From contig CM055278.1 of assembly GCA_029237695.1 (NCBI GenBank), positions 72,593,188-72,657,187 on the forward strand: 64,000 nucleotides of DNA, written 5' to 3'. Positions 1-64,000 of this stretch are shown here, piece after piece. Numbering within the stretch: the first letter of the stretch is position 1; every line of letters starts with the position of its first letter. The notes beneath the pieces were generated by a model. That model was not told the DNA's origin and did no database searches. It saw only the letters and a list, made by a program, of their open reading frames with translations. The translations under genes were made by a program, and so were the position numbers. This DNA comes from Conchocele bisecta (Eukaryota; Mollusca; Bivalvia; Lucinida; Thyasiridae).

Positions 1-470
1 TCGTTTATCCAGCCCAATTATATTTATTTGTCATATTGTCCAGATTTAAAAAAAAAAGTTTACAGTAATAGTCCAATCGCGTGTATTATTTTTATGACGG
101 TTTGCATAAATACCAGTGACGTAGCGCCAACATGACCGTATCGTGATCAACAGAATGTCGCACAAATACATGTAAGTGTTTCTTCCGTGCTTTTGACATA
201 TGAAATAAATTTCAAGCTTTCAGCATTAATGACTGACTTTATAGAACACCAACCTTTGTTTCGAAGACAACAGATTCGTGAACGTGATTGAATATTTGTA
301 TACAGTGTATCGGACCCTATTATTCGTAGCGTATACTATATTGTACATTGAATTGCCATCTGACAAGCTATCGGCCAGTTTCACATCTTGTAGCGTTTGA
401 AACATACTGACAAATGGACTACCAAATGTGCAACATGTAGCAAGGGTAATCAGTTACGACGAGATATCAA
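1..470. other. AT-rich stretch, no gene seen
   Basis: No supported reading frame or splice-flanked exon. The part from about 297 is the left arm of an inverted-repeat element whose other arm is near 1330-1480; the rest is unassigned. Confidence 0.5.
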
Positions 471-475
471 TTTTA

Positions 476-745
476 TCCCGTCAACACAGTGCGTATGTGC
501 CGTGAAACACGGTGCCGTGAAACATTTTTGATATCCAGTCAATACTATTTTTGCATTTTACAGCCATTTGTAGGTGTGACGGGATAAATAGAATAGTAGG
601 TTAGTGCCGTGAATGGGAAAAAATATCTGGCGCGGCACGGAAACGGGATGTGCTCGGCAGAGCCTCGCCCATCCCGTTTCCTGAGCCTTGCCAGATATTT
701 TTCCCCATTCACGGCACTAACCTACTATTCTCTATCTATTTTCCT
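476..745. mobile_element. Foldback element, GTGCCGTG family, copy 1
   Basis: A unit beginning CCCGTCAACACAGTGCGTAT is followed by a hairpin with arms GAATAGTAGGTTAGTGCCGT and its reverse complement ending near 735; the GC-rich loop holds CGGAAACGGGATGTGCTCGG. Other copies lie at 2065-2375, 30665-30990 (opposite strand) and 37905-38205; an arm fragment is at 860-915. No open reading frame, so a non-autonomous DNA element is the best reading. Confidence 0.75.
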
Positions 746-764
746 TACATGTATTTCTGAACCA

Positions 765-850
765 AAGTATATGTTATGACTACTCATTTGAGCCGTCTCG
801 GCGAGACGGTTCAAATGAGTGGTCACAGCATATACTTCTGATGAGAAATA
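765..850. repeat. Perfect inverted repeat
   Basis: Arms containing AGTATATGTTATGACTACTC and its near-exact complement flank CCGTCTCGGCGAGACGG. A half copy recurs at about 50610-50660 near the viral block. Confidence 0.6.
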
Positions 851-1489
851 AAGAAATTATTGAGCCTTGCCGGATATTTTTTCCCATTCACGGCACTAAC
901 CTAATATTCTCTATATCTCCTGTCAATGTAAACACCATGATGATGCACCATTAGTTATAAAATGTGTCTTACCAAATTCTACAATGACCGTGTTACAATG
1001 TGTAAATTATTAGGTCATTCCACTCACCTAAATTTAGAACTACATGTATGACAACATTACCACACATAGTAAAACCCTTATTATAGCAGCACAAGTCCAT
1101 ACAAAGCCATATTCCTCATTGCACTCAATACAGCATACATGATACATAATATGTGTACAGATAAGGTATGCTATATGAGTGTGCACTCTATATATATATA
1201 TATATCCTGTGTGGAGATGTGTTCAGTAACAAATGAGCATATTTATTATTGTCAGAAATGAGACTTGGTACTAACATGGGCTACATATAACGGATCGGAC
1301 GTTGTTAATAATTACTTTTAAAACAGAGTGTACTAATTGTATTACTGTCAAAAGCTACATGATGTGAAACTGGCAGATAGCTTGTCCATGTTAAGATGGC
1401 TCATGTGGCAACTCAATGCATAGCATAGTATATACTAAGAAGAACAGGGTCAGATAGACTTTATACAACTATTTAACCACTTTTACCAA

Positions 1490-1712
1490 CTATTGTATTC
1501 CACACAAATGATGGTGTTCTATGACAATCAGCCACGATATGTTGAACAATATAGGAATGAATTGCCTTTTTGTGGAATTTATCGGGGTATAAACTTGGAA
1601 AAGTCGCGGGAATACTGGACGAAGGCCGGAAGGCCTCGTCCAGTATTCCCGCGACTTTTCCAAGTTTATATCCCCGATAAATTCCACAAAAATGCCATTC
1701 ATTCCTTATAAT
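1490..1712. repeat. Large perfect hairpin (~65-bp arms)
   Basis: GAATTGCCTTTTTGTGGAAT through CGTCCAGTATT and back again gives a palindrome at about 1557-1705 with almost no loop. Apparent ORFs on both strands here are products of the palindrome, not genes. Confidence 0.75.
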
Positions 1713-2064
1713 TCCAGCATTTGAAAGAAATTCATCAAAAAATGTGTTTATTTTCCGCTTTCTTAAGAATTATTGTAACTGCGCCTCACGGTTACGGAAA
1801 GTAGTTCGGCATGGGAGTTTACTGGGATATACATTTTGGACAGAGACTTGCTACGGGCCAATCAAATGTTAGGGAATTGTGTAAATATTTTTGTGCTGGA
1901 ATTACTGCTTCAGTAAAATCAATTTCAAATCGATACAAACATAATTATACTGCTCTGGCGTGTATTAATGTGTGTACTCTAGTCATATGCCCGGATGTGG
2001 CTACTCACGGCCAAGGAAAATACACAGAATCGGGTGCACCAGTTGGAGTTTGATGTTTATTCCG

Positions 2065-2375
2065 TCAACACAGTGCATAATAATCATACTATGTGCCGTG
2101 AAACACGGTGCCGTGAAACGTTTTTGATATCCTGCCAATACGACCTAATCACTCCGTATGAATATGTGCGGTGGCTGGGGTTATTTCCTTTCCATTTGAA
2201 AGCCATTTGTAGGTGTTGACGGGATAAATAGAATAGTAGGTTAGTGCCGTGAATGGGAAAACATATCTGTCGCGGCACGGAAACGGGATGTGCTCGGCAG
2301 AACCTCGCCCATCCCGTTGCCTGAGCCTTGCCAGATAGTTTTACCCATTCACGGCACTAACCTACTATTCTCTAT
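2065..2375. mobile_element. Foldback element, GTGCCGTG family, copy 2
   Basis: Same architecture and sequence as 476-745, including the GACGGGATAAATAGAATAG junction and the hairpin arms. Confidence 0.75.
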
Positions 2376-2602
2376 ATTCATCAATAATAATAACGCTGAT
2401 TCAAACATTGCTGCAATGATATTTTCTCTCAAAAACTGCAAAATATACACAATAAGTCACATGTTGTGTCATTGCCAAAAACGGTAACATATTGTACGCT
2501 TATTTCTAGAACATGCAGATAATATAAAATAATATATGAGTAATACGAATGAAATTCATGCACCATTATTAAGTCCAGCACACATGTCTGTCTGACTTGT
2601 CG

Positions 2603-3112
2603 TTAAAGTTGCAAGCCCACTCAGTACCACAAAATGTTTTTATGGGAATTAAATAAGTGTATAATTGTGTCACTATTCCGCCAGTTCTAAACATTACGAG
2701 TGCCCGCTATACAGATATAATCATTTAGTAATATGTATGTTACTGATAGTGACGCGCGGTGGTATCAGGCTATTTTCATATGCAAAAGAGGCATGATATT
2801 TTTTAATTATTCATACTAATTAAAGGCGTCACCTAAAAAAATAATATGTTCGACAGATTAGAAAGTATGATCATCGCACATCAAAAAATAATTACAGAGA
2901 ATAAATAGTAATGTCCGTTAGTATTTTAATGAAACACGGTTATCGCCCCTGATATCTGTGTGGAAATTTACGTTTGATATAAAAATATTAATAATGCCAA
3001 TTAATACGTGGGGTAATGATGAATGAATGTTCAGTTTGCCAGAAAATGTCTCAGTTGATGTATTTGATATAATGAACAGTTTGTGCCTACTGAGTGGGCA
3101 TGTACCGTTAAC
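2603..3112. mobile_element. TIR element, GTACATGCCCAC family, copy 1
   Basis: About 510 bp bounded by degenerate inverted ends (left with GCCCACTCAGTA, right with GAGTGGGCATGTACC). The interior is shared with 11.85, 14.47 and 29.72 kb, for example GGTTATCGCCCCTGATATC. Non-coding. Confidence 0.65.
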
Positions 3113-3319
3113 CCTTTTAGGACTACAGACCAGCATATAGACACTATCAGGTTAGTATCTTTCATATCACGTTTATCAAGGAAGGCTAGGAAACGTGTAG
3201 GATTTCCGAACCTGACTAGATAGCTTGGAAATGATCTAACTAAGAAAACAAAAGTTACATTTTAAAAATCGGTCCAGTATTTCTGAAATTCTAAAATATT
3301 TCTAAATTTTGTTTTCGCA

Positions 3320-3520
3320 ATAAAATCAATATTTGACCAAATTTCAGGAAATAAAAAGAAGGCTCATTCTTAAATTTTCCTTTAATTTAATACTATCGAA
3401 ACAAATATTGTTTTTGAATTGTCTATATAGCCGTAAAATTTGGGCAGCTTTCGTGAAACAGACAGTAGTGTCTTGTTTATATCAAGTTTATCAGGCAAGG
3501 CTGGGAAACACGTAGGAATT
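3320..3520. repeat. Dispersed repeat (also 7930-8115, inverted)
   Basis: GCCGTAAAATTTGGGCAGCT and the flanking GAAACAGACAGTAG reappear in reverse complement at 7945-8110 inside an eIF4A intron, with the intervening AAGAATGAGCCTTC segment. Confidence 0.55.
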
Positions 3521-3608
3521 CATCGGCTCGGCGAGAAATTCCTACCGTTTCCGAGAAGAGCCTCATAAACTTCATATCAAAGGACACTAGCTTGGTATAC
3601 TATTTATC

Positions 3609-3992
3609 AGTAGCCTATTTCATCAACATTGCAAAGTATACTTTAGTAGCAAAGTATACTTAGAGGGAGACATTTTCAATTTAAGGTTAAATTTATTAAT
3701 TTTTATTATACTGAATTTATTACATTATTGTGTTTTCATTGCTCTTCTCGAACCGTCAAAACATCTAAATACGGCGAGAAGCACGTTGTGCTTAACTGCT
3801 AATAAATTGAATTGAATTGAATTGAAAAATGTAATAAATTCAGTATAATAATTCTGCATACTTTTAATCATCAAATATATGCAGTGGTTAGTTCTATATG
3901 AAATAATGCATTTTGGGAAAAATAAATGATTACTCCCTCAAAGTATACTTGCTAGTAAAGTATACTTTGCAATGTTGATGAAATAGGCTACA
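3609..3992. mobile_element. MITE-like element with TIR TAGCCTATTTCATCAACATT, copy 1
   Basis: Left end TAGCCTATTTCATCAACATT and right end AATGTTGATGAAATAGGCTA are exact inverted repeats, followed inward by AAAGTATACTT on both sides. About 380 bp, non-coding; internal foldback around TGTAATAAATTCAGTATAAT. Confidence 0.8.
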
Positions 3993-4286
3993 GGTAGCGT
4001 TTTTTGCTACATAATGTGCAATTATGCCATTGTGTTTCGTTGACATGAATGTGAACTTGTTTCCGTGACGTCATTCCACTGATGTAATTCGGTAACGTTA
4101 TGTGGTGCCGTTCGAATAATGAAACGTCATTTTTCAATTCGTTGTAACCCGGATATTCGTATCGGGTCAATGTATGATAATGCAACATGTTATCAGTTAC
4201 TACGTATCCGGCAAATGCAAAGCTCGTTACCTGATAAATGTGTATTCGGTCAATTCATTGACCAAAGTGAGACTGATCGATAGCAA

Positions 4287-4586
4287 CCTGTAGCCTATTT
4301 CACCAACATTGCAAAGTATACTTTTCGAGCAAAGGGAGAAATTTTCAATTTTAAGATAAATTTATTTATTTTTATTATACTTAATTGATTACATTATCAC
4401 AGCCATTTTGGCTGTGATAATGTAATACATTCATTATAATAATTCTGCATACTTTTAATCATCAAATATATGCAGTCGTTAGTTCTATATGAAATAATGC
4501 ATTTCAAGAAAAGTAAATTATTACTCCCTCAAAGTATACTTTGCTAGATAAGTATACTTTGCAATGCTGGTGAAATCAGCTACTGA
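4287..4586. mobile_element. MITE-like element, same family, copy 2
   Basis: About 300 bp with TAGCCTATTTCACCAACATT at the left and AATGCTGGTGAAATCAGCTA at the right, plus the same subterminal AAAGTATACTT. It lies just beyond the 3' end of the eIF4A-like gene. Confidence 0.75.
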
Positions 4587-4817
4587 TTGCAAACAAAGGC
4601 TAGCGTATAAATCACAGTAGTGCAGATCGACGTGCATCATCTGTAGAACTGTTACATTTAGTACGTTGATTGTTAATTGTGTACATCCTTGTGTGGATTA
4701 ATATTGATATTTCATTTTGTATTAATTGTAAAATTTTGTAATTGTATTATTGTCACATTATCTCTTGTTTTGATACTATCCGTTTCCATTTCTGTATATT
4801 CACTCCACGATTGACCT

Positions 4818-4965
4818 CTACTTCATGAGGTCACCGATGTTGTTAGGCAACTCGTCCACGTGCGTGTTGTAGAACTGCTCCATATCCCGTAACGCTCTCT
4901 CGTCACTGCGGGTGATGAAGTTGATCGCCACGCCCTTACGTCCAAACCTTCCGCTCCGTCCGATC
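4818..4965 (-). CDS. EIF4A: eIF4A-like terminal exon H (motif VI, stop)
   Basis: 148 nt from acceptor TTTGTAG to the TAG at 4818-4820. Encodes [16 protein letters not shown], the arginine-finger motif, and the C-terminus NNIGDLMK. The 3' UTR continues to lower coordinates; no convincing poly(A) signal was identified. Confidence 0.93.
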
Positions 4966-7900
4966 CTACAAACGATAATATATATAAATAACTGTACGCA
5001 TGCTACCAGCAGTGCTGTGTCGACATTGTAAACAATCTATAAAATATATGCACTATGCATCCCTGTAGTAATAATGTATTGAGTATATAATCATAATACA
5101 ATATGGTCGCCAAAGTACTGTTTGTTGAAATAGTATTAGGCCAGCCACATTGTACCGAATGTGTCGTAATTTCAAGCAGATACTATCTGTCATTTGACAA
5201 GTGACAGAAAATATCACCTCAAAATCATGACATTTTGGTATCATGTAGCGGATTCAGTAAATCTAACTTTACGGCAAAGGGAATATACCTTTACCCAGAA
5301 AGTGGCGGCCATAGTATAATGTATACTGAGCTGAATTTTATGAATACTGTTGACCATAGTTGCACATTTACAATGGCATTGAAATATACAAACTCTCAGT
5401 GTTTATTATGAAAAACATTCCGAGGCTAAGTACATCATATGGTTCAATAGCAATGTATTAAATTACAATGCATACTGAATGATTTTTCATATGACATTTG
5501 TGTATGAAACAAACACATGTTTGTTGCAAGCATGAAAGGAAACTATAATATTAGAGAGGCGGGCCACTATTATACATTAACATTGAAATATGCATAATGC
5601 ATTTTATTTTTAACTACCTGTGAATGTAGTTTTCCCTGTCAAACGGTAGGTCATAGTTGATGACGAGCGACACCTGTTGGACGTCGATTCCGCGCGCGAG
5701 GATATCCGTGGAAATGAGCACGCGACTGGAACCAGTCCGGAACTCGCGCATAATCACCTCCCTTTCCTTCTGATCCATCTCGCCATGCTGGAATAACAAC
5801 CACAACAACATTTAGCTTCCGAATGCTTGCGTTAGGACACATTCTCATATTAACCGATAATTGTTGTTATAACACGTGCCAATTTGGCATTGGCATGTGT
5901 TGTAACATGTATCGGTTTCAAGGTGCATGATCAGGGGGTTACGAGAACAACAATAATGGATGAAGTGTTGAAAGAGCGCTCACTCCAAAGTAAGTATTAT
6001 TTGATATGTTCCTCAATAGGCAACGGATTTTGATGAAATATGGCTCAGCGAACGCATCGGCATGAGCTGTAGTTGGTGATTCCAGGCGTTCAGCACATAC
6101 TTATGTCGTTTTTGCGAAGAATCGATTTCCGTGTCAGTAGATACGGAAATCGACTCTTCGCAAAAAACGACAGAAGGTTGGGCCATAGTACCGAGACCAC
6201 CAAATGCTGCTTAACAAGACGCGTTTGATGCGCCATATTTCATAAAAATCCGTTACATAATAAGGACAAAATAAAATAATACGTACTTTTAACGGGAGGG
6301 TTTCTGGAAGTTTCAGTACGTGTTGTTGTTTTAACCACGTAATCATAAACCTTGGGTTTATGCGATAATAATTTACGTACATGCATCGTAACACCGTGCA
6401 AGTCGCTTTCGTAACACAACCCCCATACTACACAGTTAACACGTTTTTCCAAGACCAGTTAACAGTAACTATATTGTCACACTAACTGCTAACACACATA
6501 TTAAGAACATGCAACATGTACATGTTTGTAACAGTAGTTAAACCACTTGTCCACGTGACTTACCATGGCGGACACGGTGAAATCCCTGTCGTTCATCTGT
6601 GTGGTCAGCCAGTCCACCTTACGGCGACTGTTACAGAATATCACCGCCTGGTTGATACACACGGTCGCGTACAGGTCACACAGGGTGTCCAATTTGCAAT
6701 CCTGTTTAACACAAGAATAATGGAACAGTTGACATGAGAGATCACACACAAATTTGCGATATTTCACAATACGGGGTTACTAAAGTTGGTAGGAATTATC
6801 ATTATTTCACGTCTAACCATTTCGATCATACTAATACATCGATGCAGGTAAACATTTTCAATGGCATATTGTCTGGACACTTTATCAGTATTTTTAAAGA
6901 TATTTAAACATACCTTGTCTATGAAGTTCAAACTTTATTGTTTGTACAGCGATTAGAAACACACACGTAAAGAACGCCAAATATACATGAACTCAAATAA
7001 TTAATGCTAGCTCTAAATATTTAATGCTAGCTCTAAATGTTTAATGATAGCTCTAATTATTTGGATCTAGCTATAATTATTTGAGTTCATGTAGATTTGG
7101 CGTTCCAGGAACGGCAAATCTACATAAACTCAAATAATTAATGCTAGCTCTAAATAATTAGAGCTAGCATTAAATATTTAGAGCTAGCTCCAAATCATTT
7201 GAAGAGCTCTCTTAAATCATTTGAAGCTGGCTCTAATATTTAATGATAGCTCTAATTATTTAGAGCTAGCATTAATTGTTTGAGTTTATGTAGATTTATC
7301 TTTCACACCCACCTCCCGCTCAACGTGCACGTAGTATTGGCTGATCCCGGACAGCGTGAGTTCCTCCTTCTTCACTAAGATTCGGATCGGGTGGCGCATG
7401 AAGCGCTCGGCCACTTGGAGGACTTCGTTCGGCATTGTGGCTGATACAAGGATCACCTACAATGGGAGATCAGCTTTTATACAAGGTGTATGATCACGTG
7501 GTACTACCAACAGCAACAAGTACTGCAATTTTCAGAATCCATCTGATTCAAAGTACGTATTCTTGTATAGTGTGTTGTTAAGCTGCATTTGGTGGTCTCT
7601 GTATTTGGTGGTCTCCGCCCAAACTTCTGTCGTGTTTGCGAAGAATCGATTTCCGTGTCTCCGACATGGAAATCGATTCTTCGCAAAAACGACATAAGTC
7701 TGTGCCAAACTCACTGGACCACCAAATGCAGCTCATGAAGACGCGTTTGCTGCGCCATGTTTCATAAAAATCCGTTTCATATTAAGGAAAATATCAAATA
7801 ATACTTTCAAGATTTCAACACTTTCAGCCACTGTTGTTGTTGTTACAACCACTTGATCATGCACCTTGTTATAATAGTATGTATGAGCTCCTTTGATCGT

Positions 7901-10900
7901 ATTAGCTGGCCCGGCTACGATGCGCTAATAAACTACTATACTCTGTTTCACGAAAGCTGCCCAAATTTTACGGCCATATAAACAATGCAAAACGAATTTT
8001 GTTTTCGATACTATTTAATTAAAGGAAAATTTAAGAATGAGCCTTCTTTCTATTTTGTTTATATAGCCGTGACATTTGGGCAGCTTTAATGAAACAGACA
8101 ATAGTTGATGGTGTGGATGACAACTCTCAGTATTATGGAATGCAAAATCTACATAAACTGATTTGAAGCCAGCTCTAAATATTTAATGCTAGCCCTACAT
8201 ATTTAGAGCTACCAATACATATTTGATTTTGTGTAGATTCGGCGTTCCAGTAACGCCAAATAATCATTTGGAGCTAGCTCTAAATATTTAAGCTCTAATT
8301 GTTTGGAGCTAGCATTAATTATTTGAATGTATGTAGATTTGGCGTTCCATACAGTATATGCATGTCTATTTTAGTTAGATATACCTGTGTGAGGCCGGCT
8401 GAAATAAAGGCGATTACGACACTTTTGATCAGGGCAGCTTCTTAGGATAATATACTTTTACCGTCAATACATTGATCAAACACTTATTCATAGACGTGTA
8501 CATAGACATGGCTTGACTCTTGTTCATATAAGCCATCAGTCGATAGTTTTACGTTTAAGTGACAGTTGTTATGGCATTGGTGTAACGCCGCCTTTGGATG
8601 TTCATGTATGAGAAAACATTTGTTGGGAATATATAATCGACAACATATCAAAATGCACCATGATAAACAAATACAAATATCCACAAATGGTTACGAGCCG
8701 AATCATCACGATATAAACCATTTGCAAATACATGTATCAGCAAAGAGGTATCTAGTGTTGAAAGTGTTAAAAAAAATACCATTGAGATTTGGTTTACCTG
8801 TACATCCTCGGGCAGGTGTCTGAAGATGTCGTAGACTTGCTGTTGAAAGCCTTGGGACAGGATTTGGTCCGCCTCGTCCAGTACGAACATCTTGATGTAC
8901 CTCGTGTCTAGAACAAAATGTCATAGCAATTGTTATTTTACCAGTATCATATGGACGGGCCTACATCGCCGCCTGCACTGATCGTGCTAAGTGTTAATAT
9001 TCTGTAACCGTGCCGAAACGTGTTCAGGGGCCCGTTTCACTAAACTTCGTAAGACTAAAATGTTCTTAAGTGCACATTTATGATAGTCTGTAAATTCCAC
9101 AAAAACGATTGTATTTACATTTATTGAGCTTAGGTTGCATATGCAGCCTATGCTCAATAAATGTAAATTCATCAATTGAAATTTACAGTCGATCATATAT
9201 TTGCACTTACGAACATATCAGTCGTATGAAGTTTAGTGAAACGGACCCAAGAAACGTTGACATTTTCGCAAGATTAACGCAACCAGTATTGTACATATAC
9301 GGGTTTATTACCGCAACTAGCTGTCACTGGACGGGGAATTTCAGGGATGCAGACACTGCAAGCATGCACAGTAAGTTCTCATTGGAAACATCGCCAAATA
9401 GCTTAGTTTCAGAAAACGTTATAAAGTGAACTACTGAGGGGCGAGTTTGAATGTATTTCGAGATGTGGACTCTTTATATATGTTAATATCATCAGAGTTT
9501 TGGAAGACAGGCACAGCATGCCATTTATTGCCGCTGCGAATATAGTCGGTGAAAAATGAAATGTAATCTCACCTAGAGCCTTGCTTTCAATCATGTGTCG
9601 CACACGGCCCGGCGACCCGACCACCACGTGCACTTTTCCCTCCCTTAGCACGCTGATGTCCTCGCGCACAGTGTGACCTCCTACAAGCGCGTGCACCTGC
9701 GCGCCCATGAAGTCTCCCAGCGCCAGTAGGTGTCGCTGCGATTGTTGCGCCAATTCGCGGGTCGGGGCTAAAACGAGGGCCTGACATTCGGGAAACTCGA
9801 CGTCCAGTTTTTGCAGAACTGCAGTGGAAAACGTCGCCGTCTTGCCGGTTCCTGACTGCGCCTGCGCAATGACGTCATGGCCTACAGAGAAATTATGCAT
9901 TAATATATACATAATCTTATCTACACATACATGTACAAAGCTTACACATGTGTCTCCGATTAAATCACAATTTTCTTACAGAGTCCAACAAAAATTACGA
10001 CACTTTTCGTGGTAATATGTGCACTACCGCCTGCTTGAATCTTGCCAATATTTGTCAGTTTCTTATTTCTAAATACTTGAATATTGTGCTTAAAATCAAG
10101 CGGCTTGATTGAGCTACAGCTCAGGCTCAGACAATCAAATTGCTTGATTGCGTTGCGAGTTAACGTTGCTGAAATATGTTCAGAAATGTTGATAAACTGG
10201 GAAACATTTATATTAACGCAGGCGGTGGTGTATAATAAAACTTCCAATAACATCACAAATTCATGACATTTCAAATCCGAATAATATATATTTCTTAGCG
10301 ATTATACTTTTTGCCACATCCTACTTTTCAGTTTTCCAGAATATCAAGAAAATAAAATAAAGTACAATACTTTTCGTTATTATGTTATATATATTAATTG
10401 TATATCCGTGAAAATCACAACTCACCCTGAATGCAGGGGACAATCGCCCGCCGCTGGATGGCTGACGGTTGTTCATACCCGAAGTTGTAGATGCCTCTCA
10501 GAAGGCTATCCTTCAGGTTCATGTCGTCAAAAGTGGCCGCGTCTCCGTCCCAGTTGCTCTGGTGATGATAATGATAATAACAATAATAATAATTATTAAT
10601 AATAATAATGTTGGTTTTGGTAAATATAAATATCACCGTGAGAAACATAGTACATGTTATATTGAGACATAAGTGTGTATTAACATAAAACACTAAATGA
10701 ACAACAATACGAAATAATAATACTAATTCGTGTGTATTATTATTAGTAGTAGTACTGTAGTATTAGTATGATAATAATAATAATAATAATAACTGATACT
10801 ACTAATACTAATAATAATAATAATCACGAATGAATAAGTCACTTAAGCGTTTTCAGACTGGTCCTCTGTCTGTTGATTTAACGCGAAACTTATATTATAG

Positions 10901-11475
10901 TGAATATGGCGTACATTGTATAAGGTGTGTTATGACGACTTGCTATCACGTAATCATGTTAAGTTTATTGCACTATTATATTATCTTGGATAAATAGAAT
11001 ATTCATATTTTTAACGAATATGACATATATGTTCATCGAGTGGTGTTGAATGTCCATATGGCACTCGTGAAATATGGACATTTCACACCACGAGATGAAC
11101 ATATATGTCATATTCGTTGCAAAAATATGAATATTCTATTTATTATATACCGCTCCATGGAAATTAGCAGTTTTTTTAGACTATACGGTAATTAATGTGT
11201 ATTTGCAGCCTATTTGCAGTCCGGCACTGCAGGTGCGCGTTATGAATATAGATAGCGGAAGTAGTCGTATTATCACCGGAAGATGTTTATTTCATCGATT
11301 AGAACATATGACTTTTATTTACATCGTATTACTATGTATTTCAAGGGTAGGTATATAATAAATCTACTTATTTCTCACCTCGACAACTGGCCCTTCGTCT
11401 TCTTCCTCCCGTGACCCATGTCCATCCTCGTTGTTTGTAGTGTGGCCTGGGACATCGCTGAACTTCTTCCCATCA
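4818..11475 (-). CDS. EIF4A: eIF4A-like DEAD-box RNA helicase (whole gene, 8 exons seen)
   Basis: ATP-dependent RNA helicase of the eIF4A type, expected to unwind mRNA 5' leaders in the cytosol as part of eIF4F. Coding exons in order: 11475-11379, 10558-10426, 9881-9573, 8907-8798, 7456-7313, 6701-6564, 5787-5618, 4965-4818. All junctions have AG/GT sites and compatible phases; 1249 coding nt, about 415 residues, close to the usual ~406. Motifs in order: Q motif, AQSGTGKT (I), PTRELAQQ (Ia), GG, SPGRV (Ib), DEAD (II), SAT (III), RGID region (V), HRIGRSGR (VI). Oddities: Ib is SPGRV instead of the usual TPGRV, the N-terminus before SNWDG is unusually acidic and extended, and the tail ends GDLMK. 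It reads as a divergent eIF4A paralogue rather than canonical eIF4A1/2 or eIF4A3. The start codon is not in the first recognised exon, whose first base completes a split codon. Confidence 0.9.
5618..5787 (-). CDS. EIF4A: eIF4A-like exon G (motif V)
   Basis: 170 nt, acceptor TTATTCCAG, donor GTAGT. Encodes [36 protein letters not shown] and [13 protein letters not shown]; the arginine of HRIGR is split across the junction. Confidence 0.95.
5860..6420. mobile_element. Foldback element in eIF4A intron (copy 1)
   Basis: Roughly 200-bp arms fold around a core hairpin at 6105-6172 built from TTTTGCGAAGAATCGATTTC and its complement. Most of one arm recurs at about 7690-7870 in another intron of the same gene. 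Confidence 0.6.
6564..6701 (-). CDS. EIF4A: eIF4A-like exon F (motif IV)
   Basis: 138 nt, 46 codons, acceptor GTTAAACAG, donor GTAAG. Encodes [18 protein letters not shown] then [18 protein letters not shown] and DFTVSAM. Confidence 0.95.
6968..7295. repeat. GCTAGCTCTAAAT foldback/tandem array
   Basis: Multiple units of AATTAATGCTAGCTCTAAAT in both orientations around a centre GGCGTTCCAGGAACGGC. A related array is at 8140-8355 in the next intron. Confidence 0.7.
7313..7456 (-). CDS. EIF4A: eIF4A-like exon E (SAT motif)
   Basis: 144 nt, exactly 48 codons, acceptor CATTGTAG, donor GTGGG. Begins [13 protein letters not shown], which couples ATP hydrolysis to unwinding, then [14 protein letters not shown] leading into RecA domain 2. 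Confidence 0.95.
7505..7880. mobile_element. Foldback element in eIF4A intron (copy 2)
   Basis: Shares the core hairpin (7620-7700) and the GCGCCATGTTTCATAAAAAT arm with the copy at 5860-6420. Left part is shorter. Confidence 0.6.
7930..8115. repeat. Dispersed repeat (inverted relative to 3320-3520)
   Basis: Carries AGCTGCCCAAATTTTACGGC and the mirrored flanks of the copy near 3.4 kb; lies in the intron between exons D and E. Confidence 0.5.
8140..8355. repeat. GCTAGCTCTAAAT array, second copy
   Basis: Same unit as 6968-7295, with the GGCGTTCCAGTAACGCC centre. Intronic. Confidence 0.65.
8798..8907 (-). CDS. EIF4A: eIF4A-like exon D (DEAD box)
   Basis: 110 nt, acceptor TTGTTCTAG, donor GTAAA. 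Encodes [20 protein letters not shown] and a short helix ending LPEDVQ. DEAD is the Walker B motif that coordinates magnesium and activates water. Confidence 0.95.
9028..9250. mobile_element. Foldback element GAGCCCGTTTCACTAAAC family, copy 1
   Basis: Begins GGCCCGTTTCACTAAAC and ends with the complement GTTTAGTGAAACGGACCC, with an inner palindrome around GCATATGCAGCCTATGCTCA. A second copy is at 51417-51620. Confidence 0.75.
9573..9881 (-). CDS. EIF4A: eIF4A-like exon C (Walker A, Ia, Ib)
   Basis: 309 nt, acceptor TCTCTGTAG, donor GTGAG. Carries [33 protein letters not shown] and VVVGSPGRV. This is the ATP-binding half of RecA domain 1. The exon is much more GC-rich than its flanking introns. 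Confidence 0.95.
10078..10155. repeat. Palindromic repeat GAGCTACAGCTCAGGCTC
   Basis: CAAGCGGCTTGATTGAGCTA with partial complement downstream. Related sequence at 34480-34570 and 50380-50450 makes it a dispersed family. Confidence 0.5.
10426..10558 (-). CDS. EIF4A: eIF4A-like exon B (Q motif)
   Basis: 133 nt, acceptor CACCAG, donor GTGAG. Encodes the Q-motif region, [15 protein letters not shown] then [13 protein letters not shown], typical of eIF4A. Ends with the first base of a glycine codon finished in the next exon. Confidence 0.93.
10558..10830. repeat. Imperfect (ATA/ATG)n microsatellite region
   Basis: Runs of ATAATAATAATAATAATA and variants fill the intron next to exon B. Open frames here are low-complexity artefacts. 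Confidence 0.85.
11000..11330. mobile_element. Foldback repeat (second copy inverted at 36313-36540)
   Basis: AATAGAATATTCATATTTTT and its complement form a hairpin up to about 11145, followed by GCTCCATGGAAATTAGCAG and GGCACTGCAGGTGCGCGTTA, all found in reverse complement at 36313-36540. Confidence 0.7.
11379..11475 (-). CDS. EIF4A: eIF4A-like exon A (acidic N-terminal segment)
   Basis: 97 nt between acceptor TTTACCACAG and donor GTGAG. Starts with the last base of a split codon, then encodes 32 residues starting [11 protein letters not shown] and ending [10 protein letters not shown], joining in frame to SNWDG. An ATG at the exon edge is in the wrong frame and runs into a stop, so it is not the start. 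Confidence 0.7.
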
Positions 11476-11849
11476 CTGTGGTAAATATGTAAACCATTTC
11501 AATACAGGCATACAATCCATACGGTCCGTCTAGCACAAATACCAGATAAAAATATGATAATAAATACGACAGACAAACTGAATGAGCCGTATGCATATTA
11601 TTATAATGTTTATCGAGGCTGTTTACAACTACATGTAGTAAGAAAGATAACTATTGAACACAACAATGCCGGTCTATGGCACAGTTATTTTCCTTGCCAC
11701 TTGAGAATTTCGAAATGTATTTAGATTGCGAAATTGCCGATTAACAAAGGGGACCGGGTGACATTCATTGTTGGCCAGTGCACTTCCTGATCAGCCAAGT
11801 CAATTATTTATATAACTTGTAGTGCAGACGTAACCCATGTGTAATTAAC

Positions 11850-12807
11850 CTAAAGGTACATTCCCACTCCGTAGGCACAACATGCTATTTATATCAGAGA
11901 CATCATCTGAGACATTTTCTGGCAAAATAAACATTCATTCACGTAACTATTAATTGGCATTATTATACATTTTATATCGGATGTAAATGTCCACACTGAT
12001 ATCAGGGGCAATAACCGTGTTTCCTTAATATGTTAACGGACATTAATAGTTATTCTCTGTACTTATGTTTTGGTGTGCAATGATCATACTTTATATGTAT
12101 GTGGGTGGTTGGTCGGGCGAACGCGACGGCGTAAATTAACGATAGGGATTCCTCCTTATAGGAATCACGATTTGCCTGGTTTGGCCCTCAGGTACGTTTT
12201 ATCTTTGAATCTTTTGTTACCTGGGAGTTGAATTCGGTTATTACCCATTATAAAAGTAGTAAGATTATTACTGATCCTACTGCTTTTGGGAGGGGGCCAA
12301 GTGATTCTGGTGTGGCGTGGACCGGGAATCAGATCAGGCTAATTCTAATTTCAGGGCTGAATGTATACTTTTTTATTGTAAATGTTCTGATTTTTGGACC
12401 CCCCTCCCCATTTGTACATGTACTTGAACATGTACATGTACTTGTACAGGTAATTATATGGAATGTACTACTAAACCCATTGACCCGGCCTTAAATGACA
12501 TCAGCTGTTGATAGGCGGTTAAACACCAACAAACAAACATACTTTATAATCTGTCGAAAATATTATTTTTTCAGGTGACGCATTTAATTAGTATACATAT
12601 TTAAATAAATATCATACCTCAGTTGCATATGAAAATAGCCTGATACCACCGCGCGTCACTATCAGTAAAATATATATTACTAAATGCTTATATCTGTATA
12701 GGGGGCACTCGTAATTTTCAGAACCGTTGGAATAGTGACACAATTACACACTTATTTAATTCCTATAAAGAACATGCTGTGCCTACCGAGTGGCCATGTA
12801 CCTTTAA
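11850..12807. mobile_element. TIR element, GTACATGCCCAC family, copy 2 (interrupted)
   Basis: Left end TAAAGGTACATTCCCACTCC, right end GAGTGGCCATGTACCTTTAA. The interior matches the family but is split by a SINE-like repeat at 12093-12540, so the TIR element is the older insertion. Confidence 0.7.
12093..12540 (+). mobile_element. SINE-like repeat, copy 1 (nested)
   Basis: Shares GGGCCAAGTGATTCTGGTGT, GACCCGGCCTTAAATGACAT and the 3' tail GCGGTTAAACACCAACAAAC with copies at 17889, 22868, 26555 and 28700. The CAAA-type tail suggests retroposition; no tRNA-like A/B boxes were verified. Confidence 0.65.
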
Positions 12808-12809
12808 TA

Positions 12810-14460
12810 ATTGAATGGCGACAAGCGTGGCACAGATCAGACTGCGAAGATGCGATTGCTGATTTGAGCCTACGCTTGTAACTTACGGTGTAAGTAAGAC
12901 TACTATTCTCAGCCAAGGTTCAATATAAACTATTCATCTCCATTTTCACAAAAAGATTCAGCATACTGTACAATGTAGTCGTGATGTATTTCGCAATATG
13001 TACAAGTGCTTATAAACTAAACTTATTCACCGCAATAACATGAATGTAAAAATAAAGTAGGTTTCAAATAATTTACCAAATCCGTACATTTTGTTGACTT
13101 TATTATTAGTATTTGTTATAGAAAGTCACACAACAATATGTTTAATAAACAACAAAATGTTTTTACAAATTAAAAAGGTAGCGTTGCAGTCGACGTTGTT
13201 CAAATTCCAAAGACGGTTTGTTTAATTTTACATACTGCACATAGTGTGACAAACAGGGGCAATACCAAATCATACAAATCAAACATACCCATCTTGGAAG
13301 GCCGAATCCTTCCACTCCCCCTCAAACGGGTCAAATCTCCTCTCTCCGCTCTCCTTAAATTTCTCCCTATTCTTCTCCCTCGCCCCTTCTCCGGGCTGGC
13401 GAACGGTCCTCGTCCCCTCTACCGCTTAGCGTAGGTGAGCGACTGGTAGACCCGTTAGTGACTTTCGTTGTAATACTCATTAGAAGAGATAACAAGAAAG
13501 ATATACATTGAGTTGATTTCAAGTTGAAAATTTGAGCTTCTATGTCCGTCGGCAAGGCGGTGCGGCGTTTTATACATATCCGATATTTCGAAATGAACGC
13601 AGTGATCGAATGTTTCTAAAAATAGCGGTTATGCGTTATACTAATATACTACTATTATAGATACGGATACGCACATGGGAAATACTACTTTATTGTATAA
13701 GAGACTTTGGTGATATTTCGTCCGAAGATTCGCCATATCTCCTCTGTGTGACGTCGAAATTTGACGAAAACATCGGTTAATTTCGTCGACCTTTTGATGT
13801 CAATAAAGGAACTGACCATAATTATGTTTGACCAACTACTCATTATTGTCAGTGCGTGTACATAACTACATGGCTTGACGTCATTATTGGCGAAATACGT
13901 AATATGCTATAACGTAGAAACTCTCGTATGCAGGTTCATATTATGGGACGCCAGCTGCGAAATGTGCCTTACAATAAGTACCGCCAATGAAAATATTGGT
14001 CTTTTTGCACAGTTAGTCAGTAGGATTGAACTATAATATATTTGCTTCTAGAGGGTGGCCTACTTCAGTGACTAAATGGCGATCAGCTTAGGCCCTGATC
14101 AGACTGCGCGGATGCATGCAAAAGTGCGCGGATGCGCAGGCTGATCTGGGGCTACGCTGATCACATACTCCGTAAATACACTTTTGTCAACCGAGGGACC
14201 ATACTATTAAGTGGATGTGACTGGAGAAATTGGGATTATTGCTTTTTTGCGACCAGTGTAGATCTAGATCGGACTGCGCAACGCACCAGGATATGCACTG
14301 TTCGCCATTCCGTCAATGAAACACCCGTCATGCTTGTAACGAGGAATATATATCGTTATCAGGAAATGGGAGTGTGCTATTGGATCGAGAAGTACACTGG
14401 TCACAATTCCCATAAGCCCTATATATCAAGCACGTTAGCAAATAGGTATAATTATGTATT
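12810..14460. other. Intergenic stretch, no further gene supported
   Basis: Apart from the candidate exon at 13289-13424, only short AT-rich frames are present. None carries recognisable domains or paired splice sites. Confidence 0.5.
13289..13424 (-). CDS. Possible upstream exon of the eIF4A-like gene
   Basis: A GC-rich island in AT-rich DNA. On the minus strand an open frame rich in Arg/Glu (including REKNREKFKESGERR and FDPFEGEWKDSAF) ends CAAGATGG followed by a GTATGT donor. Its two leftover bases complete the split glycine codon that opens exon A, so the phase fits. No ATG in frame; an acceptor-like CTAAG sits at the upstream edge. eIF4A normally has no such extension, so this may be a lineage-specific N-terminus or chance. 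Confidence 0.35.
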
Positions 14461-14466
14461 TACGTA

Positions 14467-14989
14467 TTAAAGGTACATGCCCACTCAAGAGGCACACACC
14501 GTTCTTTATAGGAAGTGTATCTAGATAGTTTTGTATATTATATAGATATAACATTTTCTGACAAAATAAACATTTATTCACCATTACCCCACGTATCGAT
14601 TGGCATTATTATACATTTTATATCAGACGTAAATTTCACACTGATATCAGAGGCGATAACCACGTTTCCTTAAAATGTTAACGGACATTACTATTTATTC
14701 TCCATATTTACTTTTTGATATGCAGTGATGATACTTTATTATTAAAATAATCCGGTAGCGCATTTAAATAGTATAACTAATTAAAAACTGTCATGCCTCA
14801 TTTGCATATGAAAATCGCCTGATACACTGCGAGTTACTATCAGTAAAATAAATATTACTAAATGATAATATCTGTATAGCGGGCACTCGTAATTTGTAGA
14901 ACTGGTGGAATAGCGACACAATTATACACTTATGTAACTCCTATAAAGAACATGTTGTGCATACAGAGTGGGCATGTATGTACCTTTAA
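14467..14989. mobile_element. TIR element, GTACATGCCCAC family, copy 3 (complete)
   Basis: Left TTAAAGGTACATGCCCACTC and right GAGTGGGCATG...TACCTTTAA are clear inverted ends of a ~520-bp non-coding element. This is the cleanest copy and can define the family. Confidence 0.8.
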
Positions 14990-15649
14990 GGATTATGACG
15001 TGATAAAAGCGGACGTATTATGTATGTGGCCAGTTTAGACAGAGACAAACATGCGTTGCCGCGCAGTCTGATCAGTGTCTATACTATTCGTAGCCACCGA
15101 ACTATATATTAAGCATCTGGCGAACGATTTGAAATACTGCCATGAATGTAAACGTTGATCAGATTATACGCAGGATATACATACACTATACTACATGTAA
15201 GCCTGTTTTCTTTTGGGTCAGATATTGATTCGTTTTAAATATTACTAAGGCAGTCTACGTACTTACTATACAATACAATACAAAGCCCGATTATTCACAA
15301 TGTCAAACTGGTTAGATCATGGTGTGAGTCGGTTGAATGGTCAGGATCTACAATATTGTGCATGTTTGACAAACATGTACATGTATATACGGTTTGTTTA
15401 TGGTCTAAACGTCACATTCCTGTCGTCCACATACAGTATCAAGATTTATAGGATTTGTTTTTCATTTCGACAGTTTTAATCATAGGGCGTCAGAGCTCCA
15501 GATAAGCTGCGTATTTACTTAAATAACTAAATAAAATTGCCAAACAAACAATTGAAATCAGAGGTAGCGAGTATAAAACAGCAATAAAAACAATTGTGGT
15601 ACCTTTATCATGCTGCAGAAAACAATAAACACACCACAAATATATAATA

Positions 15650-15735
15650 TTTTTCTTATTTTCCATACAAATACATCTTGGTATTTCATTAGAATTGTCT
15701 CCAAGACAATTCTAATGAAATACCAAGACATGTTT
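15650..15735. repeat. Palindrome centred on GTCTCCAAGAC
   Basis: CTTGGTATTTCATTAGAATT and its exact complement flank a very short loop. Confidence 0.7.
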
Positions 15736-15954
15736 TCATTTCGAAGGAAACCATTCAATAATTGCTGTCTGTTGATGTGTAAACAGTAGTGTGATTTTAT
15801 TTTACCCAATTAAGATATGGAAATACCCAATTGCTTCAGAACTGATGAAGTGACAATACTCAATTACAAATTCCTTATCTGGAGCCCTGGAGCGATATAT
15901 AAAATTGGCAACATTTCATCCACAATTAATCTGATCATCTCGCTCACTGGGGTC

Positions 15955-16090
15955 AGAAATCGTGTTGGGACGAATCACTCGGCGTGGGACAAAACGCCAC
16001 CTACAACAACACTGTCTAGTAGATGTAGGTGGTGCTTTGTCTCAGGCCGAGTGATTCGTCCAAGCACGACTTCGACCACTGTGATCTCGC
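15955..16090. repeat. Imperfect palindrome
   Basis: GACGAATCACTCGGC and GCCGAGTGATTCGTC form the outer arms, with CCACCTACA/TGTAGGTGG inside. Confidence 0.65.
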
Positions 16091-16254
16091 TAACTTTCGA
16101 TATGCGTCTGTCGTCTATACTGACAATAGGAGAATGAACAAGCTAGGTTAAATTAATCGTATCATAACCTCCTTAATTAAACACACATTCGACTGCATTG
16201 CAACCAAAACTAAATTCCGAAAGAAAGACTGATAGTGGACATATATGATTTACA

Positions 16255-16345
16255 CCTGAATATCAGTCTCGTGCTCGTCTCGTTGCGCGAGACGATGATA
16301 TTCGAAATGTGATATTCGAGGTTAATATCACATTTCGAATAACAA
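16255..16345. repeat. Nested palindromes
   Basis: GTCTCGTTGCGCGAGAC and ATTCGAAATGTGATATTCGA with its complement form consecutive foldbacks. Confidence 0.55.
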
Positions 16346-17110
16346 TCTCAGACATATTAAAATACAAGGTGAGACAAAGTTGTTTAACGGAAGAAACAGT
16401 TTATGGAGTGTAGAATTAATTAACTCAGTTTGATGAGGAGACGTAATCTGCAAACATGATTTGCTAGCGAAATAGACAAAATTCAGCCTTTTATAGTGGC
16501 CAAATAATTGACCTCGGCTAACCTCCATCAGCCAAAACTGACTGGTATGAACTGTTTCATTGTTAAGTCGCAGACAATTTTATCACATCAGATTCATTAA
16601 AGTCCGGATCACCGAATTGTCAAGACTTCCGAGACCACATGTTTTGAATAGAAAACTGTATGTAAATACCTAAATGTACAATGTCATTGATAACTATTGA
16701 AGGATTTGCAGAGAATATATGTCAATGCTTCCGCTAACACCAAAAATAGTGGAAACAGGTAATTATAAAGTCAGAATTCGCCAGCACTAAATCCCGACTT
16801 CGTTTCCGAATCAGTTCGTACCCAACAAATAATGTATTCTACCACAGTGTAACTGTAAACAAAAATGGCGAACAACATACTGGATCAGCCTTGGTTAATT
16901 GGTACTAAACTTGAAGCAGCACTATCAAGTGACATCATGACAGGTTAATTTCTTTGTTGAATTATTACTTTGGTAAGCAAGACCGCTATTCCAGCAACGG
17001 TGTATAACGCACAAATATTAACCACATAGATGACATAAAAGGCAATTTACATCATTTACTGACGTCAGAACATTATGACATTTATTTAACATGTATAGAC
17101 TTCTTTGAAC
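16345..17110. other. No gene supported
   Basis: An ATG at 16865 opens a 27-residue frame ending at a possible AG/GTTAAT donor, but no acceptor-matched continuation was found, so it is not called. Confidence 0.4.
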
Positions 17111-17149
17111 TGCCTTTAATGGTCAGACAAATTGTTATCCCATTGTGTA

Positions 17150-17330
17150 GCGAAAATAGGATATATGGATGCAAAAGTCGTCTGTCTGTCTGTGACTTTA
17201 TCCATTCTGTTATAACTTCTTTAGTGCATGGCCGATTGGCTTCAAACTTCATGTACATGTTTATTATCATCCATATTTTCATTCCCCATCCATGCTCTCT
17301 GTGCACAATGTCAAGGTCAAATAACTTAAT
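17150..17330. repeat. Dispersed repeat with CTGTCTGTCTGTGAC, copy 1
   Basis: Contains TTCATGTACATGTTTATTAT. Related copies are at 17735-17850 and 20610-20880. Confidence 0.5.
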
Positions 17331-17394
17331 AAATTGTATATACACTATATTGTTTTCACATTCAGTAGATGCATGTGCGTTTCTCCATTATCCT

Positions 17395-17615
17395 TTAGCC
17401 CTTAGACCGCTACTCACAACAATTGTTGTCTACTGTTGCGTGGTTTGACAGCACTTCAGAATCATTTATAATGGAAATGATTCTGAAGTGCTGTCAAAGC
17501 ATGTTGTTAATTATTCTAATGTGCTGTCAAAGCATGTTTTTGATGATAACAATGAAAAATAGAAAATAAACAGCAGACAAAAACAAAATAAAGATAGCGT
17601 TCTAAGGGTTAACAT
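17395..17615. repeat. Dispersed foldback (inverted copy at 21670-21925)
   Basis: GACAGCACTTCAGAATCATT and its complement form a hairpin; the flanking AACAATTGTTGTC matches the other copy in reverse orientation. Confidence 0.65.
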
Positions 17616-17888
17616 CTCCAACTACCACATCTAACATACTATTTTACTATTATTTTTATTCTTCATCTATATTGCTTGGTCCTAAATGATACTCTTTTGT
17701 GTTGTTGGGCCGTTAATGATCATTCCATTCCTATAACTTCTTTAGTGTTCATGTATGACCGGTTGGCTTCAAAATTCATTTACATGTTTATTATCATCCA
17801 TATATTCATTCCCCACCCAAACCATGCTCCCCCGTGCTCATGGTCAATGTCTTATTACTTTGAAATGTCCTTTTCACATTCAGTAGAG

Positions 17889-18300
17889 TAAGGTGGTGGT
17901 TGGTTGGAAGCATGTGATGGGTAATTTAACGATCGGGATTGTACCTTACCGGAATCCCGACCAGAGACCTACTTTGACGCTCAGGTATGTCTTTTCGGCT
18001 TCCTTGTATTTGAGAGTTGAATCTTGTTATACTCCTTAAAAGAGTAATCCTACTGATATTACTTTTAGGTGAAGGGGCCAAGTGACTTTGATGTGGTATG
18101 GACCTGGGACCCGGTCAGGTTACCGGTATTCTAATTTCAGGCCTGAATATATATTTATTTCGATGTAAATATTGATATTATTCCGTTCTGATTTTGGGAT
18201 CCCCCCCCCACCCCCGAATGTTAAATGCGGGATCAAACCCGTTTGTCTGGCCTTAAATGAACTTAGCTGTTGATAGGCCGTTAAACACCAATCAATCAAT
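17889..18300 (+). mobile_element. SINE-like repeat, copy 2
   Basis: GGGTAATTTAACGATCGGGA through GGCCGTTAAACACCAATCAA, the same layout as the copy at 12093. Confidence 0.65.
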
Positions 18301-18539
18301 TTATACTTGTTAATCACTCGATCGATATGATGTGGGCACGAAACAGTAGCACGATTATAAGCACCAGGACTGTATTGGTTACATAAATTTGCCTATTTGT
18401 CGGTGATGGTATTTTGAATGACTCGGACAAAAAATATAATTTAAGGGTCTAGCTCCTAAGTTTCTCCATTTATTATACAGGGCTGAATATATATTTATTT
18501 CGATGTAAATATTGATATTATTATACCCCCCCCCCCCCG

Positions 18540-19090
18540 CAACGAGTTGTGGGGTGGGGGGTATACTGGAGTCAGGTTGTCCGTCCGTCCGTCCGTCCGT
18601 CCGTCCGTCCGTCCGTCACTAAACTTAACATCAGAGAAATATTGTTATTTCCTTCATCTGAAATGCTTAATATTTCACACATGCATTCCTGTAAGGCTCT
18701 ACTATCATGCTGTGTCAAGTCCACGACCGTCCAACCCCCGCTGATCACAAGGTCAATGTGAAATACTTGGTATCTTTACAACAATTTACATCAGAGAAAT
18801 ATTGTTATAACTTCTATTTCCTTCATCTAAAATGCTTCATATTTCACACATGCATTCCTGTAAGGCTCTACTACCATGCTGTGCCAAATCCACGACCGTC
18901 CAACCCCCGCTTATCCCAAGCTCAAGGTCAAATACTTACTCTCTTTACAAAACTTAACATCAGAGAAATATGTTATAACTTCATCTAAAATGCTGAATAT
19001 TTCACACATGCATTCCTGTAAGTCTACTACCATGCTGTGCCAACTCCATTGGTATCAACTACGTGTTAAAATACACCAAGACTAAAGACT
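18540..19090 (+). repeat. CCGTCC-rich head with ~165-bp tandem units
   Basis: A run of CCGT repeats at 18578-18615 is followed by three units containing CACACATGCATTCCTGTAAG (about 18675, 18845, 19005). Short open frames are repeat artefacts. Confidence 0.75.
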
Positions 19091-20290
19091 GCTTAACAAA
19101 ACACAACATGCATAAATTGGAAGTGTCCGAGGACTGGTAGTGTCTCCAACCCTATTGATAATTTATATATATATTAATTTGTTTCAGAAACATGGCTGAC
19201 GATCACAAATTTGTGAACGTCTTAGTTGAAAGGAATGACGGAGGAAGAAATTAACAAAATTATTCATGATAAAGTAAGTTTGAACTGTATAACTTCAATC
19301 AAACAGGTTGCTGTGTAACCATGGAATGTCAATAACATGTCTGTTATGAGATGATTTGCTAATTGAAATGGCAAATGCCCCCAATTTGAGAGTGCTGGGA
19401 AAGGGGCATCCTCAAATTCAGAGGAAATGAGCATTAGTAACCATTAGTGCTTTTATGCCCCCGGAGGCATATTGTGTTTGGACTGTGCGTGCGTCCATCC
19501 GTGTGTCCGTCCTGGCACATTAAGAAGTTTGCCGGGGCTTTTCAATTCTATCAGAGCTTCTATATATCCCTTGAAGGAATACTTTAATATTTCAATACAT
19601 ATATCCATACCTGTGCACAAATGTGACACATTGAGACCATCAAATGCCTCGGCGGGCTCGACTTGCGGGCCGCGGCCATCATCGTTTATAAATCAGCAAA
19701 CGAATTGTCCATTCCTACGTAGTATAGTACACTATTATAGTGCACATAGTGCGTTACTTATATGAAGTATGTATACAAAAATGGGAGGTCTATATATTTA
19801 ACCTTTCCATGCATATGCAACTGAAAATGGAATCTTCCTTATTATATTCAGACTACATGTATTATATTATGAATCAGAAAAGGGTTGTTTGTGTGTCACT
19901 CACAAAGGTGGAAAGTGAGACATAGATGTAATTTTTTCGGCTTAGGCACAGTCTGCGTCAACATTGATGGCTTTCCACCCAGTGTCCTTCGGGTGACTTT
20001 GGACCTTACTTGATGATCTTGACCTTTGTGTCAACAATGTTCGATGTACATCCAAATGTTGAATATCTCCTGATCTGTTATTCAGATAATTAACAAACTT
20101 CATCAATAGCTTCCTCACACTGGTGGCTGTCCACGCAGTCGCAGGGATGCGGTTGGGGCAGGGCTTACATTCCTACTTGCTGAAATGGCTTACAATTTAT
20201 ATTTCTGCTGAGAATGTAAATACAACAAAGTAGTTAAACATCAATTATTAAACCTACTAATGTTAAATCCCATTGTTGTTCTATTTACAG
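19090..20290. other. Region upstream of the HECT exon
   Basis: Contains a CCCCCGGAGGCATATTGTGT repeat head at 19455 and an unproven splice-flanked segment at 19191-19272 (acceptor TTTCAG, donor GTAAGT) with frames interrupted by stops. No other coding content seen. Confidence 0.4.
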
Positions 20291-20526
20291 AAGAGGAAGA
20301 TAGTCCAATGAAGTTGACATATATCTTAATCTTTGCAACTGGAGCGGACCAGGTCCCACCGCTTGGATTCAGCCCAGACCCGTCCATTAAATTTACTCCA
20401 ACTTTACTGCCAGTAGCAAATATGTGCGCCTTTGAACTGCGTCTGCCTTTGCATGACGCATACATCGTGTTTAATGAGAAAATGACTTTTGGCATTATGA
20501 ATTCCCCTGGGTTTGGGAGAGCATAA
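20291..20526 (+). CDS. Terminal exon of a HECT-type E3 ubiquitin ligase gene
   Basis: Opens after acceptor GTTCTATTTACAG and reads to a TAA at 20524-20526. The encoded 78 or so residues match the C-terminal lobe of HECT domains: FATGADQVPPLGF, then PVANMCAFELRLPL and NSPGFGRA at the end. HECT ligases carry ubiquitin on a cysteine in the TC motif of this lobe; here the expected position reads MCAFELRLPL, so the cysteine is kept but the preceding Thr is replaced by Met. Upstream exons are not recognised; the 500-N gap lies downstream and does not explain this. Could be a fragment or a live gene of the G2E3-like family that is expanded in bivalves. Confidence 0.65.
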
Positions 20527-20609
20527 ACATTCATAAACACGCCCCCTAACAACCATATGGGCTCATCAGCGTTTTTCATCCCATCGCGAAGTAAACATTG
20601 AATACATGA

Positions 20610-20880
20610 ATGCAAAAGTCGCCTGTCTGTCCATCTGTCTGCCTGTCCATCAAGTTTTTCATTCTGCTATAACTTCTTAACCCTATGACCGATTGGTTTG
20701 AAACTTCATGTGCATGTTTATCATCATCCATATTTTCATTTCTCGACTCACCCCATTATCCAAGTCAAGGTCAAATAGCTTGCAAGTTTAATATTCAGTA
20801 GATGCGTTTCTCCATTCTCCTATAACTTCTTTACCGTACCAGTGATTGGCTTGAAAATGCATGTACATGTGTCACAACAT
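20610..20880. repeat. Dispersed repeat with CTGTCTGTCCATCTGTC, copy 3
   Basis: Matches 17150-17330 (ACTTCATGTGCATGTTTATC) directly after the HECT exon. Confidence 0.45.
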
Positions 20881-21088
20881 TTATATTATAATGATGTTCA
20901 AAAGCATACTTTTGAGGTAGAAATGTCAATTTCAGTAAAATATGTTGATGAACCCATCTGGTTGTTTGGGGGCGTGTTACAGATACAAAACTTAGTTAAA
21001 AACTGTTAAACTTACAGTAAACATTTGCGAGTATACGTTTAAATGTCTCAAAATGTATTGCAGATGCAACCTTTTAATTAGCCAAGCT

Positions 21089-21588
21089 NNNNNNNNNNNN
21101 NNNNNNNNNNNNNNNNNNNNNNNNNNNNNNNNNNNNNNNNNNNNNNNNNNNNNNNNNNNNNNNNNNNNNNNNNNNNNNNNNNNNNNNNNNNNNNNNNNNN
21201 NNNNNNNNNNNNNNNNNNNNNNNNNNNNNNNNNNNNNNNNNNNNNNNNNNNNNNNNNNNNNNNNNNNNNNNNNNNNNNNNNNNNNNNNNNNNNNNNNNNN
21301 NNNNNNNNNNNNNNNNNNNNNNNNNNNNNNNNNNNNNNNNNNNNNNNNNNNNNNNNNNNNNNNNNNNNNNNNNNNNNNNNNNNNNNNNNNNNNNNNNNNN
21401 NNNNNNNNNNNNNNNNNNNNNNNNNNNNNNNNNNNNNNNNNNNNNNNNNNNNNNNNNNNNNNNNNNNNNNNNNNNNNNNNNNNNNNNNNNNNNNNNNNNN
21501 NNNNNNNNNNNNNNNNNNNNNNNNNNNNNNNNNNNNNNNNNNNNNNNNNNNNNNNNNNNNNNNNNNNNNNNNNNNNNNNNNNNNNNNN
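21089..21588. other. Assembly gap of exactly 500 N
   Basis: The 17 bases before the gap (TTTTAATTAGCCAAGCT) are repeated immediately after it, so contigs probably overlap and the real gap may be zero or negative. Any frame through it is meaningless. Confidence 0.99.
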
Positions 21589-21669
21589 TTTTAATTAGCC
21601 AAGCTCATATAGAGAATATATTTCTCTATACTAATACCATAGCTTTGACATGTATTGTAGCAATTGATT

Positions 21670-21925
21670 CCTAACCCTTAGACCTATATCTTAAGTTTTT
21701 TTCGTCTGCTGTTTATTTTCTTTTTTCCATTGTTATCATCAAAAACATGCTTTGACAGCACTTTGGAATAATTTACAACATGCTTTGACAGCACTTCAGA
21801 ATCATTTACATTGGAAATGATTCTGAAGTGCTATCAAACCATGTTTTTATTGAGAAATAAGGCAAGATATAAAAGCAACAGCGGACAACAATTGTTGTGA
21901 GTAGCGGTCTAAGCGTTAAGAAGAG
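21670..21925. repeat. Dispersed foldback (inverted copy of 17395-17615)
   Basis: CACTTCAGAATCATTTACAT plus complement, and AACAATTGTTGTGAG at the right edge. Confidence 0.65.
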
Positions 21926-22194
21926 TTTGAAAATTAATTTCACTCTCAGTCCATTTTTGGCAAGTGTCTCTAAAACTTCTACGATTAAGAAATTATCATG
22001 TATAATATGAAATAATATTGTAGAAAAATAATTATTTCTGATAGCGTTTGACTATTTTGAATGTTGTATCGTGAATACCTTTTTAACGAGACATTTGAGA
22101 CACACAGTGTGCTAAAAGGTTCCTTAACTGTTTTACCTACGAATCTGATATTGTAACAATTAAAGGTTTTAAGGCAAATACATAGCTGTCACAA

Positions 22195-22460
22195 GGCATA
22201 TTAAAAGGGAAATGCGCAAATTTTCTTCTATCTCTTCCCACGACATTGCATCTCTTTCCCACGAGTTAGCTATCTCGTTCTCGTCCCTACGAGATAGATG
22301 TCTCGTTCCAACGACATAGCATATGGTTCCCATGAGATAGTATCTGGTTACCACGACATAATAAGCCAATTAATACTATGTCATTGGAAAGACATAGCTA
22401 ACTCGTGGGAATGAGATGCTGTTATGTCGTGGAAACGAGATCAAACATTTTGTGTACCCC
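22195..22460. repeat. CGAGATAG/CCCACGAGTT inverted-repeat element
   Basis: Alternating GACATAGC, ACGAGATAG and TCTCGTTCC words in both orientations; related element at 29270-29580. Non-coding. Confidence 0.6.
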
Positions 22461-22579
22461 TTTTAAGCTAGCGTATATAAATACAGGAAAATGATTTATG
22501 TCCATTAAGCAAATTAGATTTTTATCTCGCCCGCACATATGTACGTGAGACATGTGGTGCTTTTTTTTGACGACATCTC

Positions 22580-22680
22580 CTAGTTATGCCCCCGGTCTCT
22601 GTAGAGCCGGAGGCATATCATGTTTGGACTGTGTGTCCGTCCATGTGTCCGTCCGTCACATTAAGAAGTTCGCCAGAGTT
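22580..22680. repeat. GGAGGCATATCATGTTTGG repeat head with CCGTCC
   Basis: Same head as 19455-19520 and 27125-27215. Confidence 0.5.
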
Positions 22681-22867
22681 TCTCAATTATGTCATAACTT
22701 CTATATCTCTTGAACGATTACTTCAATATTTAACCACAGCATACAAATACCACATATTCATATTACCCTTCACAACTGTGCTTATGAATAATTTTGGTCA
22801 ATGAACTGTGTGCCAACAGGACAATTTTCTTGTTTCACATACATGTACTTTATATCTCCATTTGCTT

Positions 22868-23375
22868 GGGTCTCGGGTGGGAGCATGCGATGGGTAATTT
22901 AACGATCGGATTCATCCTTATCAGATTCCGACCAGTGACCTGGTTTGACACTCGTGTATGATTTTTGTCTTTCTAAATTCTTGTATGTGAGGGTTGAATC
23001 TGGTTATACCCCTTGTAAGAGTAATCCCATCCTACGTTTATGAGTAGTGGCCAAGTGACTTTGGTGTGGCAATGACTTGGCACCAGGTCAGGTTATTCTA
23101 TTTTCAGGGCTCTACCACATCTAACATTCTATTTTACTATCATTTTCTTCATCTAAATTGCTTGGCCCTAAATGATACTCTTTTGTGTTGATGGGCATTT
23201 AAGCACCATTCAATTCAATTCCATTTTCAAGGCTAAATTTTTATTTATTTCGATGTAAATATTCCGTTCTGTTTTTGGCATTTCCCCCCCAATGCAGTAA
23301 GTTACGGATTGAACCCGTTGGCCCGGTCTTAAATGACCTTAGCTGTTGCCGTTAATCACTAATAAATAAACAAAC
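22868..23375 (+). mobile_element. SINE-like repeat, copy 3 (with insertion)
   Basis: Family 5' half (GATGGGTAATTTAACGATCG) and 3' half (CCCGGTCTTAAATGACCTTA) are separated by a related tail sequence at 23100-23225 ending CACCATTCAATTCAATTCC. Confidence 0.6.
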
Positions 23376-23559
23376 AATATACATGTTTCGCCTAGGTCCA
23401 CCAAACTTCATAATTGTTTTCAAATCATCACTGTCAGTATATCTGTGAAGGATAATACATGTACCTAAAACACTATGTTACTATGAAAATGAAACAACTG
23501 ACCTGATGTAATTGGGTATGTCATACATTGGCGAATGCAGTTTTAGCATGATAATAACG

Positions 23560-25015
23560 ACTACTTTGTGTTTATCATTGAAGGACCCGCTCTATACATG
23601 AGCATCCTTTGATTCAAAGATAATTGCTTCGTTAATGTAATGGGATATATGTATAACATATCTGTGAACACTGCCTGATTACTGTATCCTATATGGCACA
23701 TATAGTGGCCAAGTCGGCCATCTTTATGTGTTCCAGCCATCAGCCGGTTTCACATCTTCTGATTTTTGACAAATAACTGACAATGCGAATTAGAACATAT
23801 GATATGATATAGTGTAGCTAATCATACATAGAAAAGCCAGGACAATGGACTTGTATCAATTATATTATACCCAGATGTACTTCATTTCAGATATTGGTGT
23901 ACTTTTGCCAACATTCTCAAATATATACTGCACTGTGCTATATGTACATACACATGGGCCAGAGACTCTCCCCATATGAAGCTTCACTGCACTATGGTAA
24001 TAGTGTATAGTAAAAGTGAAACACTCTGCCATTTGTATCCTCTTTTTTTTGTTAAATCCCGACTATTGGATTGATGATAGCCGGATGGGCGTTGGCGGTG
24101 GTGTCCACAGTGTTCAGTTTTCGTGCTTAGGTACATATCTCTGTCACTTTACCACCTAGAACCATCATACGTTCACAGCCTCGTAACGTACGGATACATA
24201 TTTTTGCTGCATAATCGACTACACCATTTTAAATGTTAAATTTTTGCATTTAAATCCGTTTCTCACTTACTCTACAACCTAGAACCACGATACATGCTCA
24301 ACTTCATTACAAACGGGTGCCCACCACATACCACTATCCAACATGTGGCATTTTTTTATGTTGACCTATTTTTTCAACATAATTGACTTATCAATTCTCA
24401 ACATTAAATTTTCGCGCTTAGTTCCACCATAGTACCACCATACTTGCACAACTCCATAACCAATGGGTGCCACCACATACCACTATTCATCATGTGACCT
24501 ATTTTTTCACTGACATCGACATTTGCAATGTTAAATTTCACTTTCAATTGTGTTCATACCGGTAACATTAATAGCCAATTATCTGATATCCAATTGTCTA
24601 TGCCTTGAAGAAAACCCGGCCTTTCTGGCTTTGCCTCACCTCTTGTCTGTGAATGAGTCTATTTACATAGGAGAATTGTGTTGTTAAACATACAGGCACA
24701 AAACTTGCCAGAAAACTGTACAATTTGGTGTAATATAATTAATAGGAGTCCGTTTTCCTGGCTTTTCTGTATATTTTTAGCTAGATTATGTTATATGTCC
24801 GACTTTGCATTGTCAGTTCTTTGTCAAACGTCAGAAGAGGCGAAACTGACTGATGGCTGGAACACACAAAGATGGCCGACTTGGCCACTCCATGTGCCGT
24901 ATAGGATACAGTAACGACAAAGTGTTCACATATGTGTTGTACATATATACCGTCACATTTCAAATCAATTATCTTTGAATCAAATGATGATCAGGTATAG
25001 CATGGGTCATTAACA
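23560..25015. mobile_element. DNA-transposon-like element with ~230-bp imperfect TIRs
   Basis: GTGGCCAAGTCGGCCATCTT at 23706 is mirrored by AAGATGGCCGACTTGGCCAC near 24870; outer parts also match (GTATCCTATATGGCAC/GTGCCGTATAGGATAC). The interior at 24090-24560 is a degenerate tandem repeat, with no transposase. Confidence 0.65.
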
Positions 25016-25169
25016 TCAATGATTACAAATTGTACACCTATATCTTTCATAGCAAGTTACCCGTCTATGAATATGTATATGTCTCTGGGGGTGTGTATTG
25101 TTCTCTTATTTACATATTAAAATTCCCTTGTGCCAAATGCGATTTTTACATGATTATTGTATCCCTGAC

Positions 25170-26015
25170 CCCCCGGACGAAAGTCGGTGGGGGAGGAGAT
25201 ACTATGGATTTGACATCGAAAATCGTTCAGGTTCGCCTTCGGAAGCATAACTCAAATACCCTTTGGAATATTTTCATGAAACTTCACACGCAAGAATGAC
25301 AACTCTTGCCTCACTAATTTTGTAGTTATCGCCCTTTCATTTTTTGAGCACAGATTTCTTGTCTGGAGCATAACTCCAACACCCTTTGTAATATTTTCCG
25401 GAAACTTCACACATGCATAGACCACAGCTTTGTGTCTTGCGCAAGAATGACAACTCTTGCTTCACTAATTTTCGACCCAGCCTTTAATGACCATAACTGT
25501 TGATAGGCGGTTAAACACCAACAAACTAATTTTCGACTTGCCTCCCTTTGTTTTTTTTACGCACTGATTTCTTACCTCTTCACACATGCATAGACCACAC
25601 ACAAACGTGTGTCATGCTTAATAATGATAACTCTTGCCTCACCAATTTTCGAAGTTATCTCCCTTTGCTTTTTTCGCTCACTGATTTCTTGTCTGGAGCA
25701 TAACTGGAATACCCCTTGGAATATCTTCATGCAACTTTACACATGCATATACCTGTAAATACCCAAATATCTGTTGGATGCAAGATAGACAACTCTTGCC
25801 TCCCAAATATTTTAGTTATCTGATAATCTCCCTTTGTTTTTTTGCAGATTGATTTCGGGTCTCAATTCAAAACTTGTGTCCTCTTTGGAATATTTTCATG
25901 ATAGTTTAGACTTGCATAAAACATGACCCACAGGTGTGTCTCATGCAAGAACGACAACTCTCACCTACTAACATATTACTTATCTCCCTTTATTTTTGTA
26001 GTGGCTGCCTGTAGA
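25170..26015. repeat. ~165-bp degenerate tandem repeat
   Basis: Units share GGAGCATAACT, CTTCACACATGCATA and CAAGAATGACAACTCTTGCC. At 25480-25528 a fragment of the SINE-like tail interrupts it. Confidence 0.65.
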
Positions 26016-26554
26016 CGGGGACAAGCATCAATTTCTAGTTTTTATGTACCCTTTCAGATTGCATATTTTCGCCACCCCATCTGTCTGTGATTTGTGTTAA
26101 AGTTTTTGACTACCAACTATCTCAGTTACCGTAAGTCAGATTTTCTTGAAACTTTATATACTTATTTGTCATCATCCATATGTTCATTCCATAGCCCATC
26201 CAAGTGCTGAAGGTCGAGGTCAAATAAATTTATTTTGAGGGGTACATCGCCTATCAGTTTTCTTGTTTGATTACATACAAATTATTTCAGTGTCATCATT
26301 TATTACTTGTTTAAATAATATATAAATCGAGCTTTGGGAGGGAACTATAATTTAGACAAACTTTGTAATCATGTTTATATTTACATTATCTTTTATAAGA
26401 TCTTCAATTATGAATGTCACATGGCATGGTGATTTGCAGATTCATTGCCGTTTGCTTTTTTTTTCGCCTGGATGAAGTCAGGGGGCATTATAATTTGCAC
26501 CTGTCCGTCCGTCTGTCTGTCTGTCTTTCACACATTGTCTGTCCATCGAACTGT

Positions 26555-26905
26555 GGGTGGTGGTCCGGTGAATGAGACGGCGTAAATTAATGGTATGGGT
26601 TCCTCCTTATAGGAATCACGATTTGCCTTGTTTGGCCCTCAGGTACGTTTTTATCTTTGGCTCTTTAGTTACCTGGGAGTTGAATTGGGTTATTGCCCAT
26701 TATAAAAGTAGTAAGATTATTACTGATCATACTGCTTTTGGGAGGGGCCAAGTGATTCTGGTGTGGCGAGGACCTGGCATTAGATCAGGATTATTCTGAT
26801 TTTGTACATGTACAGGTAATATATGGGATTTAGTACCAAACCCATTGACCCGGCCTTAAATGACATTAGCTGTTGATAGGCCGTTAAACCCCAACAGACA
26901 AAGAA
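26555..26905 (+). mobile_element. SINE-like repeat, copy 4
   Basis: GGCGTAAATTAATGGTATGG to GCCGTTAAACCCCAACAGAC, running straight into a CAAA microsatellite that is probably its expanded tail. Confidence 0.7.
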
Positions 26906-27014
26906 ACAAACAAAGAAACAAAGAAAGAAAGAAAGAAAGAAACAAACAAACAAACAAACAAACAAACAAACAAACAAACAAACAAACAAACAAACAAACA
27001 AACAAACAAACAAA
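26885..27014 (+). repeat. (CAAA)n microsatellite
   Basis: AAAGAAAC then more than 15 CAAA units. The apparent VCLF-repeat and NKQT-repeat proteins on the two strands are artefacts. Confidence 0.95.
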
Positions 27015-27600
27015 CTGTCCACCGAACTACAGTTTTCTGCCTGTCCTCTACTCAATATATGTAATTATCACCAAGTGCAGTAAATTGTTCGCTATTCTGC
27101 CAATCCATACGGAGTTAGACCCATGTGTATGCCCCCTATGATAGCAAGGGGGTGGGGCATATTGCGTTGCTCTTGAGGTTCGTCCGTACGTCCATCCGTA
27201 CATCCGTTTTTGTACATTTACGTCAAAAAGTTTGTAAGAGTTTCTCCAATTAGAGTCCAGTACTACAATCATATGGTAGCGGTGTTAATCGCAGTCTTGG
27301 TTTACCACATGCGGCCCGATGCTGGAAACGCGAATATTTTCAATATTCGTGTTTCTGGTATCGGGTGTCCTGGGATGGGTTTGACGTCGTACGGGCATGG
27401 ACTGTGCGTCGGATCGCGGGATGATGATGCACTAGTGGTGTATCGTGGTTTCGTGGTTTGACGATTGGCCTAGGCTCGCGCGACGTCATGACGTCGGCTC
27501 TTACCATCCGGTTAACTGCTAGACTACGGACGTCACGTAGGACTGCCAAAACATTTTCACACTATTTTGATAAAGACCAGGTGGTGGAAAATTCAATAAA
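27015..27600. other. GC-richer patch, no gene supported
   Basis: A repeat head with CGTCCGTACGTCCATCCG at 27180 and a GC-rich patch at 27290-27540 with open frames on both strands but no recognisable product. Confidence 0.4.
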
Positions 27601-28065
27601 AAGGGTGACTTTAAAACAATGTGCATAACTTTTTGACTTTATAGCCATTTTATCTACATTTGTGTATACAATTATATATAGAGTACAGAGTTTGTGTACA
27701 CAACTCCTCCGAAATTGTACACACGTCTTCTACACATATTGAAGATTTGCACCTTGGTGTATTTATGGCGAAACAATATTTTTTAACAAAAATATCACCT
27801 TTTTAACTTCGCATTTTTCTACATTTTTGTATACAATTCTATATAGGGTACAGAGTTTGTGTACACAACTCCTCTGAAACCGTTCAGTCGCTCGATCTGA
27901 ATCTATACACACATCTTCTACACATATTGAAGATGTGCACCTTGGTGTTTTTATGACGAAAGAATACGTAACAACAAAAATATCACCTTTTTAACTTGGC
28001 CATTTTTTCTACATTTTCTGATCCAATTCTATATCATTTCTACTTTACACATCTCTGCCTAAATT
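27600..28065. repeat. ~190-bp tandem repeat, 2.5 units
   Basis: TCTACACATATTGAAGAT, GTACAGAGTTTGTGTACACA and AAAAATATCACCTTTTTAAC each recur at about 180-190-bp spacing. Confidence 0.75.
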
Positions 28066-28700
28066 AGTATACATGTTTAGCACAACGAGGGGAAGAAATA
28101 ATGCTATAGAGTTTCAAATTCGCATTAATGTTTCTTGCCTTGGTGACAACTTCACATTTCTGCATCTTTGCTGTCTGGCCCATATTACGGCACTCTTGTT
28201 ATTGAATTAACTCCTAATACATAGCTAACTTACGCAGAAAAACAAGGTAGCTACATATGTGCTGTTCTTGCCTTAAATTCTAATTTTCCAAGTCTCGATA
28301 ACATGCAGATTTGGTGTGGGGGGAGCCTAATTGTTTTTGTCTGAAAAAACAACCCTCTAGTTAGTGTTACGTGATGTATGGCCATTATACTTAGAGATAT
28401 GTCCACTCAACATATGGTGGGCCCGACTTTGGGCATTTTAATTATGTTTGCATTATTATTATTAAACGTTTGTTTAAAAAATTATTGTGTTATCATATTC
28501 ATTCATTGCTGGGCAAATCATCTAAAACCAGCCTTTAAAGCCCTGGGTCTCATATATACCTAGAAAGTGATGAAACAGAATAGGAAGAAATAACATTGTA
28601 TTTCATAGTTCTGAACAAATTAAGTATTAGTAAAAAACAAAGTGTTTATAATACTGAAAAATAACTAACGTTTCCAAGCGCTATTTATGTTTCACTATGT
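28065..28700. other. No gene supported
   Basis: AT-rich; the longest frame (28378-28563) is hydrophobic but lacks any recognisable feature. Confidence 0.4.
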
Positions 28701-29095
28701 TGCTGTAGTGGTTGTTTCTGAGAATGTGATGGACAATTTAGCGATTGGGATTCGTCCAGACCGGAGACCTGGTTTGGCCCTCGGGTACATCTTTGGCATT
28801 GTTGTATGTGATAGTTGAATCTGGTCATACCCCTTATAAGAGTAATTTGATTATTCCTAATCCTATTACTTTTTGGGGAAGGGTCCAAGTGGCTGGTGTG
28901 GTACATGTATATGGACCTGGTACCAGGTTAGGTTATTCTAAGTTGAGGGCTGAATGTATATGAAATATTCCATTCTGATTTCGGGATTTTCTCTCCACTG
29001 TAACTGGTTAAATGTGGGATTGAACCTGTTGGCCCGGCCTTAAATGACATTAGATGTTGATAGGCCGTTAAACACCAATAAATCAGTCAAATAAA
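28700..29095 (+). mobile_element. SINE-like repeat, copy 5
   Basis: Family body with GGGTCCAAGTGGCTGGTGTG and tail GGCCGTTAAACACCAATAAA. Confidence 0.65.
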
Positions 29096-29269
29096 TTCAG
29101 TATTATACACATGTTTTTCAATGTGTTTTATTGAAATTTATTACACTGACGTCTATAATGGGACATTTCTAAATTTGCTATAGTATTGTCATTTCACAAC
29201 AAAACACAAAGCAATTTCATGTTTCCTTACTGCTACATATAAATGCAAAAATTCAAAATTATGCCAAGC

Positions 29270-29580
29270 CATATTATACAGCATCTCGTTACCACAACAT
29301 AGCATCTCGTTCCCACGAGTTCGCTATTTCGTTCCCACAACATAGTATCTCGTTCTAATGCCATAATCAGCCAATAGAATAGCAGATATTACTACTTGAA
29401 TGACATTGATTCTATCTTTTGATTGACTGTCTGTCGTGGGAATGAGATAGCTAAGTCGTTCTCACGAGATCCTATATCGTGTGAACGAGATGCTATGTAG
29501 TGGAAATGAGATCCTATCTCGGGGGGATACGAGATATATAGAAAAAAACATTGCGCATGTCCCTTTTAAGCTGACGTATA
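29270..29580. repeat. CGAGATAG/CCCACGAGTT element, copy 2
   Basis: Same vocabulary as 22195-22460 (GCATCTCGTTCCCACGAGTT). Confidence 0.55.
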
Positions 29581-29723
29581 TATATCGCATGCTTATCACA
29601 TATTCAAGCACGAACTTGAATATAATGCATGTTTTTTTTAGGAATGTGATGGTGCCATTGATTTATACATCATTTACTGTGCATGAAGCGAAAATCCACA
29701 TATTCGATATCTGAGACAGTCAC

Positions 29724-30187
29724 TTTAAAATATTCACTCAGTAGGCACAAAATGTTTTTTATAGGAATTAAATACGTGTATAATATGTGTCACAGATATA
29801 CAGATATAATAATTTAGTAATATATATTTTACTGCTAGTGACTCGCGGTGGTATCGGGCTATTTTCATAATTGAGGCATGCTATTTTTTAATTATTTATT
29901 ATACTAATTAAATGCGTCGCCTGAACAAATAATGTTTTCGACAGATTACAAAGTATGATCATTGCACATCAACAAATAAATACAGGGAATAAATAGTAAT
30001 GTCCGTTAACACTTTAAGGAAACACGGTTATCGCCCCTGATATCGTGTGTGTATTTACGTCTGACATAAAATGTATAATGCAAATCAATACGTGGGGTAA
30101 TGGTGAATGAATGTTTATTTTGCCAGAAAAATGTATTTGATATAAAGAACATTTTTTGCCTGCTGTGTGGGCATGTAACACCTTTAC
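29724..30187. mobile_element. TIR element, GTACATGCCCAC family, copy 4
   Basis: Degenerate left end and right end GTGTGGGCATGTAACACC; the interior carries AAACACGGTTATCGCCCCTG as in the other copies. Confidence 0.65.
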
Positions 30188-30664
30188 ACATCGTCTCCCG
30201 ACTTTCACAATGTTGCAACTTAAAGCTTGCATATTCGGGAATGATAATATCAACTAGAGCACAGTCGATGGCGCGCCATCGCAATATACCCACTTTTCCC
30301 AAATGCTATGTCGAAAATGGGGAGTTGATCCATGAATGTGGGTCGAATCAAAAATCGAAATTCACGTTGCGCATTTACACACCATAAGGAATGCACACAC
30401 CAAGTTTTACTTACAATAAAGGTGCGGATGGACGTACTGACAAACGGACGGACACCCGTGACTAAAACAATATACCCATTTTTTGTTCAAGAAAAGAGTA
30501 TAATAATGTCCAAGTTTATAAAGAATTCATAGTGGTTAAAAGCTATGTTGATGATAAAGTATATAAGCTTTCACACTGGAGAAAAGTCAGATTGATGATG
30601 TCCAAGTATGCAAGCTTTATAAACTTGAACATTATCTATATGACTTCTCGTGTTTACAAGCTTT

Positions 30665-30990
30665 ATTAACCGACACATAAATAGAGAATAGTAGGTTAGT
30701 GCCGTGAATGGGAAACATATCTGGCAAGGCTTAGGAAACGGGATGGGCGAGGCTCTGTCGAGCACATCCCGTTTCCGAGCCACGCCAGATATTTTCCCCA
30801 TTCACGGCACTAACCTACTATTCTATTTATCCCGTCAACACCTACTAATGGCCTTAAAATGCAAACAAATAATCCCAGCCACCGCACATATTCATACGCA
30901 GTGATTAGGTCGTATTGACAGGATAACAAAAATGTTTCACGTCACCGTGTTTCACGGCACATACGCACTGTGTTGACGGGATAATAGATA
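30665..30990. mobile_element. Foldback element, GTGCCGTG family, copy 3 (inverted)
   Basis: Reverse complement of the 476-745 type: hairpin first (30680-30830), then TTATCCCGTCAACACCTACT, ending with CGTGTTTCACGGCACATACG. Confidence 0.75.
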
Positions 30991-31474
30991 CATATTTTTT
31001 CTCCAATGTGCAGCCTTTATAAACGTGGACATCACCAATATGATTTCATCCGCGTTCAATCTTTATACATTTGAAAATCAAATGACATCGCCAAACAAAG
31101 AAAGTACTTTGGTTCTCAGATAGCGCCACGTCAGAAAAAACAGATGGGGTTCATCCTTACCGGATTCCCAATATCACTGTGTGCAATATTTACAAACTTG
31201 GCTAGCCTTTCAACAGTGTGCAAGCTTTATCAAATTACACGTAATCGATACGACCTCTAGTGTGTCAGCTAATTCAGGTCTAATTCCACGATACACCGTG
31301 TAAACAGGCCCTAGATATAACTGCTGTGGCAGTCTCTGGGTAGAACCAGTAATCGCTGGCCGCTTTTGAGGGATGGGTAATATAACTATTCCACCTTTTC
31401 CACTCTGCCAATCCTGCTAATTGAAATCAAAACCGATAGGAGATAGTGGACTGCGTTAGACTGTTCGAGCGGGC

Positions 31475-31655
31475 GGTTGGACGGGATCATGTGAAGGGTA
31501 GTTTAATTAAAGGGTTCATCCTTACCGGATTCCCAATATCATTGTGTTGGCCCTCGGGTACATTTTTGGCTATCTTAATACTTGAGACTTGAATCCGGTT
31601 ATACCCACTATATAGGTAATACTATTAATACTAATCATATTACTTTTCGGGACAA
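31475..31655 (+). mobile_element. SINE-like repeat, 5' fragment
   Basis: AGGGTAGTTTAATTAAAGGG through CACTATATAGG matches the 5' half of the family; the 3' tail is missing. Confidence 0.45.
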
Positions 31656-31699
31656 TCTGAATGACAACATGTTCTAACAGATTGCTAATATGTACTGGA

Positions 31700-32170
31700 A
31701 GATTGTATATCTTTCACTTCAGATTATGTATTTGTACTGCCATATTATTTATCTGTACTGGCAGTTTATTTATCTGTACTGGCAGATAATTTATCTGTAC
31801 CGACATATTATTTATCTGTACTGGCAGATTATTTATCTGTACACTTATCTGTACTGACAGATTATTTATCTGTACTGGCATATTATTTATCTGTACCGAC
31901 AGTTTATTTATCTGTACTGGCAGATTATTTATCTGTACTGGCGGATTATTTATCTGTACAGACAGTTTATTTATCTACCGACAGATTATTTATCTGTACC
32001 GACAGTTTATTTATCTGTACTGGCAGATTATTTATCTGTACTGGCAGATTATTTATCTGTACTGGCAGTTTATTTATCTGTACTGGCAGATTATTGATCT
32101 GCACTGGCAGATTATTTATCTGTACCGACAGTTTATTTATCTGTACTGGCAGACTATTAGGCTGTAATGA
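31700..32170. repeat. 21-bp tandem repeat (TACTGGCAGATTATTTATCTG)
   Basis: About 20 units alternating GGCAGATTATTTATC and GACAGTTTATTTATC. As 21 is a multiple of three, the minus strand stays open with a 7-residue repeat (VQINNLP), but there is no gene context. Confidence 0.85.
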
Positions 32171-32179
32171 CATATTATT

Positions 32180-32877
32180 AATATGTACTGGTATATTATT
32201 TAAATTGACAGGTGTTTAATATATCCCGGCAGAGTATTAATCTGTATTGACATATTAATAATGTGCCCTGGTATATTACTAACCTGTCCTGCCTGGCAAA
32301 TTAAATAATATCATCCACACACGTTTCTGTACGATCCTGATCAGATGACGAAGCTGACTTCACACTGTTTGCAGTTGATGTAGGCTGTGTTCGCATGTTT
32401 ACAGTGTCAATAATTCAAATATTGATACAAGAGTATTCATTCATGTCCTGTCCCCTGTACGTACATGTACGTCAATAGTTTAGAAAAGCTCTGTGCCACA
32501 CCTCTAATACAAACAAAATAATGCTTGTGATGTAGCGGTTTGTTTTCAATTCTATATGTAAATACTTAACAACCAGATGAGGTCAAACCATGATTGCATC
32601 GGCATTTGAGACTACTATCAAGCACCTTATTTACAATATTGGTTTTATACACGTGGAAACGCATATGATACATGTACATTGTCCACTATTTACCTAATTA
32701 CGGAGGAACAGGACTTTTGTGCACGTAATTACAAACACCTCAATGTGCATTACTGTTGTCAGTATAATGCTGTAACATTGTTAGAATTGTTCGTCGTAGA
32801 TAGCGATACAATTCGACAGCTTCATCGGCGTTTTTCGCAGGATTCATGCTTGTATCTCGCATAATGCCTATGCATAT
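32180..32877. other. No gene supported
   Basis: Short frames only. The plus-strand frame at 32679-32864 overlaps the sequence just downstream of the integrase-core exon and shows no family signature. Confidence 0.4.
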
Positions 32878-33096
32878 TTAATATACATCATTGTCACATG
32901 GAATGACTGAGCGAAGTAGTGTTTCCTCCATACACATGGCAATGCCAGCTTCACTCACTTGACAAGTGTAATTATTACATCCCCAAAGAGCTGGAAAATG
33001 ATACATCATAAATGGTCTTCCATGTGGAACTTGCGGATTCCTCGAAGGTCTGATACTATGTCTGTTCCACAACGACACGGCGATATTCAACTCGTC
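32878..33096 (-). CDS. C-terminal exon of an integrase-core (rve) protein gene
   Basis: 219 nt in phase 0: acceptor TTTGTATTATAG, then DELNIAVSLWNRHSIRPSRN, HGRPFMMYHFPALWG and the end DNDVY with TAA at 32878-32880. The W-N-x-H-x-IRPS pattern followed by PHGRP and P-x-LWG is what I know from the C-terminal part of integrase-core proteins widespread in invertebrates and fish, derived from Ginger-like or retroviral-type transposases. No catalytic DDE exon was found upstream within the window. Could be the end of a domesticated gene or a transposon relic. Confidence 0.5.
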   Translation of the reverse strand, partial: DELNIAVSLWNRHSIRPSRNPQVPHGRPFMMYHFPALWGCNNYTCQVSEAGIAMCMEETLLRSVIPCDNDVY

Positions 33097-33099
33097 CTA

Positions 33100-34480
33100 T
33101 AATACAAATAGAAAGGAGATGCATCGTTGTTACCATATTTAACTAATTAGCATATTAATATCGCCAACTTCACAATAATGCGCATTGTCTCTTATATTTA
33201 GTAACTATTCATACCCGTTTTACATCAAAATGTCATGCATCCATTGAATAAGTATTATAAATACTGGGTTGTGATGTTAAACAGTTGTGGACAAACAGTT
33301 ATGGGTGTGTATGAATATGTTTGTATGTTACGCTTGAGGGCGGAAACATTTCCTAATGAACGCAACATGAGACCGAATACCGAAACTATGTATAACACAA
33401 TTAATATATATAGCAAGATGATTTACTTAAATGAAACCTGTCAATTAGTCTGGCAGAACTCCAATGTTAACAAGAAATTAATGACTCGACGATATATTTG
33501 GCGGCGATCTTGAATTTCACATCCAGGGCGAGAACTAAAATATCAGAAAATTACATCGATGCAAACATTACACTTTCATATGCAGTCAACTCTTTGAATA
33601 AAGTCACCAATAGGAACAGAAAAAAGTAGCATTTGTTCACATGTACCTTTATTCGCAAGGTGACCACCAACACCGGTTTGACTATTAAAATTGAACTTAA
33701 AGTAATAAATTGCTCAACACATGTATACAAGAAATACATTACAATCAAATATATATATATGAGGCTGTGACTGGCGAATTGTATTTTTATAGTATGTTAG
33801 TTTTTGGATCACATTAATATTATACATGGTGTTCATTCATGTTAATGTATTATTTGCATTGTCCTTCTACATGTTGACAATATTCACTCCATCGATTGGA
33901 TTTCAATTTACGCAAATACGTCAGCACCACTGACGTTGCGTGACGTCATGAAAAATAATGATGGAGATACAAAATGTTCATGCTATCCATGGCAACTAAA
34001 ATTGGTTCAACTGTCAGAAAACGTCATGCAAAATGTGGCTGTTGCTGGAGAAATGGGAAATATGGAGTTTGCTACCAGTATAGATCCAGATCCTCATGTA
34101 CATCCGCATATACACGTGTTCATATACATTGGTCGCAACACCCATACCACAATATATCCAGTCACCACCAGTATGTGTGGGTACACGATGCACACTAATG
34201 CGACGGATTTCAATGTCCTTTCATTGAGAGTGTATAATCCGATCAAAGTAAGAATTCATTATGGACAACAATAAACAAGAAAATAAATTCCAATGTTTTG
34301 TTTGTACTTCAACAATGCCACTCAAACTGTTTCATTATTCTCAACATGTTTCAGCAGTGTCTATGGTTAACTGGTTAACTGGTTAACTGGTTAAGTGGAC
34401 TATAATAATGTTCAAACTCCTGTGAAACTTGACCAGATCATCAACTTTCTGAACGTATAATTGGTAATGCCAACTCATAG
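33100..34480. other. No gene supported
   Basis: Several frames of 65-112 codons without recognisable domains, at chance density for this AT content. Confidence 0.4.
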
Positions 34481-34570
34481 TCAAACAACTTGATTGCCTG
34501 AGCCTGAGCTGTAGCACACATCAGGCTCAGTCAATGAAGCTGTTTGATTTCAAGCACAATATTGGCAAGC
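34480..34570. repeat. Palindromic repeat with GCCTGAGCCTGAGCTGTAGC
   Basis: Related to 10078-10155 and to about 50380-50450. Confidence 0.5.
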
Positions 34571-34671
34571 CTATCGAAGGCGGTGTAGTAGTGTATATTA
34601 TATACACGTATGAACACACGTATTTATTATATACCTACCCATGAAATACCTAGTTATACGATGTAAATACA

Positions 34672-36312
34672 AGAGGGCCATGATGGCCCTAATTCGCTCA
34701 CCTGACTCCATGAACACTAGAGGAGAATGTGACAGTGAGTTCATGTGTTTTAAAAAAATTGTGCTATTTTTAGATGGCGGTCATCTTGGATTAAGCGATG
34801 ACTCTCATTTTACCAAATCTGAAAATGCTTCACCCAAGGATCTTAACTTCCTATGAAGTTTGGCCAGCATCGGCCATGTGGTTCCTGAGAAAAAGAAGTT
34901 AAAAATATTGAATAAATGGACTTTTTGGTGGCCATCATGGATGACATAATCATCCGATTCCGACAAATATATGCACCAGAGCAATCACCTCATCGATACC
35001 TTAAATTTGATATATGACACGAGCATATTCGGTCAAAAATAAAATTTGACCCTAATTTGACCCCAAGGGCCACGCCCATTTTCGATCCCAGGGTTACCAT
35101 TTTCACAACTTTGAAAGAGCATTGTAAATCGATCATTCCTACCAAGTTTAATCGAAATCCGGCCAGCGGTTCATGAAAAGAAGATTTTTTTAAGAATTTA
35201 TGCTATTTTTAGACGGCGGCCATCTTGGATTAGTTATGACCTCTATTTTAACAAATCTGAAAATGCTTCATCCATGGACCATAAGTTTTAAGTTTGGCTA
35301 CCATGGGCCAAGCGGTTCATGTGAAGAAGAATTTTGAAATCTCTAATAAAAGAACGACCTTTTGACATTTCTGCGGTCATCTTGGATGACATAACCATCC
35401 GATTTCGACAAAAAATGCACCAGCGTGATCGCCTCATTGATACCTTCAATTTGATATATAACATGACCATATTCGGTCAAAAATAAAATTTGACCCCAAT
35501 TTGACCCCACGGGCCACACCCATTTTTGACCCCGGGGTCACCCTTTTAACAACTTTGAAAGAGCATTGTACATCGATCATTCCTACCATGTTTCGTCGTA
35601 ATCTGGCTAGCTGTTTATGAGAAGAAGATTTTTTAAGAATTTATGCTATTTTTAGACGGCGGCTATCTTGGATTAGCGATGACCTCCATTTTAACATATC
35701 TGAAAATGCTTCACCCATGGACCATCACTTTTAAGCTAAGCTGTTCATGTGAAGAAGAATTTTGAAATCTCGAATGAAAGAACGACCTTTTGACATTTCG
35801 GCGACCATCTTGGATGACATAACCATCCGATTTCGACAAAAAATGCACCAGAGTGATCGCCTCATTGATATCTTCAATTTGGTATATGACATGACCATAT
35901 TCAGTCAAAAATAAAATTTGACCTCAATTTGACCCCACGGGCCACGCCCATTTTTGACCCCGTGGTCACCATTTTAACAACTTTGAAAGAGCATTGTACA
36001 TCGATCATTCCTACCAAGTTTTGTCGAAATCCGACAGGCGGTTCTTGAGAAGAACATTTTTGAAGAATTTGTGCTATTTTTAGACGGCGGCCATCTTCGA
36101 TTACATAATGACGTCATTTTAACAATTTTGTAGTCCCCCTACATATGGACCATGACCTTGAAGTTTGGTGACTATAGGCCTAATGGTTACCGAGGAGAAG
36201 ACGTTTGAAAATGTTCACGGACGACGTACGACGGACGGACGACGGACGACGGACGGACGGACACATTGCGGTAACAATAGTTCACATGAGCTTCGCTCAG
36301 GTGAGCTAAAAA
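34672..36312 (+). repeat. ~440-bp tandem repeat, bivalve GAGGGCCATGATGGCCCT family
   Basis: Starts AGAGGGCCATGATGGCCCTA and ends CTTCGCTCAGGTGAGCTAAA. TTTTTAGACGGCGGCCATCT recurs at about 34768, 35208, 35650 and 36075, a period of about 440 bp. The unit holds TTTGACCCCAATTTGACCCC. Known to me as abundant in bivalve genomes; frames inside are not genes. Confidence 0.85.
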
Positions 36313-36540
36313 GTCATATGTTCTCATCGATGAAATAAACTACTTCCGCTATCTATATTCATAACGCGCACCTACAGTGCCGGTCTGCAACTAGGCTGCA
36401 AATACACATTCATTACCGTATACAGTCTAAAAAATTGCTAATTTCCATGGAGCGGTATATAATGAATAGAATATTCATATTTTTGCAACGAATGTGACAT
36501 ATATGTCATATTCGTTGCAAAAATATGAATATCCTCTATA
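36313..36540. mobile_element. Foldback repeat (inverted copy of 11000-11330)
   Basis: Carries CATCGATGAAATAAACTACT, GCTCCATGGAAATTAGC in reverse and the CGTTGCAAAAATATGAATAT hairpin arm. Confidence 0.7.
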
Positions 36541-36628
36541 TATTGAAACGTCACGTCCGTTACACCTGGATGCTCAATTGTTGTTCAACACATAAAACAT
36601 ACAACTCATAAGAACTCTAGAGATTCTC

Positions 36629-37345
36629 TTAAAGGTACATGCCCACGCAGCAGGTTACACTGTACTACTACTTTTCATCTTCTGTCATGCCTTATATGAG
36701 CCATTTGTCTACCCACTAACGAGTTATTTTTAATTACGGCGCGTGTTAATTAGTGTTAAATCGCATTTTATATGCCGCGACCAGAAAGGGTATTTTCCGA
36801 CCTCGTGCTATTTTTACCAACACGCGTCACGTGACACGGTCAATCATATCACATCTTTGACATGCGCAGTGAAGTATCGGAAGTTGAAAAGAAAAATCTC
36901 TGTTCGAGTCCGAATCTAAATATCCACGTAACTCTTTCCATTTGGTGATCTGGTCGCCAATATTAACCACTCTCTCTCTCTCTGTACTGCCTGTCCCTCA
37001 GCCATTTCGCCTTTTTTTTGGCCGACGCCGTTTCATACAATTTCCGTCCTGGACGTTTCGACATGTTGATATTCTTGTTTACATATTGGGAAGCCTACTG
37101 GCGCGCGTAGTATACTGCGCATGCGCACCGCAAGCCGTGATGTGAAAGTCGTCGTCCCCGCACATTATCAAAATAGACTGTTACCGCCGCACGTCGCTAA
37201 CAGTACATTGGTAATTAATAAATGATTATATTTGTATAGCGGGCACTCGTAATATTTAGAACTGGTGGAATAGTGACATAATTATACACTTATTTAATTC
37301 CTATAAAGAACATTTTGTGCCTACTGCGTGGGCATGTACCTTTAA
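36629..37345. mobile_element. TIR element, GTACATGCCCAC family, longer copy with different interior
   Basis: Left CTTAAAGGTACATGCCCACG and right GCGTGGGCATGTACCTTTAA are near-perfect inverted ends. The right 170 bp match the family, but 36700-37150 is unrelated GC-richer sequence with a partial reading frame on the minus strand. Confidence 0.65.
36955..37064 (-). pseudogene. Basic reading-frame fragment inside the TIR element
   Basis: ATG at 37062-37064 opens MSKRPGRKLYETASAKKKAK then WLRDRQYRERE, and the frame is lost in a (GA)n microsatellite at about 36960; another frame stays open beyond it. The Lys/Arg-rich start resembles short DNA-binding-type N-termini in invertebrate gene families, but I cannot name it. 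It may be captured host sequence carried by the element. Confidence 0.3.
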
Positions 37346-37375
37346 CCGGTGTAAAATATACCAAAAGACGATATT

Positions 37376-37768
37376 TCAGATTTTTGAATTATTGGCATCC
37401 AAAATAATTTTTGATATTTCAAATCCCAACTCGTCCTCTTCATCAATCGTCAACTGCATGTTTGACGTATTAGTACTTTCGTCAACAAACGCAGATCTCC
37501 CAAATATTTCATCGTAATAATAGTCGTCATCACTATCTGGTTTTCAGCGCATGCGTCCATCCTCAGCACCACCATCAATGTCTTCAATCGAGAAGACTTC
37601 CCTTCCGCCGTCTGTCCCACCGTCTTGGTCTCCAATTCGGAAGAGTTCCCTGTCAGGAATGTCAACAGAACCATCGTCCTCTTCATTCAGTGAACCATGG
37701 CTGGTCATCGATGACTTGCGTCGTTCCTTTATGTACACCCAACAGCACCAACTTGAGAAATGGTGCAA
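37376..37768 (-). pseudogene. Acidic reading frame broken by one TGA
   Basis: 131 codons in one frame with an in-frame TGA at 37544-37546. Asp/Glu-rich: LNEEDDGSVDIPDREL, IEDIDGGAEDG, then DSDDDYYYDEIFG and TIDEEDELGFE. The start MHHFSSWCCWVYIKERRKS is Cys/Trp-rich. It lies immediately downstream of the TIR element in a GC-richer patch. Family unrecognised. Confidence 0.3.
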
Positions 37769-37904
37769 TTTTCGTAATTTTCTGCAAAATATTTAATATT
37801 ATAAAACCGTGAGGCTGTTCTCTACTACTAGTGTTAAAAGGGAAGGTAATATGATATAGTGTCCCATAATATGCACCCATCCTGATGTGGGTCTACACTA
37901 ATTA

Positions 37905-38205
37905 ACATTTATCCAGTCACCACAGTGCGTATGTGCCGTGAAACACGGTGCCGTGAAATATTTTTGGTATCCTGTCAATACGACCTAATCACTGCGTATG
38001 AATATGTGCGGTGGATGGGATTTCTTTTTGCATTTTAAAGCCATTAGTATGTGTTGACGGGATAAATAGAATAGTAGGTTAGTGCCGTGAATGGGAAAAA
38101 ATATCTGGCGCGGCTCGGAAACGGGATGTGCCCGGCAGAGCCTCGCCCATCCCGTTTCCTAAGCCTTGCCAGATATTTTCCCCATTCACGGCACTAACCT
38201 ACTGT
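37905..38205. mobile_element. Foldback element, GTGCCGTG family, copy 4
   Basis: CAGTGCGTATGTGCCGTGAA through CACGGCACTAACCTACTG, same orientation and layout as 476-745. Confidence 0.75.
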
Positions 38206-38448
38206 TGTCTATATATGTGTATTATCATAAAACAATATATTCAATTCCATGACCACCCTATTGTCGGCTGGAAATGAAAATAAATCACATGACAAACACG
38301 TTCACATTTCAGAAGACCAGGTTACGCAAGTAAATCGTGTACATGGCAAAACACATCAGCTGGCAGTGGATTTCCTTTTACGGACTACTTTTGACCGATC
38401 ATGAATATCTGCTTGATTTAGTGTGGTGAACTCTACATGTATGCTCAC

Positions 38449-38554
38449 CCGCGCCGTTTGAGACACATCACCAAGGCAACGATAACCACAATCACTAGAA
38501 TGACGATGATCACTACGATTGCCACAGCGCCGCTGGACGAACCACTTGGCGATT
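38449..38554 (-). CDS. Exon encoding one transmembrane helix of a membrane protein
   Basis: 106 nt between acceptor CTTTGCGTTCCAG and donor GTGAGC. Encodes a Ser/Gly linker (SPSGSSSG), a 24-residue helix composed almost only of Val, Ile, Leu and Ala, and a stop-transfer MCLKRR. This is the classic layout of the transmembrane exon of a type I cell-surface protein. Neighbouring exons were not found, so the gene probably extends beyond long introns, and the viral block at 39 kb would then lie upstream of, or within, this gene. Confidence 0.5.
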
Positions 38555-38759
38555 CTGGAACGCAAAGAGTAGTATATAGGAAGTTAAAATGATACCACCA
38601 ACCTACACAGTGTCCCTACACTCCCTTTGCAGTCCCACACCCCTCGAATTTGTGTATAAACTGAATAGACAAAAAGTGCGGACCACCTATAGAATACAGA
38701 GCCAAGTTAGACAACTGTGTACTTTCTAAAGCGGGTCGTCCTTGTCAGAGTTGTCTCTT

Positions 38760-39245
38760 CTTATACCATTTGGTCAGATTAATTAATTAAATATTTAATT
38801 AATTATTTAATTATTATATTTGCTAACATATAGGAATTATGAAAATATTAATTAATTATTTTATTAATTAATTAATTATTTAATTATTATATTTGCTAAC
38901 ATATAGGAAGTACGAAAATATTAATTAATCGTTTTATTTATTACTTAATTATATAAAACTGAACACCCCCTATTATTATATAGAAAATATAATAATTATT
39001 TAAATAATTAATTAATTAATTATTAAAAAAAAAGTATATTTGCTAACATATAGGAAGTATAAAAATATGCCTGTGAGAATTTTTTTCGGATGAAGAAAAA
39101 ATTATGAGAAAATTATTCCGCCTCAACTGATTAGCGGTGTAGAAAAGCTTCATATAACTAGAGATCATTATTAATTAATTAATTAATTAATTAATAAATT
39201 AATAATTTAAAAAATATATATTTGCTAGCATATATATGGTATTGG
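38760..39245. repeat. TTAA-rich tandem repeat at the left edge of the viral block
   Basis: Runs of TTAATTAATTAA with TATTTGCTAACATATAGGAA recurring near 38817, 38888 and 39040 and a variant at 39222. Possibly the terminal region of element copy 1, but no matching inverted copy was seen. Confidence 0.6.
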
Positions 39246-39378
39246 TGCTGCTCCCGAATTCAATTAGAAATTTGGGGTTGGTGTTGTAACTTTTCCTCCC
39301 ACTTTATCACCCAGTTTTAACCTAAATTTATCCCAATCAATATTCTCAATCTTGGGGAGGGTGGCACGTGCTTTCGTT

Positions 39379-40799
39379 CTAATAGTATTTTTTAAATCGA
39401 GACATCTCCTCCACCACCAACTCAAATTCAGTGTCCGATATATTGTTATCGGCCAACGCTTTGGACACGATAACGTCGATGCTATTTTTCTTAGACCTCG
39501 CGAGAACCGATATTCTGTCGTGCTTTCTACTTTTATTTTCGAATTTCCTTCCCACCACTCTGAACGCCATACATAACAACCCCGACCCAGTGGCTACACT
39601 ACTCAAACCCGCGGCAATAGGAATTGCCACGATTGTAGATAACAATGCAGCGGTTCCGGCCCCACCCATTATAGAAATTGCTGCCAGCACGGTGCTCACC
39701 CCCTCCACTATATTTGCCGCTCTTCTATATTTTTTAGCATTTACCCTCCGAGTTTCCCCCTCTTGTTTTAGAATATCCTGCATCTCTATGATATTGTCCA
39801 ACCTAAAATCTGAACTTATTTCGCCAAAAATCAACAATGTCACAACAGTAGAAGAACTCGCTGGGCTAGCGACTTTCGTAACAAAGTTAATAACACTACC
39901 TTCGGAAAGTCTAATTGGATCATCACCGGCGAACAAAACCACCCCTGAACTCTGTCCAGCGAGATTAGCGGATCCGCCCACCCGTTCTTCCCCATCCACT
40001 ACGAGATTTGTGATGACCGCGCCCACAGGTTTACAACTAGCATTAAACGAACAGACCGCCATTCGTCGAACCGTACCTGGAGATGTCATGACGTATCCCC
40101 CATATATATTGCTCGCTTTGGCACCGAATGAATATTCATAGGCCCCCTCATTTAATGTCTCCCGCTTCTCAGCCCAAACTGTTATGACACGTTTTTGTTG
40201 TTGCAATAACTTAAACTGCTCTACAGAGTTGTCCAACAATGCGGCAAGCTCCTTGATAGCGGTATGGGCTTCAACACGAACCTTTTCGGAAGAAACCTCA
40301 ACCGTTTTATGAGAGTCTTTGCGAACGAGGCTTATTTTTCCCCCATCGCGAAAAATCATTCATGAATGGCTCTGATAGATCGAACCACTCGCTCTCCTAA
40401 CGCTTCTAGACCAGTCTGTGTCTCTACCCGCAATACCCCATATGCTTCCGTAAGATCCGTCTTTGCTTTTACACGAAATTCGGTTATTTGTCACCCTAGT
40501 TCAGTAAGTGATGCATGATCCTCTTCCCCAACTTGGATTATTTTCCTGCCGAGATCGTTAAGTCCTATATGTGCCTCTTCGCGAACTTGTGCAGTTGCCG
40601 TCAGGACGTCTACTCTAAGCTGTGCTATACTCCAGTGAATCTCGTTTGTGGCGTCCAAAATAGTTCTATTGATCAATGATCTGGTTTTTCCGGTAGTTAA
40701 AAAGTCGCTCTCTGTAGGTTCCAAATTCTTTGAATTTATATCTGTCACCCAATCGCGATTGAAATTGGAAGAACTACATGATCCGTATATACTCCTCAT
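39379..40799 (-). pseudogene. Copy 1 gene: coiled-coil/hydrophobic surface-type protein, broken
   Basis: Two frames of one gene: 40799-40491 (start MRSIYGSC) ends at an in-frame TGA, and after a frameshift near 40360 the frame 40359-39379 continues for 326 codons. The N-terminal part has repeated amphipathic units (VREEAHIGLNDLG, VGEEDHASLTELG) predicting a coiled-coil stalk. A middle Ser/Thr/Gly-rich portion follows, then two hydrophobic segments (STVLAAISIMGGAGTAALLS, IVAIPIAAGLSSVATGSGLL) and a conserved tail (SVLARSKKNSIDVIVSKAL). A stalk plus globular part would fit a fibre-like role, but the hydrophobic hairpin fits a membrane protein better; function unknown. No counterpart is visible in copy 2 because the window ends. 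Confidence 0.55.
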
Positions 40800-40856
40800 A
40801 ATAATTAATATTAAGAAAATTATAAAATTAAATTATAATATTGGGGGCACCTATAC

Positions 40857-41543
40857 TCAATTGGAAATTTCTAGGACGACCGAAATCGGGTAATAGTTCT
40901 TCAACTCTCTCGCTTGATCATCAAGAATAGAGACCGTAAATTCGTGGATATGTCCCGATTCCAAAACTTTCATCTCGGGACGTGGGAAGTCTAAGGTCAC
41001 AGTCTCCCCAAAGAAACAATCACTGGCTTGCACGGTTTTCAGTAATGTGCTGGGAGATCCGTCAAACATGTTGTACGATGTGTTCACCCGATCCAGGTGT
41101 ACCCTGAGATTTTTCGTGAAGGCCAAGTCCACCGGGTTATCACCGACGTACTCACCCGAGACAAACACTCATTTATTTGCGGAGCATGTCTCTCTAAAAC
41201 CGAGTTGAATATCCAACATCGGGGAGATCATTATCTGGTGGTCTGGGCTGATGGTCATTGTTGCAAGTCCGGTAGTCTTCGATACTGTGAGGTTGACTAT
41301 ACCGTCAAGCTCTGTGGAAACAAAGTCTATGAGCTGTCTTATTCCCCACAGTCCGTGAGGCAGCTTTACACCTACTTGTTGTCCATCATTCACATAGTAA
41401 AACCCTTCGCTCTTCCCCACATTCTGCCACCCAACCGTGAAGGTGATTGATCTGAGACCTACCCGGCGTTTACCGCAGCAGTTGTCGATTGACTTCTGAA
41501 GTTCACAACTCTCTTTTTGAACGTTAGTGATAGTAGCAAACAT
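40857..41543 (-). pseudogene. Copy 1 gene: conserved small structural-type protein, one stop
   Basis: A 229-codon frame interrupted only by a TGA at 41169-41171. Starts MFATITNVQ; later motifs are FTVGWQNVGKSEGFYYVN, NMFDGSPSTLLKT and the end YYPISVVLEISN. Beta-rich with no transmembrane segment. Homologues as I recall occur beside similar genes in cnidarian and molluscan genomes. By position next to capsid-type genes it could be a minor capsid (penton-like) protein; this is inference. Its homologue begins at 63925 in copy 2. Confidence 0.55.
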
Positions 41544-42436
41544 GGTAATATACTTTCAAAAGATGTTGGGTTCAATTCTGTTTATGTTTGAAATTTATTA
41601 GATATCCAGGATATTAGAGATATATAGTATTCACTGTAAAAGATGGTGTAACGCTACGGTTTAAAATACCTCGTGTTAGGTCGGCAAGACATATGCGTCA
41701 CAATGGATGGGGACAAGTTCGAAGCCCGTTTTCTAGATTTGACCTACGAGTACACAAACCCCGTAATAACTGGCAATATCGATGTGAACAACGCAGCTGT
41801 GGTGGCGTGGAAGACAACACCGATGGATTGGTGGCAAAACCAATTAAACTTTGCAGTGTGATGCGCGAGCTCTGGGTGTGGGTTTTCATCCGAAATCGTT
41901 GTTTCAATTTCATTTTTACTATCAGACACGGCGCGTTCTAGCGGAAATGAAAACACCTCTTCCTCAAGACTCCGCTTTTAACTGGCAATCCAACACCTAC
42001 GACTCTAGGGCCTTCGCTAAATTGTGCAACGAGTTTGGGGTTTCACCGACAACATATTTCAGACAAAAGGTGGACAAGCCTAACTTTGGTCTAGGTAGGT
42101 TCACAATGTTTTGGACACCCGCCGGAGATTATAGGTTAGATCATGGAGGGCGGGTGAAACCTTTCTTCAGTGAAAAAGACGCATTCACACACGTCGCAGA
42201 CATATCTGGAGCGTGGACAACATTTGACACCGTCTCCTCTCCGGTGGACCTCCTGGCGGCGATCAAGCGGTATCAAGACGTTTTGCAGAATACCAGCACC
42301 CCAGTAAACTATAAATTTGCAACAGGTCTTTATCTGGCGCCGACCAATATGATACGAAGAGACGACCCGGTTTACGGTTACAATAATAAGATCGTAATCG
42401 CCACGTAAACGAGAACCTGAACACGGGTATCATCAA

Positions 42437-42520
42437 GAACACCCCCAAGACGGTCGGGGTCAAGAGCACCCCCAAGACGACCGGGGTCAAGAGCACCCCC
42501 AAGACGGCCTGGGTCAACAG
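42437..42520 (+). repeat. 24-bp in-frame tandem repeat, 3+ units
   Basis: GGGGTCAAGAGCACCCCCAA units encode GVKSTPKT. Copy 2 has no such repeat at the matching place. Confidence 0.75.
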
Positions 42521-42569
42521 GGGTGAGGGTAGAAATTCAAATAAATTTGAAAAATATTTCATAAAACCC

Positions 42570-42640
42570 CCAATTCACGAATTGGATACACCCACCCCAG
42601 TACAAAGCGCACCAGCAAGTTCCCCCAATTCACGAATTGG
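42570..42640. repeat. Two palindromes CCAATTCACGAATTGG
   Basis: Identical 16-mers at 42570-42585 and 42625-42640, both preceded by CCCC, inside the linker coding sequence. An extended imperfect form is at 42737-42763. Part of a set scattered over the viral block. Confidence 0.85.
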
Positions 42641-42833
42641 AACAGGAGCGGGAACTAGTGTCTCGTCAAGTTCCACCTCCGCTCCAGCTCAGGAACGGCA
42701 TGTTCCAAAAGAACTTGATGCACGATCAAGTTCCCCCAATTCTTCGAATCGCGATGGGATTGGAACAGGAACGGGAAGTACAACACACGAGGAAGAGAAA
42801 TTAGGGCTCGTCGTCGCCCTCGTGGTGATCGTA

Positions 42834-43250
42834 CTACTTGGGCTTTGGTTTTAGGAACTCTCGGGCGGAGAATAGTAGAAGACCTACGATCGCCACGATT
42901 AAAGTATTTTTGGCGAGCCATCCTGCCGTTTTTGATAATATAGATAACAAGTAGGAGACGACACTTCCGATCAACCCAGGCAGAGCGGCACCCACCTTTC
43001 CGGCTAATTTAGCCTCGAGATTGGCGAGGGCATTTAGTAATTTTTTTAACCACTCCTTAACTCCACCGGATGCAGGTGCGGGTGCTGGTGCGGGTGATGG
43101 AGCGGGTGCTGGCGCTGGCGCTGGCGCAGGTGCGGGTGCTGGTGCTGGTGCGGGTGCTGGCGCGGGTGTTGGCGCGGGTGCTGGCGCTGGTGCAGCCGCC
43201 GAACCGCCTACGAGCAGCTCGATAGCTAGAACTATGGTCGATATAGTCAT
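42834..43250 (-). pseudogene. Copy 1: Pro-Ala hinge and amphipathic/TM half of the membrane-associated protein
   Basis: C-terminal half of the gene that starts at 44242: a hydrophobic segment (MTISTIVLAIELLVGG), a long (PAPA)n hinge, GGVKEWLKKLLNALANLEAK leading into an amphipathic/hydrophobic stretch (GAALPGLIGSVVSYLLSIL), then a TM helix and basic tail EFLKPKPK. In copy 2 this is continuous in sequence with the N-terminal half, so the ATG at 43250 is not a true start: a 4-bp indel relative to copy 2 just upstream shifts the frame. Such an amphipathic-plus-TM architecture could disrupt membranes during entry or release; this is inference only. Confidence 0.6.
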
Positions 43251-44299
43251 GCCGAGAGCTGCGAGGATGCTATCGTGACGCCCTGCTCTCTGAACAGAGT
43301 GCGAAGTCGCTCACCGAGTGTCGTCTCCTTGTGCAGAACCCTCGAGATTGTTTCGCGGATCCGACTGATTTGGGTGTTGAGAGCCTCATGGTTAGTCGAG
43401 GCAGCCTCCACGCGAGCTGCTCTTTCATCCCGCAACTTTTGCAGTCGTTCGTTAATCCGCTCGGTAGATTCTCTATCGTCACCGGCTTCCCCAAGTTTTC
43501 TTTCTTCTAGCGCGATATATTCATCCAGCGCCGTGAGTTTGGAGAGGTTATGGACCAATTCACCCAGGACTGTTTGCATAGCCCTATCGAGGCCCCGGAG
43601 TTCGCGAAGAGGTAACGGGGGGTCATCGTTCGACCCTTGGTCGAGGTTGAGTATTCCATCTATTTCGTTTTCGTTGATCTCCATTGTGCGAATCGCGTCG
43701 GTGACTACACGAGGGATCTCGCTGAGCTCGACAGTTTCTATCGCGGCGGCCGTCTTTGCCATCATTTCGTCGGTAGACTGTAGGGTCCTTACAGCGCGGG
43801 CCGGCATAATTGTTTTACCACGCTTCCAATCCGTGAATCCTAGTTCGCTCCTTACAATTTCACCACCACCCCGGGTTCCGGCAATGGTGTTCAGCGATAG
43901 GGGTTTTCCGGTATTCATGTTGATGTTCGGGATATTTGATGCTTTTAGTCGCAACCTACCACGCCGATCCAATTCGAACTTGGAGTAGTCGCGACCGACA
44001 GATGGGACCACACATTTTTCTGCCAAACTTTTGCAGTAGTCGTCTATAGTTGACTTGACTAATTCCTGACTTAGACTAATGGTGTTGGTAGCGCCACCTA
44101 TTTCCCCCAATTCATGAATTGTAGGTTGATTCACTATGAAGGACGTTTCGTCATCGATGTCATTATCGATGGCATCATCGATGGCATCATCGCGAAAATC
44201 GTCTCGGTCGACTTCGTCCATGCCAATATCGTAACCATCCATATTTAACGCTGTATTAAAGAAAAAACCATACGGGTTTAATAGAGTATTTAGTTTCAT
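43247..44299 (-). pseudogene. Copy 1: acidic/coiled-coil half of the membrane-associated protein
   Basis: Preferred start is the ATG at 44242 (MDGYDIGMDEVDRDDF), matching MTDYDIDMDE in copy 2, rather than 44299. An acidic head is followed by a copy-specific domain (about residues 35-150 with RRGRLRLKASNIPNINM and GGGEIVRSELGFTDWKRG), then a conserved region TLQSTDEMMAKTAAAIE, a coiled coil (ESTERINERLQKLRDERAA) and RVLHKETTLGERLRTLFREQ. The 43247 stop comes from a frameshift relative to copy 2. The divergent spacer to the capsid gene (44243-44306) is only 64 bp and probably holds both promoters. Confidence 0.6.
44107..44121. repeat. Palindrome CCAATTCATGAATTG
   Basis: Variant of the CCAATTCACGAATTGG motif, again after CCCC, inside the acidic/coiled-coil gene at the border of its copy-specific domain. 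Confidence 0.8.
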
Positions 44300-44306
44300 C
44301 GAAACT

Positions 44307-45453
44307 ATGTCTTCAAGTCAATATGGCTGCAAACTCAATCCATACCGCCGACTGCGGGAGCCCCTTGGGGCGAAAGGTGTGAGACAGAGCGTCGTTATTA
44401 CGAACAACCCATCGACGATCGACCAGAACCAGCAGCTGTTGGTCCGCTTCCCCAACCTCGGAGCTAGCGACGTCATTATGCCGGGGACTGTTCGCCTCGC
44501 TTTCACTATTTCGCTGACGTCGACAGACGTGGACCGAACCGTCGTTCAGAACCTGGGTCGCGCCATCGTCAAGAAGACCATGATCAAGATTTCTGGTAAT
44601 GAGGTGATGTCGATCGACGACAGCGACGTCTACCATTGTTATCAGGACCTGTGGAAAACAGAGCAAGAGCGCGAAAATGCGGCCTATCAGGGTATTGACA
44701 CCAGCAAAAATAAGAACGTAACCAGACTTAGAATCGGGGCTGGTAACAAGGCAGATAACGACGCGAGCGACAACGCGATCGCGGCCGCTTAAGGCAACCG
44801 CTTCTACATCCCGTTCGACTTCGAGTTGCTGGAGAGTCACATGCCCTACTATCAGAGTGCTTTGGCTGACCGGCTCGAATTGTGAACTATCGTTCAACGA
44901 CTACGGCCGAGTTCTCATAGCCACCGACATGGCATCGACGTATGCGATCGACAATGTTTCGCTGGAGTACGACATGGTCACGATGCCCGAACTCACGCGA
45001 TTGATCAGAACATAGTACTACGGGCGCGTTGCCATACTTTACGACCAAGTTCTTCGCCATCGCAAGATGACGAAAGACAAAAGTGACATATTGTGGAATA
45101 TTAATGTCAACGTACCCGCCCGCTCGATGAAAGGTATACTGATGCTGTTCGATGAGCGTTGGTTCGAGCTCTGGGCTAGAAAAAGCGACAAATTCTATAA
45201 TCCCAAAATCACAAAGGTAGAGGTGACGATCGAGGAAGTTCCCAATCAACTCTACAGCACGGACCTGCAGCTCTCGAACGTCTCCCTCGCGCAGTTCCTG
45301 ACTAGCAAATACGAGTTATGGTTAGACATGCGAGTCAGCGACGACGACCAAATGCACGGTAGTGGACGCCAAGTTGAGAACGCTAGCGAGGGTGTGACGA
45401 TCCAGATAACCAAAGAGGCGGATGGAGATCGGCCATTGAACGTGTATCTATGA
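44307..45453 (+). pseudogene. Copy 1 candidate major capsid protein, broken
   Basis: Frame starts MSSSQYGCKLNPYRRLREPL and runs with VRFPNLGASDVIMPGTV, VQNLGRAIVKKTMIKISGNE and DVYHCYQDLWKTEQEREN. In-frame stops at 44790-44792 and 44883-44885; later frames carry YAIDNVSLEYDMVTMPELT, ILWNINVNVPARSMKGILML and a conserved end at 45453. About 30 residues present in copy 2 are missing near 45270. Full length would be about 420 residues. Placement directly before the packaging ATPase and a beta-rich sequence suggest the double jelly-roll major capsid protein of this lineage; I did not verify the fold. Confidence 0.55.
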
Positions 45454-45473
45454 CGCACAACTCAACATCGAAG

Positions 45474-46171
45474 ATGGTCGATACGTCTCAGCACTCTACT
45501 GGTTTAATAAAAAAATCTTCTAACGATTTATTAATAAATCAATCTAGCGATTTATTAATAAATCAACACCAATTCACGATTGGAGATTTAATTCTACCTT
45601 CAAACTTTAAAGTTTGTGATGCCCACTCTGCCATAATATGTGGGCAGACAGGATGCGGAAAAACAATTTTCATCCTCGACTTGCTCGAGGGGTCCTACCG
45701 CGATATCTTTCGACACATTGTGATCCTGTGTCCCACTGTGCGGCACAACGATACTTATCAGTGGCGCCCATGGATATGGACCGACCCTGAGGTATACGTT
45801 ATTGACCCCGGCGACAGGCTTCACGATTGGCTGCGTGGTTTATACCAAAGATTGCTGGGCGATCCCACCTTGACGACTGCTCGGCCAAGGCGGCGATGAC
45901 CAAAAAGAAGGACATGCTCTCCGAGCTCACATTTTCTGGCCGCCAGGCGGGGCAAAGCGTATGGATCTCCACTCAGAAGTACAACGCCGTCCTCAAGGAT
46001 CTGCGCGAGCAAACGAAATGGGTCGCCCTTTTTCACTGCAAGGACCGAGACTCATTCGATGACTGTCTTCGAGAGGAGCGCCTGCAGGTTAGACAGATGC
46101 TTTCGGAAACTAAGCACGCCAAGCTTCTGCTAAAGACTGATCAACCAACTGCTTACAAAGTTATTAACTAA
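45474..46171 (+). pseudogene. Copy 1 FtsK/HerA-type genome-packaging ATPase, broken
   Basis: Start at 45474 (MVDTSQHS) agrees with copy 2. Walker A is AIICGQTGCGKTIFILDLLE. At about 45870 an 11-bp gap relative to copy 2 removes the Walker B region and shifts the frame; the downstream frame resumes KDMLSELTFSGRQAGQSVWI and QKYNAVLKDLREQTKWVALF, containing the conserved sensor glutamine/arginine regions. A further 24-bp in-frame gap lies near 46076. The N-terminus has 30-40 extra bases holding palindromes that copy 2 lacks. The protein would pump genomic DNA into the capsid. Confidence 0.8.
45525..45616. repeat. Cluster of four palindromes in the ATPase N-terminus
   Basis: GATTTATTAATAAATC at 45525-45540 and again at 45549-45564, CCAATTCACGATTGG at 45569-45583 and CAAACTTTAAAGTTTG at 45601-45616. 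Only the third is present at the homologous place in copy 2. Confidence 0.85.
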
Positions 46172-46273
46172 TTAGTAACTGCTGAGCAAATGCTTAACAA
46201 TGCTGAGCAATTGCTGAACAATGCTGAAGAAATGCTTAACAAATGTTGAACAAATGCTGAACAATGGTTAACC
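46172..46273 (+). repeat. AATGCTGAACA short tandem repeat
   Basis: About nine 10-13-bp units (AATGCTGAGCA, AATGCTTAACA) between the ATPase and the next gene. Copy 2 has a homologous array at 59127-59240, so it is an old component of the element. Confidence 0.8.
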
Positions 46274-47053
46274 ATGTTAACAATTTGGTGCTCCGCTGCG
46301 AGCTTTGTTGCGAGCATAACGGTGATCATAAGTATCGGGTGGTGCGCTTGGCAATATGTTAAAGTTATGAGACTTGTAAGAATAGTTAAATTAATTTTAA
46401 GAAAATTAGCAATAATGAACTGCGACGAAATTCTCGATCAGCTAATGGAAGAAACCTCAACTCCGACTGCCGACACGGCATCTTTCCTGAAAGATAATGA
46501 AAGTTCAACTCCGACAGAGCAATCGGGTTCAACAGTGTTGAGTGCAACACCTGCCGATACGAATGAAAATGCAGCGCGAAGAGAGCGGCTAGCTGCGCTG
46601 GTTGCTGGGGGACAATCGGAGCATTATCTCGGTAGGCGTCTCTCAGTTTATCAGGTGGATAAGATGTCAGATGTAGAGGTTGATCAAATGTATGCCCGAT
46701 ACGAATCTAGGTTAGGTGCGGAGATGACAAAATCTCTTGGATCAGCGGCTATTCATTTGTACGCAACCGCCGTTAGTATACTTCTCCCTATACCAAACAC
46801 CGCGGGATTGATTCGCGATCTAGAGACTGACCCTTTCAGAGGACACACTCTTAGAACAGCCTGCTGCTCAATTTATCACAAGTTTGGAATGTACTTAGCT
46901 CCGCTGACAACCGTGTTTACCACGGGTAAACACTGTCAATTTGGACATATATGCCCACGAACTATAAGCCCTAATATTATAAATGATGACACAAGACGCA
47001 CCTGCGAGAGTGACGGAACCGCAATCCCCGATTGCTGTTCCAACTCCGATTGA
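46274..47053 (+). CDS. Copy 1 conserved membrane protein (259 codons)
   Basis: Opens with a hydrophobic N-terminus (ASFVASITVIISIGWCAW), a basic stretch (VRIVKLILRK), then a Thr/Ser/Pro-rich linker and a conserved body: RRERLAALVAGGQSEHYLGR, DVEVDQMYARYESRLGAEM and LLPIPNTAGLIRDLETDP, ending with FGMYLAPLTTVFTTGKHCQF. An alternative start is the ATG at 46418 (MNCDEILDQL), which would drop the membrane segment. Reading frame intact in both copies. It overlaps the next gene by 71 bp, as in copy 2. Function unknown. Confidence 0.6.
   Translation: MLTIWCSAASFVASITVIISIGWCAWQYVKVMRLVRIVKLILRKLAIMNCDEILDQLMEETSTPTADTASFLKDNESSTPTEQSGSTVLSATPADTNENAARRERLAALVAGGQSEHYLGRRLSVYQVDKMSDVEVDQMYARYESRLGAEMTKSLGSAAIHLYATAVSILLPIPNTAGLIRDLETDPFRGHTLRTACCSIYHKFGMYLAPLTTVFTTGKHCQFGHICPRTISPNIINDDTRRTCESDGTAIPDCCSNSD
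46390..46410. repeat. Palindrome TTAATTTTAAGAAAATTA
   Basis: The same motif recurs near 58996, 59880 and 61272 in copy 2. Here it sits inside the coding sequence, between the membrane segment and MNCDE. Confidence 0.6.
46529..46541. repeat. Palindrome TCAACAGTGTTGA
   Basis: In the Thr/Ser-rich linker. Sister sites are at 47251-47263, 47349-47361 and 62747-62759. Confidence 0.65.
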
Positions 47054-47465
47054 TCCTCCAATTGCACGACACAAAAACCCAAAAAGACAGGCAGCTGGGC
47101 AGACAGCGGCTGCCACCCGAAAAACTAAACAAGATAAAATACTCGCCGAGCTTCGAGAGGCCAAACAGTCGTTGCAATCGGGGATTGAGACACCCAAAAT
47201 ACAATCAGAAGAGCAATCGGGGAGTTCTGTAGCTCCTATCCCCTATTACCTCAACATTGTTGAACCTGATTGGAAAATCATCCTGTTGGGTGTTGGTGGT
47301 GGTCTGGCAGTGTGTGTGTGGAAATACCTTTCGAGACAACCCCCAACCTCAACACTGTTGAACCCGAGCATGTTGGAGGCGGTTCCGAAGAAAGTTACGA
47401 AACACCAATCGCAATTGGATGCGCCCCATTTAAACATTAAAGGCGATCACTTTTATATGCAATAA
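46983..47465 (+). CDS. Copy 1 small basic membrane protein
   Basis: 160 codons: a Pro-rich start, a basic motif KNPKRQAAGQTAAATRK, a coiled segment DKILAELREAKQSLQS, a variable linker and one transmembrane helix (ILLGVGGGLAVCVWKYL). Copy 2 (57935-58414) keeps the basic motif and helix while the linkers differ and are full of palindromes. Likely a virion or membrane-associated protein; family not named. Confidence 0.6.
   Translation: MMTQDAPARVTEPQSPIAVPTPIDPPIARHKNPKRQAAGQTAAATRKTKQDKILAELREAKQSLQSGIETPKIQSEEQSGSSVAPIPYYLNIVEPDWKIILLGVGGGLAVCVWKYLSRQPPTSTLLNPSMLEAVPKKVTKHQSQLDAPHLNIKGDHFYMQ
47021..47035. repeat. Palindrome GCAATCCCCGATTGC
   Basis: In the N-terminal linker; a CAATCGGGGATTG form follows at about 47177. 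Related to the CCAATCGCGATTGG class. Confidence 0.65.
47251..47418. repeat. Palindromes TCAACATTGTTGA, TCAACACTGTTGA, CCAATCGCAATTGG
   Basis: At 47251-47263, 47349-47361 and 47405-47418, flanking the transmembrane helix in the two linkers of the small membrane protein. Confidence 0.75.
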
Positions 47466-47470
47466 ATATA

Positions 47471-47704
47471 ATGGCTGAAAAGAATGGTAAAATGATAGTG
47501 AATGCGCTTTATCACACCGTGGTGATAACGGGTCTCACTGTCGGATATGCTCGACTATCAAAGATGGCCTTCGGAGGGACCTCTCCCAAATTGGATATGA
47601 CCGTGAGAGACGTAGGGTTCGTGACCTTAGATGTAGCGGCCGCAGTTTGGACTCGAGATTATCTAATTAAAGCTGGAATTCTACCTCCTAATATATTGAA
47701 TTAA
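47471..47704 (+). CDS. Copy 1 conserved 77-residue hydrophobic protein
   Basis: MAEKNGKMIVNALYHTVVIT, GLTVGYARLSKMAFGG, then LDMTVRDVGFVTLDVAAAVW and LIKAGILPPNILN. Two moderately hydrophobic segments suggest a small membrane protein. Spacing to its neighbours is 5 bp and 1 bp, as in a compact viral genome. I recall close relatives with the GYARLxKMAxGG and LIKxGIxP signatures in cnidarian genomes. Copy 2 is broken. Confidence 0.6.
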   Translation: MAEKNGKMIVNALYHTVVITGLTVGYARLSKMAFGGTSPKLDMTVRDVGFVTLDVAAAVWTRDYLIKAGILPPNILN

Positions 47705-47705
47705 A

Positions 47706-48157
47706 ATGGCTACTGCCTTAGTAATAGTAGGTGGCGCAATCGTGAGCGCAGTGGCGTTCGGCACTAGCAACTATTTATTCTCGTCAATAGGAAAACACTC
47801 GGACGCGGATGATGAGCGCAAGCGTCACGATTTAGCTGTAGAACAACTCAATAGCGCAAAGGAAGCATGGGCGGAAAAACTAACCGGAAAAACGAAGAGC
47901 TTCGCCGCGAGAGTCACGCCGTGCAAACTTTCCGGAACGTTGACGAAGCCATGCACGAGTACAAGCTGGTATATCCCCAGAAAATTCTCGCGCCGCTGGG
48001 TCCCGAGCCCCAACTTTCAGATTTCTATGTACCGTCAGAGGACCAAAAAGACCGCGAGATCGCGTTCATCGTCGTTGGAATGGGTGTGGTGGGTCTCGTC
48101 AGCTACTATATTGGAAAAGCAATAAGCAATAATTATTTAAAAAAAAATCTTTTTTAA
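47706..48157 (+). pseudogene. Copy 1 conserved ~150-residue protein, one frameshift
   Basis: N-terminal hydrophobic segment (LVIVGGAIVSAVAFGTSNYL), then DDERKRHDLAVEQLNSAKEA. The frame shifts between 47867 and 47890 and continues in the +2 frame with NEELRRESHAVQTFRNVDEA, LGPEPQLSDFYVPSEDQKDR and a C-terminal membrane helix (IAFIVVGMGVVGLVSYYIG). Two membrane segments with a coiled middle. Copy 2 lacks the C-terminal half. Confidence 0.6.
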
Positions 48158-48172
48158 GTAATATATAGAACG

Positions 48173-48496
48173 ATGTTAGTTGACGAGCTTTACTTTGATC
48201 TAATCGATGTAGGCTACAAGGCCCTTAAACACCGTTTAGCTGGCGCAAAGGGTCTGATCCGTCTGGCCCAAGATTCTCTCGAGACGTGGCGCGAGGATGA
48301 AAAAGCGGCCACCCTTTTCGCAAAGCGGATGATAGATTCCTCCGAGTTCCCGCTCCTGTTCCAATCTAATCGCGATTGGACTTCCAACAAAGGTTTAGTA
48401 TCGCCGACGCAGTTACCGGACTATCTGGCGAGGGCATGTTGGAGATTGTCCGATCTATTAGAATACCTCGCATACGATGGACACGCGCAAACTTAA
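48173..48496 (+). CDS. Copy 1 conserved 107-residue protein
   Basis: Intact frame MLVDELYFDLIDVGYKALKH, then LETWREDEKAATLFAKRMID and LEYLAYDGHAQT. Its end overlaps the integrase start by 20 bp; the same 20-bp overlap is kept in copy 2 (56983-57002). Helical, no membrane segment or catalytic motif recognised. It contains a palindrome (48361-48379) in its middle linker. Confidence 0.6.
   Translation: MLVDELYFDLIDVGYKALKHRLAGAKGLIRLAQDSLETWREDEKAATLFAKRMIDSSEFPLLFQSNRDWTSNKGLVSPTQLPDYLARACWRLSDLLEYLAYDGHAQT
48361..48379. repeat. Palindrome CCAATCTAATCGCGATTGG
   Basis: In the middle of the 107-residue gene. The homologous spot in copy 2 is the CAATCGCGATTGG at 57101-57113. Confidence 0.75.
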
Positions 48497-49507
48497 TACC
48501 AAACTATCGGTTCGCCTAACGCGCAAGCTAGCGAACACATACTACAGCCCCCGCGGCTACTGGAAGGGACTCACGGCCATCAAGAACCTCGCGGCGGCGA
48601 CCAAGGGTTCCGAAAACGCAGCCAATGAATGGCTCAAGAAGCAGGCCATCTGGCAGATCTATTTGCCCGCGCCTCACAATATTCCGCGCCCGAAATTCGA
48701 CGTGCCGGTGCCGAACGAAGTCCACCAAGCAGACCTCCTATTTCTCCCTCACGATCGCGTCGGTCGCAAGACATACAAGCACGCACTGACAATCGTTGAC
48801 ATAGCGAGTCGGTATAAGGGGGCTGAGCCGTTGGCCACTAAAGAGTCTAAGGAAGTGGCCGAGGCTCTTTCCCGAATATATAAAAGGAGTCCTCTCAAAT
48901 GGCCGAATCTTCTCCAGGTCGATCCCGGCCGCGAGTTCATGGGCGCGGTCTCTCATCTATTGTCTAAACACAAAGTTTCTGTCAGACGCGGCCGCGTCAA
49001 CATCCACCGGGACCAGGGGATCGTGGAGCGGTTCAATCGAACTCTTGCTGAGAGGTTGTTCTGACACCAATATGCCAAAGAGCTTGTAGATCCTCATTCG
49101 CGATCGACCGAGTGGGTGAGCAGGCTGCCCGCGTGGTCTCCGCACTGAACGGCGAGGTGACCAGATTGATCGGTAAGAAGCCCGTAGATGCCATCAAGGC
49201 GAAAACGGTGGCGCACAAACCATCCGCCGTCTCGCGCGTGCGCCCCATTGGTTTAGCGGAGAAACGACTTCCATCGGATGTTGCCGTCCGGTACCTATAT
49301 CAACCGGGAGAGCTCTAAGGTGGACGGCGCCGCACTACTGATCCCGTGTGGTCTCTCAATGTATATCATCTAGATCGATCTATTACCAAACCCAATGAGC
49401 CCGTGTTCTACTATTTGGATGGTGGTCCATCGCGCTGGTTTGTTCGGAAAGAACTTCTTGCGGTGCCTTCTGACACCCAGCTGTCTCCGGTCCGTCCGTC
49501 GTTATAG
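48477..49507 (+). pseudogene. Copy 1 retroviral-type (rve) integrase, broken
   Basis: Starts MDTRKLNTKLSVRLTRKLAN. A helical N-terminal region (WLKKQAIWQIYLP) is followed by a DDE catalytic core: D86 in EVHQADLLFL, D149 in LLQVDPGREFMG, E184 in GIVERFNRT, giving the D-D-35-E spacing. A TGA at 49062-49064 truncates the first frame after residue 195; another frame covers VVSALNGEVTRLIGKKPVDA, a TAA lies at 49316-49318, and the C-terminal chromo/SH3-like part (DPVWSLNVYHLDRSITKP) runs to the TAG at 49505-49507. It would insert the element into host DNA. Confidence 0.85.
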
Positions 49508-49569
49508 TCGGTCAGGCTCTCATCAGAGCCTTTAGTATTCTCCCCTTTTTTAGAGTTCTTTTTTTTTGT

Positions 49570-49692
49570 TTACCTATGTTGAGGCTCTGTGTGTACTCCG
49601 TCTTTCATCACTCTCCTCTTGTCGTAGTACGCCGACTTCCCCAGTTTACTCTGGGTGTATGTTTTCATTACTCCACCGTTCATACGGAACCC
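49570..49692 (-). pseudogene. Copy 1 polymerase B, C-terminal remnant (~41 codons)
   Basis: The minus strand reads KLGKSAYYDKRRVMKDGVHT ending at a TAA at 49570-49572, homologous to the C-terminus of the polymerase in copy 2 (LGLSAYYDKRRVMEDG). Homology stops abruptly at about 49692. The rest of copy 1's polymerase is gone. Confidence 0.75.
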
Positions 49693-51417
49693 TATATTTT
49701 TAGATGTTTACTTTTTTTGCAGCTTATTGTCAACTTAATTACAGTATGTTCACTATTCAATTTGATAATCAATGCATATTTTCACATTGCTGTGAACATT
49801 TTGTACTCACGCGAATTACACGGGTATTTTGACAGTATATAAAGGGGGGCCCGAAAGTTCGGAACAGTGAATCTGTAGACAATTGGCGATTTATGTAGTG
49901 TGTAATATTTGCGCATTCAATTTAGTTTCGGGTTTGGAGAGGTTTCACTGTATTTCTAGATGATCACATACACACAATCGCCTGCGTTAACTTTGCCCAG
50001 ATTATTTTTTTTTCTGAACATATACGAACATATTACATGCGACCCAGTGATTTACCATGAGTCTTGAGGGATTTATTTCCTTGAAGGAAATATTTCCTCT
50101 TAGACGTTTTGCGAAGAAACAATTCATACGCTACCGTCAAAACTGTCAGTTTTTACAACGTTATAAGCTGGTTTAAGATTAAATTTCACATTTTTCGAAG
50201 AGCATATAATATACAATTTATTCCACTACCGTTTTTAGAAACCGGATTTATTTCCATTGACATCTGTAAATCCGACACAGACACACGTTCTCCGCACTCG
50301 TCTCTTTATCGGATTTCCAGATGTCTTGGGGAATAACCTCTATCTATTGGCAATGCCAACTCGCAAAACAAACAATTTAATTGGTTTATCCTGAGCTGTA
50401 GCTACATTCCAGGGTTAGCCAATCTGCTTGTTTGCAAGCACAATAGTCTAGTGTTCGGAAATAAAGAAACAGTTATTGAAAAATAGTGTACAACATTAAT
50501 TAGCGCGGCGGTAATGCCGGAGTGATGATTTACTATGATCATGATAGTTAACAATTACATTCTGAATACACCTTTACGGGTATAATCTTTTATTTATTTT
50601 ATATTTCTCAATGAAAGTATATGTTGTGACCACTCATTTGAACCGTCTCGACGTCTCGACGCCACTGTAAAACAGGAATATGAATATTTCGAGACACGCG
50701 TCTTTGCTTTGTGATCATGATCATGATCAGATATTACAGTCGGGAAGAAGAGGAAAAACACCTCTCAAAATTAGGCACAAGTAACCTTTCTCTGTGTCCG
50801 GTTTGGAGAGATTCCACTGTTCAAACGAATCGTTGCTATGCATATTGTTCAACAGTATTCACAAATTTGCGTTATGAAGAGTTCTTTGTTTACTTTCCAC
50901 TTCGTGGAGAGTGACCTAAGATCGTTGCTAATACACACTTTATTATGTGAGTTTATGATAATATTTTTTTCTCATATTGTATACTTTTCTCTCAATAACA
51001 ATATAGCGAAGTACGTCAACTCTCGGCAGATTAATAGTTTTCCGCGGTGCGCTCAAGCATAGCAGAAAACGGTTATCTTCAATACATGGAAGTGTAGCAC
51101 GTGCAGCTAGCAGTACTAGTTGTTATCATGTGGTTTGCGAGCTGTGTGGCGTGTATCGTCATTATTTCGATAGCAGTCACTGCATAAACAGACAATTTTC
51201 TCATATGAGTGATATGATTAGATACATGTGAATATAATGTATGTTATTGTACATGTACAGATGTGTGGGTCCCGTGCTTCTATAGTGGATTAAGAGGTTT
51301 GTCTCTAGTTTTACCGCAATTACCACCGTAGGTTGCGTACTGTCCATCTCGACTCGTGCAGTAAATATCGGAACCAGCAGATATACGTATGTGTTTGTGT
51401 TTCAATTCGGGCCAATA
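49692..51417. other. Spacer between the two viral copies
   Basis: AT-rich with short frames only. It contains a TATATAAAG box (49836-49844), a dispersed repeat at about 50380-50450, a half palindrome at 50610-50660, and GTTTGGAGAG..TTCCACTG-like words at 49935 and 50800. No gene recognised; it resembles the host DNA on the left of the window. Confidence 0.5.
49836..49844 (+). promoter_or_regulatory. TATA-box-like sequence TATATAAAG
   Basis: A consensus TATA box followed by a G/C run, about 30 bp before AGTTCGGAACAG. No gene follows, so it may be fortuitous or the relic of a mobile element promoter. Confidence 0.25.
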
Positions 51418-51620
51418 GGAGCCCGTTTCACTAAACGCCGTACGACTAAAATGTTCGTAAGTGTAAATTTAAGATCGTCTGTAAATTTCAATTGATGGAT
51501 TTACATTTACTGAGCATAGGCTGCATATGCAGCCTATGCTCAATAAATGTAAATCCAATAATTGTTTACAAGAAAACATTGTTAATGTGAAATTTACAGA
51601 CTATCATAATTTTGCACTTA
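51417..51620. mobile_element. Foldback element GAGCCCGTTTCACTAAAC family, copy 2
   Basis: Left end GGAGCCCGTTTCACTAAACG and inner palindrome GCATATGCAGCCTATGCTCA as at 9028-9250. Its right end is cut after TTTGCACTTACG by the next palindrome. Confidence 0.75.
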
Positions 51621-51740
51621 CGGGGCAGTAGTATATAAGAGTCACAATGATACCATCACCTCTGGAAGGTACCAGCTACGCGCGGCACCTTCCACAGCAT
51701 GATGGTATCATTTGTGACTCTTATATACTACTACCGCGAG
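51618..51740. repeat. Perfect ~55-bp-arm palindrome
   Basis: CAGTAGTATATAAGAGTCAC and its complement GTGACTCTTATATACTACTA, with CTGGAAGGTACCAGCTACGC near the centre. It interrupts the preceding foldback, so it may be a separate MITE or the outer tip of the viral element. Confidence 0.65.
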
Positions 51741-51764
51741 ACCATATATTTATGACATGAGAAA

Positions 51765-52205
51765 ATACACCCTATTAGAGATAAGAATCCCTATGTTATA
51801 CTCAGTATATATATACAACAATATGTCATACTTTTATTACGAATAAAATAACAACTGACACCCTATTAAAGATAAGAAATCCATAAGTTATACTCAGTAT
51901 TTTACAGCAATCTGTCACAAATATAAACTGACACCCTATTAAAGACAAGTTATCCATAAATTATTACAACAATCTGTCGTACTTTATTACGAATAAAATA
52001 TAAACTGACACCCTATTAAAGATAAGAAATCTATAAGTTATACTCAGTATTTTACACCAATCTGTCACAAATTATAAACTGACACCCTATTAAAGACAAG
52101 TTATCCATAAGTTATACTAATATATTACAACAATCTGTCATATATTTATTACGAATAAATATAAACTTACACCCTATTGAAGATAAAATTATATTGGTTA
52201 TACTC
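51765..52205 (+). repeat. Tandem array of 73-90-bp units upstream of the polymerase
   Basis: Six units start CACCCTATTAAAGA(T/C)AAG at about 51768, 51860, 51933, 52009, 52083 and 52170. Two subtypes alternate (one with GTTATACTCAGTATTTTACA, the other with ACAACAATCTGTC...TTATTACGAAT), so the true period is a dimer of about 150 bp. The last unit runs directly into the polymerase ATG. May be the terminal/subterminal repeat or origin of copy 2. Confidence 0.8.
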
Positions 52206-52211
52206 AGTATA

Positions 52212-55200
52212 ATGCCTACCATAAAGCAAATGAGAGAGCAAGCTAAGAGTTGGGGAATTTCCCTAAGAGGTTTGAGACTCAAGAAAGATATAGCAGATAG
52301 GATAAGTGACGCGCGAGCCGTCGTCTACGAGGAGAGGCTGCGGCGTGCGGTTTCGACCGGACGACTGCCCGCCGACCCCGAAAAACGCTCCGAGAAATTG
52401 GAGAACGAGACGACGGCCAGTCTGCGCGCCACCGCTTACGCGCAGCGTGTAAAAGAAGATCACAGCGCACGTAGAAAACCCCTGTACAAGGCGTACTACA
52501 ATAAGATTTATCAAGGGTTGGTGGGGAGACCTCCCAAGAAGAGGAGAGATATCGCCAGAGCTTTGGTGGAGGAGGGTCCCAGGATTCTCGCCGAAGAAGC
52601 TGAAGTTAGGGAAACTGTTGATAGGGGTAGGAGGAAGATAGTATGGACTTTCGAGAGGGGGGTAGACGGGGAGATCGCTAATCGCATAATGAATAAAATT
52701 CGCCCAGAGATGACCACGGCATGTTATCTGAGGTATTCGTGCTCGTATCGTATTAGGAACATAGAGACCGACGCTACTATGATCTATCACAAACAATCAA
52801 AGGGTAGTCCGTGGATAAACGAGATCGCCAAAGCCGAGAGTTGGATATCCGATAGAGAGAAAGGTCGAATGGACATCGACAAAGTCGATAGACCAAACAC
52901 AAAATGGACCTTCGTTCGTTGGATATCGGTCGAGGTGAAGATGATCATCGACGCACAACAACTTCTCATGGTAGCGGGAAAACGCATGATAACGGACCGG
53001 GTAGCCAGGGAATTCCCCTGGACGATATTAAGAAGGTCGAAGAGCATTTCAAGCTGGGTATTCGCGTTTACGAGCCCACCGCCGATGGAGTGTGGTACCT
53101 CATGAAGGTTCCGGCAAATTACGAAGTGGTTGGAGGGAAGACAATGACGATAGGAATGTTTGGAGGTCACTCGTTCCTCATAACGAATCTACGCAAGATG
53201 ACGAACGAGTACGGGTGCACCGGATGTCAACAACGGTTCACAAAGTCGTCACAGGCACGCGACCACCTGCATGGGTGGGAAGACCGTGGTGACATGTCCA
53301 GGTAAGAGGGTAGAGAGACCGCAGTCGGCCTACGAGAAGGCGTTCTATCCTAAGGGGTCAGCGAGTGTGATGTCGATTCAATGGTTGAGCAGAGAAGAGG
53401 AGAGGGTGGGAAAGCACATACATCACGCCGACTGCGGTCACGGTGGTGAGAGGTGGGTGGCCGGTGATCCGGTCGACGGTTACTGTCACGAGACCGAGAC
53501 CGTGTTTCAGTTTCATGGATGCTACTGGCACGGGTGTCCGAGGCATTGCATGAGAGGTAACGCGAGATCGCTGTACAAGCGGACGAAAATTCAAGACGCC
53601 AAGATAAGGAAGGCGGGTTACGAGCTGGTGGTGATGTGCGAGTGCGAGTGGTTGAATGAGGTTAATACCTACTATCCACAATCGCCATGCGAGGAGGAGA
53701 CGACTCTATACCCTCACCAGATAGTCTACGACTTCGAGGCATATCTCGACAAGTCAAAAACCACGCGACCCACCAAAGACCTGACCTTCGAGGTCGAGCA
53801 CGTTCCTATATCGGTGTGTTGGGGGCGTTGGGGGATACGATGCATGAAGGGATCACACACATATGCGAACGAGATCCCGACACGCTAGTCGAGAAGTTCG
53901 TGACCGAGCTGCAGATGAGAGGCAAGGCAATCAGGGAGGGGGTTAGGAATAAGTATCTGCCGGCCGACATAGATATGTTATCGAAGTATCAGCAAACAAA
54001 GATTATCTCTTGAATTGACCAAGTCCCGGTGGTGGGGTTCAACTGTAGCAGGTACGACCTGAACCTCATCAAGCAGTACTTTGTAGAGAAGTTGGCGGCC
54101 ACCGTGAATAAGGTGATGGTCGGAAAGAGAGCCAACACGACGATGTTTCTGTTTACCCGGAGTTTAGATTTCTCGACATCATCCAGTATCTGGGACCCGG
54201 TACCACGTACGACCGGTGGGTTAAGGCGTACGAGTGTAAAACAGTAAAGTCTCACTTTCCATACGAGTGGTTCGATAGCGCGGACAAGCTCGACCATCCG
54301 GGGCTGCCAGCCTATCCCGTGTGGTACTCGAAGTTGAAGGGTGAGTTCCTACTGTCGTTGTCCGAGTGGAAAGAGTGCAAGAAGGTATTCCGAGAAAAGG
54401 GGATAAAGACGTTCAAGGAATGGTTGCAACACTACAACGACTTGGATGTAGGACCGTTCCTGGAGGCTCTGACTAAAATGATGGAGTTCTACAGGGGAAG
54501 AGGTGTGGACATACTCAAGGATGCTGTGTCTCTACCCGGTGTTTCCCTTCAGTACCTACTCCGCGGGTCGATCGATGGGAAGGCGGACACGCCCGAGCTG
54601 TGGTCACCGAAGTCTGAAACTTACGAGATGATGAAGCAGGGATTGGTCGGTGGTCCGTCCATAGTATTCTCCAGATACGCCGAGGCAGGAAGGTCAACGA
54701 TCAGGGGTCAGGTGGGGAGTCGGGAGGAGAAGATGTGCAAGGCTGTGCTGGGGTACGATGCCAATGCTCTGTACCTATCTACTCTGTCGAAGGACATGCC
54801 GTGCGGGGAGGAGCAGATATGGACGTGCGACGACCCGGAAAGACAGTCGTATATAGACTGTTTCGTGAGGAAGTGAAAAGTGGTTCGGATTTGCGGAGTT
54901 GTATATAGAGGTCCCGGAAACGTTGAGAGACAAGTTCTCGGAAATGTCACCGCTGTTCGTTAATCGAGAAGTCGATGAGAACGAGGTTCCACAGCACATG
55001 AAGGACTACCTGGCCGGGACCGGGAGGAAAAGAGTCGAAGGACAGAGAAAGCTCGTGGGGGCAATGTCCGCCAAGAAGATGATCATATACTCCCCGATGC
55101 TAAAGTGGTATCTGGAGCACGGTCTGATCGTCAAGGCGGTGCATAGGGTGATAGACTACACGCCCGGCAAACCGTTTCAATGGTTCGTTAAAGAGGTCAC

Positions 55201-55945
55201 CGCTGCTAGACGGACGGGGGACGTCGACAAGAGCAAGGCGGTGTTGGCGGAGATATTCAAACTGGTTGGCAACGCGTGTTGTGGCAAGCTGATAGAGGCA
55301 CAAGAGAGACACCTGAACACCACATATACGAAGGATGAGAAGACTGTCGATCGGGCACTGAGGTCGGCGTGGTTCGAAGACCTGGAGGAGATTGGGGAGG
55401 CTTACGAGATATCGAGCAGGAAGACTCGAGTGGTGATCAACAGACCGTTTCAGTGTGGCATAGCGGTCTACCAGTTGGCCAAGCTCCGGATGCTGGAGTT
55501 CTACTACGATTTCTGGACAAGTTTCTGTACCGCGCTGTCGGAGAAAGGCGCGGCGGCGGGGTGAGAAAAGAATATGAAGAGAAAGTTTAATAAGGAGACG
55601 ACCGAGTGGTTGGCGTGGGACGTGTGGAGCAACAGAACTCCGGGACTGTTCAAGCTGGAATTCGAAGGGGATAGAGCCATCGCTCTGTGTAGCAAGTGTT
55701 ACTACGTGAGCGGTGATGGAAAATCTAAGCACTCGGCCAAGGATGTCAAAGAGATTTAATCGATCTGACTTGGGGGAAGGTATAAGAGTGCTCTCGAAGG
55801 GGGTAGGGATATGGCGGAGAACAGGGGATTCCGAATGATTAACGGGGTGATGAAGACGTACTGTCAACAAAAATTAGGACTCTCGGCGTACTACGACAAG
55901 AGGAGAGTGATGGAAGACGGGTTACACACCGAGCCTATAGGATAG
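52212..55945 (+). pseudogene. Protein-primed family B DNA polymerase (copy 2), frameshifted and lacking motif C
   Basis: Likely start ATG 52212 (MPTIKQMREQAKSWGISLRG), a SAP-like helical head. Next come a zinc-finger-like YGCTGCQQRF, an endonuclease-like block GKHIHHADCGHGGER and TVFQFHGCYWHGCPRHC, Exo I (YDFEAYLDK, about 53725), Exo II (VVGFNCSRYDLNL, about 54030), motif A (YDANALYLST, 54754-54783) and motif B (KLVGNACCGK, about 55258). The DTDS-type motif C expected between 55501 and 55575 is absent, indicating an internal deletion. The C-terminus is LGLSAYYDKRRVMEDG and TAG at 55943-55945. At least seven frame changes. It would replicate the element from a protein primer; this copy cannot. 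It ends 28 bp from the convergent integrase. Confidence 0.85.
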
Positions 55946-55973
55946 GTAAAAAAAAGAAAAAACTGAGAGAATA

Positions 55974-57002
55974 CTAAAGACTCTGACGATCAGGGGGTAG
56001 CTGGATGTCAGAAGGCACCGCAAGAAGTTCTTCGCGAACAAACCCTCGAGATGGCCCATCATCTAAATAGTAGAGCACGGGCTCATCGGGCTTGGTAATA
56101 GATCGATCTAGATGATATACATTGAGAGACCACACGGGATCAGTCGCGCGGCGGCTGCCACCTTCGAGCTCTCCCGGTTGATAGAGGTACCGGACGTCAA
56201 TATCCGATGGAAGCCGTTGCTCCTCTAAACCAACGGGTCGCCCGCGCGAGACGGCAGAGGGCTCGCTCGTCACCCTTTTAAACTTTTAGCATCTACGGGC
56301 TTCTTACCTATCAATCTGGTCACCTCTCCGTTCAATGCGGAGACCACGGCGGGCAGTCTGGCCACCCACTCGGTCGATCGCGAATGAGGGTCTACAAGTT
56401 CTTTAGCGTATTGGTGTCCGAACAGTCTCTCAGCCAGGGTTCGATTGAAGCGCTCCACGATTCCCTGGTCCCGGTGGATGTTGACGCGGCCGCGTCTGAC
56501 AGAAACTTCGTGCTTAGACAATAGATGAGAGACCGCGCCCATGAACTCGCGGCCGGAATCGACCTGGAGAAGATTCGGCTATTTGAGAGGACTCCTCTTA
56601 TATATTCGGGAGAGAGCCTCGGCCACCTCCTTAGACTCTTTAGTGGCCAACGGCTCAGCCCCTTATAACGACTCGCTACGTCAACGATTGTCAGTGCGTA
56701 CTTGTACGTCTTACGACCGACGCGATCGTGAGGGAGAAACAGGAGATCCGCTTGGTGAACTTGGTTCGGTACCGGCACGTCGAATTTCGGGCGCGGAATA
56801 TTGTGAGGCGCGGTAAATAGATCTGCCAGATGGCCTGCTTCTTGAGCCATTCTTTGACAGCGTTTTCTGAAACCTTGGTCGCCGCCGCGAGGTTCTTGAT
56901 GGCAGCGAGTCCCTTCCAGTAGCCGCGGGGGCTATAGTACATGTTCGCTAGCTTGCGCGTTAGGCGAACCGATAGTTTGGTATTAAGTTTTCGCGTGTTC
57001 AT
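55974..57002 (-). pseudogene. Copy 2 retroviral-type (rve) integrase, broken
   Basis: Starts MNTRKLNTKLSVRLTRKLAN at 57002 and ends TAG 55974-55976. The catalytic aspartates (HQADLLFL, and the QVDSGREF-type block) and glutamate (GIVERFN) are all visible but in different frames: breaks lie near 56820, 56665-56680 and 56540, with a stop at 56270. The C-terminal chromo/SH3-like part reads DPVWSLNVYHLDRSITKP and GFVREELLAVPSD. The break positions differ from copy 1. It is convergent with the polymerase, 28 bp apart. Confidence 0.85.
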
Positions 57003-57338
57003 CGTATGCGATGTATTCTAATATATCGGACAATCTCCAACGTGCCCTCGCCAGATCGTCCGGTAACTGCGTCGATAATAATAAACCTTTTTTGGAAGTA
57101 CAATCGCGATTGGGGGTTAAGTTCTGAAGGAACTTGGGAAAATCTAATCCCCCAGGATTGGTGGAGGAATCTAACATCCGCTTTGCGAAAAGGGTGGCCG
57201 CTTTTTCGTCCTCCCCCCGCCACGTCTCGAGAGAACTCTCGGGCCAAGACGAATCATACCCTTTGCACCAGCTATGCGGTGTTTAAGGGCAGTATAGCCT
57301 ACATCAATCATAGCAAAATAAAGTTCGTCAACTGACAT
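56983..57338 (-). pseudogene. Copy 2 homologue of the 107-residue protein, frameshifted
   Basis: ATG at 57338 (MSVDELYFAMIDVGYTALKH). The frame shifts near 57245 and ends YIAYDEHAKT at 56983, overlapping the integrase start by 20 bp as in copy 1. Confidence 0.6.
57101..57113. repeat. Palindrome CAATCGCGATTGG
   Basis: At the position corresponding to 48361-48379 in copy 1, in the middle linker of the 107-residue gene. Confidence 0.7.
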
Positions 57339-57378
57339 CGTTCTATATATATTTATATATTAAAATATTAATGTTAGT

Positions 57379-57657
57379 TTATAATATTAATTCGCGGTTG
57401 GCTTCTTCAACGTTCTGAAAAGTTTGTGCGGCGTGATTTTCACGGCGAAGCTCTTCATTGACCCAGTCCAGATGGGCGGTTCGTTTTTTCGACCTCGCTT
57501 CCTTTGCGCTATTGAGTTGTTCTACAGCTAAATCGTGACGCTTACGCTCGTCCTCATCCACGTTCGAGCTTTTCATTTTAGAGAATATAAAGTTGCTACC
57601 GCTGAACGCCAATGCGTTTACACGTGCACCACCTACCATTAATGCGATTGAAGCCAT
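57379..57657 (-). pseudogene. Copy 2 homologue of the ~150-residue protein, C-terminus missing
   Basis: MASIALMVGGARVNALAFSG, then DEDERKRHDLAVEQLNSAKE and NEELRRENHAAQTFQNVEEA in one unbroken frame of 92 codons. The conserved FYVPSEDQ block and second membrane helix of copy 1 are deleted. Confidence 0.6.
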
Positions 57658-57670
57658 TTATTTCCATATA

Positions 57671-57897
57671 TTAACTGGTGAGAATTCCAGCTTTAACTAG
57701 ATAATCTCGGGTCCAAACTGCGGCCGCTACATCTAAGGTCGCGAGCCATACGTCTCTCACAGTAAAGTCCAATTTGGGAGCGGAACCCTACCTTAGGGGG
57801 CCATCTTTGATAGTCGAGCATACCCGATACTGAAACCCAATATCACCACGGCGTGATAAAGCGCATTCACTAACATTTTACCATCTTGTTCAGCCAT
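57671..57897 (-). pseudogene. Copy 2 homologue of the 77-residue hydrophobic protein, broken
   Basis: ATG at 57897 (MAEQDGKMLVNALYHAVV), GYARLSKMA, then a stop and frame changes. The end near 57671 keeps sequence similar to copy 1. Too degraded to encode a product. Confidence 0.5.
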
Positions 57898-57934
57898 TAT
57901 AATTATTGCATATAAAAAGGGTCGCGATCAATGT

Positions 57935-58414
57935 TTAAATGGGGCGCATCCAATCGCGATTGGTGTTTCGTAACTTTCTTCTGAACACTGGCTGGTTGTT
58001 TTTTCGATAATAGGGGTATTTCCACACGCACAGGGCACCAACAACTGCCAGACCACCACCAACAACCCAACTCCAATTCACGAATTTGGGTTCAATCGGA
58101 TTCGCCCAACCTCGATTGGGTGTTGAGTGTGCTTCCAATTCGTGAATTGGGGGTGTTGTTGTACTCAACTCTGTCTTCAGATGTTTTGCTGTCTCCGTCC
58201 CCGATTGCAACGACTGTTTAGCCTCTCGAAGCTCGGCGAGTATTTTATCTTGTTTATCTTTTCGGGTGGCAGCCGCCGCCAGCCCAGCTGCCTGTCTTTT
58301 GGGATTTTTTATATGCGGTATGTCATCCAGTGGCGGAGTAACACTCGGGTTCGATTGGGTTGGAGCAATCGGGTTCAACTCCGTCACTCTCGCGGGTGTG
58401 TCTTGTGTCATCAT
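57935..58414 (-). CDS. Copy 2 small basic membrane protein
   Basis: 159 intact codons: MMTQDTPARVTELNPIAP, the basic motif HIKNPKRQAAGLAAAATRKD, DKILAELREAKQSLQSG and a transmembrane helix WSWVVGGGLAVVGALCVWKY. The linkers around the helix are built from palindromes at 57950, 58073, 58106 and 58135. Start overlaps the upstream gene by about 92 bp. Confidence 0.6.
   Translation of the reverse strand: MMTQDTPARVTELNPIAPTQSNPSVTPPLDDIPHIKNPKRQAAGLAAAATRKDKQDKILAELREAKQSLQSGTETAKHLKTELSTTTPPIHELEAHSTPNRGWANPIEPKFVNWSWVVGGGLAVVGALCVWKYPYYRKNNQPVFRRKLRNTNRDWMRPI
57950..57963. repeat. Palindrome CCAATCGCGATTGG
   Basis: Perfect 14-mer in the C-terminal linker, homologous in place to CCAATCGCAATTGG at 47405-47418. 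Confidence 0.8.
58073..58150. repeat. Three palindromes of the CCAAT...ATTGG class
   Basis: CCAATTCACGAATTTGG (58073-58089), CCAACCTCGATTGG (about 58106-58119) and CCAATTCGTGAATTGG (58135-58150). At the corresponding linker copy 1 has TCAACATTGTTGA-type palindromes instead. Confidence 0.8.
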
Positions 58415-59126
58415 TTATGATATTAATATTAGGGCTTATAGTTCGTGGGCATATATGTCCAAATTGACAGTGTTTACCCGTGGTCAACGCGGTTGTCAGC
58501 GGAGCTAAGTACATTCCAAACTTGTGATAAATTGAGCAGCAGGCTGTTCTAAGAGTGTGACCTATAAAAGGGTCAGTCTCTAGATCGTCAATCAATCCCG
58601 CGGTGTTTGGTATAGGGAGAAGTATACTAACGGCGGTTGCGTACAAATGAATAGCCGCCGATCCGAGAGTTTTTGTCATCTCCGCACCTAACCTAGATTC
58701 GTATCGCGCATACATTTTATCGATCTCCGCATCTGACATCTTATCCACCTGAAAAACTGAGAGACGCCTACCGAGATAATGCTCCGATTGTCCCCCAGCA
58801 ACCAGCGCAGCTAGCCGCTCTCGTCGCGCCGCATTTTCATTTCCATTCGGAGTCGTTGCACTCAACCCAATACCAACCGCCGTTGGAGTTGGAGTTGATT
58901 CCGATTGCTCTGTCGGATCATTATCTTTCAGGGTGTTGGCAGTCGGAGTTGAGGTTTCTTCCACTAGCTGATTGAGAAGTTCGTCGCAGTTCATTTTTCT
59001 TAAAATTAATTTAACTATTCTAACCACTCTCATCACTTTAATATATTGCCAAGCGCACCACCCGATACTTATGATCACCATTATGCTCGCAACAAAGCTC
59101 GCAGCGGAGCACCAAATTGTTAACAT
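58323..59126 (-). CDS. Copy 2 conserved membrane protein (267 codons)
   Basis: Intact homologue of 46274-47053: N-terminal membrane segment ASFVASIMVIISIGWCAW, alternative inner start MNCDELLNQL, a Thr/Pro-rich linker, then RRERLAALVAGGQSEHYLGR and YARYESRLGAEMTKTLGSAA. Both copies have kept this frame open while neighbours decayed, but with no expression evidence this may be chance. Confidence 0.6.
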   Translation of the reverse strand: MLTIWCSAASFVASIMVIISIGWCAWQYIKVMRVVRIVKLILRKMNCDELLNQLVEETSTPTANTLKDNDPTEQSESTPTPTAVGIGLSATTPNGNENAARRERLAALVAGGQSEHYLGRRLSVFQVDKMSDAEIDKMYARYESRLGAEMTKTLGSAAIHLYATAVSILLPIPNTAGLIDDLETDPFIGHTLRTACCSIYHKFGMYLAPLTTALTTGKHCQFGHICPRTISPNINIINDDTRHTRESDGVEPDCSNPIEPECYSATG

Positions 59127-59240
59127 TGTTAACCATTGTTCAGCATTTGTTCAACATTTGTTAAGCATTTGTTCAGCATTGTTCAGCATTGTTCAGCATT
59201 GTTCAGTAATTACTAATTTACTCGGCAATTACTAACGAGC
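59127..59240 (-). repeat. TGTTCAGCATT short tandem repeat
   Basis: Reverse-complement equivalent of 46172-46273, between the ATPase and the membrane-protein gene. Confidence 0.8.
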
Positions 59241-59256
59241 GTTAAGTAATTGCTAA

Positions 59257-59931
59257 TTATAAAATTAATTGATTAACTTCGTAAGCAGTTGGTTGATCAA
59301 TCTCTAGCAAAAGCTTGGCGTGCTTAGTTTCCGAAAGCATCTGTCGAACCTCCAGGCCCTCCTCGCGCGTTGGGATAACGTCATTCTCTCGAAGGCAGTC
59401 ATCGAATGAGTCTCGTTCCTTGCAGTGAAAGAGGGCCACCCATTTCGTTTGCTCGCGCAGATCCTTGAGGACGGCGTTGTACTTTTGAGTGGATATCCAT
59501 ACGCTTTGCCTAGCATGGCGGCCAGAAAATGCGAGCTCGGAGAGCATGTCCTTCTTTTTGGTCATCGCCGCCTTGGCTGAGCAATCGTCAATCACGTATA
59601 AGGTGGGCTCACCCTGGACTCTTTGGTATAAACCACGCAGCCAATCGTGAAGCCTATCACCGGGGCCAATAACGTATACCTCAGGGTCGGTCCGTATCCA
59701 CGGGCGCCGCTGATAAGAATCGTTGTGTCACACAGTGGGACACAGGATCACAATGTGACGAAAGGCATCGCGGTAGGAGCCCTCGAGCAAGTCTAGGATG
59801 AAAACCGTTTTTCCACATCCTGTCTGCCCACATATTATGGCAGAGTGGGCATCTCCAATCGTGAATTGGTATTGATTGCTAATTTTCTTAAAATTAATTA
59901 AATCAGTAGAGTGCTGAGACGTATCGACCAT
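59257..59931 (-). pseudogene. Copy 2 FtsK/HerA-type packaging ATPase, one stop
   Basis: One continuous frame from MVDTSQHS at 59931 with a single TGA at 59728-59730. Walker A is AIICGQTGCGKTVFILDLLE; Walker B (LYVIDDCSAK) is present here, unlike copy 1; then KDMLSELAFSGRHARQSVWI and KWVALFHCKERDSFDDCLRE. The least damaged core gene of the block and the best template for family assignment. Confidence 0.85.
59854..59868. repeat. Palindrome CCAATCGTGAATTGG
   Basis: In the ATPase N-terminus, homologous to 45569-45583. The other three palindromes of copy 1 are absent here, while a TTAATTTTAAG..AAAATTA type lies at about 59878-59897. Confidence 0.75.
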
Positions 59932-59958
59932 CTTCGATGTTGAGTTGTGCGTCTGTAA

Positions 59959-61227
59959 TTATATATAGTACACGTTCAATGGCCCGGCTCCGTCCGCCTC
60001 TTTGGTTATCTGGATCGTCACACCCTCGCTAGCGTTCTCAACTTGGCGTCCGCTGCCGTGTATTTGGTCGTCGTCGCTGGCTCGCATGTCTAGCCATAAC
60101 GCGTATTTGGTATTCAGGATCTCCGCGAGGGAGACGGCCGAGAGATGCAGGTCTTTGGCAACCGCTGCAACCTCCGGAGAGCGCTTAGAGCCGGCAGCAA
60201 ACTGCTTTCTTACTTCGTCCCACTGCTGGTGCGCGCGAAGACCCGCGCTGTAGAGTTGATTGGGTACTCCCTCGATCGTCACCTCTACCTCGTGATTTTG
60301 GGGTTATAGAATTTGTCGGTTTTTCTAGCACCGAACGCGAACCGAGCATCCTCGAACAACATCAGTATACCTTTCATCGAGCGGGCGGGTACGTTGACAT
60401 TAATATTCCACAATGTGTCGCCTTTGTCTTGTCGTCATCTTGCGATGGCGAAGAACTCGGTCGTAAAGTATGGCAACAGCCCGGCGTACTGGGTTCTGAT
60501 CAATCGCGCGTGTTCCGGGCATTCGTGACCCCATGTCCGTACCCCTAGCGAAACATTATCGAATCGTATAGTCGATAACATGTCGCTGGCTATGAAAGAA
60601 CTCGGCCGTAGTCGTTGAAACGTTAGTTTACGTTTTATTCGAGGCGGTCAGCCAAAGCGCTCTGGATAGTAGGGGGCCATGTGGACTCTCCGGCAACTCA
60701 AAGTTCGACGTGGGATGTAGAAGCGGTTGCCGTAAAGCGTCCCGCTGACCGCATTGTCACTCGCGTTGTTAGCTCTACCTTGTTAGCAGCCCCGATTCCG
60801 TAAGTTTGGTTACGTTCTTAATTTTGCTGGTGTCAATACCCTGATAGACAGCGTTTTCGCGCTCTTGCGCCGTCATCCATAGGTCCTGATAACAATGGTA
60901 GACGTCGCTGTCATTGATCGACATCACCTCATTACCAGAAATAGTTATCATGGTCTTCTTGACTATGGCGCGACCCAGGTTCTGAACGACGGTTCGGTCC
61001 TCGTCCGTTCGACGGTCGCGAAAATAGTGAAAGCGGAAGCGAACAGTCCCCGGCTCAATGACGTCGTTAGCTCCGAGGTTGGGGAAGCGGACCAAGAGCT
61101 GCTGGTTCTGGTCGATCGTCGATGGGTTGTTGGTAATAACGACACTCTGTCTCACGCCTTTTGCCCCGAGGGGCTCACGCAGTCTGCGGTATGGATTGAG
61201 TTTGCGACCGTATTGACTCGAAGACAT
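59959..61227 (-). pseudogene. Copy 2 candidate major capsid protein, broken
   Basis: Starts MSSSQYGRKLNPYRRLREPL at 61227; blocks VRFPNLGANDVIEPGTV, VQNLGRAIVKKTMITISGNE and DVYHCYQDLWMTAQERENAV. The first frame ends at 60775; several frame changes follow, and the last frame (60282-59959) has SAVSLAEILNTKYALWLDMR and EGVTIQITKEADGAGPLNVY. It includes about 30 residues (HQQWDEVRKQFAAGSKRSPE region) missing from copy 1. The end is 27 bp from the ATPase start. Confidence 0.55.
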
Positions 61228-61300
61228 AATTTAGTGAAACTATATTAAACCCGTATGGTTTTGTCTTTAATACATAGTTAATTTTAAGAAAATTATAAAT
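61228..61300. promoter_or_regulatory. Divergent intergenic region (capsid / acidic-membrane gene)
   Basis: Only 73 bp separate two divergent starts (64 bp in copy 1 at 44243-44306), so any promoters must be here or inside the genes. It carries the TTAATTTTAAGAAAATTA palindrome. Confidence 0.4.
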
Positions 61301-62669
61301 ATGACTGATTACGATATTGACATGGATGAAATCGGCAGAGACGATTTCCACGATGATGATGACATCGATGATGACATCGATAACTATGACGAAACGACCT
61401 TCATAGGGACGCCAGCAGACGCACCAGGAACTTCATCTGCTGGTGTCCCTATGTGGGAGGCCCCACCCGAAACTCCGGCATGGGCGTGGGGTGACGAGAT
61501 TCCTGCGGGGATCTCCAAGGATGAGCTGGCGCCTCTCAAGGAAACGGATTCTCTGGTGAAACGGTGGGAGAGTGAGGTGTCTAAACACGGCATCAATGCC
61601 ACGTTGGAATTCCGCAGCACTAAAAGAGGAGACCTGTGGGTTAAATGGGGCAAGAGCTGGAAGTTGCTGACGTACCAGAACGACCCGACCCGGTTCCTCG
61701 CCCCCTCTTCCTTGAACCGATATGGAGTATCCCTCGCTCGAGCTCTCGGAGTGATCGATGATCGGTCGCAGCTGCCTCAACAAATTGTAAAAACCCTACA
61801 GTCTACCGACGAAACGCTGGCGAAGACGGCCGTCGCAATAGAAATGAGCGAGCTCAGCGATGTCCCTCGTATAGCCACCGACGCTATTAACACAGTGGAA
61901 ACTACGGTCAACGAAATGAACGGCACGAAATATGACCCACCATTACCTCTTCGCGAACTCCTGGACTCGATAAGGCTCTGCAAACAACTCGGGGAGGGGC
62001 GAACTGGTCAATAACCTCTCCAAACTCACGGCGCTGGACAAACATATCGCGCTAGAAGAAAGAAAACGTGGGGAAGTCCGTGACGATAGAGAATCTACCG
62101 ATCGGATCAACAAACTCCTGCGGTCGTTGCGGGACGAAAGAGAGCTCGCTTGGAGGCTGCTTCGACTAAACCGTGAGGCACTTTCCGGCCAATTAAGTCG
62201 GAGCCGCGAAACAATCTCGAGGGTTCTGCACGAGGACACGACACTCGGTGAGCGTCTTAGCACTCTGTTCAGAGAGAAGGGCGTCACGATAGTAACCATC
62301 ATCGCAGCTTTCAGCATGATTATATCGACCCTAATTATATCTATATCGTCTCTATTTGTAGCTGTCAATGCTGGTGCCGCACCAGCACCCGCACCAGCAC
62401 CAGCACCCGTACCAGCACCCGCGCCATCCGGCGGAGCCAAGGAGTGGATAAAAAAACAACTAAAAGCCCTCGCCAGTATCCTGGCTAAATTAGCAGGAAA
62501 GTTGACTGCCGCACTGCCTGGTTTGATAGGAGGTCTCCTCTCCTGCTTGTTATCTATATTATCAAAAACGGTCGGATGGCCCGCCGAGAATACCTGGGCT
62601 TTAATCGTGGCCATCGCCGGTCTCCTACTATTCTTCGCCAGACAGTTCCTAAAACCAAAGCGTAAATAG
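61301..62669 (+). pseudogene. Copy 2 acidic, Pro-Ala-hinged membrane-associated protein, one frameshift
   Basis: MTDYDIDMDEIGRDDFHDDD, then a copy-specific domain (LWVKWGKSWKLLTYQND, LNRYGVSLARALGV), then KTLQSTDETLAKTAVAIEMS. The frame shifts near 61985 and continues in the frame of RVLHEDTTLGERLSTLFREK, VTIVTIIAAFSMIISTLIIS, an AAPAPAPAPAPVPAPAP hinge, KEWIKKQLKALASILAKLAG, LPGLIGGLLSCLLSIL and the TM ALIVAIAGLLLFFARQFLKP. About 450 residues overall. It shows that the two copy 1 frames (42834-43250, 43247-44299) are one gene. Ends in a 21-bp convergent overlap with the next gene. Confidence 0.65.
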
Positions 62670-63910
62670 TCCGATCGCCACGAGGGCGACGACGAGCGCT
62701 AATTTCTCCTCCTCGTGTGTTGTGCTTCCAATCTCGATTGGTGTTTCAACATTGTTGATGATTGGATTGGGGGAACTCGATGGTGCATCCAATTTACGAA
62801 TTGGGGGTGGGTTACTGGGTTGATTTGTGTTGAGGGAGTGTTATCCATTTTTGTTGTTTTGGGGGTTTTTTATTGGAAATTCGGTTTCCCAATTTTGTGT
62901 TTCGGGGGTTTAAAAAATCGGTTCCACTTACAACACTGTTGAACACGATCATGTTGGGGGTGCGCTTGATGATATCCACGTTCACGTTACCGTTGTGGCC
63001 GATTTTTTGATTGGCGGTGGCGATTACGATCTGATTATTGTAACCGTCAACCGGGTCGTCTCGTAGTATCATATTGCTCGGCGCCATATAAAGACCTATT
63101 CCAAATACATAGTCTACTGGAGTGCTGGCATTCTGTAAAACGTCTTGATAATTCTGGATCGCCTTCTCCAGATCAACCCTAGCAGAGATGGCGTCCTCTA
63201 CAAGTGCCAAGAATTGTTTTTGTGCATCAAACGCTGTTTCCGTGCCCAGTATAGAACTGCGAGTTTGCTTCTGTGCGCCAAGGATGGCCCAGACATGTGC
63301 GAATGGAGTCGTTCCGACTGACGATGTGGTCACCGGAGTGATCGTGTCTAAAATCAGTCTGCGTCCAATTCCCGGACTGGCCCCGAATGAGAACGTCGCC
63401 GAGGCCGGTGCTGGTAGGAAATGCTTTCTGTCTCCAGTCCGCGTCTTTTGAAACGTTAAATTCGTTACTCAGTCTTTCAAACGCCATACGGTCGTATGCG
63501 TTGGAAATGGGATCCCAGGCGTCGTCTTAAGGTAGTGTACCTAGTTCTTTCAGAATCCTCCTAATAGTATAATACGCATGAAAGTTGTAAACACTTCGGA
63601 GCATGACATTCTTGGATGTCAGATGGTCTTTATGTGAAACTCCACACCCGGCTGTTGCGCACCATACAGCGAAATTTATTTGGTTCTGCCAAAACTGCAT
63701 CGGTGTGGCTTTCCACCCGTTTACCGCCTCCATCGTATTAATCTTGGGCAACCTATATTGTTCAAAGATGTCGGGGAAGTTGGTGGCAAAGCCACTGTCC
63801 GGTCTAACCGTTACGGTTGGGTATACAAGGTTAACAACGTCTTTTTGCTTGTATTTACCTCCGACCGCGTACTTTGCATTATAATTAAAGCTAAATGCTT
63901 TGGTATCCAT
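62649..63910 (-). pseudogene. Copy 2 large conserved protein with C-terminal TM, broken
   Basis: MDTKAFSFNYNAKYAVGGKY at 63910; NQINFAVWCATAGCGVSHKD and VYNFHAYYTIRRILKELGTL before a stop at 63527-63529. The frame continues AFERLSNEFNV, shifts near 63300 to AHVWAILGAQKQTRSSILG, then YQDVLQNASTPVDYVFGIGL and GYNNQIVIA. The low-complexity tail is disrupted by stops but the membrane anchor ALVVALVAIGLFTLWF ends at 62649. Its N-terminal 55 residues have no match in copy 1. Confidence 0.6.
62728..62804. repeat. Palindromes CCAATCTCGATTGG, TCAACATTGTTGA, CCAATTTACGAATTGG
   Basis: At 62728-62741, 62747-62759 and 62789-62804, in the low-complexity tail of the large conserved gene; a further partial TCAACA type is at 62930-62944. 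Copy 1's corresponding tail has two CCAATTCACGAATTGG instead. Confidence 0.8.
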
Positions 63911-63924
63911 TGAAAGATATTATT

Positions 63925-64000
63925 ATGTTTGCTACTATCACTAATGTTCAAACAAGGGAGTTGTGAACTTCAAAAATCAATCGACAACTGCTGCGGACAA
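63925..64000 (+). pseudogene. Copy 2 small structural-type protein, 5' end (runs off the window)
   Basis: MFATITNVQ at 63925, homologous to the gene at 41543 in copy 1. A 1-bp length difference after NVQ puts the rest out of frame and gives an early TGA; the window then ends. Confidence 0.6.

What the first reader, a model, noticed from the sequence alone, without database searches (positions are those of the whole stretch)
42570..62944. Dispersed short palindromes peppering the viral genes, different in the two copies
At least 15 sites of 13-17 bp (CCAATTCACGAATTGG, CCAATCGCGATTGG, TCAACA-N-TGTTGA, GATTTATTAATAAATC, CAAACTTTAAAGTTTG, TTAATTTTAAGAAAATTA) fall in low-complexity linkers and at gene ends of both copies, not in the catalytic cores. 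Some sites are shared (45569/59854; 47405/57950; 48361/57101); others are private, for example three extra ones in the copy 1 ATPase N-terminus. This looks like a family of tiny palindromic insertions tolerated by linkers, or a selected recognition signal (packaging, transcription end, recombination). I know of no described system matching it.
Basis: partly seen in the sequence, partly recalled or inferred. Interest (0 to 1): 0.82.

Follow-up and report, generated by a model that had tools for sequence, protein, structure and literature searches.

The report
Shuffled coding palindromes in viral linkers
A virus-like transposon present in thousands of copies in an animal genome carries small DNA palindromes in the floppy linkers of several of its proteins, and the same palindromes turn up in different genes, orientations and often reading frames, which suggests that DNA pieces rather than peptides are being copied around.

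Summary
The window holds two inverted copies of a Polinton/Maverick-like element in a 1.89-Gb genome that carries 4,944 exact copies of a 17-mer from its ATPase core (control 1). Across up to 89 copies, five linkers hold 8-17 palindromes per kb (arms >=6) against 0.5-3.3 in shuffles; the two longer cores are near background at that setting. Synonymous resampling does not reproduce this. Three of four families are read in more than one frame. TCAACANTGTTGA occurs 7,152 times (control 121), CCAATTCACGAATTGG 5,437 times (control 0). 19 of 20 sampled TCAACANTGTTGA sites lie in the element.

Close copies differ by in-frame gains or swaps of palindromic modules. Tracts of 18-37 bp are shared between non-homologous linkers in both orientations and mostly overlap a palindrome. 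No general target-site duplication was found. Best reading: short-tract copying by template switching or patch repair in the live element, filtered for frame; the mechanism is inferred, and a selected hairpin is not excluded. Closest kinds: Rickettsia palindromic elements, yeast mitochondrial GC clusters, nematomorph coding palindromes.

The parts
42226..49500 (+). copy 1 of the Polinton/Maverick-like element (part that pairs with copy 2)
   Evidence: inverted repeat arms, 75-96% complementary among the 25 longest of 43 pairs; A32-like ATPase and weak capsid and integrase Pfam matches
55985..63195 (-). copy 2 of the same element, inverted
   Evidence: alignments A1-A5
42570..42585 (+). CCAATTCACGAATTGG, read as PIHEL
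42625..42640 (+). second CCAATTCACGAATTGG in the same ORF, read in another frame (PNSRIG)
44107..44122 (.). CCAATTCATGAATTGT variant in a different ORF (43247-44317, minus strand)
45497..45617 (+). linker E: N-terminal linker of the ATPase
   Evidence: 145 palindromes vs 28.8 expected in 82 unique alleles; coordinates
45525..45540 (+). GATTTATTAATAAATC (DLLINQ unit 1)
   Evidence: 0, 1 or 2 units per linker in 39, 43 and 7 of 89 copies
45549..45564 (+). GATTTATTAATAAATC (DLLINQ unit 2)
45569..45583 (+). CCAATTCACGATTGG, imperfect palindrome shared with copy 2
45601..45616 (+). CAAACTTTAAAGTTTG, coincides with five extra residues (NFKVC) relative to foreign relatives
46392..46408 (+). TAATTTTAAGAAAATTA, also at 59880-59896 and 61279-61295
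46430..46584 (+). linker A of ORF 46274-47053
   Evidence: 94 palindromes vs 6.8 expected in 73 unique alleles; coordinates
46480..46495 (+). ATCTTTCCTGAAAGAT
46529..46541 (+). TCAACAGTGTTGA, present, absent or replaced by a nested palindrome in other copies
46997..47081 (+). linker B of ORF 46983-47465
   Evidence: 83 palindromes vs 4.6 expected in 71 unique alleles; coordinates
47021..47035 (+). GCAATCCCCGATTGC
47180..47297 (+). linker C of ORF 46983-47465
   Evidence: 95 palindromes vs 9.6 expected in 55 unique alleles; coordinates
47251..47263 (+). TCAACATTGTTGA read in a second frame (LNIVE)
47328..47389 (+). linker D of ORF 46983-47465
   Evidence: 10 palindromes vs 0.6 expected in 16 unique alleles; coordinates
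47349..47361 (+). TCAACACTGTTGA; one copy (L053) has its centre replaced by a CCAATCGAGATTGG tract also found in linker B
47405..47418 (+). CCAATCGCAATTGG (pairs with 57950-57963 in copy 2)
48366..48379 (+). CTAATCGCGATTGG in ORF 48158-48496 (pairs with 57100-57113)
40749..40762 (.). CCAATCGCGATTGA in ORF 40491-40832 (minus strand)
57950..57963 (.). CCAATCGCGATTGG in copy 2
58135..58150 (-). CCAATTCACGAATTGG in copy 2 linker C
62728..62804 (-). three palindromes in a row (CCAATCTCGATTGG, TCAACATTGTTGA, CCAATTTACGAATTGG, as on the + strand) in copy 2

Best explanation
Shown: this Polinton lineage carries a set of short coding palindromes (about 12-18 bp, several families) in linkers; in the window they fall in seven ORFs. 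The palindromes sit inside larger tracts (18-37 bp) that recur in different linkers, directly and inverted. Length differences between copies mostly keep the reading frame, so they arose mainly while the element was alive. Inferred: the copying is done by template switching or ectopic patch repair during replication of the element. A palindrome is its own reverse complement, so a strand end that stops in one can anneal to any other copy in either direction and then copy a little of the flank. Linkers tolerate the product if it is in frame, and cores purge it. The units therefore behave like very small selfish or mutational modules without an enzyme of their own.
For: Density in linkers versus cores, shuffles and mirror repeats. 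Failure of both synonymous-codon nulls in A-C and E, and in D on small numbers. The same DNA in different frames in three of four families: PIHEL/PQFTNW/PNSRIG, STLLN/LNIVE, PNRDW/PIAIG. Genome-wide 7,152 vs 121 and 5,437 vs 0 in controls, with 19 of 20 sampled TCAACANTGTTGA sites in the element. Modal frame in 63 of 74, 59 of 73, 50 of 58, 18 of 25, 87 of 89 copies. Clean in-frame differences between copies with 96-97% identical cores. Shared 18-mers between linkers A-D: 80 direct and 292 inverted (both strands counted); 80% and 84% have >=6 bases in a palindrome versus 31% of unshared 18-mers; merged tracts run well past the palindrome, for example 32 bp inverted A-B. No 18-mer shared among cores except an AT-rich palindrome tract of the K1 segment. 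No flanking direct repeats in three of four families beyond swapped controls.
Against: No replication experiment, and no ancestral direction for most events. Inverted sharing is partly built in, because a palindrome matches its own complement; only the flanks count. The GCAATC family is read in one frame only in all 31 occurrences, as peptide constraint would predict. Cores are above shuffles at arms >=7 (17, 24, 2 vs 6.2, 6.8, 0.4). The core tree is poorly resolved (59 of 70 inner branches open), so repeated gain cannot be told from recombination between copies. Changes at palindrome centres were not supported as a rule: outer-arm test 5, 2, 5, 2 vs 6.3, 1.7, 3.2, 3.3; breakpoint test 45 vs 31.6 (P 0.011, 470 overlapping events) in A-D but 24 vs 38.4 in E. 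The GCAATC family shows some flanking direct repeats (0.051 vs 0.009 of 59 contexts), as does the L031/L081 gain (9 bp). Depletion of shared variants in stems could mean selection instead.
Confidence: 0.5

Rival explanations
1. Selected signal: the hairpins are kept because they act in the element (packaging, transcription end, recombination, or binding of a dimeric protein), and modules spread because extra sites are favoured.
For: At 9 of 10 sites examined the commonest haplotype is a palindrome and departures are mostly rare (the exception is B1, where another allele is commoner). Variants shared by >=2 copies are rare in stems, 3 of 278 columns vs 42 of 1,009, while singleton columns are equal, 44 of 278 vs 159 of 1,009.
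Against: Mask-shift control P 0.07 over all linkers and 0.24 for A-D alone. Sites are present, absent or replaced among copies. Unrelated sequences (AT-rich DLLINQ and NFKVC units versus CAAY...RTTG units) would need one reader. No relative outside this genome could be read at DNA level; seven protein relatives of ORF 46274-47053 contain none of seven module peptides.
Confidence: 0.22
2. Enzyme-driven micro-element, like a very small MITE or Rickettsia palindromic element, inserted by a transposase or structure-specific nuclease of the element or host.
For: Discrete in-frame gains; 34, 12, 21 and 23 flank clusters for four families (clusters may overcount diverged homologous sites); both orientations; the L031/L081 gain shows a 9-bp direct repeat.
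Against: No flanking direct repeats beyond swapped controls in three of four families; the fourth has 5%. Inserts vary in length and often replace a tract. Shared tracts extend beyond the palindrome by different amounts.
Confidence: 0.15
3. Local quasi-palindrome correction or fold-back synthesis at each site, without dispersal.
For: Nested palindromes and centre replacements occur (L053 in D and E, L057 and L086 in B); template switching between inverted repeats in coding DNA is reported in yeast (PMC8604942, abstract read).
Against: Does not give identical palindromes and 18-37-bp tracts in different genes.
Confidence: 0.08
4. Composition, codon usage or protein sequence explains the palindromes.
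For: Host DNA of the window also exceeds dinucleotide shuffles. Linker E is AT-rich and its nulls are high (33 and 63 vs 130). The GCAATC family keeps one frame.
Against: mirror-repeat control low in the linkers.
Confidence: 0.02

Closest known systems
Rickettsia palindromic elements (RPEs)
   Same: palindromic DNA in many unrelated genes, often in frame, adding a peptide to the protein
   Different: about 150 bp, each coding a conserved peptide (PMC10969869, passages read); here 12-18 bp cores in 18-37-bp tracts, several frames, in a eukaryotic virus-like transposon
Palindromic GC clusters (GC42) of yeast mitochondrial DNA
   Same: short mobile hairpins, merger and shuffling of palindromic units, stems more constrained than loops (PMC4478555, passages read)
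   Different: 42 nt, GC-rich, in mitochondrial DNA, and discussed there with AG target-site nucleotides; here nuclear, coding, mostly triplet-preserving, no general target duplication
Coding palindromes in mitochondrial genes of Nematomorpha
   Same: perfect inverted repeats inside protein-coding genes, gains and losses, template switching proposed (PMC6649704, abstract and passages read)
   Different: up to 284 bp, in conserved coding regions, not described in those passages as moving between genes; here tiny, in linkers, dispersed
[quoted passage not shown]
   Same: dyad-symmetric coding repeats shuffled within genomes and in some taxa associated with mobile elements (PMC2996958, abstract and first part of section 6 read)
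   Different: tandem 25-residue units with a conserved amphipathic pattern; here the peptide is not conserved
Template switching between inverted repeats in yeast coding DNA
   Same: changes in coding DNA driven by inverted repeats (PMC8604942, abstract read)
   Different: local arm homogenisation and spacer inversion, not transfer between genes

Membership tests
Polinton/Maverick (adintovirus-like) element | retroviral-type integrase and A32/FtsK-type packaging ATPase | tested here: met
   PF04665 23.5 bits above its cut-off 22.8; PF00665 E 9e-7 but 29.5 bits below cut-off 32.6; 429 ATPase relatives
Polinton/Maverick (adintovirus-like) element | capsid protein and family B polymerase | tested here: inconclusive
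   PF16903 21.4 vs cut-off 24; PF03175 15.3 vs 25.8 (E 0.0092, no stretch passing alone); both below cut-off
Polinton/Maverick (adintovirus-like) element | terminal inverted repeats and 6-bp target duplication (recalled) | not tested
   element ends not mapped
Rickettsia palindromic element | about 150 bp with a conserved peptide | tested here: not met
   units 12-18 bp; three of four families read in two or three frames
Rickettsia palindromic element | dispersed in frame in unrelated genes | tested here: met
   seven ORFs of the window, by coordinates; modal-frame lengths
Mitochondrial GC cluster / double-hairpin element | short mobile hairpin in organellar DNA | tested here: not met
   lies at 72.6 Mb of a contig of a 1.89-Gb genome
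MITE or transposon insertion | target-site duplication | tested here: not met
   direct repeats >=4 nt flanking: 0.011, 0.000, 0.000, 0.051 vs swapped 0.012, 0.000, 0.020, 0.009 in 94, 20, 32 and 59 contexts; the last family is a partial exception
PARCEL | tandem 25-residue amphipathic motif | not tested
   no profile was run; linker peptides seen show no tandem 25-residue unit by eye
Nematomorph-type coding palindromes | long perfect repeats in conserved coding regions | tested here: not met
   linker units short; cores much poorer in palindromes
Template-switch product | inverted copies templated by nearby or homologous inverted repeat | tested here: inconclusive
   inverted sharing between linkers is abundant, but centre-located breakpoints are not general

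The most novel reading that the evidence does not exclude
An animal Polinton lineage has a linker-shuffling system in which short palindromes serve as orientation-free docking sites: tracts of coding DNA are exchanged between the stalks and linkers of several virion and membrane proteins, diversifying them, with no dedicated transposase and with the hairpins themselves maintained as the currency.
Probability: 0.25. Interest if true: 0.82.

Novelty: new variant of a known kind. Interest (0 to 1): 0.66.

Why it matters
Dispersed palindromes in or near genes are known from Rickettsia and from organelles; the passages I read on yeast clusters and nematomorphs leave the mechanism open. Here they occur in a nuclear virus-like transposon with thousands of copies per genome, so gains, swaps and inversions can be read allele by allele. 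That makes the question of how very short palindromes spread, and whether hairpins are selected or simply self-copying, directly testable. It also suggests a route by which viral linkers diversify through DNA-level copying that often ignores reading frame. My literature searches (open-licence PMC papers only, listings seen) listed no description of this in Polintons.

Tried and rejected
Protein constraint or codon usage: rejected as the whole cause. Transposon-type insertion with target duplication: not supported. Insertion preferentially at palindrome centres: attractive examples exist (L095, L105, L106, L109 around TCAACAATGTTGA or TCAACATTGTTGA inside CCAAT...ATTGG-like arms; L053), but two tests did not support it as a rule. 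Selection on stems: Fisher P 0.0095 weakened to 0.07 by a mask-shift control. Event counting on a tree: core tree too poorly resolved (59 of 70 inner branches open; minimum changes 21, 28, 24, 10; no shuffled control was printed). DNA-level relatives elsewhere: none confirmed in viral contigs or genome contigs, and none in the phage collection. The third protein search (ORF 46983-47465) gave no relatives at E <= 0.001. A genome-wide loop-variant count (CCAATCNNGATTGG) was asked and a search with a relative protein; none was answered.

Rows dropped before counts: only copies with both anchors of a linker were scored (A 74, B 73, C 58, D 25, E 89; pool was 94 loci L001-L094 plus copy 2; from then on it was 114 loci plus copy 2, which adds one B and three D stretches). 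L002 and L003 overlap and are one copy counted twice in B copy counts, once among alleles. Identical alleles were counted once. In one search only modal-length, stop-free alleles were used (50, 53, 46, 18, 79). In one search, 35 of 120 relatives had no alignable LP or no Walker A match. The 150 ATPase hits are the best-scored of 9,461 candidates, and I fetched 90 of those 150 (30 as loci, copy 1 of the window among them, 60 as stretches). One search used only linker classes with at least six copies of one length, and columns of linker E recur in four classes.

Full report
What is there. The window (G000:C14:72593188-72657187 of a 1.89-Gb, 1,196-contig genome) contains two inverted copies of a Polinton/Maverick-like element; the 25 longest of 43 matching blocks are 75-96% alike. 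Copy 1 lies on the + strand from about 42.2 to 49.5 kb, copy 2 on the - strand from about 63.2 to 56.0 kb. Pfam matches are weak but co-located: A32-type ATPase (23.5 bits, cut-off 22.8), rve integrase (29.5, cut-off 32.6), Capsid_N (21.4, cut-off 24) and DNA_pol_B_2 (15.3, cut-off 25.8). The ATPase has 429 relatives at E <= 1e-5, of which 120 were listed; four of those carry a source name from Candidatus Thiodiazotropha MAGs. That these symbionts live in lucinid bivalves is recalled, so a bivalve host is inference. A 17-base word from the conserved ATPase core occurs exactly 4,944 times in the genome, against 1 for the reversed word, so the element is present in thousands of copies.

The palindromes in the window. 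Several are families found at non-homologous places: CCAATTCACGAATTGG at 42570, 42625 and 58135 with variants at 44107 and 62789; CCAATCGCGATTGG-like at 40749, 47405, 48366, 57100, 57950 and 62728; TCAACANTGTTGA at 46529, 47251, 47349 and 62746; TAATTTTAAGAAAATTA at 46392, 59880 and 61279. By coordinates they fall in seven ORFs on the copy 1 side. A plain count over the block is not decisive, because host DNA of the same window also exceeds dinucleotide shuffles. In the two host stretches mirror repeats are at least as common as palindromes (61 vs 60; 66 vs 34). In copy 1 palindromes outnumber them (23 vs 7); in copy 2 they do not (15 vs 17).

Tests on many copies. I used 90 copies of the ATPase neighbourhood from the same genome (30, copy 1 among them, and 60) plus copy 2 and the four loci, and defined five linkers A-E by conserved anchors. 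Palindromes (arms >=6, loop <=3) number 94, 83, 95, 10 and 145 in the unique alleles of A-E, against 6.8, 4.6, 9.6, 0.6 and 28.8 in dinucleotide shuffles and 3, 7, 2, 1 and 13 mirror repeats. Three conserved cores hold 35, 27 and 11 against 25.0, 25.0 and 3.0. At arms >=7 the cores too are above shuffles (17, 24 and 2 against 6.2, 6.8 and 0.4), while linkers hold 40, 33, 56, 0 and 125 against 1.4, 1.4, 1.4, 0.2 and 6.6. So the cores are much poorer in palindromes, not free of them. Resampling synonymous codons gives 8.5, 6.0, 6.3, 0.85 and 33.3 against 66, 61, 71, 6 and 130 observed; permuting synonymous codons within each linker gives 14.3, 12.3, 16.8, 0.6 and 63.2. Copies share ancestry, so these counts are not independent; the cores of the same copies are the control for that.

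DNA more than peptide. In three of four families the same palindrome is read in different frames: CCAATTCACGAATTGG as PIHELE (first site of linker C, and 42570), PQFTNW (second site of C) and PNSRIG (42625); TCAACANTGTTGA as STLLNP, STVLSA and the like (A, B, C, D) and as LNIVEP (C); CCAATCG[C/A]GATTGG as PNRDW (B, D) and PIAIG (A, C), once HQSRLE (B). The fourth family, GCAATC(CCC/GGG)GATTGC, keeps one frame in all 31 occurrences in A, B and C, which speaks for some peptide constraint there. In the ATPase, of 120 foreign relatives 85 have an alignable LP motif, and 84 of these have exactly three residues between LP and the H-S-A before the Walker A motif. Copies here have eight (LPSNFKVCDAHSA), five more, or 15 nt, coinciding with CAAACTTTAAAGTTTG. 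It is present (<=4 mismatches) in 79 of 89 copies; six (copy 2, L090-L094) lack it outright and four (L053, L084, L085, L088) have it altered. Seven protein relatives of ORF 46274-47053 have a linker at the same place and contain none of STLL, STVL, PIHEL, NRDW, LNIVE, PIAIG or FKVC.

Spread. Genome-wide, TCAACANTGTTGA occurs 7,152 times against 121 for the reversed control and CCAATTCACGAATTGG 5,437 times against 0. Of 20 TCAACANTGTTGA sites taken from the first 5 Mb of contig C1, 19 lie in the element and one does not. Distinct 18-mers are shared between non-homologous linkers: direct A-C 40, B-D 30, B-C 10; inverted A-B 111, B-C 41, A-C 12, A-D 7, C-D 4. Merged tracts reach 37 bp (direct A-C) and 32 bp (inverted A-B). 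Cores share none with each other or with linkers, except an AT-rich palindromic tract in the K1 segment (with linker E, and with itself inverted). Of shared 18-mers, 80% (direct) and 84% (inverted) have >=6 bases in a palindrome, against 31% of unshared ones; 32% and 39% have fewer than 10. Part of the inverted sharing is built in, since a palindrome matches its own complement; the evidence is in the flanks.

Gain, loss and swapping. Linker lengths keep the modal frame in 63 of 74, 59 of 73, 50 of 58, 18 of 25 and 87 of 89 copies, so most changes happened in living elements. Pairs with similar cores differ by discrete tracts: L015/L077 by 15 bp (GCAATCCCCGATTGC; four mismatches elsewhere), L031/L081 by 24 bp (one mismatch), L045/L047 by 21 bp placed between a GCAATC-like and a CCCGATTGC half (five mismatches). 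In linker D, 13 of 18 frame-keeping copies read STLLNP, while L053 has the centre of TCAACACTGTTGA replaced by a tract with CCAATCGAGATTGG; the enclosing 33-bp tract also occurs in linker B. Many changes look like replaced tracts rather than insertions. Flanking direct repeats of >=4 nt are no commoner than with swapped flanks in three of four families; the fourth has 5.1% against 0.9%.

Mechanism. I favour copying of short tracts during element replication, with palindromes as docking sites that work in either orientation. This explains inverted and direct sharing, dispersal, frame changes at the DNA level and frame filtering at the protein level. It is an inference. Two tests of a sharper prediction, changes at palindrome centres, did not support it as a rule (5, 2, 5 and 2 observed against 6.3, 1.7, 3.2 and 3.3; 45 against 31.6 in A-D, 24 against 38.4 in E). 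A selected hairpin is the main rival: at 9 of 10 sites the commonest haplotype is a palindrome, and variants shared by two or more copies are rarer in stems (3 of 278 columns) than elsewhere (42 of 1,009) while singleton columns are equal (44 of 278, 159 of 1,009), though a stricter control gives only 0.07, and 0.24 for A-D alone.

Comparison. RPEs (PMC10969869, passages), yeast mitochondrial GC clusters (PMC4478555, passages), nematomorph coding palindromes (PMC6649704, abstract and passages), PARCELs (PMC2996958, abstract and first part of section 6) and template switching in yeast genes (PMC8604942, abstract) each share some features, but as far as those texts go none matches size, place, frame behaviour and dispersal together. 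My searches (listings and abstract openings only) listed no report of such palindromes in Polintons. I rate it a new variant of a known kind.

Noticed in passing
window 51511-51542: Perfect 32-bp palindrome TGAGCATAGGCTGCATATGCAGCCTATGCTCA in the stretch between the two copies, about twice as long as the linker palindromes.
   Followed up: no
window 51833-52159: TTTATTACGAATAAA three times at about 150-bp spacing with similar flanks, just upstream of the PolB ORFs.
   Followed up: no
window 46190-46290 and 59110-59205: Runs of short imperfect repeats of the type CAAATGCTGAACAATGCTGA upstream of ORF 46274-47053 in both copies.
   Followed up: no
window 42400-42530: Repeated STPKTxGVK units in ORF 42390-42854 that copy 2 lacks in clear form.
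   Followed up: no
window 21089-21588: A run of 500 N in host DNA.
   Followed up: no
G000 whole genome: Very large Polinton expansion: 4,944 exact copies of one ATPase core word and 9,461 first-look ATPase candidates; many of the 150 scored hits have no stop inside the match.
   Followed up: partly
window 43050-43200 and 62300-62450: Alanine-proline (APAPAP) tract in ORF 42834-43310 and its copy 2 counterpart, a different kind of low-complexity stretch.
   Followed up: no
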